Part shown: piece by piece, positions 1-64,000 of the stretch | Layout of the letters: every line of letters begins with the position of its first letter | How positions within the stretch are numbered: the stretch's first letter is position 1 | Source: Takashimella koratensis | Lineage: Eukaryota; Basidiomycota; Tremellomycetes; Trichosporonales; Tetragoniomycetaceae | Direction: 5' to 3' | Assembly (NCBI GenBank): GCA_003116875.1 | Contig: BCKT01000004.1 | Coordinates: 4,845 to 68,844, forward strand | DNA: 64,000 nucleotides | The notes under the pieces: model-generated | Told to the model about the DNA's origin: nothing | What the model saw: the letters and a program-made list of their open reading frames with translations, nothing else | Databases searched by the model: none | Program-made: the position numbers and the translations under genes

Positions 1-20
1 GGGGGGGGGGGGGGGGGGGG
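1..20. other. homopolymer G run at window start
   Basis: The first 20 bases are all G. This is more likely a sequencing, tailing or contig-end artefact than biology, because a C-rich, N-containing tract of similar character occurs at about 26.71 kb. The following 630 bases hold no gene I can support; the short reading frames there have no recognisable content. Confidence 0.6.
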
Positions 21-818
21 AAGTGCTGCGCTATTGTGAAAGAGGATGGAGAACAAACATGCACCCTTCGATCATGCCTAGGAATCGCAAGACGTCTGCT
101 GTGAAGGAGCGCATCCAATCGTAAAGCCTCGACAAGCATAAACTCTTCCTCATCTTCAAAGGCAAGGTTGCGGTGGCAAGCTTCTCAAGATACTTGGGCA
201 CCCTCTCTCTCTCTCTTTCACTCTCCATGGTCGTAAGTTTGGCAGGTATGCATGCGCTCGTCCCCTCCCGGGACGAGTAGAGCGGAAACTATCAATCTTC
301 AGACAAGGCAGTCGGACCAGGGGAGGCCGCAGCTATCCCAACTACCAGCCCGTACCAGGGCTAGTCAGCAGAAAACTAAACAAAGAAGACCAACGCTGGA
401 TCGGTGGGAGGGCGTTTCGGAAACGTTGCTCGAGGGTGTAGAGGGTCGACAAGGTGAAGAGTACGATGGTCCATCGAACGGTCTGCCTTTTCCCCTGTTC
501 GGATCCCCTCACGTGACCCGTTATCAGCTAGAAACCGATACTTGAGCACGCGCGCAGCACATAACACCACAAGAGCATGTTAAACGACAGCGACGTGCGA
601 GTCAAGCCACCGGCTCGCCGGTTCTTGCCAAGATACCGCGGTTCATATACAGTGTGTGGCCAAAAATACCTGCGCGTCGTGATGAAAACCCGACTATCCT
701 TTGTACATCTCCAGTCCTATATTAAGTGTATGCAAGCCTTGTACTTCATTCTGGATACCGTGCAAATGAGGAGATGCTGCTGTGTTAGCATTGAAGAGCT
801 GACACTCACCTTCAGTAC

Positions 819-1290
819 TTGGTAGGTCCTCCCCTGGCCTTATCCACAGCTTTCACTCGCTTGTCCATCCCCGTGATAATCCTATCAATGTCTTCCTGTG
901 GAATGCAGCTCCACTCCTCCTTGGCAGCCTCTACAAGCTCCTCACGACTGGTGGGAGACCGAGGTTGTGCAGAGATGCGTTGCTTGAGGATTTCCCAGAT
1001 GTTCTCAATTGGCTTCAAGTCTGGAGAAGAAGGGGGGTGGGTAACAAACATGAAGTCAAGCTCCAAAGCTCTGCCACGCGCCACCTTGCCAGTGTGCACC
1101 TTGGCATTGTCCTCCACAATGGCAGCGGCCGCGACCCTTGCGGTCCCGGTTGCTCCCCGTTTTGGCCTTGCGCTTGACAGCAGCGCGGATGGTATTGGGT
1201 GCAACCCCATGGAGCTTGGCAGCCTCGGTAGTTCCAATCAGGCGGTAAGCCTGAACAAACAGAGCTCGCTGCTCTTCCGAGTACCCAGTC
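819..1290 (-). pseudogene. Tc1-type transposase remnant
   Basis: The minus strand encodes two transposase pieces in different frames. The upstream piece (about 1290-1155) has the N-terminal helix-turn-helix look of Tc1 proteins, with a GTTEAAKLHGVAPNTI-like stretch. The downstream piece (about 1135-819) has the C-terminal catalytic signature, VEDNAKVH followed by PPSSPDLKPIENIWE, giving the second aspartate and the final acidic residue of the DDE/DDD triad. The segment that should hold the first catalytic aspartate is missing and the frame changes between the pieces. The enzyme is therefore inactive; the copy could move only if an intact relative acts in trans. Confidence 0.85.
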
Positions 1291-1406
1291 ATGCCAATGG
1301 GGTGATGTGATGAAGGAGAGCTTGGCAAGCATGTAAACAATCCATAGGGACACCGGGCAAGGTAAACAACGCGTACAGGTGTGATGGGACATGATCATGA
1401 CAGGAT

Positions 1407-1450
1407 CACGACGCCATCACGACGCCATCACGACGCCATCACGACGCCAT
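1407..1450. repeat. 11-bp tandem repeat, 4 copies
   Basis: Four perfect copies of CACGACGCCAT run from 1407 to 1450, inside the Tc1 element next to its right terminal repeat. They may be replication slippage or a subterminal transposase-binding array; I cannot tell which. Confidence 0.9.
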
Positions 1451-1724
1451 CAAACGATCAAAACGCAGGTAATTTTGGCCGCACACTGTATAACCAGGCC
1501 TTGAATATTCTATGAGCGAGCGCATTCCAACCTTCCACAGGCGGATACGATGCACGATAACTGGGACGACCACACTCGGACGCATCATGCTGTGAAATGA
1601 CTGACGACTTGTAGGTGACTCTTCACCGTTTCTTTCATTGTAGTTCTTCTAAACCCATACATCTATCCCTGTCATCCCCGACGTCTACAGAAAGGAGCAC
1701 ATGTCCGTTTGGTCCAGCTCCGAG

Positions 1725-2040
1725 AGCTAGACCGGAGTAAATCGCTCCGATTGAGTATGCTCAAACTTGTTCATGGCCTGAATGTCAGCGGGAAGTGCAC
1801 GACAGGTGCTCACGCTGTCTGAGATGACGGCGACCTTTGCATAGCTCATTTGCCAGGCGAGAACTGCGTAGGACGAGGCACCGAGGACCAGGACATCCGA
1901 ATCGCTGAGTTCGCATACATTGGCAATGTCATTCCCACTGTCGACCTGAGAGTATATGAGCGGCTAGACTTGTAGATGACTCACTATCTCATGTTCAAAC
2001 TTGAAGTTTGTTCTCGCCGATTCAGGGATAACCTCTTATT
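1725..2040 (-). pseudogene. 3' remnant of a glycosyltransferase-like gene
   Basis: On the minus strand two exons join across a canonical intron at about 1957-1995 (gtgagt to ctcag). They read out a C-terminal stretch including NDIANVCELSDSDVLVLGAS and YAVLAWQMSYAKVAVIS before a stop near 1725. The pattern 'L...SD.LV.G.SS......A..S' resembles the sugar-nucleotide-binding C-terminus of fucosyltransferase-like and other GT-B enzymes, but the exact family is not recognised. Upstream in this frame there is a stop near 2045 and no start or further exon was found before the promoter of the divergent transporter gene. I read it as a truncated gene; a missed upstream intron is the alternative. Confidence 0.45.
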
Positions 2041-2318
2041 ATGCAGAGGACGACGCGCCCGAAGTCAGGGAAGTGATTTGGGGGGAACAAAAAGTGAACG
2101 TGAGGAAAGTCTCGTTGGTGCCAGGGCTAGGAATTTTTGCGGATCTGAGTAAATCGAGTGTTCACTTCCGCACGTGTCGGAAAGTTCTGGGCCTCGGACG
2201 CGACTTGTCGCTCAGACCCACACCCCAAGTTGCATTTAAAAGATACCCTTCCCATCAAACATCTCTTCTTCTCATCACTCGCCGCCATGACAGTTGATCA
2301 AACGACAAGAAAACTTCA

Positions 2319-3490
2319 GAATGGCAGGTGGTGAGTTTATCAACCTTGTGTACAAGCTAAGTTAAACAGGTGGGCGTAGTCGTCTTCTACCTCGTTGCGG
2401 CACTATTGGTAAGCTCCCGACGCGTTGTCGAGCTCATGTCAGATGGTTACCGTCAACAAATGGGTCTTGAACTCGACCGCGCTCCCCATTTCTTTCTTAT
2501 TCTGCCAACTCATCATCGCTGTCATTCTACTGTTTATCTGTCATCGACTCGGGTTCATGGTCATTCCACCATTTGAACTTGCGACAGCTGAACAATTATG
2601 GCCCATGGTGGCCGTGAACGTTCTCGGCTTGGTATTCAACAACCTCTGTCTTCAATACGTCGACGCTTCGTTCTACCAGATTGCTCGTGGCCTGGTCCTC
2701 CCAATCACCGTCGCTTTGGCGTTTGCGTTCCACCAATCTCCACCATCGCCATTGGCTTTGGCATGTCTTGTCACCATCACCGTCGGCTTCGTCATCGGAG
2801 TGCTTCTTGACCACCACTCGAGCAATCTCAAGGGCGGTTATTCTTTGTAAGTCGAGGGCCACTTTGCTCGCTAATAGCACAGCATCGGTATTGTCTTCGG
2901 TTTACTCTCATCGTGCACTACGGCTTTCCACTCGATCGTTATCAAGATGACTCTTCCACATGTCGACAACTCGGTGGTAGCTATGGCTTGGTACTCCAAC
3001 CTGCTATCGTCAATCGCCATCCTGCCTCTCATTCTTGTCGGAGGCGAAGTGCCAAAGCTCATTGAGATGATTGCGGTCCCTGCTCAACTGGGCGTGTTTG
3101 TATGGGGATCTCTCCTCACGGTGAGCATCTACTCCCAATATCGCTAACTCCTAGGGATTTTTCGGGTTCTTGATCTGCATCGCAGGCTTCTTATCCATCA
3201 AAGTGACATCCCCAGTAACGCATATGGTCTCCTCCGCCGCTCGTGGAGTCATTCAAACCGTCATCTCCGTCCTTCTCTTTGGTGACGTGATCCCAGGTGA
3301 GTTCCTAGCAAATCAAGAGGCTGACCAAGTTAGGCCTCGCGCGAGCTCCATCTTCGTCATCACTGTCGCATCATGTGTCTATGTCTATGTCAAGCATGAA
3401 GAGGCAAAGCCCGCTGCGGTTCCGACCAAAGAGGAGCAGGTTCCATTGGCTTCGAGGACTTCGGGCGAGGGTGACAGGGAGGAGGTTTAA
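2319..3490 (+). CDS. GDP-fucose-type nucleotide-sugar transporter (copy 1)
   Basis: This is a multi-pass drug/metabolite-superfamily transporter of the SLC35C1 GDP-fucose class, expected to exchange GDP-fucose for GMP in the Golgi membrane. My exon model is 2319-2328, 2362-2408, 2443-2846, 2883-3120, 3155-3296, 3330-3490, giving 333 residues. Diagnostic stretches are VNKWVLN, LCLQYVDASFYQIARGLVLP and PVTHMVSSAARGVIQT, followed by a cytosolic Lys/Glu-rich tail. All introns are 33-36 bases. The start is uncertain: ATG 2319 works only with a 33-base intron ending AAG; ATG 2285 does not join in frame. Copy 2 lies at 10.8-12.0 kb on the other strand. Its proximity to the GDP-fucose synthesis genes supports the substrate, which is inferred rather than proven. 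Confidence 0.85.
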
Positions 3491-3723
3491 ACTCGCATAG
3501 ATTTAGATGTATGGGGTTGTTACCGTCCGCTGGGTACCGGGTGCACTTATCTACTGTTATCGGTGGGGGTTCTCAGTCCTATGGCTCTCAGCACGAGACA
3601 AGGCGATTCTCTCCTTGGACCTCCACCGCTACGCGGGGTTTGTTGGCGACAAAACGCCCCCGCGATTGCTGGATATTTCGAGTTGGCTACCCATCAATTG
3701 ATGTAGGTAATCTTTGACAGCGG
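3491..3723. other. intergenic, nothing recognised
   Basis: This is the 3' flank of transporter copy 1. It contains only short frames without recognisable protein signal. Confidence 0.5.
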
Positions 3724-4161
3724 GGTCTGGCGCGTACCCCTTCTGGGAGGGGCACGTACTTTTTTCTAATGACTTTTTTTTCTAAGTTTCTAATTGCAGA
3801 TCTTCCCACGCAGATCCTCAGCAAAAATTACAATGTTTTCATGCATGCAGCTGGTCCAGGCAGCCACTGGGATGCACAACTAGTGATCTCTCAAATTTCA
3901 AGCAATAATACAATGAACTTGATAAGGAAGATGCGTCAACACTGGACAAGAATTTGTAAACAAATCCCTTGTGAAGTTCCTTGAAAGTAATAGGAAATTC
4001 TGGGATTTTGTAATGAAATTTGTGGTCAAGTTGGCAGTTGCAGTTTATAATAGGAGTCGTAATGAGTTTGGAAAGCTAATGAAGGGTTTGTAATAAACAC
4101 TGGAAAGAAAATTTCCACTGGAAATTCACGCGCCCCTCCCAGAGGGGGTACGCGCCAGACC
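3724..4161. mobile_element. MITE-like element with long terminal inverted repeats
   Basis: The left end (about 3724-3756) and the right end (about 4129-4161) are near-perfect inverted repeats of about 30 bases. The left reads GGTCTGGCGCGTACCCC, then a C/T-rich step and GGGAGGGGC; the right is its reverse complement with two or three mismatches. The roughly 380 bases between are AT-rich, unlike their surroundings, and encode nothing recognisable. No clear target duplication is visible. Size and structure fit a non-autonomous DNA transposon of unknown superfamily. Confidence 0.7.
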
Positions 4162-4191
4162 TTTTTGTCTAATTTTTCCCAAATACGGGCC

Positions 4192-4227
4192 GAAATTTCA
4201 GGGCCTGTACCCTGCCCGCTTCAGGGA
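4192..4227. promoter_or_regulatory. candidate upstream motif of the GT18-like gene
   Basis: GAAATTTCAGGG at 4192-4203 is followed by CTTCAGGGA at about 4219-4227, 200-230 bases before the start at 4423. The identical 12-mer recurs at 8762-8773 between the O-fucosyltransferase and GDP-mannose dehydratase genes. Regulatory meaning is a hypothesis. Confidence 0.3.
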
Positions 4228-4422
4228 TATTCTCTATGCCGCCCGCCGAATGATTCACCTGCTAGGAACCAAGAGCGCATGCTTGTCCCCTTTTGCGCCC
4301 GCCCATACGCGAACAATAGGCGTGGGAGCGGGTTGGCGAGCGATCACCAGGAGAGTTGAATAATAGAAGCATGAACTTCTCCTCATTCCCCTGTTTTTTT
4401 ACAAGACCATCATTCTGCAACC

Positions 4423-6517
4423 ATGGCCTCCATGTTGAACGACGACGAGGCATCGGCGGACCACGTCCCGCTGCTCCACTTGACCAACAACGGCGGCCAT
4501 GACGCTTTTGATGACCGTTCTCATCCGCGACGCAGCAAATCATCGTTGGGCCGAGGTCGACGATTGTTCCGCCTGCCGTCCCTCAATTGGAAGACGATCC
4601 TCGGCGGTATCGTCGTCACCTTCGCCATGCTCTATTGGTCTGCTAAAAGCTACCACCCGGAGACCGCGGCAGAAAGACATACGCGATTGGATAGATGGGC
4701 ACGAGTGCGCATGCTGAATGAGATGCTGGATAACTATTATCCTCCAATGTAGGTATCAAGCCCCTTGTCAAGCTCAAACTCATCCCACTTAGTTACCCCC
4801 AAGGCGGACGCATTTTCAACAGACCTCCCATGGATCGGCTTATGGACTGTCTCGAGCACAACACGTGTAATCCCTCGGAACTCAACATTGTTATCCTTGG
4901 TTCCGGCCATTTTGGTGAGTAATCATCCAGCAAAGAAACGACTAAATCCATTTCTAGCAAACTCTTTGCTCGGGTCTGTCTCTGGAGAAGACATCTGGTG
5001 CGTTGTGCCCATGAACACATCTTTCAACTAGTCCAGTCTGACCTTGTCTAGGGCCCTGTCCTCGATAGAAGTAATGACTGCGTTAAACTATACCTTGCTC
5101 CACGTGTACGGACACATGGAGATCCTCGCCATTTATCAACATCTTCCCGATATGGTCAAGATCGTCATTTGGGAACCGGCCAGTCTGACCAGCTGTTTTG
5201 CGAGAAACAACGAAACTTGGCAGGATGTCGACAATGGAGCAGCGTCGGAATGGCAGCGTGGGACCAAAGGGTGCATGAAAACCAGGGAGTTTCCCGAAGG
5301 CATCCCTTTACACAAGAGCTTTGCGTTACACTTTTGGCTTGGCCCTGCTACACCGCTCGGGAAGCAGTGGACGCTCTCGCCTGAAGATTACAAACAATTC
5401 ACCCATGACGAGGGTAACTACTATATAGGTGAGCATGATGCCTACGCGTTTGCTGATCCCTCTCTTTTAGGCTATCAACTCGAAGCTCACTGCGGGAAAC
5501 AAAAAGTCTACACGCCGGCAGAAAGAAACCACAACTCGCTTGTTTTGGCCAAAAACCCTTTCATCTTTGCTTACACGACTTCGGCTTGGTATCATATGCT
5601 CAAACCTGTGGCCGACTCGATCGAGCCGGCTTATGACAGAACGGCTGGGCGTGTCGTTCCGTTCGAGTTCATTTCGACCGCGGGCGACCCTGGCGTTGAG
5701 ATTGATGAGCCAGGAGTGAACTCCATGGGGCGGCTCCCGAGAGACGAGTGGTTGGAAGTTCTCGCTCGAAGCAAGATGATGGTGTGTAGTTCTGAAAGAG
5801 TGCAAGACTGACTCATTCTTTCAGCTTGGTCTGGGTGGACCGCAGCATTCACCTTCACGTATGTCTTCTCCGGTCATTATCCCTCTGAATGCTGACCTTG
5901 ATTTCAGCGTACGGTGCCCTTTGCGTCGGTTAGTACTAATTTGCATTCGTCTACATATGCTCATTCATTAATCAGGCGTGCCTTTCCTCAACGTGTGAGT
6001 GTGGTTACAAGAGGGCGGGACAATGTTAACAGCGTATAAAGTATATTGGATTGGGACCGCACCGACCCTTGGAACAAGACACACTGGGTTGCACAGCAAG
6101 GCGGTTTAACCTTGTTCGACCCTCCATATGTCTATAACGTTGTAGGTATATGACGTTGGGTTGAAGGTTACAAAACTGACTACACCAACTACAGCACAAA
6201 GGTGACGAAGAAGGGCTACGCAAAGCTGTGCATGCGGCGGTCGATCATCCCATTGGACGTTTCATTCGTATGTCATCTTTGATCGATGCGTCGATGATCG
6301 GAGGAACGCTAACAAGCTCCTATTTTCAGCACCGCGCATGACGTTTGAATCTGTCAAGGAGCGACACAAGCAGTTGGTCGAGACCGATCACCTGCCGGCT
6401 GCGCGAGCTTATGTTGACCTGAATTACGGCGGGCCGGAAAACGTGAGTTGTGGCCAGTCTTTGGTCTAAAACGAAGAGCTGATCTTTGGGTAGTTTGAGT
6501 GGTTGTTATTGGACTAG
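4423..6517 (+). CDS. GT18/MGAT5-like glycosyltransferase, type II membrane protein
   Basis: Twelve exons give 519 residues: 4423-4748, 4793-4914, 4958-4997, 5052-5428, 5471-5781, 5825-5858, 5908-5928, 5976-5994, 6042-6141, 6195-6267, 6330-6442, 6494-6517. A cytosolic tail precedes one membrane segment near residue 63 (ILGGIVVTFAMLYW), as in Golgi type II enzymes. The catalytic part resembles glycosyltransferase family 18 (the MGAT5 beta-1,6-GlcNAc transferase family): LNIVILGSGHF, EDIWALSSIEVMTALNYT, YYIGYQLE, LGLGGPQHSPSPYGALCVGV followed by FLNVILDWDRTDPWNKTHW, then a short C-terminal tail. The glycine-rich LGLG...P motif and the acid-rich C-terminus match the family's nucleotide-sugar site. 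Donor and acceptor in fungi are not known to me. The 42-base intron 5429-5470 would read through in frame if retained. Confidence 0.8.
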
Positions 6518-6722
6518 TCGTTGTGGTTGTTGGAGGCGATCTTCTGTAGTTTATAGCCTGAATATAGAGAAGGAGTGCTTAACAATTCGATGCCTTGCAC
6601 TGGTACATGAAACGAAGGAAGTTGGTGCATTGAAGATCTCCATGCTCTGAAGATTGGGAAAGGACGCGACAACACTCTTGGCAAAATTGACTGTAGCAGT
6701 GTGCCGGCGAAGATACCAGTGC

Positions 6723-8519
6723 CTAGTATGGCCACACCCATCCCTGGGGCGCATGACTGGATTCGGCCATGAGCACGGCGGTGCCCGACTGCAAATCAAG
6801 AACACGACGATACGCAACCATGCTCACTGGAGGTGGTAAGCGGCTTAAAACTGAGTTCAACTCACTTGTGCTGCCAGAGATACCGACGAATGCCCGAGCA
6901 GAGGATAACATCACCGAGTCGAGGAGAGCCGGGTACCTGACACGAGTTCAGCACAGCCATGTCGTTACACTCACCATGGCCCCAAACGCTGTACAGTCTG
7001 CTCTTTGACGTGGTCGACAATATAGAATCCTTTCATCATGAGGAGAGTTTCACTGCAAAGGTCAGCTGAAGCGTAAATGGTCTTGGCTCACATCCACTCC
7101 GGATCTGTCTCATCGGTGGTCACAAGGATGTGCGAAACCGTAATCCCGCGATCTCTCTTGAGCTCCTCGATGAGCTGAGATACAACGTATGCGTAGTCTC
7201 TAGGGGTGAGATGCTTCCAGCCTTCGCCAATGTCTAGTGATGCGGGTGTCAGCTACAGAACACCAGGAAGCAAGGAAAAAACTCACCCGTTCGTCGAATA
7301 TGAATCGCAGCGTACTGAGTCTTCAGTATATGAAGCATGATAGACGACTTACCGGAGGCAAAGCAGAATCAGGAGAGAGACCAAAAGTTCGGTGGAGAAG
7401 GTCTGCAGCGAGCTCGCGCATGCGAGGCGTGAAGCGAATGTACCTGCCAACAGTGTTCCAAGCACCAAGGCCACCCATACGATCTTGCCAATGGGCATGG
7501 CCGGGTGTCCAGACGGGGAAGAAGGTGGTGTCAAAACAAGCGACATGATCCTCGGGGTCGACCGTCGGTGGTGTGAGGTGGTTGTTTTGCAAGATATCGA
7601 GCGAGGATTCGTATTTCTGGTATGGTCTACCGGGAGCAACCAAGTGAGCCATCCTGACAGCCAGTGGCTGGACAAAGTTGTTCTCGTAGTAAACTTCGTA
7701 AGGCATCGGGGTGAAATCAAAGGCTGTTCGTGTGAGCAACGTCAATCCGATGCCACTTACTCAGCCCATGTGCGTTGGGCGCATACTCGGGATGACCGTA
7801 AAACCCCTCGTACTGACTCCAACAGCCCAAAGTCTCGGGCTCCGGCTCCTCGCTGTACAAGCATTCCGAATCGTGTCCATTCGGCTTGCAACCCGTGTAC
7901 ACCTCAACGTCAGAGCCCATCTCCGCCTTGAGCTCATCCAATTCAATGATGGGCAAGTCGTGCAAGGACCTCGACAAGAATGGGAGGTCAAAGATCTCCG
8001 ATACGGGCAGGTACTTTGCCGCGTCGCCGAGATGGAAGTTTGGCAAGAATGGGGGAACAATGGGGATACGACCACTCAAAAACGCAATGTAAATAACTTG
8101 AGGCGGTCAGCTGAGCCAAGGATGGTCACTCACGTCCTTCAAAGTCAATGACCTAGCGTTGTTAGCAATTGCAGTCGCCCTATCCCACCTGATTGGTCCA
8201 TCTAAAGTCAGCGCAGCTTTGAAACATGCACTCACCCATCCTTGTAATAAGTGGTAAGGTAATGCCTGTCCGGACGGAGATTGGTTTTGAAAGACGCCCT
8301 GGGCCCATGAGAGGCCAGCGCGTCGGCACTCAGCGACTGAGTCGGCAGCAGTGAATGATCAAAGTGCCCAGCACTTCTGTCCTTGGGCGAAAAACTAGTC
8401 GGCCAAAGGGCAAGCGCTAAGCCGATCACGCAGGACGACAGGAGAGTCATGATGACTCGTCGTCCGTACGTTGAAGCCGCCATGTTGGGCGATCCAGGTC
8501 GAGAGTGGCCAGAGCTCAT
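6723..8519 (-). CDS. O-fucosyltransferase-superfamily protein (GDP-fucose-dependent)
   Basis: Ten minus-strand exons give 483 residues: 8519-8236, 8201-8189, 8152-8134, 8096-7761, 7723-7353, 7320-7287, 7233-7092, 7052-6975, 6936-6866, 6826-6723. The N-terminus has one membrane anchor (VIMTLLSSCVIGLALALW), so a Golgi type II enzyme is likely. Family marks are YYKDGWTNQVIDFEG near the start of the catalytic domain, LIYIAFLSGRIPIVPPFLP, the HIRRTDIG motif (the HxR donor site of POFUT/FUT8-like folds), HILVTTDETDPEW, and FVGISGSTMSMVAYRRV near the end. These match the GDP-fucose protein O-fucosyltransferase superfamily; acceptor unknown. It is divergent from GDP-mannose dehydratase 714 bases away, so both genes of donor making and donor use share one promoter region. 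Exons of 13 and 19 bases are notable. Confidence 0.85.
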
Positions 8520-9233
8520 GGCGAAGGTGTGTTCAATGAGAGATCTTCTTCCACTTCGTGATGATATCAACCGTCGGTCGTCACAGCTAACTTCTCGGCT
8601 TTGGAGGCTCTACACTGGAACAAAAAAAAAAAAAAAAAAAAAAAAAAACCTATCTGGTGTCGCGCGCGCGTGAATTGGCTTTTACTGTACATCGCGTCAA
8701 ACTTCAACGGTGAGACTTCTAACCTAAATCCTGAGTTTTGTATGAACCGAATAGCTCGCGAGAAATTTCAGGGAAGATGCCTGAGTGAGCCGCGAAAAAC
8801 GTCAGGAAATTTCCTCTAGGTCACCCAATTTTATCTGAACGACAGTTGCACCCCGAATCAGCTGCTATCGGGCAGGGGAAACTGCGAAGAAGTGATTCCG
8901 ATTTAAAAACGTTTGCAGTCGCCGTTCGCGCACTCCAAAGAGGGTTCTTGAAAGCCTGGCTCGAGGCAAAACCTCCTCTCAGGAAACATTTACCTGAATC
9001 AGGTCAAAGATTTTCAGCTCCAACCTCCCGACGATAAGCTACTTTCGGGACCCGAGCTGCCACGTCTGTCCAAAACGCGTGAAGAGGCGTCGTGCGGACG
9101 CGAGGGGGGTTTGGGGGGTCTGACACCCCCACCCCTCTCCCAATAAAGAGACCACCCTTGTTCGCGCCGCTACCCATCTCATCTCTTTCAATCTTCTTGT
9201 CTCGTGCCAATTGAAATTCTTCAAACATCCATT
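8520..9233. promoter_or_regulatory. divergent promoter region: O-fucosyltransferase / GDP-mannose dehydratase
   Basis: This 714-base gene-free interval lies between two divergent starts. It contains a run of about 26 A at 8622-8648, the 12-mer GAAATTTCAGGG at 8762-8773, a palindromic GGAAATTTCC at 8805-8814, and a G-rich/C-rich stretch at about 9103-9140. Shared regulation is inferred from the arrangement. Confidence 0.45.
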
Positions 9234-10631
<1,398 letters not shown>

Positions 10632-10754
10632 AGCGCACGGTAGTTTAACAATTCCTTTTGTTTTCCGTAGATTCATGTCACCACTATGAAAACCGTTTGG
10701 CCGAAAGTTGTTATTCAGTGATTGCATTAAACTCTAAACCATAAGAACTCTACA

Positions 10755-11988
10755 TCAAAGGGTTGATTTCGATTTTTCAATGGATTCGTCAACTTCCGTA
10801 GAAGAGTGAACCAACTCGTGTCGTTCCTCGGGGATCTCTTTAACCGCTGGTTTTTGCTTCTGCTCTTCGTGCTTGACGGACACATATGTACACGAAGCCA
10901 CGGTGATGATAAAGATGGAACCGGCCCGTGCCCTGGGGACGTTAGAGCTGCTTTTCACAAAGCTCACCTTGAGATGACATCGCCAAACAGAATGACGGAG
11001 AGAATGGTCTGAATGACGCCTCGAGCTGCCGAGGAGACCATGTGGGTCACGGGCGAAGTAACCTTAATGGACATGAATCCTGCAACGCAAATGAGGAAGC
11101 CGAAGACACCCTACAATCAGCGTGATCAACAGATGACCCACCGTGATCAATGACCCCCAGATGAAGATGCGAAGCTGGTTCGCATCATTGCCAAGCTCAA
11201 GAAGCGGACTCAGCTCCCCAGCAATGGCAATCATGGGCAACATGGCAATCGCTGAAAAGAGATTGGAGTACCAGGCAAGGTGAATGACCGAGTTGTCGAC
11301 GGTAGGAAGACACGACTTGATGACTATGGAATGAACGGCTGTAGTGCATGAAGAGAGCAAGCCGAACACGACGCCAATGCTTATCGTCAGCCCACTAAGT
11401 CGTTGATTCACTCACAATGAGAACCCTTCTTTTGGAATACTGCTCTTTGAATCGAGTGTAACTCCAACGAGGAAACCGACAGTGATTGCCGCGCAGCAGG
11501 CAAACGCAAGAGGTGAGGGGGGAGCATGATGCAGTCCCAAAGCCAATCCGACAGTAATGGGAAGTACAAGACCGCGGGCGATCTGATAGAAGGATGCGTC
11601 CACGTATTGAAGGCATAGGTTATTGAAGACGAGGCCGAGGACGTTGACAGCGATCAACGGCCGCAGCTTGATGCCAATAGACCAGTCCAGTCGAGGAAGG
11701 TTAATCAACCGAACCGCATGACACAACAGCAAGAGTATAACAGCTATCACCAGCTGGCAAAAGAGGAACGAGACGGGAAGGGCCGCAGAGTTCAAGACCC
11801 ATTTGTTCACGGTGACCATCTCCCAAAATTAGCCACGTCGCATGATCTACACGCTCACCATCAGAGCTGCTACCAAGTAGAAGACCACGACGGCTAGCTG
11901 ATATCGTCAGTCTACCTAGCATAACCTCTGATCTACGTACCACTTTGAGCTCTGAGGCTCGAGTAGACTCTGTCTTTGAAGCCGACAT
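10755..11988 (-). CDS. GDP-fucose-type nucleotide-sugar transporter (copy 2)
   Basis: This is a paralogue of the transporter at 2.3-3.5 kb and shares VTVNKWVLN, LCLQYVDASFYQIARGLVLP and the exon layout. The first coding exon (11988-11941, ending ELKV) is followed by a 39-base exon reading LAVVVFYLVAALM, then the long exon starting MVTVNKW at about 11819. The tail is Lys/Glu-rich and ends in SKSTL at the stop 10755-10757. About ten membrane segments are expected; it should sit in the Golgi membrane and supply GDP-fucose. It converges on GDP-mannose dehydratase (123 bases apart) and diverges from GDP-fucose synthase (304 bases apart), so it sits exactly between the two biosynthetic genes. Specificity is inferred from family and position. 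Confidence 0.9.
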
Positions 11989-12292
11989 GTTGAAGCAAGG
12001 TGTAATGTGCAAGCTCAAGAGGGATGAACAAAGCTTTTTGACGTGCACGGTTCGTTTCAACGCGTGCGGGTCCGCGCGCCCGGGGGCACAACTCGGGATG
12101 TCCGGAATTTTCTCTCAATGACAAATTTCGTTCCTGAGTCTTTTCTAGATTTAGGGTCGTTGTCACTAGGGTTTCTCCGGACACGTCGCAACGCGCGGTA
12201 GTATCAGGGTCGTACCCCGTATTTGCACATACATACATACATAAATAAAACAAACCCCTCCTAATCTGTTCTTCCCACCTGCAATACGCAAA
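11989..12292. promoter_or_regulatory. divergent promoter: transporter copy 2 / GDP-fucose synthase
   Basis: These 304 bases separate two divergent starts. They hold a G/C-rich block (about 12,060-12,090), a GGAATTTTCTC-like element at about 12,113-12,123, and a short CATA repeat (about 12,227-12,242) shortly before the synthase start. Co-regulation is inferred. Confidence 0.45.
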
Positions 12293-13549
12293 ATGAGCAG
12301 TGAGTCGCCGTCCTACGCGTGAGCTTACTCAAGCAGCTATCATTGTCACCGGAGGAACTGGTCTTGTTGGCAAGGGGATCCAGTGGGTCATCGAGAATGA
12401 GCCTGCGGGATCTCGCTTTGGCAAACATGAGGGAGAGCAGTGGATTTTCCTCGGAAGCAAGGACGGAGACCTCAAGTGAGTCGTACTCTGTTCCATCATC
12501 TGACCTGCAGAGACTTTGAGAGCACCAAGCAGATCTATGAGAAGTACAAGCCCACCCATGTCATCCACCGTGAGTCCTCGCCATCTCTTATCGCTGAATT
12601 CAGTCGCGGCACTGGTCGGTGGCTTGTTCAGCAACATGAAGTACAAGTCTACTTTCTTGCGCGACAACTTGCTTATCAACGACAACGTTCTCGAACTTTC
12701 GCACCAGTTCAAGGTCAAGAAAGTTGTCTCTTGCTTGTCGACCTGCGTTTTCCCGGACAAGGTAAGCATGGTATTGTTCTGAGCTGACGGTCAGGTTGAA
12801 TACCCGTTGGTTGAGGAGTCGGTTCACCTCGGCCCCCCGCACGGGTCCAACTTTGGCTACGCCCACGGCAAGCGTCTCGTCGATGTGCAGAACCACGCCT
12901 ACAACGACCAGTACGGTGACAACTTTACCAGTGTCATCCCTACTAACATCTTTGGCCCCTATGACAACTATGTGATTATAGATAGTGACTAGAACTGACT
13001 CTCAGGACCTTGAGGACTCGCACGTTATCCCGGGCCTGGTGCACAAGTGCCTCCTCGCGAAGAGTGGGTGAGACAATTGTGAATCATCTGATTGTAGAAA
13101 ACAACACTCCTTTCATCGTGTCGGGCACGGGCAAGCCTCTCAGGCAGTTCATCTACTCGCGCGACCTCGCCAAGCTCATGATCTGGACTTTGCGCGAGTA
13201 CAACGAAATCGCCCCTGTCATCCTCAGCCCCGCCGAGAACGAGGAGGTCTCCATCAAGCAGGTCGCCGACTCCATCGTCAAGGCCGTTGGCTTCCAGGGC
13301 ACCTACGAGGTGAGTTGCTCCAGTGGCGACTGCTTACGTCAGTTTGACAGCACCAAGGCCGATGGGCAGTACCGCAAGCCAGCTTCCAACGCCAAGCTCC
13401 TCAAGCTCATGGGCGGGTTCGAGTTCACTCCGTTCGAGACGGCCTTGCAGGAGAGCGTCGACTGGTTTGTGGAGAACTACAAGTGAGTGTTTCATAGTCT
13501 TTCACACTGACGAATCAGCTCCGCTCGTACTGGCAAGCTCCCCGCTTGA
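12293..13549 (+). CDS. GFS: GDP-L-fucose synthase (GDP-4-keto-6-deoxymannose epimerase/reductase)
   Basis: It carries out the 3,5-epimerisation and NADPH-dependent reduction that finish GDP-L-fucose. Nine exons: 12293-12299, 12337-12475, 12511-12569, 12604-12761, 12795-12971, 13006-13063, 13098-13309, 13343-13482, 13519-13549 (326 residues, family-typical). The Rossmann loop is IIVTGGTGLVGKGIQW; then HVIHLAALVGGLFSN, VVSCLSTCVFPDKV (catalytic Ser/Cys), and NFGYAHGKRLVDVQNHAY carrying the YxxxK pair, with QFIYSRDLAKLMIWTLREY and the ESVDWFVENY ending. The first coding exon is only 7 bases. Together with the dehydratase at 9.2 kb the window encodes the complete de novo GDP-fucose route from GDP-mannose. 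Confidence 0.97.
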
Positions 13550-13902
13550 TTGTGAACTTGCTTTGGGTAGTTAATAGATGCATGATGTCTGCTCGTTCGG
13601 AGACCGCTTCTTTCTGATGATACGCTAAATGTATACTCAATGAACGGACAGTCACTAGTTCTGTCCCTTTGGGCTCGCCCTCGTATTCATGTGAAGGATA
13701 GACGGCTTATTCTCGCCTGGCTGCTCCTCCACAAGTGGTAGCCGAGAAAATGCGTGTGGCAACGTTGTGGTGAGAAGACGACTATAACAGCAGCTCGCTC
13801 CCTCAGTGCAAAACATGGTTCGCATTAGAAACAGCTCTATCTAGGTGAAGGAAATGCAAACCGCCAACCGCCAAAAAGTGGGAGGACTTTCAGCCACGAG
13901 AA
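13550..13902. other. convergent intergenic region
   Basis: These 353 bases lie between the ends of the synthase and the PC-esterase-like gene. No coding signal is seen; they presumably hold the two 3' untranslated regions. Confidence 0.5.
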
Positions 13903-15665
13903 TTACTTGATCAAGCTCATAGCCTGTTGGTGCTGCAAAAGCCACCTCTCCCAAATAATCTCCATGACCGCGTTATCCGCTCTACCGACCATTGGTCTAT
14001 GAGCAATGTTGGGAAGCGGCCCCTCGCGTACCCAGTGTCTGCAAAGTCAGAACCGTTACAGTTGGAACACTCACCTTCCGTCAGATGTAGTCTCCGGTCG
14101 CGAGTCTGAAATGGACCAAGCGTCCACGATATCAATGTTCATATCGGGATAGCGCTTGCGGAACGATTCAACCGATTTCTGGGCGAGTCGGAAATGTCGA
14201 CTGAGAAAGTAACGGCGCATACCGAAATAGCAGAAGACCCCTGGAGATACAGATGGTGTCGCCATCCACGTGATCGAAATATCTCGTCCAAACATGTCGA
14301 TGATCGCCTGCAAGGTATAATCGACCAACCACGAGTATGTTTCGTCATGGTCGCCAGCAAACCACATGCCAACGTTGGTGATCACATGGGTAACTGGCTC
14401 TGGCTCTTCGAGGATAGTCCTGACTTCTGGGAAAGACTTTTCAAGCCCACCGTCGAGGAAGCGCTGACTGAACCGAACTTGCGATCGAGGGTCGGATGGA
14501 TCGTCCAAGGAAACGGTGAAGTTCTTGCTCGAAAAGTGATACTCTGCGGTGCCATGAGAAAACTCGCAAGCTCCCGAAATATCGCCATTATGAAGTTGAG
14601 GGTAGAGATGGCCGCAAAAGCTCGTTCGAAGAATCGAGTCCCCGATGAAAGCGAGGTGCTTGATATCCTTGTTCTCTGCGAGCGAGTGCCGATAGTCGAG
14701 CGCCAGTCGTTTGCAGCCAAAGGGGACCCAGATGTAATCTGGCATCGCAGTGTGGGGGAGAAGGGACTCTGAGAGGGTGATCAACCAAGACGCTCGACCC
14801 TCAAAGGAGAAGAAGACTCACCGCTCTTCTCCAAGTGACTCCTGAACCAAGGCATCTGACGGTACGGTGGTCGGACATGTGCCAGACTAACCCAGCGGCC
14901 CCGTTCCGACCCCTCGTTGTAATCAGACAGCTCGCAAGTCTTGAGGGAATCTAGAGGCAAGTGTCGGACACTGCTTGGTTGCGTTACTTGCAAGATTGTT
15001 TGTCCACTGCCACGAACAAACTTTCGTGGGGTGTCGTCCGGCTGTTGGGGACAGCCACCGGGTCGCGCATAATCAAACCACGCCCAAACTTCGTATTTCC
15101 CTGCTTGTGGTACGATCGCCTGAATCGTAGTGACACCAGTGTCATGATTCTTGTTGTATAGTACTTCCTCTGGTGAGAGCGAGTAGGCGAGCGGACCGCG
15201 GAAATGAATTTGATATTGTTGAGTACAATCTTCTGTGCCCCAGATTTGGCTGTCGCAGGTGATTGTGATGTTGAAGGGCTCCATAGCACGGATGCGTTGG
15301 GGAAGTTTCATGGATAAAAGTCCTGACCATTAGTTTACGAGACAAGAGTTTGCTCACCATATTCAGCCTGTTCTTGGTTCAAAAGACTGGCGCCGGGGGT
15401 CCGAATCAAGAGCTCTGTGTCTAACAGGTCCGTGATTTGAGGAGGGACAGATGCGGAAGGTTTCAGGTATCGAGTACTGAACGTCAGACCAACGATATGA
15501 TTGGTCACTCACAAATCCGCGGGGGACGAGTGGAACAAGGATAAGGACAAGATGATCGAGCTGACAACCACAAAGAGCAGCCTGATTGGTCAGCGTCGGG
15601 CACAATGAGCGAGCTTACAAATTCCGGTACTTGGATATCGGTATGCCACTCTGAGCAGTGAGCAT
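13903..15665 (-). CDS. PC-esterase/NXPE-like glycan O-acyl enzyme, linked in frame to the TPT transporter
   Basis: The first membrane segment (KYRNLLLFVVVSSIILSLSL) is type II. A beta-rich region follows (MEPFNITITCDSQIWGTEDC, KYEVWAWFDYARPGGCP), comparable to the N-terminal domain of NXPE proteins. Then comes a GDSL/SGNH-like module with DIKHLAFIGDSILRTSFC (Ser of GDS), THVITNVGMWFAG, and a C-terminal DGRHW (Asp-x-x-His) before GRADNAVMEIIWERW; stop at 13903-13905. These are the marks of PC-esterases, which O-acetylate cell-surface polysaccharides in plants and fungi. The ATG at 15665-15663 directly follows the TAG (15668-15666) of the upstream transporter frame. If the 36-base intron 15686-15651 is spliced, both become one protein. 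Activity is inferred from motifs. Confidence 0.8.
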
Positions 15666-17189
15666 CTATTTGAACAATAAACCAACCTTTGACAAGCCAA
15701 GCTTGGCCTGATCAGCGATCCGAGCCAGGCCTCGAGAAACGGCGATCATCAAGGGGCTGTTCTGAAATCGGAAACCCATCAGACCGAGCAAAGCGATCGA
15801 GTATCCTGGAATCAGCAACTTGCCACATTGGAGCGACCCACCTCCAACTTGAGTAGACGTGACACTGGATCCCAAGAATGTGACTGAAAGAGTGATCAAG
15901 ACAATATCCTATCGAGTCAGTGCGGGTTAATCTTCCATTGCCTACCTTGAAAACACCGCACAGGGTGAGAACGAAGCTTCCAGCCGAACCGATCAGGAAT
16001 ACGGCCGCAACATTCAAGCCAAATGCCACGGCGCCGTTACAGAGTAAAGTGAAGAAACCGACACGAGGTATTTCGAGGAAAGGAGCCATGCCTTCGTTGA
16101 AGGGAATCATGATCGCGATGAGAACACAGCATAGCTAGAGTGAGCAAAGCAACGAAACCTGTACGTACTGGAGCATAGTGGTAGATGCTGACGAGCGGGT
16201 TCATCTTTCGCTCGTGCAAAAGCACCTGGACCATGACAAGTCGAACAGATTCGGCGACAACGGCCAAAACCTGGCAGACGAGACCAAATACGTTATATGC
16301 GAGCTCTCCAAACCCAGCGGTAACACATCCAATCGTGATCGCAATGAGAATGATAGCAGTGAACGTGTCAAGCGCTGAGAATAGATCAGCCTGGGCGTTC
16401 TATGGTACACTTACCAGCCATGCCCAGAGCACACGTGATCAAATGCGTTAACACCGGAATCGAGGCCTGCGGTTAGCTTCGGTTCATGACACGACATACC
16501 TTCAGCATCTGGACAAAGCTGACACTCAGATGGACATAGGCGGTGTTTGCCAGGACAAGTGAGATGGCAAACAGGATACCTAATGGAAGGATTGCCCTCG
16601 TCCAAGTACGCATCTTGTGGTGAGTGTCGATCATCCAAATCACTTACATCTATTGGATTCTCCTTGACATCGTCAAGAAGATGCGTCGTAAGCCGCAATA
16701 CGCGTGTCCCGACAGCCTGTTGCAATCTTCAGTAACCCATCGGTGGAAGAGCACTCACGGCAAAAAACATGTGATACGCGGTGAGGAATGTTGGCTGTCG
16801 TCTTTAGCTAGACCTCATGAAACAACGAAAGCACTTACGAAGGGAAATTGAAGCGTCGCGAATAAGTACTTGTTGAACAAGATGATACTCCCGCTTAGAC
16901 CGAGCTAAGAGAAGTTAGCGTGGGGGTCAAAGCAGAATCATAGAAGTGATACTCACCCATAAAGGAACTGATAAGGTTCGTTAGCGACCACTCGACAGTG
17001 ACTGAACTCACTGATGACCCATGGTGGAATCTTAATCTGGGACTGGGGCGGCTTTGCACGACCGACCTCAGCGATGCTTGTAGCGGACCCGACCTGACGT
17101 TGCACTTTGGTTTCGTCTGACCCAATCAGTTCAGTCTGTTGGAGCTCGGTCGATGAGGTCCTTCGATGTCCATTCTTCGAGTCGAGCAT
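15666..17189 (-). CDS. TPT-family (triose-phosphate translocator-like) nucleotide-sugar transporter, copy A
   Basis: This is a ten-helix EamA/TPT-type transporter. I start it at ATG 17189 (MLDSKNGHRRTSSTELQ), matching the short basic leader of copy B; a longer frame from 17378 exists. After a hydrophilic N-terminus the exons give SGSIILFNKYLF, FLTAYHMFFA, TRVLRLTTHLLDDVKENPID, MRTWTRAILPLGILFAISLV, NTAYVHLSVSFVQMLKASIP, RKMNPLVSIYHYAP, NGAVAFGLNVAAVFLIG, and GSSVTSTQVGGYSIALLGLM. An 11-base exon (16957-16967) is conserved in copy B. Substrate is unknown: sugar nucleotides, or sugar or triose phosphates, are carried by relatives. The frame runs either to TAG 15668-15666 or, spliced, into the PC-esterase. 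Divergent from the GT31-like gene. Confidence 0.85.
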
Positions 17190-17635
17190 TTCTGGATGAA
17201 GTACGGAAGTCGAGATGTCGTTGCGAGAATGAAGTGATAGCCTATGTATTGCAACCTGCTGTCGCGTCCAATCCCTTCGCGAAGTTAAACGCAGTTTTCG
17301 ATTCAGGGCTCGGGCCTCTGAATTTTCTTCGGTTTTCCGTTCCTTGCTCCCGTCCCCTCTCGGATCCTCAAAAACCACACTTCAGGGATAGCTCCCAACA
17401 GGGTTAACGGAGTTCTCGGCCTGTGGAGTCAGAAGGCCCATCGGAGGCACAGTGTGTTGATCCAAAAGCTTATTCGAGTGACAGGCCAAAACAACCTGAC
17501 TATTCCCCCGGATCCGACACGTTTAGAGGAGACTGAGGACGCGCACAAATTGGTGCAGTATTGTCTGCCCAGCGCACCCATATCCCACCTACCTTCTGTT
17601 GTCCGAGATCCATCGTTCGCACCTTTTCCAACAGC
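17190..17635. promoter_or_regulatory. divergent promoter: TPT copy A / GT31-like gene
   Basis: This 446-base interval lies between divergent starts. It includes TCTGAATTTTCTTCGG near 17,317-17,332 and ACTTCAGGGA near 17,381-17,390, similar to the A/T-core motif seen upstream of other genes of the cluster. If the longer transporter start at 17378 is used, the interval is shorter. Confidence 0.35.
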
Positions 17636-19144
17636 ATGCGGTTGTCACAACTACACACCGTATTCTTGCGGGTACGACGGGGACAACGTGTGATCATCAT
17701 CACCGCGTTGATCACTTTGATTGGCTCGGGTCTCTTTGGCGCTTTCCGGGCGTTGGAAACGTGGAATCGAATCCCCGACCTTTATCGATCCAACCTATTC
17801 CATGCGTACACTTCCGGCTGGGGCAAAGACTACGCACACAAGACATTTCCCGAGTACTTGAAGCCGACCTCACCTCCCAGTTACTTCACCGAGTTGTTAG
17901 AGGCCAAATGGATGGGCGATTTCTCTACGCCAGCTTTACGAAAACCGGACTCGTGTGCGACCAAGGACTCGACTCCAGCTTTATTAATGATCCATGTCTT
18001 CTCGGGTGCCATGGCTAAAGCTCGTCCTCGCCGTGATCTCATTCGAAAGTACTCCCCTTTGAACCAGGTTCCTGAGCGGCTTCGGCATCTTGTCGAACTT
18101 AAATTTGTCGTAGGCCATGCGATCGATGACCCCGAAGTCGAGCGCTCGATAGACGAGGAGGAGCGCGAGTTTGGTGATCTTATCCGCTTGGACGACCTTC
18201 TCAACGGTGAGAACATGGATGATGGTAAGACTATCCGCTGGGCTCGCTGGGTCGGTCGTCCAGGTGGTCGGGAAGCGCAATGGGTGTTGTAAGTTGTGCC
18301 TTTATTCCGCATGAGACCAGAGAGCTTACCTTGCCTGGCCAGTAAATGTGACGACGACGTGAGTTTTCTCATCCATCCTCGAGCCGTTTCGTGGGCTAAT
18401 CAGCATCTATAGACAATGATCGTGTTGCCAAACTTCTTGCCGTTCTTATTGAAGCAAGACCCCTCAAAGCCTCATAATATCGGCACAACCATGCAACGGA
18501 ACGACGGCATTCCCTATTACATGAACGGGTTTCTTTACGGGTTCTCCTGGGGTGTGGTAGGTTATGTCTAGACTTCAACCGTTGCCAAGGGTTTCAAATA
18601 CTGAAACAAACCACAGATCAAGACTCTGGCTTCAGCCAATCTTCCGAGCGAGATTATGGATAGGCACTATTGGGAGGACGCGGGGATGGGTCTGTTTATG
18701 GTGAGCGACTATTTCCGGGTCATGTTTCAGCAAGTCTATCCAGCAAGGCAGCGCGATCTGACGACTATCCTCCATGTCCAGTTCTCACTTCCATCAAAAC
18801 CAGGACAGCCCAAGGATCCGTTGGAGCAAGAGTGGAGGAACGACGCACCAATCTCTCCTGATCCCCGTACCGGACTGATCAGGATTGACACGGCTGAACG
18901 TATGACCGACTGGACCATGTGGTGGGGCGCCCCGTGGTACCGTGCCTATGCGTGGCATCGCATGAAGACCGAGCCCGTATGTTCCTTGAGCCCCTTCTCC
19001 CTCTTCTCTGTGACCAGAAGCTGATGTTCCTTGCAGGAGTTCCTTGAAGCTCACCGTCTAATGGAAAACGGGTTCGTCGATGCGGGTCGAAAATACGAGT
19101 GGAAACCGCCTTCTTCCTTCCGCAAGTACGAACTGCGTTGCTGA
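17636..19144 (+). CDS. GT31-like (beta-1,3-galactosyltransferase family) glycosyltransferase
   Basis: Five exons (17636-18288, 18343-18358, 18413-18556, 18617-18976, 19037-19144) give 426 residues. A type II anchor (RVIIITALITLIGSGLFGAF) follows a basic N-terminus. The catalytic domain fits family 31: LLMIHVFSG with RRDLIRKY, LKFVVGHA, DLIRLDDLLN, FKCDDDTMIVLPNFLPF holding the metal-binding DxD (residues 221-223), YYMNGFLYGFSWGV, and HYWEDAGMG, the acidic EDV/EDA motif. The DDD lies in a 16-base exon. The enzyme would add a beta-1,3-linked sugar in the Golgi; donor unknown. An upstream in-frame ATG at 17561 exists, but ATG 17636 puts the anchor at the usual distance. Confidence 0.82.
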
Positions 19145-19696
19145 GCTATGACTTTCGCTTTGATATCTATTGCACCGTTCCATGCCTAGGGGGTCCTTTA
19201 CGGACATTCAACATAGACACTTCATTCATGCTACTGTATCAGACCTAAGTCTTTCAGCTTTGCTCACCATCAGAATTATTCTGAAATGCTTTGCTCGACA
19301 AGTCTCTCTTGAGCACGAACAAGGGATGAGGTTGTCAGCCGACCTGGGTACGGCAAAGCTTTTTAAAATGAGGTGTTTGCGGCTTCAGCGCCAAACAGCT
19401 GGTTTTCAGTTGCAGGCGAGTGATGCGGCATCAACTGGGTCGCATTTGTGTTGCGATGATGATCATGATCTTTGTCCTTAGGCCGGGAGGCCGGTGACCG
19501 CGGGGAATTTTTAAGTAGGATTTGGCGGCATGGTTGTTAGGTGAAGCAAATTTATGTTTATTAGGAACTCGTTCTATTTACATGCATAGAATACGTCCAT
19601 ACTCTTTCAACCGCCAACTCATCTAAGCCGCGTTTCCCGTACCACTCTCGCTCTCCCTTTAGTCGACACACGATCCCTGTTCGACAAGCGGACGTC
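19145..19696. other. intergenic region before the second PC-esterase-like gene
   Basis: 552 bases; no coding signal recognised. The stretch at about 19,500-19,570 is AT-rich (GGGAATTTTTAAG at about 19,503), consistent with promoter sequence. Confidence 0.4.
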
Positions 19697-21373
19697 ATGT
19701 CTCGCTCGCTCTACCCCCCTCGACGCCTCCTCATTCCAGTGGCATTCTTTCTCACCATTGTTACCGTGCTCTGGAACTATGCGTCTTTGTCCGACCTTCC
19801 TGAACACGTTACATTGGCGTGGACCAAATCCACTTCGACCGCCACGTATTGTTCTCGACAAGATATAGACAATGGCGAGTGGGAAGTGACCGGAAGGATA
19901 AGCTCTTATGAGGACATTCCTCTAGTTTATGGCTACAAGGTGAGTCGGCCCCAAAGATAAGCCGCTGACCGTCAGAGCTGGAAGCACAATTATTGTGGAG
20001 CTATCGGTGCGGTTTGGAACGAGGGAAACGCGATGGGTCAGCCGATTGAGGTCGAAAGGCAACGCAAAATCGACGTCAGTGAGCCCGTATACGTTAAGGC
20101 TGGGCAGTGCGTGTATCGTGATGGAGATCTGGAGGAGAAAATCATCCATCTGCTTCGCATGCCATCAGGAGCATTGTAAGTGACGAACCAAAGTTTCATC
20201 CAGGCCCCTGACCCCTCTCTGTCTACAGCTTGATTGGAGGTACGTTTATCAAGTCGCCTCATGCACTAACGTCAGACTCGATTGTGCTCCAAATCTCTCG
20301 CGTCTTTGACAATATCTTTGTTGGCGAGGGCTCTCCTGTGACAGTTGAACAAGAGGGATCTTGGGATTGGTACCCTCTGGCTCGCTTCCATTCACTGGAT
20401 CCTAACCATCCAGATACGAACTCGATATTGAATCGAGCTGGCGTGTCAAAAGAGAGGCTCAACTATCCCCTCATCTCGTGGTATCGAACGTCGTACCTGC
20501 TCCCCACGCGCGAGCTTATTCTCTCGGCTTTTGATGGGATCGCCAACGCAGAGCTTCCAGGATTCAGCACGGACCAATTTGTCGATTGGTTCGATCGACT
20601 AAATACGTCTATTCCTGCTGCACGAGAAGCTGTCACCTGGAAAGATGGGTATCAAGAGGAGCCGACCAGTATTTTGATCCATGGAGGTCCTCACTTCGTT
20701 CCAGGAGAACTGGGCCATCATATCACCGAGGAGGAGATCATTCAAGGCTTCTACGGAACGGTGAGCGGACTCGGGAAAACATCTGCTTATGTGTCAGGTC
20801 GACAGAATGGAGACTCTGATGAGGTCCGTCCCATACCCATCATACCTATACTGGGAAACGACCACACCGGGTCATATTGATTGCGGGTTGCAGACGAATT
20901 GTAAGTGACAAGCTTGCGTCTTTTCTAACACCATGCAGTCGACAATCAAAGGACGTTGGGGTTGTCTCCTTTTGATCTGGAGAAGCCCTTATACAACTAG
21001 TGAGGAATCACTCTTGTACCCCAACTGATCCTGCTCAGCAACCTCTTCCCAATCTTCAACGACTACATCCGGCAAAAGTTTCCCGATGACAGCAATCGCC
21101 GCTCGACGTTCGTTCGTCACTTCTGGAACAGAATCAAACTCGCATTTGACTCGTCGTCGACGCCAACCAACCCCACATTTCGAGTCATGGATACATGGTC
21201 GCTCTCCGTGAAGCGGCCAGACGCACATCGCGGTCCTCCGGCCGACTGCTTGCATTTCTGCAGCACAGGAGTACCAGACGAGTGGGCTAAGGTAGGTTCA
21301 ACCCAATGCAGCTGCTGACGTTAAGGTCTGGTGGCATCTGATGTTCGAGGAGGCCGTCAATTCAAAGCATTAG
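19697..21373 (+). CDS. PMR5/PC-esterase-type glycan O-acyltransferase-like protein
   Basis: Eight exons (19697-19939, 19976-20175, 20229-20239, 20276-20760, 20798-20900, 20939-20999, 21039-21291, 21326-21373) give 467 residues. The N-terminal anchor is LLIPVAFFLTIVTVLWNYAS. The GDS motif (FLIGDSIVLQ) spans an 11-base exon and its neighbour, with HGGPHF in the middle and a C-terminal VMDTWSL then ADCLHFC (Asp-x-x-His), giving the Ser/Asp/His set of the PC-esterase/Cas1-PMR5 fold. Upstream, GEWEVTGRISS and HNYCGAIGAVW resemble the PMR5 N-terminal region. Plant relatives O-acetylate wall polysaccharides in the Golgi. It is the second such enzyme in the cluster, distant in sequence from the one at 13.9-15.7 kb. 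Confidence 0.8.
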
Positions 21374-23162
21374 ATCTATCTGCTTTGGAACAACTTATCG
21401 TTTAGTTTTCATGTTTCGCATGCGCCTAGAACTTCAACGGGAGACGTTGAGATGCATTGAGGTGTCGCGACCGCGTCGGTGCGAACACATCAATTTCAGT
21501 TTGAATACCGTGCAGGAGAAAAGGCGAACAAAAGGGTTAAACATCCTGCGGGTAAGAATGGCGGGGAGACTTTGAGGATTTTCTTGCTCGGCTCCAATCT
21601 CATTTTCAGGGTTTGTTTTGCAAGGAAACGCTTCACGTACTGTACTAATCAATCTGACAAGATGCACCCAACCACGTTTACTTTCTCCGAGGTCGTATTG
21701 ACAGAAATCTGGGAATTGTGCCGTTGTCGTTAGGCAAGGTTTGCACAATAAAGGTTTTTGATGAGCACAAGCTTGTTCGCCCTGAAGCGAGCCATCCAAA
21801 TTTAAGTTCCTAAAATTGGCCAGCAGGTCGAAAGTTGACACGCGACCCGGACCAAGTCCCCTAGCGGTGCCTGCCGGACGCGTCGACTGCGCGCCAGTCG
21901 AAGTCGAATTGATTGTGCTTTCGTTGATCACAATGATGGCGACGTCTCGGGATGATCAGCGGGCACGAGAAGCACGCACACAAAGGCTTAGGCACTTCCC
22001 CCGCTTCGCATTCGTCCTCTATCTTGGGCAACAATCTACGCGCTTGCTCATTCGGTTGGGCGGAGGCCGACTCTCTGTTGACCAATGGGCCACCAGTAGT
22101 CTCAGCGCAAACGAGGTGGAACTTGAGACTGACGGTTAAGGATACACCAGTAAAGCGAGCGAGCGTGCCGCCGAGGGGCTCAGAATATGCGTTGACCTCG
22201 GTCATGTAGCACGAGATGACTGCAACCCAGGGATCAGACTGTCATATCATACTTGTATTAGGACCCCCTGCTAATAAGACCAATGAGCTCTGAGGTCTAC
22301 CGAGACTACCTCGTCTGCGCACAGCTTGGCAGACACAAGTCGGCCGACAGCGTTCCGGGGCGCTCACTGGGCATGTTTAGACTATTTGCGGTAAGGATTG
22401 CGGATCATACTTTCAAAATCTTTCTCATAGGTGGTATATCAGCTTATGCGACAAGCTTCTCTTTGAAAGAGGACATGTTTCACGAGATCGTGAGGTTCAA
22501 ATACATTCGTCGAGTGTCTAGAGTGTGTCACTAAGGAAGCTTTGGCAAGTATGCAGCTAATTCCCGTCTAGGCCAAAACCAAACGCGTACAAGCTTGGCG
22601 AGGTTTGGCCTTCCGGAGCCTGATAGGATGGAGACTGTGAGAGCCGTTCAGGCCCATCAACAGACAACATCTCTTGACGTCTTGGCTTGAACACTACATA
22701 GAAACCGGCTGTCAGCATAGCGTTTACGGTACATACAGTACATCGCGATTACCTGAGCTTGAGATACTGGACGTCTGGAGTGATTGGAGGCGCCGGGCGG
22801 TCCACTCCAAGGTTTAATCACCGAGTGGGTGGAATTTCCCCAGCCATCAGACTGAAATTTTCGAGTTTCAGATATGCGGGAACGCCGTGCTCCCCGGTCC
22901 AACAGAGGCCGACCACGCACAGAATTTTCAGGGGTCCCCTTCGTCCGTCTTGCGATGTCCTGCACCAGTTTTCCATCTGCATGAAAATTGAGAGGTATCA
23001 TTCAGAGCTCCTTAAAAGGCAGTTTTTCCAGATTCGAGCAAAACTCCTAGCGACTTTTTTCGTCCCGCTGCTTTTGTACCAGACGCGTTGAACTACCAAG
23101 GGCCGTCTGACTGGGGTCATTGCCGTCCTGCCGTCCTCTTATATCTACCAACCAACTTAAGC
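21374..23162. other. 1.8 kb without a supportable gene
   Basis: Both strands have medium open frames (for example minus 21434-21931 and 21861-22205, plus 22283-22534), but none shows recognisable motifs or convincing splice connections. It may hold a decayed gene, regulatory DNA, or a fast-evolving gene. The last 350 bases carry repeated A/T-core elements (GGAATTTCCC at 22,831, a CTGAAA...TTTCAG palindrome at 22,852-22,871, GAATTTTCAGGGG at 22,922) and are likely the promoter of the next gene. Confidence 0.45.
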
Positions 23163-24803
23163 ATGGTTGAGTCTCATACAGCTCACCACCGGCGCAGCCT
23201 TTCAATGGACGACGACTCGAAGGGGTCTGGAGTACTCCAAACTCATACTCCATTCATGAGCAAGCATGATGCGGTACCGACCAGCAGAGATGCACGGGTA
23301 GATCCGTCTTCCCGACCACCTCCTGCGATCAGTCCATGGCTTATCAGTGAGTACCGGAACTAGTGGAAGATCCCTCTCGCTGACATGACCCCAGTATCGC
23401 TTTGGGTGAGCCCCGTATCCTTCAACGAAGTCTCGTGTTTTCCGCGCTGACCTTGTTCAGCTCGTCTTGAGTGGGAGCATCATTTTGTTCAACAAATATC
23501 TTTTCACTACCTTGAACTTTCCTTTCGTGAGAGCCGTTCCTTCTTTGTCTAGCCGTAATCTGAAAGCTGATAGACGACGTCCAGCCCATGTTTCTGACTG
23601 CGTACCACATGACGTTTGCTGTGAGTGTGAAGGAGACGGCATCTTACACAACGGTTCACTCACAAGGTATAGGCTATTGGAACTCGGATCTTGAGATACA
23701 CAACCCATCTCCTCGATGATGTCCATCAAAATCCGATTGATGTGAGTAATGAGCCATAAAGGAAAGCCTGACGATTTGCAGATGCGTACGTGGACACGAG
23801 CGATCTTGCCATTGGGCATTCTCTTTGCGTTGTCTTTGGTCCTCGCCAACACCGCATACGTCCATCTTTCCGTCAGCTTTGTTCAAATGTTAAAGGTACG
23901 TCATGGTACAGAGCAAGCTAACCCCTACGGCAGGCCGCGATTCCCGTCCTCACTCATCTGCTTACCTGCGCGTTTGGAATGGCTCGTAAGTCATCGTCCG
24001 TTGCAACATGCAACCTTCATTGTGAACGTGGGATGCTGAACAACTGTGTCGTCTAGAACTTGACGAGTTCACGGCCTTTTGTTTAACCTTGATCACCATT
24101 GGCTGTGTGTTGGCTGGTCTCGGCGAGTTAAGCTGGTCGGTGATCGGGCTCGTGTGCCAGATTCTAGCCGTTTTGGTAGGTCCAGTACTACGTTTGCTGT
24201 ATTGATACAACAGGCGGAATCTGTACGCTTGGTGCTCGTGCAAATCCTGTTGCATGACCGTAAGATGAACCCGTTGGTCAGCATCTATCACTATGCTCCG
24301 GTAAGTCTTAAACTCCTTGTCCTCATTGACGTAACTTAAGTTGTGCGGATCCATCATCGCGTTGATGATCCCCTTCCACGAGGGTATGGCTCCGTTCAGA
24401 GAGCTCGCGCGCGTTGGCCCAATGGTCCTTTTAGCGAACGGCGCCGTCGCGTTTGGCCTCAATGTTTCAGCGGTCTTCCTCATCGGGACGGCTGGAAGTT
24501 TTGTCTTGACACTGTGCGGCGTTCTCAAGGCAAGTAGTTATGAGTGCGCCCTGTGTTAACCTGCTAGGATATCATTCTCATCTCCTTGTCTGTTTTGCTA
24601 TTGGGCTCTCATGTCACCCCTACTCAAGTTGGAGGTAAGATTGTCGTTTAGAGTCTATATGCTCATCTGCAGGATATTCGGTCGCGCTTGCTGGTCTGAT
24701 GAGCTTCCGCTTCAAATCGAGTCCGATCATGGTCGTCGTCCAACAAGGCGTGACAAGCGCTGTCAGGCAAACGCAGGCCTTCTTTTCAAACGCAAGTGAT
24801 TGA
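23163..24803 (+). CDS. TPT-family nucleotide-sugar transporter, copy B
   Basis: This is a paralogue of copy A with the same exon plan: hydrophilic start MVESHTAHHRRSLSMDDD, PPPAISPWLI, the conserved 11-base exon 23395-23405, SGSIILFNKYLFTTLNFPF, FLTAYHMTFA, THLLDDVHQNPID, MRTWTRAILPLGILFALSLV, LTHLLTCAFGMAELDEFTAF, RKMNPLVSIYHYAP, NGAVAFGLNVSAVFLIG, TPTQVGGYSVALAGLMSF. One intron (24530-24567) begins with GC, not GT. Unspliced, the frame ends at TGA 24801-24803. Removing 24796-24851 instead joins it in frame to the glycosyltransferase that follows, and no start codon for that enzyme exists between them. Substrate unknown. Confidence 0.85.
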
Positions 24804-24851
24804 TTGAATTGCTGCTGACGAGGCTTTAGAGAAGGGTCAGGTTTATCGCAG

Positions 24852-26327
24852 TGGCTAGTTTTGCGTTCGTCCTGGCAAGCGTCGGATACCACGGTCGTGC
24901 GTACTTGTTCATTTTCAAATCTGATACCTAGGTGTTCACGAGCCCTTCTTTAACGCGCCTTCGCCAACCTCCATCTCGGCGACATGGGAGGACTACGCCC
25001 CTCGACATGTCAAGGTGCCAATTCCTTACGATATCACGCAGCCCTTACCCAACAAGACAGACGTCCCGTGGCTCAGTACCTTTGCGTTGCACGACCTCAC
25101 TCCTGAGCAACTGGTCCCACCCTTCTCTCCCGACCCTGACCCGAAAACGCTGCCTCAATTAGCATGGGTGATGGTTATCCAAGCAAACATGGTACAGAAG
25201 TGAGTGCTTAAGACTAGGCCAAGAGTGTCGCTAATCATTCTACAGCTCCGCCGAGATCATTCAACATATCCAATGTTTCTGCCTACGCGCAGGGATTCCG
25301 TTCTATCTGGACGTGGTTCTGTCGGTCACAGATGAGCACTTCTTCACCGCACGTCATTACAACTTGGTGAAATACCTCCGCCGACACCAATGGCTCCTGG
25401 TGACGGACGGGGACATTCTAATCGCAAACTCGAAATCGGACCCACGCAATCTGATCGCAGACGCCGACGGCGTCGACATCATCTTCCCCGAGCGAGGTTC
25501 ACCCGAGGTGTGCACTTGTGCCTTCTTCTTGCGCAACTCCCCGGGAGGCTGGAGCTTCTTGCGTCGGTGGCTGGCATGGCCTGCAGGGGCCAGCAACCCG
25601 AATTACGATAATGGTGACTTCAATGAGATGATTCTCGCCGGAATGCAGGCAGGTCCTCCTTCCAACCACGACGGCACCAGTCGCATGACTCACGCTGAAG
25701 TCGACGCTCTCGATTTGACACCAATGGAGAAGCGATGTATCAACCTGCCTATACAGGACTGGTACGCGCACGAATTTTGGAAGTGTCTCCATCCTCGATT
25801 GCGCGAAGTTCGTACTAGAGCACCTTGGAACCCGTACTGGGAGATCAGGTTATTCGAGTGGACAACGGCGCTTCCGCCGTTCACGTTGCGGGTCATTAAA
25901 GAGTACGGCGGCTTTGCTCGAAATTCGCCAAAGGTCCCTTCTGGCTGGTGGAGGTCGATGCTTCCCAACGACTTTATATTCCACCTTCACAAAACTGGTG
26001 ACTTGTTCAACGCGTCAATGGCGCTTTGTTCGGGAGACGATTGGGAGTACGAACCAAAGTAAGTCGACCACTGTTTCATCAGCTACGGCGCTGATTCAGC
26101 CTCGCAGATCAAACTTGACAGAGTTTATGCCCTACGTCAACTGGTATAACCCCTACTCGTGGGCTGGATGCTGGGAAAGGGACGGGACATATCTCTGCAG
26201 CGAGGATGGTTCTCATCACACTCCTGAAGAGGTATTCCCTGACTATCCGCCCACTGTGGTTGAACCGATTGAGCCGGTTGTAGAAGAGGAAGCGATTGAA
26301 GAGGTCGAAGAACTTGACGAGAAATGA
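24852..26327 (+). CDS. DUF273-like GT-A glycosyltransferase, apparently fused to TPT copy B
   Basis: After intron 24796-24851 the frame opens with a membrane segment (SFAFVLASVGYHG), then VHEPFFNAPSPTS and a luminal domain. The catalytic part shows FYLDVVLSVTDEHF, HYNLVKYLRRHQWLLVTDGD with DILIAN (DxD), DGVDIIFPERGSPEVCTCAF and a DNGDFNEMIL acidic motif, the pattern of DUF273-type GT-A transferases. A conserved C-terminal block (FHLHKTGDLFN, ALCSGDDWEYEPK, GCWERDGTYLC) ends in a very acidic tail. Further introns are at about 24897-24931, 25201-25245 and 26060-26107. The joining splice itself creates an ATG codon (A24795 plus TG24852-24853). A related C-terminus lies at 63.6-64.0 kb. Donor unknown. 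Confidence 0.75.
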
Positions 26328-26783
26328 GAGACCAGGTCGTCTGACATTGACGAGTTTGCATGAGTACATGGTCATCTTGGATTTGTTCCCATAGCCGACG
26401 GTGTGGGCCCGGAAGTATGGTACGGGTACGCGACGCGGTGGTTGGGTCAATGGATGTATATAGAATCCTTCTGTCTGCCTGTCTACCGGTCTGTTGGTCC
26501 AGTGTGTGTCTATGGCTTATCCAGTCATCCAAGTGCCAGTGCCACTCGCTCTTGCGTCCTGCCGCCCCACTCGCGTGCCTAACTGTACCCCCGGCCCTCT
26601 TGCCCGCGCGCCTATCTATCTCCGGGGTGCACATACCTCCGACGCGTGCACTCCCGCTTCTTCTCATCCTCCCACCATATCATCATCCTCAACCCTCAAT
26701 CCTCAACCCNCGGCCCCCCCCCCCCCNCNCTNCCCNCCNCCCNCTTANCANCCCAANCGCGCGCAGGATCCACTAAACCTCTC
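26328..26783. other. intergenic with low-quality C/N tract
   Basis: Between two plus-strand genes. Positions 26,710-26,757 contain ten N in a C-rich run, followed by a GGATCC site at about 26,766. The tract looks like a sequencing or assembly join, so the distance between the flanking genes is not reliable. Confidence 0.7.
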
Positions 26784-28886
26784 ATGTCCGGGGCGCGAGG
26801 AACACGGCACGCCGTCGCAGACTCTGAACCATCGACCGCCTCCAAATCCTCCCGTAACTTGTTATCATCCGTCGCGACAACTTACCGTATTCGAAGCGAT
26901 ACCGACAGGATGGTCGACGGGGACCAACAGGCTTCGAGCGGCATGCGACCCATATCCCTCGCCGAGAAGAGGGGTGAAACCCTTCCAAGCCTTGGCATCG
27001 GGCGTGAGAAAAAGCGACGTTCGGATATAGGCAAGTCTATGGTCATCTCTCATCTCTCAATTTTTGATCGCTCGCAGCAACTGACCATACCCCTACTTTA
27101 GGCTTGTCTGGCAAAGCTTGGGCCATCATTGGTGCAGTTCTTTTCGTCATCTTTATAACCACCATGTTGCTTCGTAAGTCTGTCGCGTGGAAATCGTTAC
27201 CATCTTCTAATACGAACATCTCTAGCTTCCACGACAACCCCGTCGCATTCTCATACACACGCCCCAGAACTTCACGTTCTCTCCCCTCGCGACTACCTGA
27301 ACAATTCGCGCATTGACCCAGCCCCATTCCCATTCTGTCCCGTCTTTGGCTCAGGTGATGCCGTCGCTCAACGACGAGGCCAGCTTGAATTGCTGCGTTC
27401 TCGTGTGTACTCTGGTACTGGAGGTCGTGTCCAGCGCTTGATTCAAAAGGCAATGTCAGGTGCGCCAGTCACCATGAGCGTTTTGGGAGGTTCAGTTACG
27501 GCATGCGTCGGGGCTGGCGACGATCTCATCAGTCGGACATGTTACCCTCACCGATTCTTTGACTGGTGGCAGACCGTTTTCCCTCATCCCGCAAACGAGC
27601 TCACGAATGGGGCGACCGCCAAGACCGATTCGGCGTACTATGCCTACTGTAACTCGCATCACCTCCCGGACAAGACGGACCTGGTCATCTTGGAGTTTGA
27701 CGGCGCCGATCCCAAGTAAGTTCTCTTCTCTCTACACCTGCTAACAGCAGTGACCCGGAATGGCTTCCACACTTTGAGCTCCTCGTCCGATCCATTCTCA
27801 TCCGCCCCGAGATGCCCGCCGTTGTCATTCTCGGTCATTTCAGTCCTCAAGTCCAAGCGCAAAACGGCTTTGCAGGGCCCGAGCTCTTGCACAACGTGGT
27901 CGCCCAATTCTACGACGTCCCTCATATATCCGTCAAGGGTCTGCTGTACGAGCTGTACCTGCAAAGCCCAGACAAAGCGCGATCTGCATTCTATCACGAC
28001 CCGCAACTCGCCAACAACAAGGGCCACGAACTCATCGCCGACGTCTTGATCTCGTACTTCATGTCCCAAGTTTGCTCCGGATGGTCATCCCTCACTGGCC
28101 ACTCATACGAGGCGTTAAAATTGAATGGAGACTCGGATTCGGACAAGTCGTCGCCGCCATCTCTTCTGGGTGGAGTCGGCTTGCGACCGGGCATGCCTGG
28201 CCAAAACCCTGGCGACGGCGCGAGCGCAGATTCGGCCCTCGCACAGAAATACGCATCCCTCAAAGTCCCCAACGCACGACTCGCCGATCGCCCAACGGAT
28301 GTCACGCAGTTCCGTGAAGTCGAGCCGTTCTGCGTCAGCGCAAGCGATTTGATCAACCCACTGCCTCCGTCATTGTTCCATGGCTCGGGATGGCACCCAT
28401 ACCACCCGACCCGATCGGCTCACATCGAGGACAGGCACTATTGGTACGCTGAACAACCGACGTCGCGTCTGCGTGTTCCCGTTCGGATCGGCGCTGGAGA
28501 CGTCGGTATCTACTTTGTGCAAAGCCCCGTTGAGAACCCGCTCGGGACGGTGAAATGCTGGGTCGACGACAACTTTGGTGGAGCCAAGACGCTTTATGGT
28601 ACTGCTGAGGTTGACGAGACGATCGCAACGTGAGTAGAGCATATGAGTGTAGAATCCGGTCTACGTGGTCGGACGATCAGACAGAATCTCCTTTGTCACA
28701 ATGCTAATCCATTCCGCAGTCTCGTCATTGTTGACCGAGGCGTGTCACGGGGTTCCCACTTTGTGGAATGTAAACTTGAAGGCGAGCCAGGCGACAGCTC
28801 TCCTCCCTTTAAAATTCTTGGCATGTGAGTAGGGAGGTAGAATTGGTAGGGATCTTTACTTACTGCTGTCCAGCTTCACGACATGA
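26784..28886 (+). CDS. membrane-anchored SGNH-hydrolase-like protein (capsule-associated-type)
   Basis: A long basic cytosolic N-terminus is followed by one membrane segment (AWAIIGAVLFVIFITTMLL) created by splicing 27031-27101, an intron with a GC donor. The luminal part has VTMSVLGGSVTAC (a Gly-x-Ser block as in SGNH enzymes), FFDWWQTVFPH, NELTNGATAKTDSAYYAYC, TDLVILEFDGADP, AVVILGHFSP, then NNKGHELIADVLISYFM and a C-terminal beta-rich region with HYWYAEQPTS and VDDNFGG. Similar proteins in encapsulated basidiomycetes are, as far as I recall, annotated as capsular-associated; that is recollection, not a search. A role in polysaccharide acylation or attachment is inferred. The ATG at 26784 lies just after the N tract; ATG 26910 is an alternative. 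Confidence 0.65.
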
Positions 28887-29324
28887 GAGAATACGAGACG
28901 TTGCGCATATGAGTCTGTGGAAGGGGACGATGGTATGAACTTTCTTGCTTTGGATTGGTGTTTTCTTCTCATTTCTTTGCCTGCTTTCATATATGCCATT
29001 GTTCCCATACGAGCTCTCCTTCCCTCGTTCCCTACCCGGCCCCAGCGTCAGTCTCTGGCTGGGACTGTTTGGATCCCATGGTACCCTTGGAGTCCCGTCT
29101 ATACGATACATTACATGAATCACCTACCCATTGGTTGGACTGTAGGCATCTACGGAACTATGACGGACTTTGTCGGGGCTTAAATCCGACGTCGATTGGC
29201 TACCATTCTCCTCGCCGCGTGCGTCGTCGACTACCATCCATCCGTCTTTCATCTTCACCTTCATCCATCCCCCTACCCAGTACCCACCTCTCTTCTCGAC
29301 CTTCAAAACACACCCACACTCACC
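28887..29324. other. intergenic, promoter of succinyl-CoA ligase
   Basis: 438 bases between same-strand genes. A C/T-rich stretch precedes the ATG at 29325, as is common upstream of strongly expressed fungal genes. No other feature seen. Confidence 0.45.
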
Positions 29325-30924
29325 ATGATCCGCTCCCTCCGCCCCGCCCGCGCGCTCAAGGTGAGTCTCGCGTCTCGAGTTACGCACATGCCATAGTTGC
29401 GCACCCACTAACCCGCGCTCCTTTCTTCCCGCCGGCAGTTTGTCGCCCAACAACAACGCCGCAACTTGTCGATCCACGAGTACCAGTCTGTTCAGCTCCT
29501 CAACTCGGTAGGTCCATCCAGGCGAGACTCTCTTCTCCTACTGTGGCTCTGCTGACACCGTCAAGTACGGCATCCCCACTCCCAAGGCGCTCCCGGCTTT
29601 CTCGGCAGAGGAGGCAGAGTCGGTCGCCAAGTCGTTTGGTAGGTCCAAACCATCAACATGTCTAATTTTATGCTAGGCAAGGATGAGCTCGTGATCAAGG
29701 CTCAGGTTCTCGCGGGCGGCCGTGGCAAGGGTCACTTTGACAACGGGTTCAAGGGTGGTGTACAGATGGTTGACTCGTGAGTCCATGTCTCTGCCCGCTT
29801 TCTGGATTCCCATGCTGATAGACCTACTCCAGCCCCGCGCAGGCCAAAGAATACGCATCCAAGATGCTCGGCGCCAAGCTCATCACCAAGCAGACTGGCG
29901 CTGGTGGCCGCTTGTGCAACGCTGTCATGCTCGCTGAGCGCATGCCTCCTCAGAAGGAGTACTACGCCGCCGTTCTCAACGACCGTGCGTCTGGTTCTCC
30001 GGTCCTTGTCACCTCCAGCCAGGGTGGTATGAACATCGAAGACGTCGCCAAGGAGGATCCTGATGCGATCATCACCACCGTCCTTGACTTTGAGAAGGGC
30101 ATCTCCGAGTCTCAGGCTCTCGACCTTGCCAAGAAGCTTGGGTTCAACGACAACGCTCAGAAGAACGCCGCCGATGTCTTTGGCAAGCTCTACCAAATCT
30201 TCAAGGAGAAGGACGCCACCCAGATCGAGATCAACCCACTTGCCGAGCTCAGCGATGGCCAGGTTCTCTGCATGGACGCCAAGTTTGGCTTTGACGACAA
30301 CGCCGACTTCCGTCAGAAGGATATCTTCAAGCTCCGTGACACCACTCAGGAGGACGCGCAGGAGGTTGAGGCTGCCGAGGTGAGTTCCAATTCCGGATCA
30401 CGGCTGACCCACAGTACGGCCTCAACTTTATCAAACTCGACGGTAACGTCGGCTGCCTCGTCAACGGCGCCGGTCTCGCCATGGCTACCATGGACGTTCT
30501 CAACCTCCACGGAGGCTCGCCCGCCAACTTCCTCGACGTCGGTGGTGGTGCGACCGCCGACGCTGTCAAGAAGGCGTTTGAGCTCCTCCTCACCTCGTCC
30601 AGCGTCAAGTCGATCTTTGTCAACATCTGTAGGTCTACCCTCTTGGTCTCAATGTGTCATGCTAACTCGTTACAGTCGGTGGTATCATGCGCTGCGATGT
30701 CATTGCCGAGGGTATCATCAAGGCTACCAAGGAGCTCGAGCTCACGATCCCCCTCGTTGTTCGTCTCCAGGGCACAAAAGAGGCCGAGGCCAAGGCGTGA
30801 GTAAAGATCAACACGGCACGCTGACCGCAACAGGATGATCAAGGAGTCTGGGTTGAAGATCTTCCCCTTTGACGGCCTCGATGAGGCTGCCGCCAAGGCG
30901 GTCGAGATGGCCAAGAGCGCCTAA
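29325..30924 (+). CDS. LSC2: succinyl-CoA ligase beta subunit, mitochondrial
   Basis: This is the beta subunit of the citric-acid-cycle enzyme that makes ATP or GTP from succinyl-CoA. The basic start [12 protein letters not shown] and [18 protein letters not shown] look like a mitochondrial leader running into the mature N-terminus. ATP-grasp elements are visible: [38 protein letters not shown], and the C-terminal half has [29 protein letters not shown] and [18 protein letters not shown] (CoA-ligase signature). Seven or eight exons with short introns; the end reads AVEMAKSA. This gene starts the housekeeping block. Confidence 0.95.
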
Positions 30925-31150
30925 GTGGGTGGGCAGGTTAGTCAACGAAATGAGAGAGAAGTATGTATCCACATGGAATGTAGACGTGTAGGGTGGGATC
31001 TGGAGACATGGTGCATCTGCGCAGCGTCCCGGTATCGTTGATTGCGTATGCTACTAATGCGTGCCGCTCAACACATCTGCCTTTAACAAGCCAACAATGT
31101 GGCAATCGTATCATGTCATAGTGCACAACAATAATCAACCGTACAAATCA

Positions 31151-34100
31151 CTATCTCCCTTTCTCCTCTTTCTTCGGCTTGAAACACAATGTCTCCACAC
31201 CTGTTGCTCTTCTCGCTTCACTCAGAATCTTCCTCATCGCATCCAAATCCCTCTCCAGACCTTCTTGCGTTCCCTGCCTCTTGTACGCTTGGGAGATGAT
31301 ATCGTAAATCTTCCCTAGCGTCTCTTTCGCATGTGGTGAGACGTGGGCGGATACGGATTGGTGTAGGAACTCAATCTCGAGAGTGGCCGTGAGCATACCG
31401 CCTGTCCCGAATCTGTCGATAGTGGAGAACGACTCGTAGGCTGTATCTGCGAGGCGGTCGACGAGGGCGGAGAGGACACGCGGAATTAGGCCTAGAGCAA
31501 CGTCGCCGACCCGGCCGTGAGTCTCGACGAGGAGGAGAACGGCACGTAACATATATCCCCGGACTTCGGAGGGAGTTGGGGCCTCGAGCCAGTTGACGCC
31601 AGAGTTCAAGATGCCGCCACGGATAACGTCGCAGATGGCGTTGGCCCGCCGATTGACGTAGTCCTGGAAGACCATGTCGTCCATCTGACCGGCAACATCG
31701 AGCAACATGGCCTTGTCAGCCGACATGTCCGTGTCCAAGAGCTTGGCCAGGGATGTCGTCATCGACGGCAGCGTAGACGCTCTTAGCTCTTCAAACTTGG
31801 CAAGTGTCAAGAGCAGCCGTGTCTCCTATGGTTGGTATGAGCTTGGGAACCACTAAGAGAGCAAGCGGGGTTACTTACAATGTTACGCAGGGTGACTAGC
31901 CGCCCGGTTGGGACCCGACCCCTAGGGACCGTCGAGTCTGCCGGCTGAGTCGCTAGGCTCATGATCCCATCAAATAAGAAGCACTGAGTCTCCACAAACA
32001 TCTCCTTGCACCTGTTCTTGAAATTGGGAGGGATAGGCTCCTTTTCACGAGCCGACACTTTGCGTGCAGAGGCGGAGACTCGCATCTGGAAGTTCTCCAT
32101 GACCTTGAGGTATCCCCCGGCGTTCCAGTCGTCGAGTAAATGAAGTGTCTTGGCGTCTAAGGAACTGTCAGCAGACATGCTTTGAGTCGCAAGGATTCAC
32201 CGACGCCACGACTTACCCCTTGCCCATGTCGTCGAAATCACATCCTGCAATCGCCACCTGAACGACTCGAGCAGCTTTCGCAACGCGCCTGCCGAGTCAC
32301 CACCTACATCAACAGCGACTAGCTCCCCCACGCACTCGGCGACGTCATCCGCCAGTCGCTCAGCGTAATGACAAGCGATCAAAACCGTCGTCCCGTGAGG
32401 CACAAACGATGGAATTACTTGCTCTTTGCGGCCAACGGCGGTGTCCGAGAGAGTAAAGTATGAGGAGAGGATAGAGGTATAGGCTTTGACGATCTCGAGA
32501 GCCATGCTGCGACAGGTGGCCAGTGGGCGAGGGGAATGAGACGAGTCTCGCTGACACTGGTTAGTTGTTGGACTGAAGGTAGATCCCACCTTGCGGTATT
32601 TCCCCTCCATGCACGCCTTGGCAATCTTCCAGAACCCGGGCAACGACCTCGTAACGTGGTCTGAGAGCTGCTTGACCATTGCTTGGATCGCCTGCCAGCT
32701 GGATTCAAGTGGGACTGAGGTTTGACGCTTAGCTAGTTGACTACACGCGGGTCATGCAGAGCGACTCACGTGAAACGATGGGAATCGTCATATCGACCGA
32801 TGTCATTGTGAGCTGGCGCTTGAGGAGGTCTTGCGGAGATACTACCTCCACCTGGCAGTCTGATAGGTTTCAGCTTGATCTCTGACAAGGGTTGCAGTAG
32901 ACCTAACCAACCTTTGATCCGTTCAATGGCCCGTCCCGAGATGGTCCGGATGGACGACAAGATGTGCGCATGTTGATACTCGAGGTACGTCCACGCCGGC
33001 TCGTCCGACCCATCAAGTTCAATCAAGACTCTAGTTTTTCATCAGCGCCCATGCCCAAATCCACTTCCACCTTGTCTCCACGACTCACTCAATCGTCTTT
33101 TCGTGCTCTTCCACACTCTTTGACGAATCCTTCAACGCAGCGTCCAATTTTACTCTCATATCACTCATAATCTTCTCCACTGAAGTCCAGACTTTATCAT
33201 AGACTCGTTTCTGCTGTGCTTTTTGCTCAGGCGTTGATGCTCGGACACCGGGGATCAATGGACCTCTCCCTGTCTGTAGGAATGACCCTTTCTTGTAGTC
33301 TCGAAGCGCTTGATCGTACTTGCCCTGTACCATGATATCAGCACGCGGCTACACGTCGGAGGTGACACCACTCACCGCTGCTATCGAATCCATGAGTGAT
33401 CCAGGGAGGTTGAACAAAAACTTGGCCTTTTCCACCACACCTAGAGTTGAGCGCAGCTTGGACGCTTTGACGGCGTTCTCCAACACGGGCAGGAAGACCT
33501 GGTCTGCTCGGTGTCCAGCGACTACTGATTAGCGTCCCCAAGCCTCGGTATTGACTCACCTTTAAAGATCTCTCGCAATTCTCGTGTCCCATAATCACTT
33601 TCATCCGCCAAGAACCCTTCCTTCATATCCCGGTAAACCACTGCGAAGTAGTCAACACCTCACACCCGTCACTTTACTTCTCTCGTTGGAGTCTACTCAC
33701 CATCCGAGCTAGCTTTCACTGCGACGAAACGATCAAAGTTATCCTCGACCAAGATACGCACAGCCTCTGAACGCGACTCGATCGCTCTCTCGAGGTTGGC
33801 GATACCTCGCTTCAAGTCATTGTAAGATGCTTCTGGGTGTTGCGCGGAAAGAAAGACTTTGGGGTCGAATGTCTTGGACGAAAGAAGGGTTGCTGTGCCT
33901 ATGATAGGGTCAGTTGAGCTCTCGACCGATGAACAAGGCTGAGAAGCTTTCATGCCCACTCACGCGTTCTCAGGTCCAATTCGTGCGCTCTGGATATGTT
34001 AGTGAGAGTCGACAAAGAGAAATCATCAACGATCCCCAACTCACCCGCTAAGCCTACCCCTCAGCCCCAATGGATCATGCTCCTCCACTACCCCTCCGTC

Positions 34101-34311
34101 CTCGGTTGTCATCGTCCCTGCCAATGGTCCCTCGCGCTCATGGTCGACCTCCTCCCAGTGGTCTGGATCGACCGAAGAGATGTTGTACAGCTTGAGAACT
34201 ACGGACGTGGGGTCAGCATGGGTCCGGACAGAACGGGGCGAGAGGGGTGCGGATCCAGGGGGTACGGACGCGGAGCTACTCACGCGCCGCTTCGTCGACC
34301 TGCCTGCTCAT
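31151..34311 (-). CDS. SEC5: exocyst complex component SEC5
   Basis: SEC5 tethers secretory vesicles to the plasma membrane as part of the eight-subunit exocyst. The minus-strand gene starts MSRQVDEAA at 34311, with an intron after nine codons, then [18 protein letters not shown] and the hallmark EEHDPLGL. The conserved N-terminal block [39 protein letters not shown] and VAVKASSD is unmistakable, followed by [27 protein letters not shown] and a helical C-terminal region typical of exocyst rods. The last exon ends near 31151 ([15 protein letters not shown]). It diverges from SURF6 (227 bases between starts). Confidence 0.93.
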
Positions 34312-34538
34312 GCTGCCTGAGATTTTGTGTATAGGGTCGGGGATGGGGGATGGGGGAATGGGGAGATGGACAATGTTGACCTGGAGATGGATGACGCCGG
34401 GCCCTGGTTGCCAGTGCCAGAGGTCACGTGATCTCTCTCCATCCAGCTTCCCATTCTGAAATTTTGTCCGCCGTTGCTTTCTTTGTCTCACTCTGTTCTC
34501 CTCTTGACCCCATCCCAACTCTTCGTATCCATCTCACC

Positions 34539-35977
34539 ATGCCCGAGGTATCGACAGCAACAGCAACAGTGACGAGCGGGAGCACACCCGCTGCACACAT
34601 CCCGACCTCGCTCGAATCCCACAACACTCACTTTACAAAACTCCTCTCGCTCATCCCGGCGAGGTACTATATCCCTCTCACGCAGGAAGAGGCAGATTCG
34701 AAATGGATGAAGAATAAGAAGAACAAGGCTGGAGGGGTCGAGGAAGGGAAAGAGAACAAGAAGCGGGCGAGACTGGAGAAGGTATATTTCATCCACGCAT
34801 TATCAAACTTCGATTCGTGCTGATCAATGGCCTTGTCTCTTGTCTTTGTTCATCATCAGTTCGACCCGGCGAACACTCTCACAGCCGATCAGATCCTCGC
34901 TGGCGCCTCGACCTCAACCAAAGCTGTTTCTGAACCCACTTCCTCCCGCCCGACCGCATCGACCTCTTCCCTCCCTCCTCAGCTCCCGCCTCAACTCGCA
35001 CCCCTCCCACCTAGCTCTTCCATCTCGGATTTGCGGGCAAGAATGCGTGCCAAGCTCGGCAACATGGCGGCGGCGCGCGGGGTTCCGAACGGCGAGGGTG
35101 ATGGAGAGGGTATGCATAGTAGAGATGCGTTGATGAATGCCCAGAGAGCGAGAAGGGCAGAGTTGAGGGATAACAGGAGGGACAAGAGGAAGGCGGAGAT
35201 GAGGAAGGCCGCGGAGACGGGTAAAACTGCAAAGGTGTGTGCTGGAGAAAGCTCGATGCGAGGATAAGGTCTTGACGGCTTGCTCATACCTCTCTCAGAA
35301 CCACTTGATCGTACCGACCCACTCGTCCGGTCCCAGCGACGGTCTCACGTACCAGAACATGTCCCTTCCCAGCTCCAAGGGCTCATCATTCTCTAAATCT
35401 CTTCCGGGTTTGAAGAAACTATCGAACGCGTCACAGGCATTGACGCAATTGGAGAAGCACAACGCACGGCTCTCGGGTTTGACCGGGGAGGCACGGAAAG
35501 AAGCCGAGGAGAAGGAACGATGGGCCAAGGCGGAACTCCGAGCGTCAGGGGGTAAAGTCGCCGATGAGGAAAAGGTGTTGAAGAAGGCGGTTAAGAGGGA
35601 GGAGAAGCGAAAGCAAAAATCCGGCAAGGAGTGGTGAGTAGAGTCATTGGTTTCCTTTCTCTAGCATCGTGTCGAGATTCTCTTGAAACTTGGTTTTTCA
35701 TCGCGCTGACTCCACCAGGGCGGAGAGGAAGAAAGAGCTGGACCGATCTCAGGCGGTAGCGATCAAGAAGCGCTCCGACAATATCGCGAACCGGGCGGAA
35801 GCGAGGCGTAACAAGCGGCTCGGGATCAAGGACAAGACTGGAAAGGCTGGCAAGGGCAAGGCTGGGTTCGGAGGGAAAGGGAAAGGAAGTGGGGGAGGGA
35901 AGGGAAGGCCAGGGTTCGAAGGGAAGAGTAATGGCAAGGGGGGGAAGAGTAATGGGAAGAAGCCGGAGCGGCGGTAG
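34539..35977 (+). CDS. RRP14: SURF6/RRP14-like ribosome biogenesis protein
   Basis: This is a nucleolar factor needed for pre-rRNA processing. Four exons. The N-terminus has FTKLLSLIPARYYIPLTQEE (SURF6 N-terminal domain). The centre is low-complexity Pro/Ser (about residues 85-140) followed by LRARMRAKLGNMAAARG and a run of Arg/Lys. The C-terminal SURF6 domain reads LKKAVKREEKRKQKSGKEW, AIKKRSDNIANRAEARRNKR and ends with Gly/Lys repeats containing GRPGFEG, the family signature. The start at 34539 is the only ATG ahead of the conserved N-terminus. Confidence 0.92.
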
Positions 35978-36556
35978 TTGATACTTTGGAGGAGGGAGGG
36001 GGGGAGTCTGAAGAGAGTGAGGAGCGGGCAATGGGGGGAAAGGCTTTGACAATGCGAGCATGTGGTTCTTCCGCTGGGAGAGGGAGTTCGGAATGATTGT
36101 GTCTGTTCGTCGAGCCTGGTCGCGCTTCTTTGTAACATGCATCTTTTCGCATACCTTCATCTGGCTACCTGTTTCTCTGGAAACCTTACTGCTTCGGCAA
36201 TCCTCAATCCTCAGTCCATGGCCCTCTCAGTCATCGTCACGCTGTCGCCAAAGGATGGCATGTCTGGTATTATGGATATATTTGAGCGTCTATGAACCGA
36301 TGCCGAGTCTACGAATGAGGTCAAGGAGGATAGAGAGGGAGGGATACAAGCCATGTCTGATCGAGTGTGGTTCATTATGGCGTGGGACAGAAGGACAAGA
36401 CGGATTTGGTGAAGAAGGTAGGAGAATATCAAAATCAAACGTGCGCGTAGGAGAGATATTGGAAGTGGTCGTGAGTCTCGTAGAGTTTATCTAAATTGAG
36501 CGTCCCTAAGCCTTAAGTAACAGTAAAGACCAGTGGCTGGTCGACAGCGACAACAT
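35978..36556. other. convergent intergenic region
   Basis: 579 bases between the ends of the SURF6-like and DGK1-like genes. One plus-strand frame (36060-36494) is open but has no recognisable content and overlaps the expected 3' untranslated regions. Confidence 0.45.
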
Positions 36557-37911
36557 CTACAAGATCATGTTGGTCGCTGCAAGCCAGGACCAGATGAGAG
36601 CTCCGCTGCAAATGGGCAAAGTGAGATTATCGTCAACGCCGAGGTCTGCAATAAGTTTCATCCTCGTCAGCTTATTTCCATTTTCTCAACACTGAGTAGA
36701 TCATACCCTTGACTTACCTAGAGCTTCGACGATCGCACCACCAACACCAACGACGAGCGCCGTCAGCACGAGGCCAAACGGCGCCTCGACGACTTTCCAC
36801 ATTCCCCCGCTCCCGCCTGACCAGAACCCGAGACCGATAAGCACGCCAGTGACAGTGGCTGCGAGGAACCCCGCGAGCGATTTGCGTGGCGCAAAGTGCA
36901 ATAACGGGACCCCAGGGAAGTGAGGAGGAAGAGGAGGGGTGTGTTTGCCCCACAGTCGGCCTATGGTGGATGCCGTCGTATCGGACCACGATAGACTGAG
37001 GGGTTAGTACAAGTCGGGACAAGAAGCGAGAGAAACTAAGACAGGTAGACCAAGTTGATGAAGAATAGCACGCCTGAGACACTTACGTGAGGATAGAGAC
37101 AACCGCGACGTCTCTAGGGTAAATGGCGAGGACAAAGATGACACCGATTAGGTACCAAACTACGCCGTTGATCTTCCCCCGTTCCGACTCGCGCATGAGG
37201 AACCCCAGATACGATTCCCAGATCTCTGCAAAGGCTGGGGATCGGAGACGGACGAGGTCGACGAGGAAGATGATGACGAGTCCAGCGGAGAGGAAGTAAA
37301 CGAGCGGAGCGACCGTGGGTGGGTCGATGTGGTTGAGCACGAGGGTGAGGAAGCCTAGAGTCGAGCCGGACATGGTAGAAAGCACTGGTCAGCCAGAAAG
37401 AACACTTTGTGGGCTGTATGAGTCGAGGTAAATGTAGCCATTGTCGGGACTCACCAATCGAAGAGTGGAATGTCTTCCGAGGAATCTCCCAATCGACCAC
37501 TTTGGTAGGTGTTACCCCTGGGCTAGGTTTTCTCTTGATGGAGCTTGACCGGCGTTGTCGGGTGACTGGCCTGGTCGGTTGTCCGTTGGGGACCTGTCCT
37601 GCGCCGTCGACTGCGGCTGCGATATGTGCGGACGGTGCGGGCGGGGGTCCGCTCCCTGCTCGCCGCTGTCGAAGGCCCGGGTCGGCGGACGAGGGTGAGG
37701 TCGGTGATGTGGGCGAGGTAGGGGCGGGTTCAAGCAGGTCTACGGTGTCGGCGGCTTCAGCAGCCTCGTCGTCGTCATCGTCATCGTCGTGGAAGGGGGA
37801 AGCGTGGTTCAGGTTGGTGGTTGATTGAGTAGCCGCTTTCCGAGGTGGGTTGCGCCGCCGAGGGGTAGACGACGCCGATGATGACGAGGACGCGGTGGTC
37901 GGTGCGTCCAT
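36557..37911 (-). CDS. DGK1: CTP-dependent diacylglycerol kinase (DGK1/dolichol-kinase family)
   Basis: The fungal family phosphorylates diacylglycerol to phosphatidate with CTP in the ER and nuclear membrane. A long Ser/Pro/Asp-rich cytosolic N-terminus (MDAPTTASSSSSASSTPRRR, with a run of seven Asp) is followed by VVDWEIPRKTFHSSI and several membrane segments (VYFLSAGLVIIFLVDLVRL, VVWYLIGVIFVLAIYP). The conserved core includes SWSDTTASTIGRLWG with GK, FAPRKSLAGFLAA, and the ending VDDNLTLPICSG, the CTP-transferase-like signature. The stop TAG is at 36559-36557 after NMIL. Introns are at about 37381-37453, 36992-37087 and 36673-36718. Confidence 0.92.
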
Positions 37912-38647
37912 GGTAGCAAGGATGGGAGGAGGGAGGGAGGGAGGGAGGAATGTAGACAGCTGGATGTCTACGGGTGGTGGTAGGAGGTGACGTTTGGGTG
38001 TCGTTGTCTCGTTCCGGATGAAGAGATGATGATGTCTGCGTCGATGTAGCACGTCGGATTGGACAGGACCCGAGGTTGACCACGTGCAGAGGGCAAGGTT
38101 TGAGGCAGGGCAGGGGTTGATAAGGGCGACGATAGAGCGGCAGTTTCGACGGGGGCAAGGAAGCGGGTGAGGCTGAGGCTTTTGCGGCAGGCTGGTCGTG
38201 TCTGGTCTGGGCGCTGCGTCGAAGCTGTGTCTAGGCGAGGCTGAGTGAGGGGTGCTTAAGATGGTGGTGGTGGTGGTGAAGATGAAGATGAAGATGAAGA
38301 TATCGAGATGAAAGGGAGATGGACGGTATGTGTGTGTGTGTGTGTATGTGTGTGTGTGTGTGTGTCTGTGTGTGTTGACATTGACACGTAAGGGGAGACA
38401 CCCAGCTTACGTCAGCACACCCAAAACCAGGCGCGTCAGATACACGCGTGGAGGCGACGCCACTAACCATTGAGGAAATCATATCGCCGAACACCAACTG
38501 ATAATCCCGGTTGGAGACTCCACATATCCACGTGCTTCCCACGTGCCCCTTCCAGATCCCAGCTTTTCAATATTTCTGCATCATCGCTGCTCTCTGTCCT
38601 CTACTCTCCTCCATTCCCATCCACCACCACCAACACCACCACCTGCC
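37912..38647. promoter_or_regulatory. divergent promoter DGK1/RRP43 with microsatellites
   Basis: This 736-base region contains a GGT run (38262-38278), a GAAGAT run (about 38278-38301) and a TG dinucleotide tract (38328-38375). No gene seen. Confidence 0.55.
38262..38375. repeat. compound microsatellite (GGT, GAAGAT, TG)
   Basis: Three adjacent simple repeats occur: about six GGT, about four GAAGAT, then an interrupted TG tract of about 48 bases. They are likely length-variable between isolates. Confidence 0.9.
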
Positions 38648-39913
38648 ATGGCCTCCGTCATATCCCAGTCTCAACCACCCGCCGGCCCGTCTTCCGAGCC
38701 TCTTGCCTCTTCCTCCTCCTCGGCAGACGCAGCCGCAGCAGCCGCCGTCTTCCAACGGCTTCATCCGGACCAGTACCTCTCTCGGTACCTGATCAACGGC
38801 TACCGACCAGACGGGCGTCGTCTGCATAACTGGCGCGAGGCGAGCGTGAACACTGGTGATTTTGGGTCGAGACTGTGACACTTTCCTTGGGTGCTGGGTG
38901 GTTCTTGCTGACTTACGCACTATCAGGATCAATAGCGACAGCGGACGGGTCAGCCCTCGCGCGGATAGGTGAAACTACCATGTTGTGTGGGATTAAAGCG
39001 GAGATTGCAGAACCCGATACGTCTCGACCAAACGAAGGGTTCATTGGTAGGTCAATCTCATTTCATGCCTCGTGGATCACTTGTCCATCCGACGCTGATA
39101 CGATGATTCTCAGTGCCCAATATCGACTTGCCAGCACTATGTTCGCCCCGGTTCAAACCCGGTCCGCCGGGCGACGAGGCCCAGACGCTGTCTGCTTGGC
39201 TGTACGAGCTGCTCATCTCGTAGGTGCCTCCCTTCTCCACCCAGCTACCCACGCTCTCCCTCCTCGCACGCTAGCACTGGCTCCCATTCATCTCGCTTCT
39301 GGTATTACCGCTAACACACCCAGGTCGGGAGCGATACCTCCCGAATCTCTCGTCATTGCACCTGGTCGAGCAGTGTGGACCCTCTTCATCGACGTCATGT
39401 GTATCAACTACGACGGCAACGCGTTTGACGCCGCTGTTCTCGCCGTCATGGCTGCTTTGCGGAATAGTATGTTGACTTTCCGTCTCGAGGAGCAACAGAG
39501 CTGATGTCGGATTCTATACAGCTCGGCTGCCGCGTGCTACTTTGAACCCGGATACAGGTCGAGTCGTGTGTAAAGCCGACGAGCGGCATCCACTCCAACT
39601 AGACTCACTTCCTCTTGCCTGCTCTTTTGGTTGTTTCGCGTGAGTATACGACTCTCTCTCCGCCTTTCTTCACCTGCATACCCCGTGGCTGTCCCCTCCT
39701 CGGGTGACCTTGTTGACTTGAAACAGGTCCCACCTCCTCCCTGACCCAACGAGCTTTGAGACACCGTTGTTATCGAGCACAACGAGTGTCGCACTGGACG
39801 AGACGGGCTGTGCGAGTATGGTGCGGTACGAAGGGCTGGGGTCAGGGGGTGAGATGGATCGAGCGTGGACACTGGCAGAGGAGAGGGTACAGGAGCTACG
39901 GCGGCTGATCTGA
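38648..39913 (+). CDS. RRP43: exosome complex subunit RRP43 (RNase PH-like)
   Basis: This is a ring subunit of the 3'-5' RNA exosome. After an Ala/Ser-rich start the conserved N-terminus reads FQRLHPDQYLSRYLINGYRP then DGRRLHNWREASVNTGSI, followed by GSALARIGETTMLCGIKAEI, PNIDLPALCSPRFKPGPP, WTLFIDVMCINYDGNAFDAA and VLAVMAALRN. The C-terminal RNase-PH domain 2 has VVCKADERHPLQLDSLPLAC and ends QELRRLI. The eukaryotic ring subunit is expected to be non-catalytic. Introns are at about 38867-38930, 39043-39114, 39221-39325, 39467-39520 and 39640-39724. Confidence 0.92.
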
Positions 39914-40238
39914 GTGATCTCGGGTGAAGGTACTATGCATGCCGTCTTGGTATAGATGAGCGCAGAGCAGTTGTGCATGCATGAGTGACCCAAGTATTGC
40001 TTGTGATCGCTTGGGTACTTTTCCGACATTTTCCCTTACGCCTTGGTCAAGGATGGCTGATTCCAATATGACTGCAGCCCGGTCTCAGTGTGCATGTGGA
40101 ATCGAGCAGCCCTGTGTCCTTGCATCGTAAGGTGCTTGTGAGGGTCGTGAGGGATTGCGGGAACAAGGTTGGGCTGAGGCTGAGGACTGGGCTGGGGATT
40201 GCCTGGGTGTCAGAGTGACAGCCATCCAGTGTGGCTTG

Positions 40239-40273
<35 letters not shown>

Positions 40274-40353
40274 CCCTACAACCTGCTACAAGCGGCGTCC
40301 GATCGACACCCACTCACGCCAAAATTACTTCCGTCATTCGTCACCAATTCATT

Positions 40354-40387
<34 letters not shown>

Positions 40388-40575
40388 GCACACACACACA
40401 CTCCCCTTGTTCTCACCGTACATCTGACCACCACCACCCACTTCGACATCACCACCACCGTCCTCGGCACTACCCACCACACTCTACTCGATACACACTG
40501 CTCACAGCTCATCGCGCACCGCCTAACACATCGCTCACACGTCGCTTGTCCCTGCGCCTCAGTCACCTCTTCACC
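39914..40575. promoter_or_regulatory. RAD6 upstream region with paired GT and CA tracts
   Basis: A GT tract (40241-40272) and a CA tract (40356-40402, interrupted) face each other 83 bases apart and are complementary. They lie 170-340 bases before the RAD6 start. No gene seen. Confidence 0.6.
40241..40402. repeat. complementary GT/CA dinucleotide tracts
   Basis: There are about 16 GT units, then 83 bases, then about 21 CA units with two interruptions. On one strand the two tracts can base-pair into a long hairpin. Confidence 0.9.
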
Positions 40576-41870
40576 ATGGTACGTCCCTGCCCGCTGACTC
40601 ACCGGCTACTTCTTCCCTCCTGGCCTCCTCTTCCCTCCCACCTCGCCTTCCCACCTGCACCCCCATCTCCCTCACCTCCTTCACCTTCGTCCACCACGGC
40701 TATCCCGACCATTCAACTGGCCCCTCTTCTCCCCGCCATCGCACTCATCTCACGCACTCGTGACAACCGGCTAACCATCCTTCTCCTCCCTTCTACCCGT
40801 TCCTTCCTTCGCTTCCTACCGATCCCACCACCCGCAGTCGACACAAGCCAAACGCAGGCTCATTCGCGATTTCAAGCGTCTCGCATCGGATCCGCCTGTT
40901 GGGATCAGCGGCAGTCCCAACCCAGACAACATTATGATCTGGAACGCGGTCATCTTTGGTCCTCGTGAGTGGAGTGCAAGATATCGCGCGACCGCGAGGT
41001 CGTGCGACCTAGTCTCGGCTCTCCTTCTCACCTCTTCTCACACCTCACCCTCTTACATTGTCGTCTATTCTCTCCTTGCATATCCCGTCTCCATTCACAT
41101 CCCTCCTCTCTTCTACCTCTGGCCCCTCTGCTGTCCCCTCTTCAATCTATCCTCCGTCTCAATTCCCTTCCCCCTCCCTGTCCACTCGTTCCCGCGTCTC
41201 ACTCCGTCTTCTCGTCGCTCCGCTCCTCGCGTCGCTTCGCCACTGACCCTTTCAGCCGACACACCATTCGAAGACGGCTCCTTCCGCCTTACACTCACAT
41301 TCACCGATTCTTACCCCAACAAACCTCCAACCGTTCGCTTCATATCCAAAATGTTCCACCCAAACATCTACAACAACGGAGAGTTGTGTTTGGATATCTT
41401 GCAGAATCGTTGGAGCCCAACGTATGATGTCGCGGCGATCTTGACGAGTGTGCAGAGTCTGCTGAATGACCCGAATCCTGCTAGGTGAGTGCAAGCCTGG
41501 GCCTGCCGAAGACTGGCCAAGGTAGGCAATGTCTGGTGGAGTCGGGTGGATGTGTGAGCGAGGGAGTGTAGTAGACCCAGGCTCTGTGGGACGCGTGTCC
41601 CGAGTTCCGTGCTCAGCCTCCCCTCTCCTCTTTACTGGACTTTGCTAACTCTTCCAGCCCCGCCAACGTCGAAGCCGCAGGTCTGTTCAAAGACAACATG
41701 AAGGAGTACGAGCGCCGCGTCAAGGTATGTCTAGTTCGGTTGATTAGGATTGGGCTTCCTGCAGGGATTCAATAAATGACCTGGTACTATAGGCAACCGT
41801 TGAGCTATCGTGGGTTGATAACCCGGAATCGATCGAAGCAGAAGCCGCCGGTGCACCTCCACAGGCGTAG
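40576..41870 (+). CDS. RAD6: ubiquitin-conjugating enzyme E2 RAD6/UBC2
   Basis: This E2 acts with RAD18 on PCNA and with BRE1 on histone H2B. The product is 167 residues: [59 protein letters not shown], then [20 protein letters not shown] with the active Cys at residue 88, the same number as in yeast RAD6. The C-terminus carries a short acidic/Ala tail ([16 protein letters not shown]), shorter than the yeast acidic tail. The first coding exon contains only the ATG (40576-40578), followed by an unusually long intron to 40837; a second long intron runs from about 40965 to 41253. These are far longer than the introns of other genes here. Confidence 0.95.
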
Positions 41871-42740
41871 AAGGGTTCATGGCTTCTCGGCTTCTCTGGC
41901 CTATGTCGTGACCGGCCGACCCGTCCCTGCACCCTCGACCCTGCTCCTTCTCCTCGTCCACACCAGAGTTCTCTCTTCTGCGCCGTCGCCTGTGTCCTGT
42001 GAGACCTCACACAGGCTTCCGACACCTGTTGTCATCTGTAGCACCACACCACCACCCCTACCACAACCGCACCACCCACATCAGATCATCCATACTCTCG
42101 GTACCTTTACCGACACACCACCACATATCATCCGAACAACCCAACCAAGTCATCGTCTTCCCGTCGTCGTATCTCTTCCCGCCTTCTTTGTAGATCCACA
42201 ACGCTTTATTCTACATCGGTGTCATGTCACCTCATTTAGCCTGCTCAAGTGCGCTCTCACACACACCCCTACCGGCACACACATACACACTCACTCATAG
42301 CCCACTGGACTCGCCAATCCAATGTTTCGACTAGATATAAACATTTTGTTTTCGAGTTACATCGTGCCATCAAATGGCTTCGTTACAAACGAAAAGGAGG
42401 TTGCCTAGTCTGAGGCTTGAGATGATAATATCCAGGGCTCAGTTCAGGCCCCTGGCTGGGCCAAGACTGGAAGCGCGTGGGTGTGGTGGATACAGGGTTT
42501 ACCAAAATACAACGTATATACAATGCGAGTGGGGATGTACAACAAGAATTTAAAGAATCAGACCAGATCAGACCAAACCAAACTCGAGAGATGTCAAGGT
42601 CTGTCTGGTATGCTACGAGTCAGCGTAAACGAGGAGGGCGTCAAGAGGAACAAGGGTCGCGAGTCAAGAGTTCGAAAAACCTGTTCGCCCTAGTCCCACT
42701 CCACGCTCTCCCTCTCGTCACCCTCTCACCGCCACCGCAT
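41871..42740. other. convergent intergenic region
   Basis: 870 bases between RAD6 and the unrecognised minus-strand gene; no coding signal recognised. The first 450 bases are C/A-rich; the remainder is mixed composition. Confidence 0.45.
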
Positions 42741-45700
42741 CTACGCAACGGTCAACGCCTCCCCCTTGACTCCCACCAACGTCAACCTCGCTCCTTGAAA
42801 CACCCGGACCCCTTCAATCTCCAACCAATACAACCAAGTCCTAAACCGGAGTGCACACGATGCGTCCATATAGATTCGAATATGGTCGCCCATCTCCGGT
42901 CGGCGCGGGGCCATATGGAGACTATTGTCCTTGTCCTTGTCCTTGTCGGCGTTGTTGGATGCCGATTGAGTCGGTGTCCCCTGCTCCGCCTTCCCAAGAC
43001 TCTGCCTCTTCCCCCTCCCTCCACTTTTCTTCCCCTGGCCCTGGCTCTGGCTCTGGGCCTGGGCATGCGCTTGCGCCTGGGCTTGAACTTGAGCCTGCCT
43101 CTGCCTCTCCGCCTCTTCATCCTGCTTAACTCTCCACTTGAACTTGGGAATCGGTTCATGGCTCTCCAACTCGAGCGGGTCGTCGCGCTCGATCCAAGGG
43201 TCGGGTTTGGGTCCGGATACCGTAACATGAAGAGCGCCGTAGTCGCCCCTAGCTTGGACATCGGTGACTTCCTTGATGAAAGATTGGAGAAGACCCCGGG
43301 TCCAGCGGAGGACAGCGGGTCGGCCCCTGGATTTGGCGTTCAGCCGGGTGAACTCTTCCCTTGCCTTTTTCTCCAGCTCGGCCTCCGCTTCAGCCCCCTC
43401 GGGTGTCTCTGCTGGAGCCGCCTCGTCGTCCCCGACCCAATGGGCGCGGCCAACTTCGAGGTCGACTCCAGGAGCCACGTACTCCCCCTCGGACGACCAC
43501 GGTTTCGCCCGCGGCATGACCACCGGGTCGTCTAGGTCGGGGATGACTACCGGACCGTGCACGGGTACCACCCAAAACACGCGGACCGTCGAGCGGGATA
43601 GGTACTGGTTGAGCGAAGGGTGGAAAGGGTTTTGATAATTTCGGTAAGAAGAGGGAATCTTGAAGTCGTCGGTCCCAGGGGCGGGAGGGCGCCACGATGT
43701 CAGACCAGGAGGAGCGTGCCAAGTCGTCTAGGTAATGTCAGCAGAAGAACACGAATACAAGAGTGACAGTGGAAATACTGTAGAGTGCAATGGTCATGGT
43801 CGGAATATTTGCTCACCTGGTTGAAAGCCGACCACATGCTTCCATATCTTGGGTCAGAGGCATACAGTGTTCGCCAAAACTTGCGGCGAGCGCGCCACGA
43901 CGCGTCGATCAGTTCGCCTACCGGAGTCGCCACAGCGAGCGGTAAGGGCGGTTGCGGGCGGAGAAACTCTTCCTCAGGCTCAAGCTGGGCGAGTGGGACG
44001 TCGTCAAGTGTCGCTGTCGCGGGGGGTTTCGTAACTTCCACTTCTGCGTCTTTTGGAAGAGCTTCGGGAGCTGAAGTCACAGGGGATGAGACGGACGAGG
44101 TGGTGCGTGGTCCCTCGATTAATGGGGTAGAGGTGGAACCTCGCTGAAGGGCTGAGGATTGGGGTACAGACAGCGAAGCTGCCGGGTGTGGTGTCTGTGC
44201 AGCCGTGATGGATGCGGAAGGGGACGAGACGGGAATGGGCGCGGTCTTGTCAAGCGATGGAGCGGGTTTGATGGTGGTCGCTTTGAGAACAGTGATCGAG
44301 GTGGGCGGCGCCTCGATCGGCTTCGGCGCAATCGGCTGGTTGGAGAGCGCAGCCGAGGTGGGCTTGATTGTTGGTCCACCCTGCTTTCCTTTGGCTCCAT
44401 CTGCAGTCGCCGATGTTGGGGGAGGACCAAGCGCAGAAGTTGACGTAGACTTGCCCTGTGCCTCTCCTGCTCTCGCCGCGCCGGCCCCGGCTGCCGCAAC
44501 TGTCAACTCGGTCCCTCGGGTTGATCGTCCCAGCGCGGAGGTAGACTTGGTATAGCGGCTGGAAGACGCCCGTGATGCAGCCCTCGCAGCTTCCAACTCA
44601 GCGACAAGTGGGTAATCGTGTTCACGTACGCCATCGAGCCCGCCTCTCACCATGGATGGGTACCACCGCGTGCCTAGCTTGTCTTCGGGCCGGGGGAGAG
44701 CTGGTGGCGTCGGAGGAACTAGAGTGGTAGTTGGCATCGGAGGTTGAGACGACTCTGCAGCCGAGCTACCAGTGCGAGCTGCCCAAGTTGATATGGGCTT
44801 TGACGGGAAGCCGAGCGATACAGGCGGCGGGTGCCTACCGTTCCGGTCCGAGCTATAGTCTTGCTCCCGACCCTTTCCTTTGTCCATACCATTGATCTCA
44901 CCCTCTCGCTTGCTCCCGAGCCTAGCAAAAGTCGAACTCGCCCCTGCTCTCTTCGCCACCATCTGCTGTTGAGCCCTCTTCCACCCAGTCTCAAAGTCGA
45001 GGCACGTATCGTACAACCCCGTCGAGTCCGTCCCTGATCCCCATTCCCACTCGCGCATACTTGGACCGACGGAGTGCGATGCCAAGTCGGCGTAACGAAC
45101 GTCGTCAAGGTCTGCGAGAGGGCCGGTCGGTGGTGGTTGGCTCCATGTATAGGAAAAGCGAAACCTCTCGAGATCGTCTGTACATCGGGGTTAGCTCACC
45201 ACTCATGATTACAGGCGACGATTGTTGCGAGTCATAGAGTTTGGAGTAGACTGAGAGGATAGACGATTCACTCACTTGGGTGTGTTTGAGTCAGACCGAT
45301 AGATGTCCACAAGGGCGAACTCGTATCGCCGCTTTGAGGACCTTTGTGGACCTTTCCTTGACCGTTGCTCTTACTTCCTCCATTGCTCTTCACTTGGGCC
45401 CGTTTGGGAGGTCTGTACCCGTGTTCCGGATCCCTCCATATCCGACGCTTCACAGGCATCTCCCTATCCGCTTGTTGTAGCGCATCATCCAACGCTTCGC
45501 TCCCCTTGAGAAACTGGCTGTCGAGTACATGATCTGGTGGAAGAAGACCATGTCGAGCCGCAAAGGACACTTCGTATCGTGATGGGAGGTCGGCGGTGGA
45601 CCCTGTTCCCGTGGTGGATAAAGACGAGTGCTGCGAGAAGCCAGCAGATGGCTGGGACGACTGGGAAGGCTGAGACAGGCCCTGGGTCGGTGGTGCGGGA

Positions 45701-45885
45701 CGTCGGTGATCGTTAAGGTGAAAGGGGTTGGAAGTGGCGGAGTCAGAGGTAAGAGTCGGTTTGTCGATAGAGGTGCGGGGCTGTTTTGGAGGAGGTGAGC
45801 GAGGGCGAGCGAGGGAAGGGAGGGGGTAGGAGGAGGTTGGGGTGCCGGCGGGCGTCGCTACTGCCCGCGCTCGCTTTGGAGGCAT
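42741..45885 (-). CDS. unrecognised, largely disordered protein
   Basis: I do not recognise this protein. It starts MPPKRARAVATPAGTPTSSY at 45885 (Lys/Arg/Pro/Ser-rich, nuclear-like). Later exons carry a mixed domain (DDLERFRFSYTWSQPPPTG, MREWEWGSGTDSTGLYDTCL), a long Ala/Ser/Pro/Thr-rich linker, then a more ordered C-terminus: RKFWRTLYASDPRYGSMWSA, TWHAPPGLTSWRPPAPGTDD, STVRVFWVVPVHGPVVIP, LRWTRGLLQSFIKEVTDVQ, a Gln/Ala repeat (about 43,040-43,110) and the ending MDASCALRFRTWLYWLEIEG with VFQGARLTLVGVKGEALTVA. Introns are near 43,730-43,815, 45,115-45,180 and 45,180-45,275. It lies convergent to RAD6 and divergent from SCC3. The conserved-looking C-terminus suggests a real, lineage-restricted protein. 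Confidence 0.65.
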
Positions 45886-46174
45886 TGGGCGGTGTGCTCG
45901 AGGGTGGGCGGTGGGTTATGGTTGATGGGAGGAGCTGAGACGAGTGGAACATTGGAACATTGAGATTCAAAGGAGGGGTGTGACGCTTAGCAGATTCATG
46001 GATGAAGGATAAACATGCTTTGCTATGTGGCGTGCCGTGTAGTACGCGTCACGTCCATTGGATATGACGGTGGCAACAAATCACAGTCACGCGCAGATTT
46101 CCTTCTTCCTTGTTCCTCCTCATCCTCATCCTCATCCACCCTTCCCTCCCTCCCAGCATCCCTCCTCCCCCCTC

Positions 46175-49100
46175 ATGTCTGTCACAGACCCAGACCAGGA
46201 CGCACTCGACGAGCAGCCACGACGCGGTGCACGAGTGCGGAAGCAAGTCGAGCGATACGGTGGTGAGTCTCCTCGGCTTCCGCTTCCGCTTTCCTCCTTA
46301 TCATCACCTTGCTTCCCACATCTCATCCTCTTCACAAGTGCAACATCCAGACTGATACTGACCTTGGAATAGATGCCAACGACGACGAGGAGAAAGACGA
46401 AGATGAAGAGGAAGACGAAGAAGAGGAGACACCGCAGGTAAAGAAGCCCGCTCGAACAAAGAAGGCAGCTGCCGCAGGAAAGGGGAAACCAGCGGGAACA
46501 GGCAAAGCCCCAGTGAGGAAAAGAAGACAAGGGTCTCACGATTTACCGGGCGATCGTCCACCTCCCGAGGGCTTCAAGAACGACTCTCCTCTTTTCAGTG
46601 AGTTTCCCTCCGTATTCTTGGATCCATCATCGGATGATGGGAAGACTTGATGGCTGACTCAATCACCCTCACTTAGACGCTCTCCTATCCCCCGACATCG
46701 CGATCCAGCCGCTAGCCGAGGAGTGGGTCGAAACGTACCAGTCTTCGAATAACAACGAGGACACGGAACGCGCGGCGGTCGGAGAACTCGTCCTTTTCTT
46801 CGTCCGATGCTGTGGCGTGTCGTCGATCGTCGACGAAGACGAGGCGATGGATCGGGATGGGGTGGGAGATGTCGTCGAGCGCATCCAGGATGAGAGTGTG
46901 AAAGTGGGTCTTGTCTCGTTTCGCCGCATCGCGTGTAATGACATCGCCCCACACGCCCACTGACGTCCTTCTCCAGACCAACGCCGCAATGTACCCCTTG
47001 ATTGTCCGATCCAAAAACCTCAAACCGTTCAAACCAAACCTCAACAGCGTCATCTCTCACCTCATCTCCACTCTTTCCCTCACTCCTCACCTGTACGATA
47101 CCGACTCGACCACTTCCCACTCTATCGCGCTCATCCCACTCCTACTCACCTGGCTCTCGTCAATGTCAACCTCACCCCTCCGCCCGATCCGACACACGTC
47201 GACCTACATCGCTCTCAAGGTCAACTCGGCGCTGTGCGACGTTGCGGCCGCCGTCGGCAAAGACCTGAGTGTAAAACAGCGCCAGAAGGAGGCGGAGGCC
47301 AAGAAGGGTACGGGCAAGCGACTCAAGGACGCCGAGGCGAAAGTAAAGGAAGTGCACGAGCGCAAGACAAAGCTCGAGGGTTACATGCAGGAGATTTTTA
47401 CAGTGTGAGTTGGGTGATACCCTCGACGCTTTGACTTGCTAATATCTCTTAGCATCTTCGTCCACCGTGTGCGCGACGCCGACCCGGCGATTCGTGCAGA
47501 CTGTATGAGGGAGCTGGGCGCGTGGGTGAAACGTTTCCCCGAGAGATACGTCAACCCATCCTTCTTGTCTTACTTTTCGCGCGGCTGCAATGATCCCGTA
47601 AGTTATTTTCTGCCAGTTCAACACCTCTCCCGTCCTGACCATCCCCTGTAGGATACTTCAGCCCGTACCGAGACAGTCAAGGCGCTTGCGGGCCTCTTCT
47701 CGTCACCTTCCGCAACCACCGGCATGGCCCTGCGTCTCATGCCCCGCCTAGTCGAGATGGCATTACGCGACTTTGACACCAGCGTTCGTGTCAACGCGCT
47801 CAATGTCATCACCGCGATCGACAAGACGGGTCTCTTGCAGGACGAGGACGAGACAGAGGGTAGCGTCCGTGACGATTTGGCGTCGTTGATATTCGATGCC
47901 GAGCCGCGAGTGCGCAAAGCCGTCGCTGGGTTTGTCAAGGGGCTGTGGCAGGAGAAGGTGGAGACGCTGTCCGCTGGATTGTCGGATCTTCGAGGACAGA
48001 AGAAGAAGCGCGCCGATGCGGTCAACGGGATGGACAGGAAACTCGCGTGCAAGGCGCTCGCCAACCTCCTTGTCTCGACCTCCAAAGCGATCGCAGAACC
48101 AGACAACCGACCGTCAACATCGAACGGGAAGACAACCTCGACGCGGTACGGCCTGATGGTGCCAATGACGGGTATGACGCGGGCTGAGGCGGCTGTGGAG
48201 GCACTGTGGGCAGAGATCGACGTGCTCAACGACTGGCAGGCGCTGGTAGAGTATCTCCTTCTCGATCACTCGAGTAATGATTTGTGGCTCCTCGAGGAGG
48301 AGGAGGAGAACTTTATGCTTCAGGTGCTGGTTGCGTGCATCAAGCGAGAGGATGAGGTAGGTCAATTCCTATTTCATAGTCTCAAGAGCTAACACTCATA
48401 CAGGACGACGAGACGCGGTCCAAGAGCCTGATGCAGATCCTTCCCCGCCTCTTCACCAAGCACCAGGCTGATATTGGGCGTATCGCTGGGATCTTCACGC
48501 TCATTGAGCACATCAACCTCAGCTTGTACCTGGATATGCGCATGGTCGCTGTGAGTTACCTTCAATCTCCCTCGAGACCATTTGCTCATGTTCGCAGCAA
48601 TACGAAGCTCTTTGGGACGACGTCACCAAACAGTTCCTCCTTCATCACGACTCGCTCGTACTGTCCTCTGCCGTTCAGGCTATCAACCACCTCGTCGCCA
48701 ACACGGCTATGGCTACGATCAATTCCGCAAAGCTGATCGAGCTCGACGAGGCTCTGTTCACCTCGCTCCGTGATGCGGTTGGGGGCAACGACGACGTTGC
48801 AACCATGTCGATCGACGATGACCAGCGAGCGACGATCGAGGCCGTCCTCACCCGCCTCAGCTACATGTATCGGTCCAGGGATATGGTGGATCCTATGGAA
48901 GACGAGGAAGGAGGGCAAAGCTCTGGCTGGACGATTGTTTGTGCATTCGAATCGCGAGCGAGTATGGGGTTCCGAGAGGAGGCAAAGGTATGTTTGACAC
49001 GTTGTTTCACCTTGGACTTGACTGACAAGAGTTGCAGATGATCGAGAGCGCCATGCAGATCATCTTCCTGCACGTCACTTGGCTGCTCAAGCGCGGTAGC

Positions 49101-50560
49101 GACAAGGTCAAGGAGCGCCGAGACGAGGCCGAGAAGATCTTCGAGAGGCATGGGGTGACGAATCCCGCCAAGATTGACTCTGTCCGGCGGCAGGTGAGTA
49201 GGCGTGATCTGGATTTGGAATGTTGTTGACCATGGGCTTTCAGGCGTACATTGCATACCTCAACATGCATGTCTTGTTCTCGCCAAAGGGATCAGCCGCG
49301 ACGGCTGATTCCGAGTTAGGCTTGGAGATTGTCCACGAGACGCAACACAAGCTTGAGGGTGCTTTGAGCGCGTTTGTGGAAAGATATGCGCAGGACGTGG
49401 AAGAGTCTGGTATGTGCTACAGGAGGCCGGGAGGTGAACAGTTGCTGATCCAGTCCTTTTCGCAGAGACACCCTCGGACTTGGACGAGCTTCAGTTCATT
49501 CAGCTGGTCTCGGCGTTCATTGGCGCGATCCGATGCGGCGTGATTGACGTCGACCATGCAAAGGAGCCCCTCGCACACTTTGGTCGATTTGGCGGGGCGT
49601 ACAACACTGTTGTCAAGAAGCTTGTCGACGTGCTCCGCGACGAAGGCATCTACAACTCTGACGCAACAACCGTCTGTCACGTCGCTGGCGAGGCCCTCAA
49701 GAGCGTGAGTATTAGCTAATCTACGCCAAACCGATTTGCTAACATCGCAGTCATTCAACCTGTTCATTGAGAGCGACAACGCTGAGCCCGGCGCGACGAT
49801 CGGTCTCGCCAAACTCATCAACACATCGTTCATCGTCCAGGGCAACCACTTCACCATCCTACGTCAGATCCACCCAGACGATGTCCGCGACATGCACACC
49901 GAGGCGATCAAGCGCGTCTTTGGCCAGATCACCAATCTCGTTCGACAGGAAAAGACGGCAAAAGCGGCGAAAGACAAGTCACGTATCGCTTCTCGCCGTG
50001 GACGGTTCATGTCGTTCTTCAAAGCGCTGGTGTTCGCCATTGGGCCAATGGCATCGATGGGGCGCCCCGCACTCGAGGTGCTCGAGGTACTCGATGCCGA
50101 GGTGAAGAAGAGCGGGCTTCAGGTTGAGACGAGCAAGGCCTGGGATGGGTTTAACGCGTACCGCCGCAAGCTCCAAACGATCGCTGAGAAGGACCCGGTG
50201 ACTGCTGAGCGAGCGAAGCGGGCTGATAAAGACGCGGCGGCTGCTGTGGCGGGAGCCGAGGGCGACGAGGTCATTGACGAGGATGAGGATGAGGAGGAGC
50301 AGGGGCATCAGTTAGCTGGCTCGAAGCGGTCTCGGGTCGAGAGCCAAGTGGAGGATGTCGACGACGAAGAGGCGGCAGTGGACGTGAGCATGGGCATTGA
50401 TCAGTCTGGACTCAACCTCGATCTCGACGACGACGGCAACTTGATCGACCTGGACGACGGCGGCGACGTGTCGCTCTCTCAGCAAGAGAGGGAGCAACGC
50501 GAACGGAGCGTGTCGGTTGAGCCGGGTGCCAAGCGGAGGAAAGTGACCAAGAGGTTCTAA
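46175..50560 (+). CDS. SCC3: cohesin subunit SCC3/STAG (stromalin)
   Basis: SCC3 holds the cohesin ring on chromatin with SCC1 and SMC1/SMC3. A short acidic/basic N-terminus (DEQPRRGARVRKQVERYG, then an Asp/Glu run and Lys/Arg/Ala tract) precedes the STAG domain (LIVRSKNLKPFKPNLNSVIS, KLEGYMQEIFTVIFVHRVRD). The stromalin conservative domain reads IFVHRVRDADPAIRADCMRE, GAWVKRFPERYVNPSFLSYF and DTSARTETVKALAGLFSSP. HEAT-like helical repeats follow to about residue 1150 and an acidic tail ends EPGAKRRKVTKRF, a nuclear-signal-like ending. About twelve exons. Confidence 0.93.
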
Positions 50561-51283
50561 GCGAGGCGAGCAATCATGGGATTCAGGTGAAGAGAGCGAC
50601 ATTAGCATGATTTGGGGTTCATTTCTTTTCTCTCTTTTTGATTAATTCAATCACTTCTTTCCACCTGTGATCTTTCTAATTTCGTAGTCGATCAGAGTTC
50701 ATAGTTGACTTGTTCTGGTTTCTAGGTTGCTCTGTTGCCTCTGCCTTTGGTCAAGAGGCCGCCATACGATGAGGGATCCGAGTGCGCGCTCGCTCAGAGT
50801 GTAGCTTGTGCGCGGTTTAGGATGCATGTTTTCATGAGTGTGATCTAATCACGGTCCATGAGAGACGACGCAACATACATGCATCCTTAATCACCCGACT
50901 CGCTGTCGCATCACGGCTGCCATCCCTGTACCCCTTGACCCTCATCCTCTCACTAACCGTGGGATTCGGTCAACAAGCAAGGCAAATGCCTGATCGCAAT
51001 TCAAGTATGAATTCTGTGGGAACAAAATGACATAAACTGGACCCAATTCATCGATAGCTGAAGGGTAGGCCAGGTCCCGATTAGCGTGGCGATTTAAACA
51101 TCCTGCGTGCTCACTGATTCATTCAACCGACAAACAACATACAGTAGGTACATGCTGCATGAGCAGCTCGCGTCGATGTACGGCGTGCTTCACGCGTCGG
51201 GAGGTCTTGAGGTTTGTAGCGGCGCAGTTTGCATGATCAGTTAAAATGTTGTGCATACTTCCTCTCGTCATTGTTTCCACAAC
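50561..51283. other. intergenic boundary between housekeeping block and glycan genes
   Basis: 723 bases; no coding or RNA gene recognised. The composition is more AT-rich around 50,600-51,060. Confidence 0.45.
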
Positions 51284-53666
51284 ATGTCTCGCTATCACGC
51301 TTTATCTACCTCCAAGCTCGCCTTCCATCTACTCTTCACAGCCCTGGGTACTTTGGGCGTCCTGTACGCTCTCTTCATCCTGCACGAAGAGAGCTACGAT
51401 GTCATTCGCGATTACGGGGCGTTTGACGCGATCACGACGTTCAAGACACACTCTGTTCATCCCATCAAACACCTCACCGCAGAGGCGGAGCGAAAATGGT
51501 TCACTATGTTAGGTAGCCAGAGTCAAACATTGGACGAGGCGGTGGATGAGTATAGACGACGATATGGCTGTAACCCGCCAAAGGGGTTTGATGACTGGTA
51601 AGTTGTGTAGACAGGACTCAAGCTGATCACCCATAGGTATCGCTGGTCGGTCAAGCGGGGCATCAAGCTGATTGACGGTGAGTGTTGTGTGCGGGGGACT
51701 CGTCGAGAAGCTACAAGTGTAGTGCTGATGACGGCTTCCCGCAGAATTCGATGGTATGTATCGACACTCGCTGCAGAAACTAAGCATCAGACATACATGA
51801 AAGCTTGCTTCCTAAAGGGGTCTGTCGCCGCGACAGATCGCCAACCGCACCCAGCATTTAAAAGATGCCGACTCTGATCGCTTGCTGTTTCTCAAAATCA
51901 AGAATGGGATTGTGTCGGATGATGAAACGACGGCGGGTTCTGCCGCTCGTTGGTGAGTAACAGCACCACTCGAGTGGACAGTTTAATTGATATCATTAGG
52001 GAAATTAACAAGCATTATTATGGCCTACTCCAGCCAATCGCCCACCTTTTACCAGACCTTGAGATGACTATCAATCTCTACGACACTTCTCTGGTGTATG
52101 TTTCGCGAGAGGAACGAGAGCGGTTGATCAATCTTGGAGAACGGGGCGAATGTATGTTGGCTTTATGTTCTCGAAAGAAAGCCTTTGTCTTGTCACGTTG
52201 ACGTGTCCAAGTCCTTTCTGACGAAGGACACGAGGCTATCGCATTAGAGAACGATCTCGAGGAGCATGATATGGGCTTCTACGACTTGTTGAAGGTACGT
52301 CTCGAGACTTGTTCCGAAGCTGACCAGCAGGCTTGTCCCCGGGGGTCAGCAGGGGCAAGACTCGCCAAGGACCTTTTGGGGGACGACGTCCTCCCGACGA
52401 CCTGGGAGAAAGATCAGCTCGCTTTCAAGCTACCAGACAAGCATGGTGGATTCATCCATGATCATGCCAAAGCGATGAGCGTTTGCAGTAATCCCGAGCT
52501 CAGATGGCAACATGGGAACTTTCTTCAAAAGCCCGGTTTGAATCTACGGATCCGGCCAAATTACCTTTTACCAGGTGAGTTATGCTCGGCGGTAGTCTAC
52601 ACAGAAGATGCCATTGTCACAAAAAGCAGAGGGGTGATACGTGGACGTTTTGATTGCTAATAGCATTAGTATTCTCATGGACTCGGTACCCGGAGAGTGC
52701 CGATATTATGATCCCATCAAACTACAGATGGCAAGAGAATCGGCCACATCTAACTAACTGGGAAGAGCAAATCCCGTTGATTGACTGTACGTATGCCAAG
52801 ACCACCGAGGTGGGGCGGAGCAGATATTAACACAAACAGGGCGAGGTGGTCTCAATGACGTCTACGTCTCTGATTCGATCGATTGTTTCGCTCCACAGCG
52901 AGACCGCCTTGGCAAGCTCGCAGCCAGCGAGTGGGACCAAGTGCCTATCCTTGTCAATCAAGACGGCAACTACGAGCTCACCTCGGCGCGGTCAGGACCC
53001 CTTAAGAAGCGGTGGATGAACGTAGGGATTACAGATACCAGAAGTCTTGACGATTACAGATGCGTCAACATGTCAAAGACCAACATGTTGTATACCGGTT
53101 GGCAGACGATGAAGGAATGAGATAGTCATAAAGCGCTGTTAGACGTGGATGGTGCAGGCTGGCACGTTGGTGGATCTGTCTGAATATTCAGTTGTGTCCC
53201 AAGTATCTAACAGCTCTCCTCCAGGTCGGCTCGATATCGCGAGTTGATGTGGTCTGGAAAGTGAGCCGACCGCTCCATGCAACCAAAATCGGTATCTCAG
53301 ACACTCACCCGCTTTCACAGTGCCGTTCTCAAAGCCACGTGTTTCCACGAATCATTCACAAACTGGCAAGTCCCATGGTACCACTATATCCCTGTCGACT
53401 ACGCCTACCGGGACCTGTACTCGATCGCGTTATACTACCTAGGCCTTCCGGGCTCGGGGCAAGACGCACACGACGACGCCCTGCGCAAGGTCGGACAACA
53501 AGGGAGAGATTGGGTGGACGATCATGCGTCGTGGGACCACATGTTGTCGTACATGTATAGACTGTGCCTAGAGTGGGCAAGGATCTTGTCGGATCGCACG
53601 GCAGAGGATGATCATCAAGGCGGAGGGGGATGGACAGAATTCTCATTCTACGAGGCGAACAAGTGA
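51284..53666 (+). CDS. CAP10-family (GT90) glycosyltransferase, copy 1
   Basis: This belongs to the family of Cryptococcus CAP10 and CXT1 xylosyltransferases and of POGLUT; expected in the Golgi. A type II anchor (LAFHLLFTALGTLGVLYALF) is followed by DEAVDEYRRRYGCNPPKGFD with DWYRWSVKRGIKLIDEFDG, the conserved fungal CAP10 N-terminal block, then LAFKLPDKHGGFIHDHAKAM and NPELRWQHGNFL. The catalytic end has ALLDVDGAGWH, SARYRELMWSG, AVLKATCFHE, VPWYHYIPVDYAYRDLYSI and WDHMLSYMYRLCLEWARI. One in-frame TGA (53118-53120) lies just before the DVDG motif; it is avoided by a 36-base intron from GTATAC at about 53,090 to 53,125, otherwise the copy is broken. The exon model between 53,080 and 53,330 is therefore uncertain. 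Confidence 0.78.
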
Positions 53667-54128
53667 TATATCGGACGGTATACCCTTACGTACGTTAGTC
53701 GACGATACAAAGTCTCACGGCTCACTATTGGGCACTGTATTTATCTTTGAACCTCCACGACTAGAATGATTCTTTGGGCACTCCCGCCATCGTTGCTGGT
53801 GGCACCCGTCTGTTTGCCGTAATGTGACCCGGCCAATAAGATGCCAACTTGAACACATCTGTGATCTGAATGTCTCTAGCATACCACGAACCTAATGGTA
53901 AACCCAACGTATAGCAATGCGAAATGTACAGTACACTGATCCAGAAAATGATTCTGATCCCATTCAAACCTGATTCCAACAAGCACGGAAAAGCAAGATC
54001 TGAGGAGCTGGCTCCTCTCCGCAGTCACGTTCAAGCGTCACTCTCTTGTCGGCTCAGTCGCGATACGACTGAGCCGCGCGATCGAGCGAATGGAGTCGCC
54101 TCAGCTCCAAAACGAGGCGGAAGTTCTG
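53667..54128. other. convergent intergenic region between the CAP10 genes
   Basis: 462 bases; no coding signal recognised except short frames. If copy 2 uses a different last splice its C-terminus could extend to about 54,029. Confidence 0.4.
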
Positions 54129-56427
54129 TCATGAGGTCATCAATACGTCCTCTACGTCGAACAACCGAGGCCACTCACATATGCTTGAATCCCCGCCATG
54201 TCCCAGTGCTCCATGACAAATTCCTGCCCATGTTTTGCGATTTTCTTCGCTATTTCCTGCGGCACGTCAGTAACATCTTCTGAGAGTTGTCTTGATCGAT
54301 CTACCCACGTCGTGGCCCTTTGCGTAGTCGACTTTGCCATTGGCGTTCATGGGGCCAATGAAGAAGGAAGCGATGTCGTACAGATCTGAATAATCGTGTT
54401 TCATTGGGACATAGTGGTACCATGGGACTGCCACGTTGTCAGCTTGCCCAGTCACATCAAAGTCCATCACTGCGAGGCGCTCGGTGTTATCACTCACTCA
54501 GCCAGTCCTAAGTTCGAAGGTCAGCTTGTCACTACAGTAAATCCCCACCAAGAACTCACCATACACCACTCTGGGAACGCGGTCGACTTGATGACCATGC
54601 CGCCTGAGGTCAAGAGACGGCGGAAGCGTGATGACCACCCATTACCGTCCACGTCGATCATGTACCGGTAGTTCATCGTCTCGCTTGGCATGATCTTGGC
54701 CGCAGGCTCGATCACTTCGCTAATGACGTTGCACAGATCGCCCTTCCCTTTACACTGAGCTATCATCAGCCTCAACCAACCCCAGTCCCAAAGATTGCCT
54801 CATCGATGGGAGCCCCACTCACCATCTGAGGCACGTCCACGACGCTAATATCGCCGTACGCTTTGCCGAGCATCTCGTCCGGGTGCTCTACATAGCTATA
54901 CCCCTTTCCACCATCAGGCTCCATGACTTCCCGTTTCCGATTAAACCAATACCCCTCAGGATCGCGCCTAGGTCCCTTGAACATGAGATGCAGTCGAACT
55001 CGGTGACTATCCCTCCAGTCCTGGATATCGTCTCGCGGGTTGCTAGGCAGATCATACCCTCCGCTTGTTTTCCCGCGCCAGAACATGCGCCGGTCCGTTC
55101 GGTCGTCCCATGGTGTCTGGCGAGCGAGCATCGCAGGCGTGACATCGGTGATGTTCTGCATAGGAGTCGCTTGGAACGAGGCATCGCCGGGAAACTTGGA
55201 CCAGACCAGCACCGGCTTGAGCTTGGACTCGGACCGGACACCGTAGTCCATGCTGCAGCGTGATCAGTAAGAATAGTGAAAAGGTCACCCACGACATCTG
55301 CCCATGCAGTCGTTTAAGCTCTGGGAAATCACAAAAGTCCATAGTAGGGAGGTGATTCCAGATATAATTGCGGGCTGAAAGCGAGTTAGGACAACCCATG
55401 CCTCATGTCATTGCATTGCACAAACTCACGAAGCAGGTCAGAAGGGATGGGATGCTCGGCTCCTGGTCTAACATTTGCCGGTGAATCGAGATCGCATGCT
55501 TTCTGCTTCTGTCAGCCAAGTCTCACCCGCTCGGCATGAAACTCACAAACCAACCCCACGCGGGTGTCCGACCTGGATCCTCCAGCCGCCGCAGCTCGGC
55601 GTCCTCAAAGTCTGGCCCACAGTAAGCATTCACGCCAGCGAGTGTTTCATATCCAACTCACGCCTGCCTTGCTTCACGAGCTCGAGCGCACGCCGCCGCT
55701 GGTCCTGGCCGAGTACTTGGCTGCCCGTATCATGATCACTCCCCGTGATTGTCAACGAAAACCCCTCAGGCAGATCCCCCGCAAACGCCTTCATGACCTC
55801 CCAGTAGTCCTTCAACCGCACCGGCGCCTTCTCGCTCCTTGGGCCCGACATGTGAACGCCCGTACGGTTCATCGTGAACGTGTAGGTGAAATCACCATCG
55901 ATGAGTGCTTCACTGCGCGCGATAAACTCGGCGGGCTTGAGAGCGTGATGGGCGAGGATATCGTGCATGAGTTGATCATACTCGTCAATGATGGTGATCC
56001 CGTGTCTCTGGCAGTAGGCAAACCAGCGGTCGAACCCCGCTGGGGGGTCAAGTCCGTATCGCCGCCGGTACTCGGAGACAGCATGGGACAGAGTTCGAGA
56101 TTGTCGAGCTAGGAGGTCCTTCCATCGCTTCTCGGCCCGCGTGATCAAGTCATGGAATGGATGGACCTTCCCACCAGCCGCATGCTTGTCGTCAAAGATC
56201 GCCATTCCATTCGACCCGTACGTGAGCGCCGGACCATGGAGGCCATAGTCTAGGCGAAACAGTGTTGTCCTCACGGTCACGTACACGATGATGCACACAA
56301 CGATCGCAACGAGCAGTCGAGACCGTCTGAGCAGCGGCGACCGATCGGGAGCATAGCCGCCAACGCCGGAGAACAATCGGCGCCTGACCCGCTTCTTGGG
56401 TGATCCCGGAGTCGCTCGGGAGAGCAT
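54129..56427 (-). CDS. CAP10-family (GT90) glycosyltransferase, copy 2
   Basis: A basic start (MLSRATPGSPKKRVRRRLFS) and one anchor (LLVAIVVCIIVYVTVRTTLF) are followed by the family N-terminal block AVSEYRRRYGLDPPAGFDRW. The central region reads FTYTFTMNRTGVHMSGPRSE and NYIWNHLPTMDFCDFPELK, the donor region DDRTDRRMFWRGKTSGGYDL and RVRLHLMFKGPRRDPEGYWF. The CAP10 core has MNYRYMIDVDGNGWSSRFRR, LLTSGGMVIKSTAFPEW and VPWYHYVPMKHDYSDLYDIA, ending in a helical tail (EIAKKIAKHGQEFVMEHWDM). It converges on copy 1 and shares its layout at low identity. Linkage to sugar transfer (often xylose) is family knowledge; donor here is unknown. The C-terminal exon boundary is uncertain. Confidence 0.85.
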
Positions 56428-57179
56428 CAGGTAGAGGTGTCGATCACGTCGATCCGCCGATCAGCCCCGATTTAAAGCTTCACAGAGTACGTCGAAGAAA
56501 AAGTGAATAGGAAACAGCTTTTGATCTCTTCAGAAAGTTTGAATTATACAACCGCCCCCGACCGAGCAGAAACCGCCGTGGAGAGACATAAATTGCACCC
56601 TGAGGACACCTCCAACGCGTCTTCACGCACCGAGGCAATTTCCCACCGAGGCGCCTGATTTTTTCCGGGAACCCCAGGACCCCAGACCACGTTCATGGCC
56701 TGGGGACTGCTGGTTCAGAGCTGTAAGGTTGCTGACATCCCAAAAACCAATCTGAGTCGCATGCATGACTTGATGTTGCGGCAGAGTGTGAGCCCTCGTC
56801 ATGATTCGCACTATCATGTGTGTCCGGTTGCTAAGGGCGTCCGAGCTTGGTTAAAGTTTGGCCGCCGATCACAGTCCATCAAACGACCTCGAAAGACAGA
56901 CGTTTCGGCTCCGTGTCGATCGCTGCATGCTTGTCCTTTGAGTGTCGACAGTACAAATCCACTATATCCGTTAGATTGCACTTCCAAGTTTTGCTTTAAC
57001 GCAAAATCAAAGACACGCCCTACTCGAGAATATGAGACGAGCTCACGTGGATGCCCTCCACTTTAAGACGCGCCATTCCCCAAGTCAGGCCCGACGATTC
57101 CCGCGACCTGAGAGTTTCCCAACCTCCCTCATTTTACACTGTCAAGCCCTACCTACCGTCTTGAAACGTCACGGTTCTG
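56428..57179. promoter_or_regulatory. divergent promoter: CAP10 copy 2 / oligosaccharide oxidase
   Basis: This 752-base gene-free interval lies between divergent starts. It has A/T-core stretches such as GCAATTTCCC near 56,635 and a T-run followed by CCGGGAACCCC near 56,660. No gene seen. Confidence 0.4.
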
Positions 57180-59106
57180 ATGGCTCCACGAAAGCAGGGG
57201 CACTCCCAGCTGTTGTCATGTTTGCGAGAGAAGCTTCCCAAGCATACATCGGCTGGGGTACCGTCGGTTGTGACTGACGAGTCTGGTTGGATCTGGGACG
57301 AAGCTTCCTTGCCGTACAACACTCGGTTCGCACAGTCAATCCGACCTATCGGTATCGCTTTTGGTGAGTGTATATCTCAGAATTAGGTAGCTGACTGGAA
57401 GCCGAATGGCCTGAACATATTTCGGCTGCTGTCAAGTGTGCGAGCCAGCACCATGTACCTGTGACCGCTCGGTCGGGAGGGCACTCATATGCGGCGTACT
57501 CATTGGGAGGGGCGATCGACTCGATAAAGGACGAGCGGTCACTTACCATCGATATGCGAGGGTTGAGAAGTCTTTCCTACGACCCAATAGCGGAGACGGT
57601 GCGGGTTGGTTCGGGCGCAATGTTAGGCGAGCTCAACGAGTATCTGGAGCGACATGGCCGAGCTCTCCCGAGTGGATCTTGCCCAACTGTTGGCGTCGGC
57701 GGCCAGGCAGTCGCAGGAGGGTTTGGCTTGACAAGCAGGTACGTGACGGCGTAGAATATAACTCATTTTAGACGCTATGGCCTTTTACTCGACAACATGG
57801 TGTCAGCAGAAGTCATCTTGGCCGATGGTTCCGCCGTAGTGGTCTCTGAGAATTCGTATCCTGATTTGTACTGGGTGAGTGCAGCCGCAAGTCTGCGCTG
57901 ACATACAGGGAATGCGCGGAGCTGGAGCATCTCTCAGCATTGCTCATGCCTTCACCTTCAAAACCCTCCCGGCCCCACCGACTATCATCTACTTTGAGCT
58001 CACCCTACTCCCTCGAGCAATGCCGGCTTCTACCGAAGCGATTGAGCGCGCGGCGCGGCTGTTCCACCAATTTGAAGCGTTTGGCGCGAGCGTCGAGGCG
58101 AGGCCAGAGCTGGGTCTCGCGTGGCATGTGACACCCGAGCCAGCGGGCGCAGCCTGGGGTACCAAAGTCGAGATCATTGGGCAGTACGTCGGAAGTCATG
58201 GGGATTTCAAGGACGTCATCGGACAGTTTGAGCGACGGCTCCATGCTCAAGGCGAACATCAGTACACTCTCGACTCAAGAGCGCTCAGTGAGTGCGAACG
58301 GTATGTTCAACTCACTAACTCGTCCCCAGCCTACCTCGAGTCTATGCACAACACTGGCGGGAATTGGACGCTGCTGGAGGATCGTCCTACAACCAACGTC
58401 AACGAGCACGTCAATTTCTATGCCAAAGTGAGCACTCGTGATTGTTCTCATCTGACCGGCCCAGAGCCTCTTGACGAAGCACGCCATCCCGAATGAGAAG
58501 ATTGTCCCACACTTGAAAACTCTCCTGTCGCTATCATCGGAGCAAAATCCCTCAACAAACGTCGAATGGTTTGTCCTGTCCCCGTACTTGGGTGGTATCA
58601 GCTCTGCCGTTACACGTGGTCCCGATGCTGCGTTTGGACATCGGGACGTTCACATGGTCTGGGAGCTATACGCCAAGTACGTGACCGGCCAGGGGACTAC
58701 GGATTTGGTCGAGTTTGTGAACGGAATGACAGAGCACCTTCTTCCCGCCGAAGCCGTCTGTAAGTAACCAACCGCTTGCGCCTGCTAAGCCTTTCAGATC
58801 CAGCATATGTGGATCCCGAGCTGGGACCTGATCAGTACCCCGGTCTCGTCTGGGGTGACACCTACCCTCGGTTGCAAGAGATCAAGGCAAAGTACGACCC
58901 TCATGATCTCTTCCGCTTCAAGCAGTCAGTCAAGCTTCCTAGGTGAGTACATATTCTTGAGCCTTGAACTGATTTCAAGGCGGAGCTTCGGTGTGCTCTT
59001 CGTGATTGTGCCTGTTGTGGTGCTATTGTTGTGGATGCTTCGAAAACGGTTGAGCAATCTATCTGTAACTTTATTGAGTTCTAGAAAGAAGAGCCGGCTT
59101 TCGTGA
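57180..59106 (+). CDS. AA7-type FAD-linked oligosaccharide oxidase with C-terminal membrane anchor
   Basis: This is a VAO/berberine-bridge-type flavoprotein. TARSGGHSYAAYSLGG supplies the His that usually binds FAD covalently, and GSCPTVGVGGQAVAGGFG supplies the second, cysteine, link; this double link is typical of glucooligosaccharide and chitooligosaccharide oxidases (AA7). RYGLLLDNMVSAEVILADGS, YPDLYWGMRGAGASLSIAHA, HNTGGNW and the BBE-type end YPGLVWGDTYPRLQEIKAKY with DPHDLFRFKQSVKLP follow. The very C-terminus is a strong membrane segment (VLFVIVPVVVLLLWMLRKR) plus a basic tail, so the enzyme is probably tail-anchored rather than secreted. The N-terminus lacks an obvious signal peptide. 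It would oxidise a glycan or sugar to a lactone with release of hydrogen peroxide; substrate unknown. Confidence 0.82.
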
Positions 59107-59283
59107 GGGCTTCATAGGAAATAAGCGCAAGAATTTGCACTGTCGAGACTCGTCAGTAGATGTGTTTGGGTTCTTTGATGCACAAGACGTGAATCATTGT
59201 CTCACGCCAGCCCTAGAGTCTTCTGCTATAGCGGTATTAACGTAGCTAAAGGTAATATTACATCTGGGTGCAGTCTAAATATA

Positions 59284-61244
59284 TCAACATCCCTCTCGAC
59301 CAAAGTCGTTTAGCACGGCTCCAGCAATCTTCGTCCCATTGCCTTTCGCATCTCCAGAGACAGCGCCTTCTTCCTCTCCATGGACGTGGATCTTAACCTC
59401 GCGAACCTCCTTGCGCGCGCTAATGACCGCGTTCCGGACAGCCTGTTCGACCGAGTGCGAGTCGCGTACTGTCATGCTCGCCGGGACCGAAATCGTCAAG
59501 TCAAGCATTGTTTGGCCTACAATAGCGATCAGCAACGGTCTTTGGATGCCCCGGGCCTCTAGGGGAGAAAATTGGATGAAGCACAAATGTCGTGGAGGGA
59601 GTATATGTCGACTTACCTCCAGACTTGACTCCTCGCACATTCCGGCAGCCCAGCAAGCTTGAACCATCCACCAATCCGTTGACAACATCCTCAATCGCGA
59701 GTTGCGTCTTGCGGTCGATTCCAACATCCAACATCTCCATGACTGCAACTTTGGACAACGAGAGACCCTGCTGCAAGATGAAGAATGACACGGCGATTCC
59801 GCCCAATGGGTCAAGCCAAGTGTAACCGCCGAAAGACGAGCCGAGGATAGATGCAAGGGCAACAAGCGATGTGAGAGCGTCGGCTCGGTGGCTTCGGAGA
59901 TCAGCTTCGCCTCCAAATGACAAAGGAAGAATATGGTCTCACTGGAGCGCGTTCGCTTTGAGAACAGGACTGTGTTCCTCCTTGGCAACTTTGCTCGTGA
60001 GCTGGTAGAGCCACTCCTTCATCACAACACTCGCAAGCGCAAACCACGCAGCGTGCGGGTTGAGCAAGGCACCAGTGCCGTGCGCGTCGTGGACGTGACT
60101 CAGAGTGGACGCGGCGTCGAGCCCATGGTCGTGGGTATGAGCGTGGCCTTCGCCGGCGCCGTGCGAATGGAACAATTCGAGCAGTGGGGAGGGGACTGAA
60201 GATGGGAGGTAGTGCGCGAGGGAGTGAAGCGTTGTCCCGGGTGGGAGAGATTCGAGATAGGGTAAGAGAGTTTGGAGAAGTAGCTGGTGAAGGTGTCAGC
60301 AGTTGCGATAGAAAGCTCATGGCGGCCACCTCCTAATGCTCACGTGGTACGAGTGCAGACCGATCCCGAGAGCTCCGCCAACGAGAATGACGCTGACCGC
60401 GAGCGTACCACAAGTCTCAAACTTGTTGTAGCCCCACGGGAAGGTATCGCTGGGTGGCTTGCGAGATATGCGCCAAGTTGCAAGTGTCACAAAGTCCTGG
60501 GTAATGTGAGCGATTGTCACCAGTCGGTGCAAGACCTACCCCGAGAAGATCCGAGAGACTGTGCCCGGCCTCGGCAAGGAGCGATGCCGAGTTCATCCAC
60601 AATCCGGCCAGCCCCTTGGTCACGGTGAGAGCGACGTTGCTTCCGAGCCCGAGGAGAGTGATTCGGGTTCCTCGATCGAGTCTGCCGGACTGAATAGCTT
60701 GGATCAACTGCTCGGCGCCTTCGTGGTGATCGTGGGCGTGGGTATGGAAGATGCCGTGGTCGTGATCGTGATCGTGATCATGGTCGTGACTGTGTTTATG
60801 TGAATGTCGGGGTCGAACCTCCTTTGATATTGTACTCGGGGATGAGCTACTCCCTTGCGGGGTGCTGGGGGGTGGTTTTGGGTCAGAGCTGAAGCTCGTG
60901 CTAAATGTTTGGCTCATGACGAATATTGGTGTGCGAGTAGATGAGAGCGGTGAGAAAGTCGAAAGGTTTGTGCGGGAGGAGGAAGACTGTTGGGAGAGCA
61001 AAGATGATGATGATGATGATGATGAAGATAGGGAGGTAGCGTAGGTTGCTGTGCGACGTCTGAATGATTCTACAGACCGTGGAGCGAGCGCACTGGTCCC
61101 GAGGACGGCTCCGGGGATGGTCGGCAGACAAGCGCGACTTGCGCACGCCCTGATGGCTCGAAAGGAAGTGGACGACCCGGCTTGCACATGGGCGTGCACC
61201 CGTACGTGCATACGACAGCGCGAACGAGCGACGAGCTCAAGCAT
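59284..61244 (-). CDS. MMT1: cation diffusion facilitator, MMT1/2-like mitochondrial metal transporter
   Basis: CDF/SLC30-family antiporter. The start is taken at 61244 (MLELVARSRCRMHVRVHAHV); an ATG 39 codons further upstream is possible. The N-terminus is Arg/Ser-rich with a poly-Ser run, fitting a mitochondrial leader, then His/Asp repeats (HSHDHDHDHDHDHG). Membrane region: LLGLGSNVALTVTKGLAGLW, MNSASLLAEAGHSLSDLLGD (HxxxD metal site), TFPWGYNKFETCGTL, HHRADALTSLVALASI (second H..D site), WLDPLGGIAVSFFILQQG. The C-terminal domain reads LDLTISVPASMTVRDSHSVE and KEVREVKIHVHGEEEGA. Yeast homologues export iron from mitochondria; the metal here is unproven. Five exons. Confidence 0.88.
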
Positions 61245-61672
61245 GGACACGGAGACGAGGACCGGGGCGTGCGGCTGTCCGGAGTGGGCTAGGTCGGGAG
61301 ATGCGGGAGGGTCAAGAGTGGGTGGAGGGAGGGAGAAGGGAGGGAGATGGGGACGAGTCAAGGTTCAGGAGACTGTACACCGCAAGCCTAATGTGGCGCC
61401 AGCTGCGACCATTGCGACGGTCATTTAGGCCTGCAAGACTACCCCATGCATTCGAGGTTTACAGAGATTGGGTACGCATGCATGTACCAGGTACATACAG
61501 GTAAGGTACTCCTATGCATCACCAAGGTCATTCCTATCCGGTCTTTTGGACCCTGTCTTGCTGTTCGCTCGAGGCAGGGAGGTGCCAATCCTGCAAGGGT
61601 GCGTCAGTCCGACATTGGGAAAGACGCGTAACGCGTAAAACCTCCACCGTTCAACCTCATCACTGCCAAATC
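61245..61672. promoter_or_regulatory. divergent promoter region
   Basis: 428 bases between the metal transporter and the putative GT-B gene; no coding signal recognised. It is GA-rich around 61,320-61,350. Confidence 0.4.
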
Positions 61673-63457
61673 ATGGTCCTCTTCTTGCCCAAATCTCGCC
61701 GACGGCTCTGGACACTGCTTCTCCGTGTCCTCATCGTCGGCGCTCTAGTAAAGTTGATATACAACGTCCGATTGGGAGGACCGCAGACAATCTCCTCTTT
61801 GATCTCGTTGGCTCGGAGTCAAGGTTCAAAGGTTGTTGAATCAAACTCGGGCCAACAACTCATCGATTTCAACCCGGTCAAACACCCCTTACTTGTTCAA
61901 GTCCAGGCGATACCCAAGGTGCCACCGAGCCTCAACGTCGCTGTCCTCGAGCACGCTGGCTTCCACGATGGTGAGTCTTGCCTAGTCTCCTCAACGGTAG
62001 CTATGCTTTTCCTAACTCGAGTGAACAGAAGTCGTCGGAGCGCTTGTCACCACTCTTCAACATGCCTCTGTTACTCACACCGTCTATCGTGAGTCATTGC
62101 GTGTTGGATCAGATACTGAATGCCCAAAGGTGACAGCTGGCGTTGGAATTTCGCCCATGTCTTATCGGCATTCGCGACGAAATCAAACGCAATAGAGCCT
62201 TACCCAAAGCATCATGTCACTGGAGCGATTGAAGAGGGCGTCCACAATCTCGTCTTCCATGTTTCATGCGACACAGTATGGGATCATAAACTTGCGAAAG
62301 AAACTTGGACGGCATTCCAGAAGCACGACGCGCACATCGTGTGCATGCTGCATGAAGTCGTTTCAGTCAACGACCGAGACCGTCTCAGGTGGTACGACAT
62401 TGCCATGCAAGATCGACTCACGTTCATGGTCCTGAGTCCACACGTAGCTGTCTATCTTCGTCATATTCTGGATAGATGGGCCGAAGAGAACGGCGAGATG
62501 GTTTGGCAGAGAGTTAAAGTGGAAACGTTCCTACCCGTAAGTCAAGTCGCCTGGGACTTTGAAGTTGACGACATAGATTTTCCCAGTCGATTTCGATCAG
62601 CTAGGGCAATCCTCAGACGCGACCTCGCCAGTCTTGTCATTGTCAAACGAGGTCCGGAAGGTCCCAGCGGACGTAGCTATTCTCGGAAACGTGTCTCCCT
62701 CTCGACGGGACTACGATCGGTTCTTCAAACAACTGATCGACTCATTGCTCGGTGAGTATTACAGAAGCGGCTTTGATGCTAACGTACCGGTAGCAAACGG
62801 CACTCGTTGGGGCTATGAGACACCGACTCCCTCCGCTAAACATTTAACGCCACTACGAGATGGATTGCCGCCATTCCGTTTACATCTCATTGGGAACGTC
62901 CCTCCAGATTTTGTTTTTCCGGATCTCCTCAAAGGGCTAGTCGTCGTTCACGACAAGCTGCTGTATCCCGATTTCTATCGCGTCATTCAGACAATGTAAG
63001 TCTTACCTGGTCAGCTTGGAACTCATACAGCTCTAGGGATCTCATTGTTCCGGCGTTCAAAGGGTTCGAGTATGTCGAGTCGAAACTGTCGTCGGCCATT
63101 CCGGCTGGGATCCTGTGTCGGGTGAGAAATGGAATCACAATCGTAGCTGACCTTTAGATACCAATCCTGGTCTCGCCGCTCATCGCAGAGGCCTACAGCT
63201 TCCTCCGCCAACCTGCGTTTCGACTTCGTCCCAACGGCATGAACGAAGTCGAGGCTATTAGCTTGCTGCGAGCTGGGCAAGATCCATGGCAATTTGCCCT
63301 GGCGGAGGGTAGCACGGCCGATATGCCGGAGCTCAGGTCCATGGCCCAGTGGAGCCGTCTGGCACCTGCTGCTCAGTGGAACGCGTATCACGACTCTTTG
63401 TATCAATACAACAAACATCTCTTTCGTCGCATCTTTAATACTCTAACCCATTCATGA
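61673..63457 (+). CDS. putative GT-B glycosyltransferase, type II membrane protein
   Basis: A basic start and membrane anchor (RRRLWTLLLRVLIVGALVKL) are followed by a luminal domain whose N-terminal half opens with LNVAVLEHAGFHDEVVGALV, like the first Rossmann fold of GT-B enzymes. Further marks are GVHNLVFHVSCDTVWDHKLA, HDAHIVCMLHEVV, AMQDRLTFMVLSPHVAVYL, then PADVAILGNVSPSRRDYDRF, PFRLHLIGNVPPDFVFPDLL and DLIVPAFKGFEYVESKLSSA with IPAGILCRIPILVSPLIAEA, which resembles the donor-site Glu/Ser loop of family 4-like transferases. I cannot name the family with certainty. Introns are at about 61972-62028, 62090-62129, 62538-62575, 62752-62793, 62998-63034 and 63122-63158. It converges on the partial transferase at the right edge. 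Confidence 0.65.
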
Positions 63458-63588
63458 CTCGCATTCGTTCCGGTCTTAGACAGGTCAAGTGTGCATGCGA
63501 TGCTCATTTGTCATAATTGTTCGTCCAGAAGTGAAAAATCGAAACCCCAGCAGATCTATAGCTCTACAATGATCATTCTCATTCAATG

Positions 63589-64000
63589 GTGAGACAGCGA
63601 TTGACCCCTCGCTCGTCAAAGCAAGGTGGCCACCAGGTGAAGTTGAAAGGTTTGAGGACTTTCCAGTACTCTTCAAGCGACCGGTTTCTACCGTCAGCTC
63701 CGCTCAACATACTAGACTTACTGTGGCAACAGCAGCCACTCCTTTCCCGAGCACAACACACTATCCTCGTTCAAGTGGACTGAGAAGTTTTTCCCTCCCG
63801 CAATGAAGTCGCCCGGCAAGCCAATATCGTACCATGGAAGCCAGTGTTTGTGTTTTATATCGCCTTCGGACCACCGGAAATATCCAGCAAGAGTTTTGTA
63901 AGACCTCAGCTTGGTGGAAGGTAACGAGGTCGACCATGGCCATAGGACCGTGTCCCAAAACGGGATTGTGTCGTCGCGATAGCGTAGGTGACTGATTGTT
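63589..64000 (-). CDS. DUF273-like GT-A glycosyltransferase, C-terminal part (runs off the window)
   Basis: The minus-strand frame enters at 64000 and reads FWDTVLWPWSTSLPSTKLRS, WLPWYDIGLPGDFIAGGKNF, SVHLNEDSVLCSGKEWLLLP, then across a short intron (about 63,690-63,724) YWKVLKPFNFTWWPPCFDER to the stop TGA at 63591-63589. The block 'G..F..HL......LCSG.EW' followed by 'W..P.....C..R' matches the end of the transferase at 24.9-26.3 kb (FHLHKTGDLFN, ALCSGDDWEYEPK, GCWERDG). It is therefore a paralogue. It lacks the acidic tail of that gene. The catalytic region and any fusion partner lie outside the window. Confidence 0.7.

Follow-up and report, generated by a model that had tools for sequence, protein, structure and literature searches.

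A putative GDP-fucose glycan gene cluster with apparent transporter-enzyme fusions in the basidiomycete Takashimella koratensis

Does this fungus keep the genes that make, import and use GDP-fucose side by side as a dedicated pathway, and what would such a pathway build? The question arises from a 64,000-nucleotide stretch of Takashimella koratensis DNA (assembly GCA_003116875.1, contig BCKT01000004.1; hereafter the window), in which the original prediction had placed GDP-fucose synthesis, transporter and transferase genes together. This co-location was confirmed, and is larger than described: between 2.3 and 28.9 kb lie 11 consecutive gene models, all glycan-related by family or motif, namely GMD, GDP-fucose synthase, two SLC35C-like transporters, GT18-like, O-FucT and GT31 enzymes, a PC-esterase-like and an SGNH-like protein and two further TPT-family transporters.

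The 11 models were spliced by hand and are predictions, each forming a complete ATG-to-stop frame (11/11). They contain 87 introns of 31-98 bp (median 39), 86 of them GT-AG and one GC-AG, and the only N in the window are ten single ambiguous bases at 26710-26757. One pass of automatic gene finding recovered only a handful of genes, the majority where the window is richer in GC; a second returned most cluster genes, with H merged with G and others partial. Domain searches used the hand-spliced forms (for HG, E and M, earlier forms short by 1, 12 and 1 residues), although a first Pfam round was run in part on preliminary models, incomplete for C, E, F and H and with a stretch missing from A. Nine of the 11 models match a Pfam family above its own cut-off, J falls below and M has no match. 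Profile searches of the genome contigs coped poorly with introns (PF10250 failed to find gene C itself, and PF03151 gave four exon matches, including on C11 and C19), so copy-number claims rest on protein searches (for GMD, on PF16363 matches), and all copy-number figures are lower bounds. AlphaFold predictions of single exons were poor (mean pLDDT 32.4 and 46.0) and were not used.

Both enzymes of de novo GDP-fucose synthesis are present, as had been predicted, by family and solved-structure matches:

9234..10631, + strand, GDP-mannose 4,6-dehydratase (GMD; gene D), 7 exons, 375 aa
12293..13549, + strand, GDP-L-fucose synthase (gene F), 9 exons, 326 aa

D scores 594.2 bits against the NCBIfam equivalog TIGR01472 (gmd; cut-off 415) and 424.6 bits against PF16363 (preliminary model), its model carries a Tyr-xxx-Lys motif, which we take to be the catalytic one of GMD, and its best match among solved structures is a GMD (543.8 bits). 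F matches a solved GDP-L-fucose synthase at 406.7 bits over residues 3-320 of 326, compared with 143 for 1bsv. Against NCBIfam NF047922, from a library for bacteria and archaea, F reaches only 192.4 bits (cut-off 500), though this is its best-scoring family, a shortfall we read as the distance of a eukaryote-type enzyme from a prokaryote model. Clusters of this kind are typical of bacteria, and GMD is so conserved that D scores higher against the E. coli-type chain 1db3 (494 bits) than against the plant-type 1n7g (397 bits); both points could speak for an acquisition of the two genes from bacteria as an operon. Such an origin is extremely improbable given the 7 and 9 exons and the distribution of scores: the five best solved matches of F lie at 384-407 bits and all others at or below 157, whilst those of D lie at 541-544, followed by 5uzh (probably amoeba, judged by its name) at 510 and the rest at or below 494. 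We rejected it on these exon counts and scores. The best solved matches are presumably from human or other eukaryotes, and the intron-bearing D and F resemble eukaryote-type enzymes most closely. At the level of sequence, the locus encodes a complete predicted two-enzyme route from GDP-mannose to GDP-L-fucose.

Candidates for import and transfer include five further models:

2321..3490, + strand, SLC35C-like nucleotide-sugar transporter of the TPT family (A), 5 exons, 338 aa
4423..6517, + strand, GT18-like glycosyltransferase (B), 11 exons, 523 aa
6723..8519, - strand, O-fucosyltransferase-superfamily enzyme (C), 9 exons, 496 aa
10755..11988, - strand, SLC35C-like nucleotide-sugar transporter (E), 6 exons, 349 aa
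17636..19144, + strand, GT31-like glycosyltransferase (I), 5 exons, 426 aa

A and E are 66% identical and exceed the Pfam TPT cut-off of 30 bits, at 35.7 (A, in the preliminary model without one stretch) and 55.5 (E, in a form lacking 12 residues of the final model). The frame of A holds only if a possible 37-bp intron in its last exon is left unspliced. A search of the whole genome with E returned only E and A, and among solved structures E has a single match at an E-value of 1 or lower, the GDP-mannose transporter 9s35 (E 6.7e-6). We class both as putative GDP-fucose transporters from their presumed likeness to SLC35C. Two transporters had been claimed, and these two stand, but the TPT-family total in the cluster is four, the other two apparently being halves of fusions.

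The predicted O-fucosyltransferase-superfamily enzyme is there too: C reaches 34.9 bits against PF10250 (cut-off 31.5), from 16.5 in a preliminary model, and B reaches 31 bits against PF15024 (cut-off 28), where its preliminary model had no Pfam match; splice choices in both were partly steered by expected motifs. B also weakly matches MGAT5 among solved structures (E 0.006), and I scores 39.4 bits against PF01762 (cut-off 23). With the DUF273-like L described below, B and I make up the at least three further glycosyltransferases that had been foreseen. C carries an HIRRTDI motif, and its HIRR, D, S and T align with the POFUT2 structure 4ap5, in an overall match that is not significant (E 0.76) and with Ser in place of the next Phe. 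The accessible part of a fungal survey gives Arg (of HxRR), Asp, Ser and Thr as the conserved POFUT residues (PMC10481521). Membership of the O-FucT, GT18 or GT31 family fixes neither donor nor acceptor.

Candidates for acylation are an esterase-like domain, G, within the fusion HG, and two separate genes:

19697..21373, + strand, PC-esterase-like protein (J), 7 exons, 479 aa
26910..28886, + strand, SGNH-like protein with a hydrophobic N-terminal stretch (M), 6 exons, 550 aa

J scores 21.1 bits against PF13839 (E 3.3e-4), below the cut-off of 27, and carries a RPDAHRGPPADCLHFC motif that we take to be TBL-like. G has GDS and DGRHW motifs, presumably of PC-esterase type, and no Pfam match of its own; M, searched in a form one residue off the final model, has no Pfam match over cut-off and shows SGNH motifs by eye only. 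PF13839 matched neither G nor M, no polysaccharide deacetylase family of Pfam matched any of the 11 models, and solved-structure searches with L, G and J gave no match up to E 10. Two PC-esterases had been claimed; J is PC-esterase-like from a match under the PF13839 cut-off and G from motifs. We name J, G and M only PC-esterase-like or SGNH-like, two of these three candidates being recognised on motifs alone.

The earlier description had missed that further transporters apparently have an esterase-like domain or a glycosyltransferase fused to them:

13903..17189, - strand, HG, TPT transporter with PC-esterase-like domain, 17 exons, 885 aa in one open frame
15651..15686, - strand, HG junction intron joining the transporter and esterase halves, 36 bp, GTTGGT...CTCAG
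23163..26327, + strand, KL, TPT transporter with DUF273-like glycosyltransferase, 16 exons, about 812 aa
63579..64000 (3' part only; whole gene C4:68423-71196, straddling the right window end), - strand, third TPT-DUF273 fusion

Against TPT, HG scores 71.3 bits over residues 60-337 (in a form one residue short) and KL, which contains the GC-AG intron, 85.5 bits. KL reaches 20 bits against DUF273, under the cut-off of 30 that the third copy exceeds (43.6 bits). No match to HG at E 0.001 or better was found among the 7996 candidates sharing most words with it in a large protein database; since TPT transporters are common in eukaryotes, we conclude from this that the database contains few fungal proteins, if any.

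Could the fusions be artefacts of gene modelling, with transporter and enzyme as separate neighbours? Left unspliced, the HG transporter frame stops at a TAG that directly abuts the ATG of the next frame, the junction donor is GTTGGT instead of the usual GTRAGT, and the KL junction has a weak donor (GTGACA) with two in-frame options, its exact donor being uncertain. However, two same-strand genes lying 0 nt apart would have no space for a promoter between them, and L has no in-frame ATG ahead of its anchor. The third copy gives 717 aa spliced and 729 aa unspliced at the junction, with no internal stop either way, and both stand-alone TPT paralogues examined (on C1 and at C4:1172k; automatic models) end right after the transporter. 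We consider an artefact quite unlikely: the TPT domains of HG and KL apparently form the N-terminal half of a fused protein in each case, and in the predicted models of KL and the third copy transporter and transferase read as one frame.

H and K are 68% identical, which points to one transporter scaffold with two different catalytic partners. A hydrophobic segment (379-397) precedes the catalytic part of HG, and the membrane segment before L lies barely above threshold (1.56 vs 1.55). One further membrane segment after the transporter would put the catalytic parts of HG and KL on the lumenal side, to which the donor is delivered; this topology presumes the general layout of such transporters, a membrane scan having given 7, 7 and 8 segments for the three transporter parts. 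We tentatively suggest, as a possibility short of an even chance, that the TPT domain is an interchangeable platform, duplicated in the cluster and combined with a glycosyltransferase or an acyltransferase-like domain, each protein importing a donor and using it on the lumenal side. In that case HG could bring in an acyl donor through its TPT part, or this part could serve solely as a scaffold, and the locus as a whole would lead from GDP-fucose to glycan with substrate hand-over built in.

Whether the locus is one pathway depends also on its surroundings. The window begins near the start of its contig and contains a Tc1/mariner-like fragment and a MITE-like repeat, B has paralogues on C8 and C13 and I one relative, on C11, and a second group, of GT32-like, GT18-like, TPT and unclassified transferase-like genes, is found in the last 11 kb or so at the right end of C13. 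Further genes of this kind lie outside the cluster within the window:

54054..56427, - strand, GT90 (CAP10-like) glycosyltransferase, PF05686 45.1 bits (cut-off 24), automatic model
61673..63457, + strand, transferase-like gene with no Pfam match over cut-off, automatic model with an in-frame stop, relative in the C13 group

Because sugar genes also occur farther down the contig and on C13, it is hard to say where the cluster ends. The co-location might be incidental, duplicated glycosylation genes having accumulated near a contig end with no common product. This seems to us rather unlikely, since synthesis, import and transfer are functionally complementary and searches of the 25.1-Mb assembly found no other close copy of GDP-fucose synthase, the SLC35C-like pair, C or GMD (for which the best remaining PF16363 match is a UDP-glucuronate decarboxylase). 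A search with J likewise gave no second copy. Three divergent gene pairs each share an upstream region, of 304-714 bp, and the 7-mer TTCAGGG occurs nine times in five of eight upstream regions; with the motif spotted by eye and the regions chosen by us, 3 of 300 shuffles did as well, so we keep this only suggestive shared 7-mer as a lead.

The lack of other close copies of GMD, GDP-fucose synthase, O-FucT and the SLC35C-like pair, together with their co-location, leaves the predicted dedicated GDP-fucose pathway well supported, whilst the fucosylated, O-acylated product is something we infer from the genes. The locus is probably a eukaryotic gene cluster for glycan biosynthesis, its genes inherited together and serving a surface or secreted glycan that is fucosylated and probably O-acylated. 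D and F, in the cytosol, would produce GDP-fucose for import into the Golgi by A and/or E, C would add fucose and B, I and L other sugars, and G and J would transfer an acyl (probably acetyl) group to give the final glycan. GT31 and GT18 members also elongate protein glycans, and C, in the O-FucT superfamily with its POFUT-aligned residues, could fucosylate Ser/Thr of secreted proteins with B, I and L extending the chain, making this a cluster for protein O-fucosylation and glycoprotein elongation instead of a polysaccharide. We regard that as unlikely: the esterase-like domains and several TPT transporters would better fit an acylated heteropolysaccharide, and EGF motifs are absent in fungal hyphae according to the part of the survey available (PMC10481521).

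Such a layout, with synthesis, predicted import and transferases adjoining and transporters apparently fused, is unusual for a eukaryote. The making of fucose-containing walls and exopolysaccharides by fungi is poorly mapped, and a single locus with candidates for synthesis, import, transfer and acylation comprises few enough genes for joint deletion or expression. The fusions, if true, would allow donor hand-over in the Golgi to be tested directly.

The enzyme families are those of the animal and fungal GDP-fucose pathway (GMDS, GFUS, SLC35C1, POFUT). Representatives of the Dikarya can probably make GDP-L-fucose de novo, and the accessible survey text, in contrast to our locus, puts O-FucT genes in the vicinity of genes for housekeeping or secondary metabolism, with no mention of their linkage to GMD or GDP-fucose synthase (PMC10481521). 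Our literature search, with most subscription journals outside its scope, turned up no fungal GDP-fucose cluster; for transporter-enzyme fusions and related clusters it found an Ostreococcus case. The candidate kind of product is known from basidiomycete yeasts, in which fucose occurs with mannose, galactose or glucose in walls or exopolysaccharides (Rhodotorula mucilaginosa, PMC7760879; lichen yeasts, PMC8355462; R. toruloides, PMC12628781, where SLC35 and TPT genes are also listed), although the portions available describe no glycan gene cluster, PMC12628781 not using the word cluster at all. The five-gene galactosaminogalactan cluster of Aspergillus fumigatus and other Pezizomycotina involves other sugars and genes, and the accessible text names no GDP-fucose route or transporter-enzyme fusion; like our putative cluster, it groups fungal genes that serve a single extracellular polysaccharide, one of them encoding a polymer-modifying enzyme, and its genes are co-regulated, whereas our locus is known from its genes alone (PMC4817252). 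Chromosome 19 of Ostreococcus tauri, rich in glycosyltransferases and linked by its authors to virus resistance, belongs to an alga with other transferase families (GT92, compared with DUF273 in KL and the third copy), and the part of that report available describes neither a TPT-esterase fusion nor a host pair of GMD and GDP-fucose synthase; it does resemble our locus in its adjoining epimerase/dehydratase, galactosyltransferase and triose-phosphate transporter genes, and one of its proteins, ostta19g00600, is described as a GT92 enzyme with a TPT domain, comparable to the predicted KL (PMC5082852).

Hand splicing resolved positions 2321-28886 of the window into 11 successive gene models, A to M (H with G, and K with L, each counted as one), confirming the co-location of GDP-fucose genes put forward in the original prediction and extending it with apparent transporter-enzyme fusions:

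2321-3490, plus: A, SLC35C-like transporter
4423-6517, plus: B, GT18-like
6723-8519, minus: C, O-FucT superfamily
9234-10631, plus: D, predicted GDP-mannose 4,6-dehydratase (GMD)
10755-11988, minus: E, SLC35C-like transporter
12293-13549, plus: F, predicted GDP-L-fucose synthase
13903-17189, minus: HG, TPT transporter H with PC-esterase-like G
17636-19144, plus: I, GT31-like
19697-21373, plus: J, PC-esterase-like
23163-26327, plus: KL, TPT transporter K with DUF273-like transferase L
26910-28886, plus: M, SGNH-like

Open-frame lists show these genes in pieces owing to their many short introns: the 11 models contain 87 (86 GT-AG, one GC-AG) of 31-98 bp, median 39 bp, and each model extends from an ATG to a terminal stop codon with no internal stops. 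Nine of the 11 had Pfam matches over cut-off, J had a PC-esterase match below it and M had none. Expected motifs helped choose splice sites in part, so the final Pfam scores partly reflect those choices; B had no match in its preliminary model but reached 31 bits, and the score of C rose from 16.5 to 34.9 bits. Ten single ambiguous bases occupy a C-rich stretch ahead of M (26710-26757), a sign of poor base calls.

Judged by similarity, D (seven exons) is a GDP-mannose 4,6-dehydratase, scoring 594 bits against the NCBIfam equivalog (cut-off 415) and 543.8 bits against the best solved GMD, which we take to be the human enzyme. F (nine exons) is likewise identified as GDP-L-fucose synthase: its top match among solved structures scores 406.7 bits vs. 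143 for 1bsv, presumably the E. coli enzyme; it falls below the NCBIfam cut-off (192 vs. 500), which we attribute to the family model being prokaryotic. A and E are TPT-family transporters sharing 66% identity and presumably SLC35C-like, a label based on features of the sequence. Among solved structures, a GDP-mannose transporter (6.7e-6) was the sole match up to an E-value of 1.

Among the candidate transferases, B and I exceeded the cut-offs for GT18 and PF01762, and C that for O-FucT (31.5 bits). The overall match of C to POFUT2 was not significant (E = 0.76), nonetheless the HIRR, Asp, Ser and Thr positions were aligned, and these are among the conserved residues named in the available portion of a fungal survey (PMC10481521).

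The window occupies C4:4845-68844 in a genome of 25.1 Mb on 24 contigs. Copy number was assessed across this genome, with protein searches made exon by exon, so counts are lower bounds. These whole-genome searches turned up no further close copies of F, C or J, and the A/E-type search recovered A and E only, whilst I had a single relative (C11) and B had paralogs on C8 and C13. A PF16363 profile search for GMD returned 15 matches, of which two are exons of D; the next belongs to a UDP-glucuronate decarboxylase gene on C9 (solved chains so named match it at 309 bits), and all others reached ≤53 bits apart from one further stretch of this C9 gene. As the fucosyltransferase search covered C-like proteins, C need not be the sole fucosyltransferase; GT10, xyloglucan-type or FUT8-type enzymes may also be present. 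Beyond 29 kb the window holds, by eye, housekeeping-like genes such as the succinyl-CoA ligase beta subunit. Further glyco-genes lie there and elsewhere in the genome:

window 51284-53666: second GT90-like frame, adjoining the GT90 gene, by eye only
window 54054-56427: GT90 (CAP10-like) gene, over Pfam cut-off
window 61673-63457: transferase-like gene of unknown family
C8:139152-141284, 1127390-1129377 and 1318903-1321256: three further GT18-like paralogs of B, outside the cluster
C9:951796-955350: UDP-glucuronate decarboxylase gene
C13:1052221-1060400: second glyco-gene group near the right end, with TPT, GT32-like (PF04488, 38.7 bits) and GT18-like (PF15024, 33.1 bits) genes, plus one related to the gene at 61.7 kb

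The C9 gene makes UDP-xylose synthesis likely in this organism, which fits the presence of GT90 genes. Near the contig start, frames read by eye suggest a Tc1/mariner-like transposase fragment (812-1292).

The dedicated pathway for a fucosylated, O-acylated glycan, also predicted originally, is plausible and only partly supported: the identities of D and F and the failure of the searches to find second close copies of F, C and A/E speak for it, whilst the acylation part has against it that J is below cut-off and that G and M are esterase-like on motif alone.

H and G form a single minus-strand frame, whose 17 exons encode 885 aa. With the 36-bp junction intron unspliced, the H frame meets a TAG followed at once by the ATG of G, leaving no promoter space between them. 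L has no in-frame ATG ahead of its membrane anchor and its frame has a TAG right at the splice acceptor; the joined KL frame is 812 aa, but with a weak donor, and an alternative option gives 816 aa. A third apparent fusion, of TPT and DUF273 (C4:71196-68423), largely beyond the window, reads as a single frame with no stop in either form, giving 717 aa when spliced and 729 aa when not. In automatic models, the two stand-alone TPT paralogs inspected (C1 and C4:1172k) end directly after the transporter, and the C13 paralog has an additional hydrophobic stretch and short tail. H and K share 68% identity and the two DUF273 parts 40%; the simplest history would be duplication of the transporter within the cluster, then joining to two different enzymes. 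Of the forks in a seven-row TPT tree, two were supported, one setting A and E apart from the other rows and one joining H and K (92/97 for this pair), so the tree does not fix the order of events. In a crude hydropathy scan, a single segment separated the transporter from the catalytic part in each of the three fusions (barely above threshold in KL). TPT-family transporters usually have ten helices and both ends cytosolic; as the scan counted 7, 7 and 8 segments for the three transporters, helix number and topology were taken from this norm, and with both transporter ends cytosolic the catalytic part would lie in the lumen.

Three divergent pairs have upstream regions in common (C/D 714 bp, E/F 304 bp, HG/I 446 bp). 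The 7-mer TTCAGGG occurs ten times in the window, all within 2021-22927, nine of them in five of eight upstream regions of our own choosing, vs. four times in 137,454 bases of mostly coding, GC-richer background. As 3 of 300 dinucleotide shuffles gave some non-simple 7-mer equally frequent and widespread, we keep it as a weak candidate regulatory site, a lead only. The upstream region of B also contains a MITE-like element (3701-4184), whose inverted arms of 57 nt are 79% complementary and separated by 370 nt.

Our literature search, which most subscription journals lay outside, found no described fungal GDP-fucose cluster. In its available text, PMC10481521 credits Dikarya representatives with a probable capacity for de novo GDP-L-fucose synthesis, and examines O-FucT neighbourhoods with no mention there of pathway gene linkage. 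Excerpts of other studies report fucose in a Rhodotorula exopolysaccharide (PMC7760879) and infer it for lichen yeasts (PMC8355462), whilst the accessible part of an R. toruloides exopolysaccharide study (PMC12628781) lists SLC35 and TPT genes and lacks the word "cluster". The locus is a variant of clustered glycan genes, already known as a kind: the GAG cluster, as far as the text available goes (PMC4817252), shows that fungi can cluster polysaccharide genes. The apparent transporter-enzyme fusions are its most unusual element, and here Ostreococcus tauri chromosome 19, as described in part of PMC5082852, has epimerase, transferase and TPT genes as neighbours, together with a GT92 protein that includes a TPT domain, a precedent for the fusion idea.
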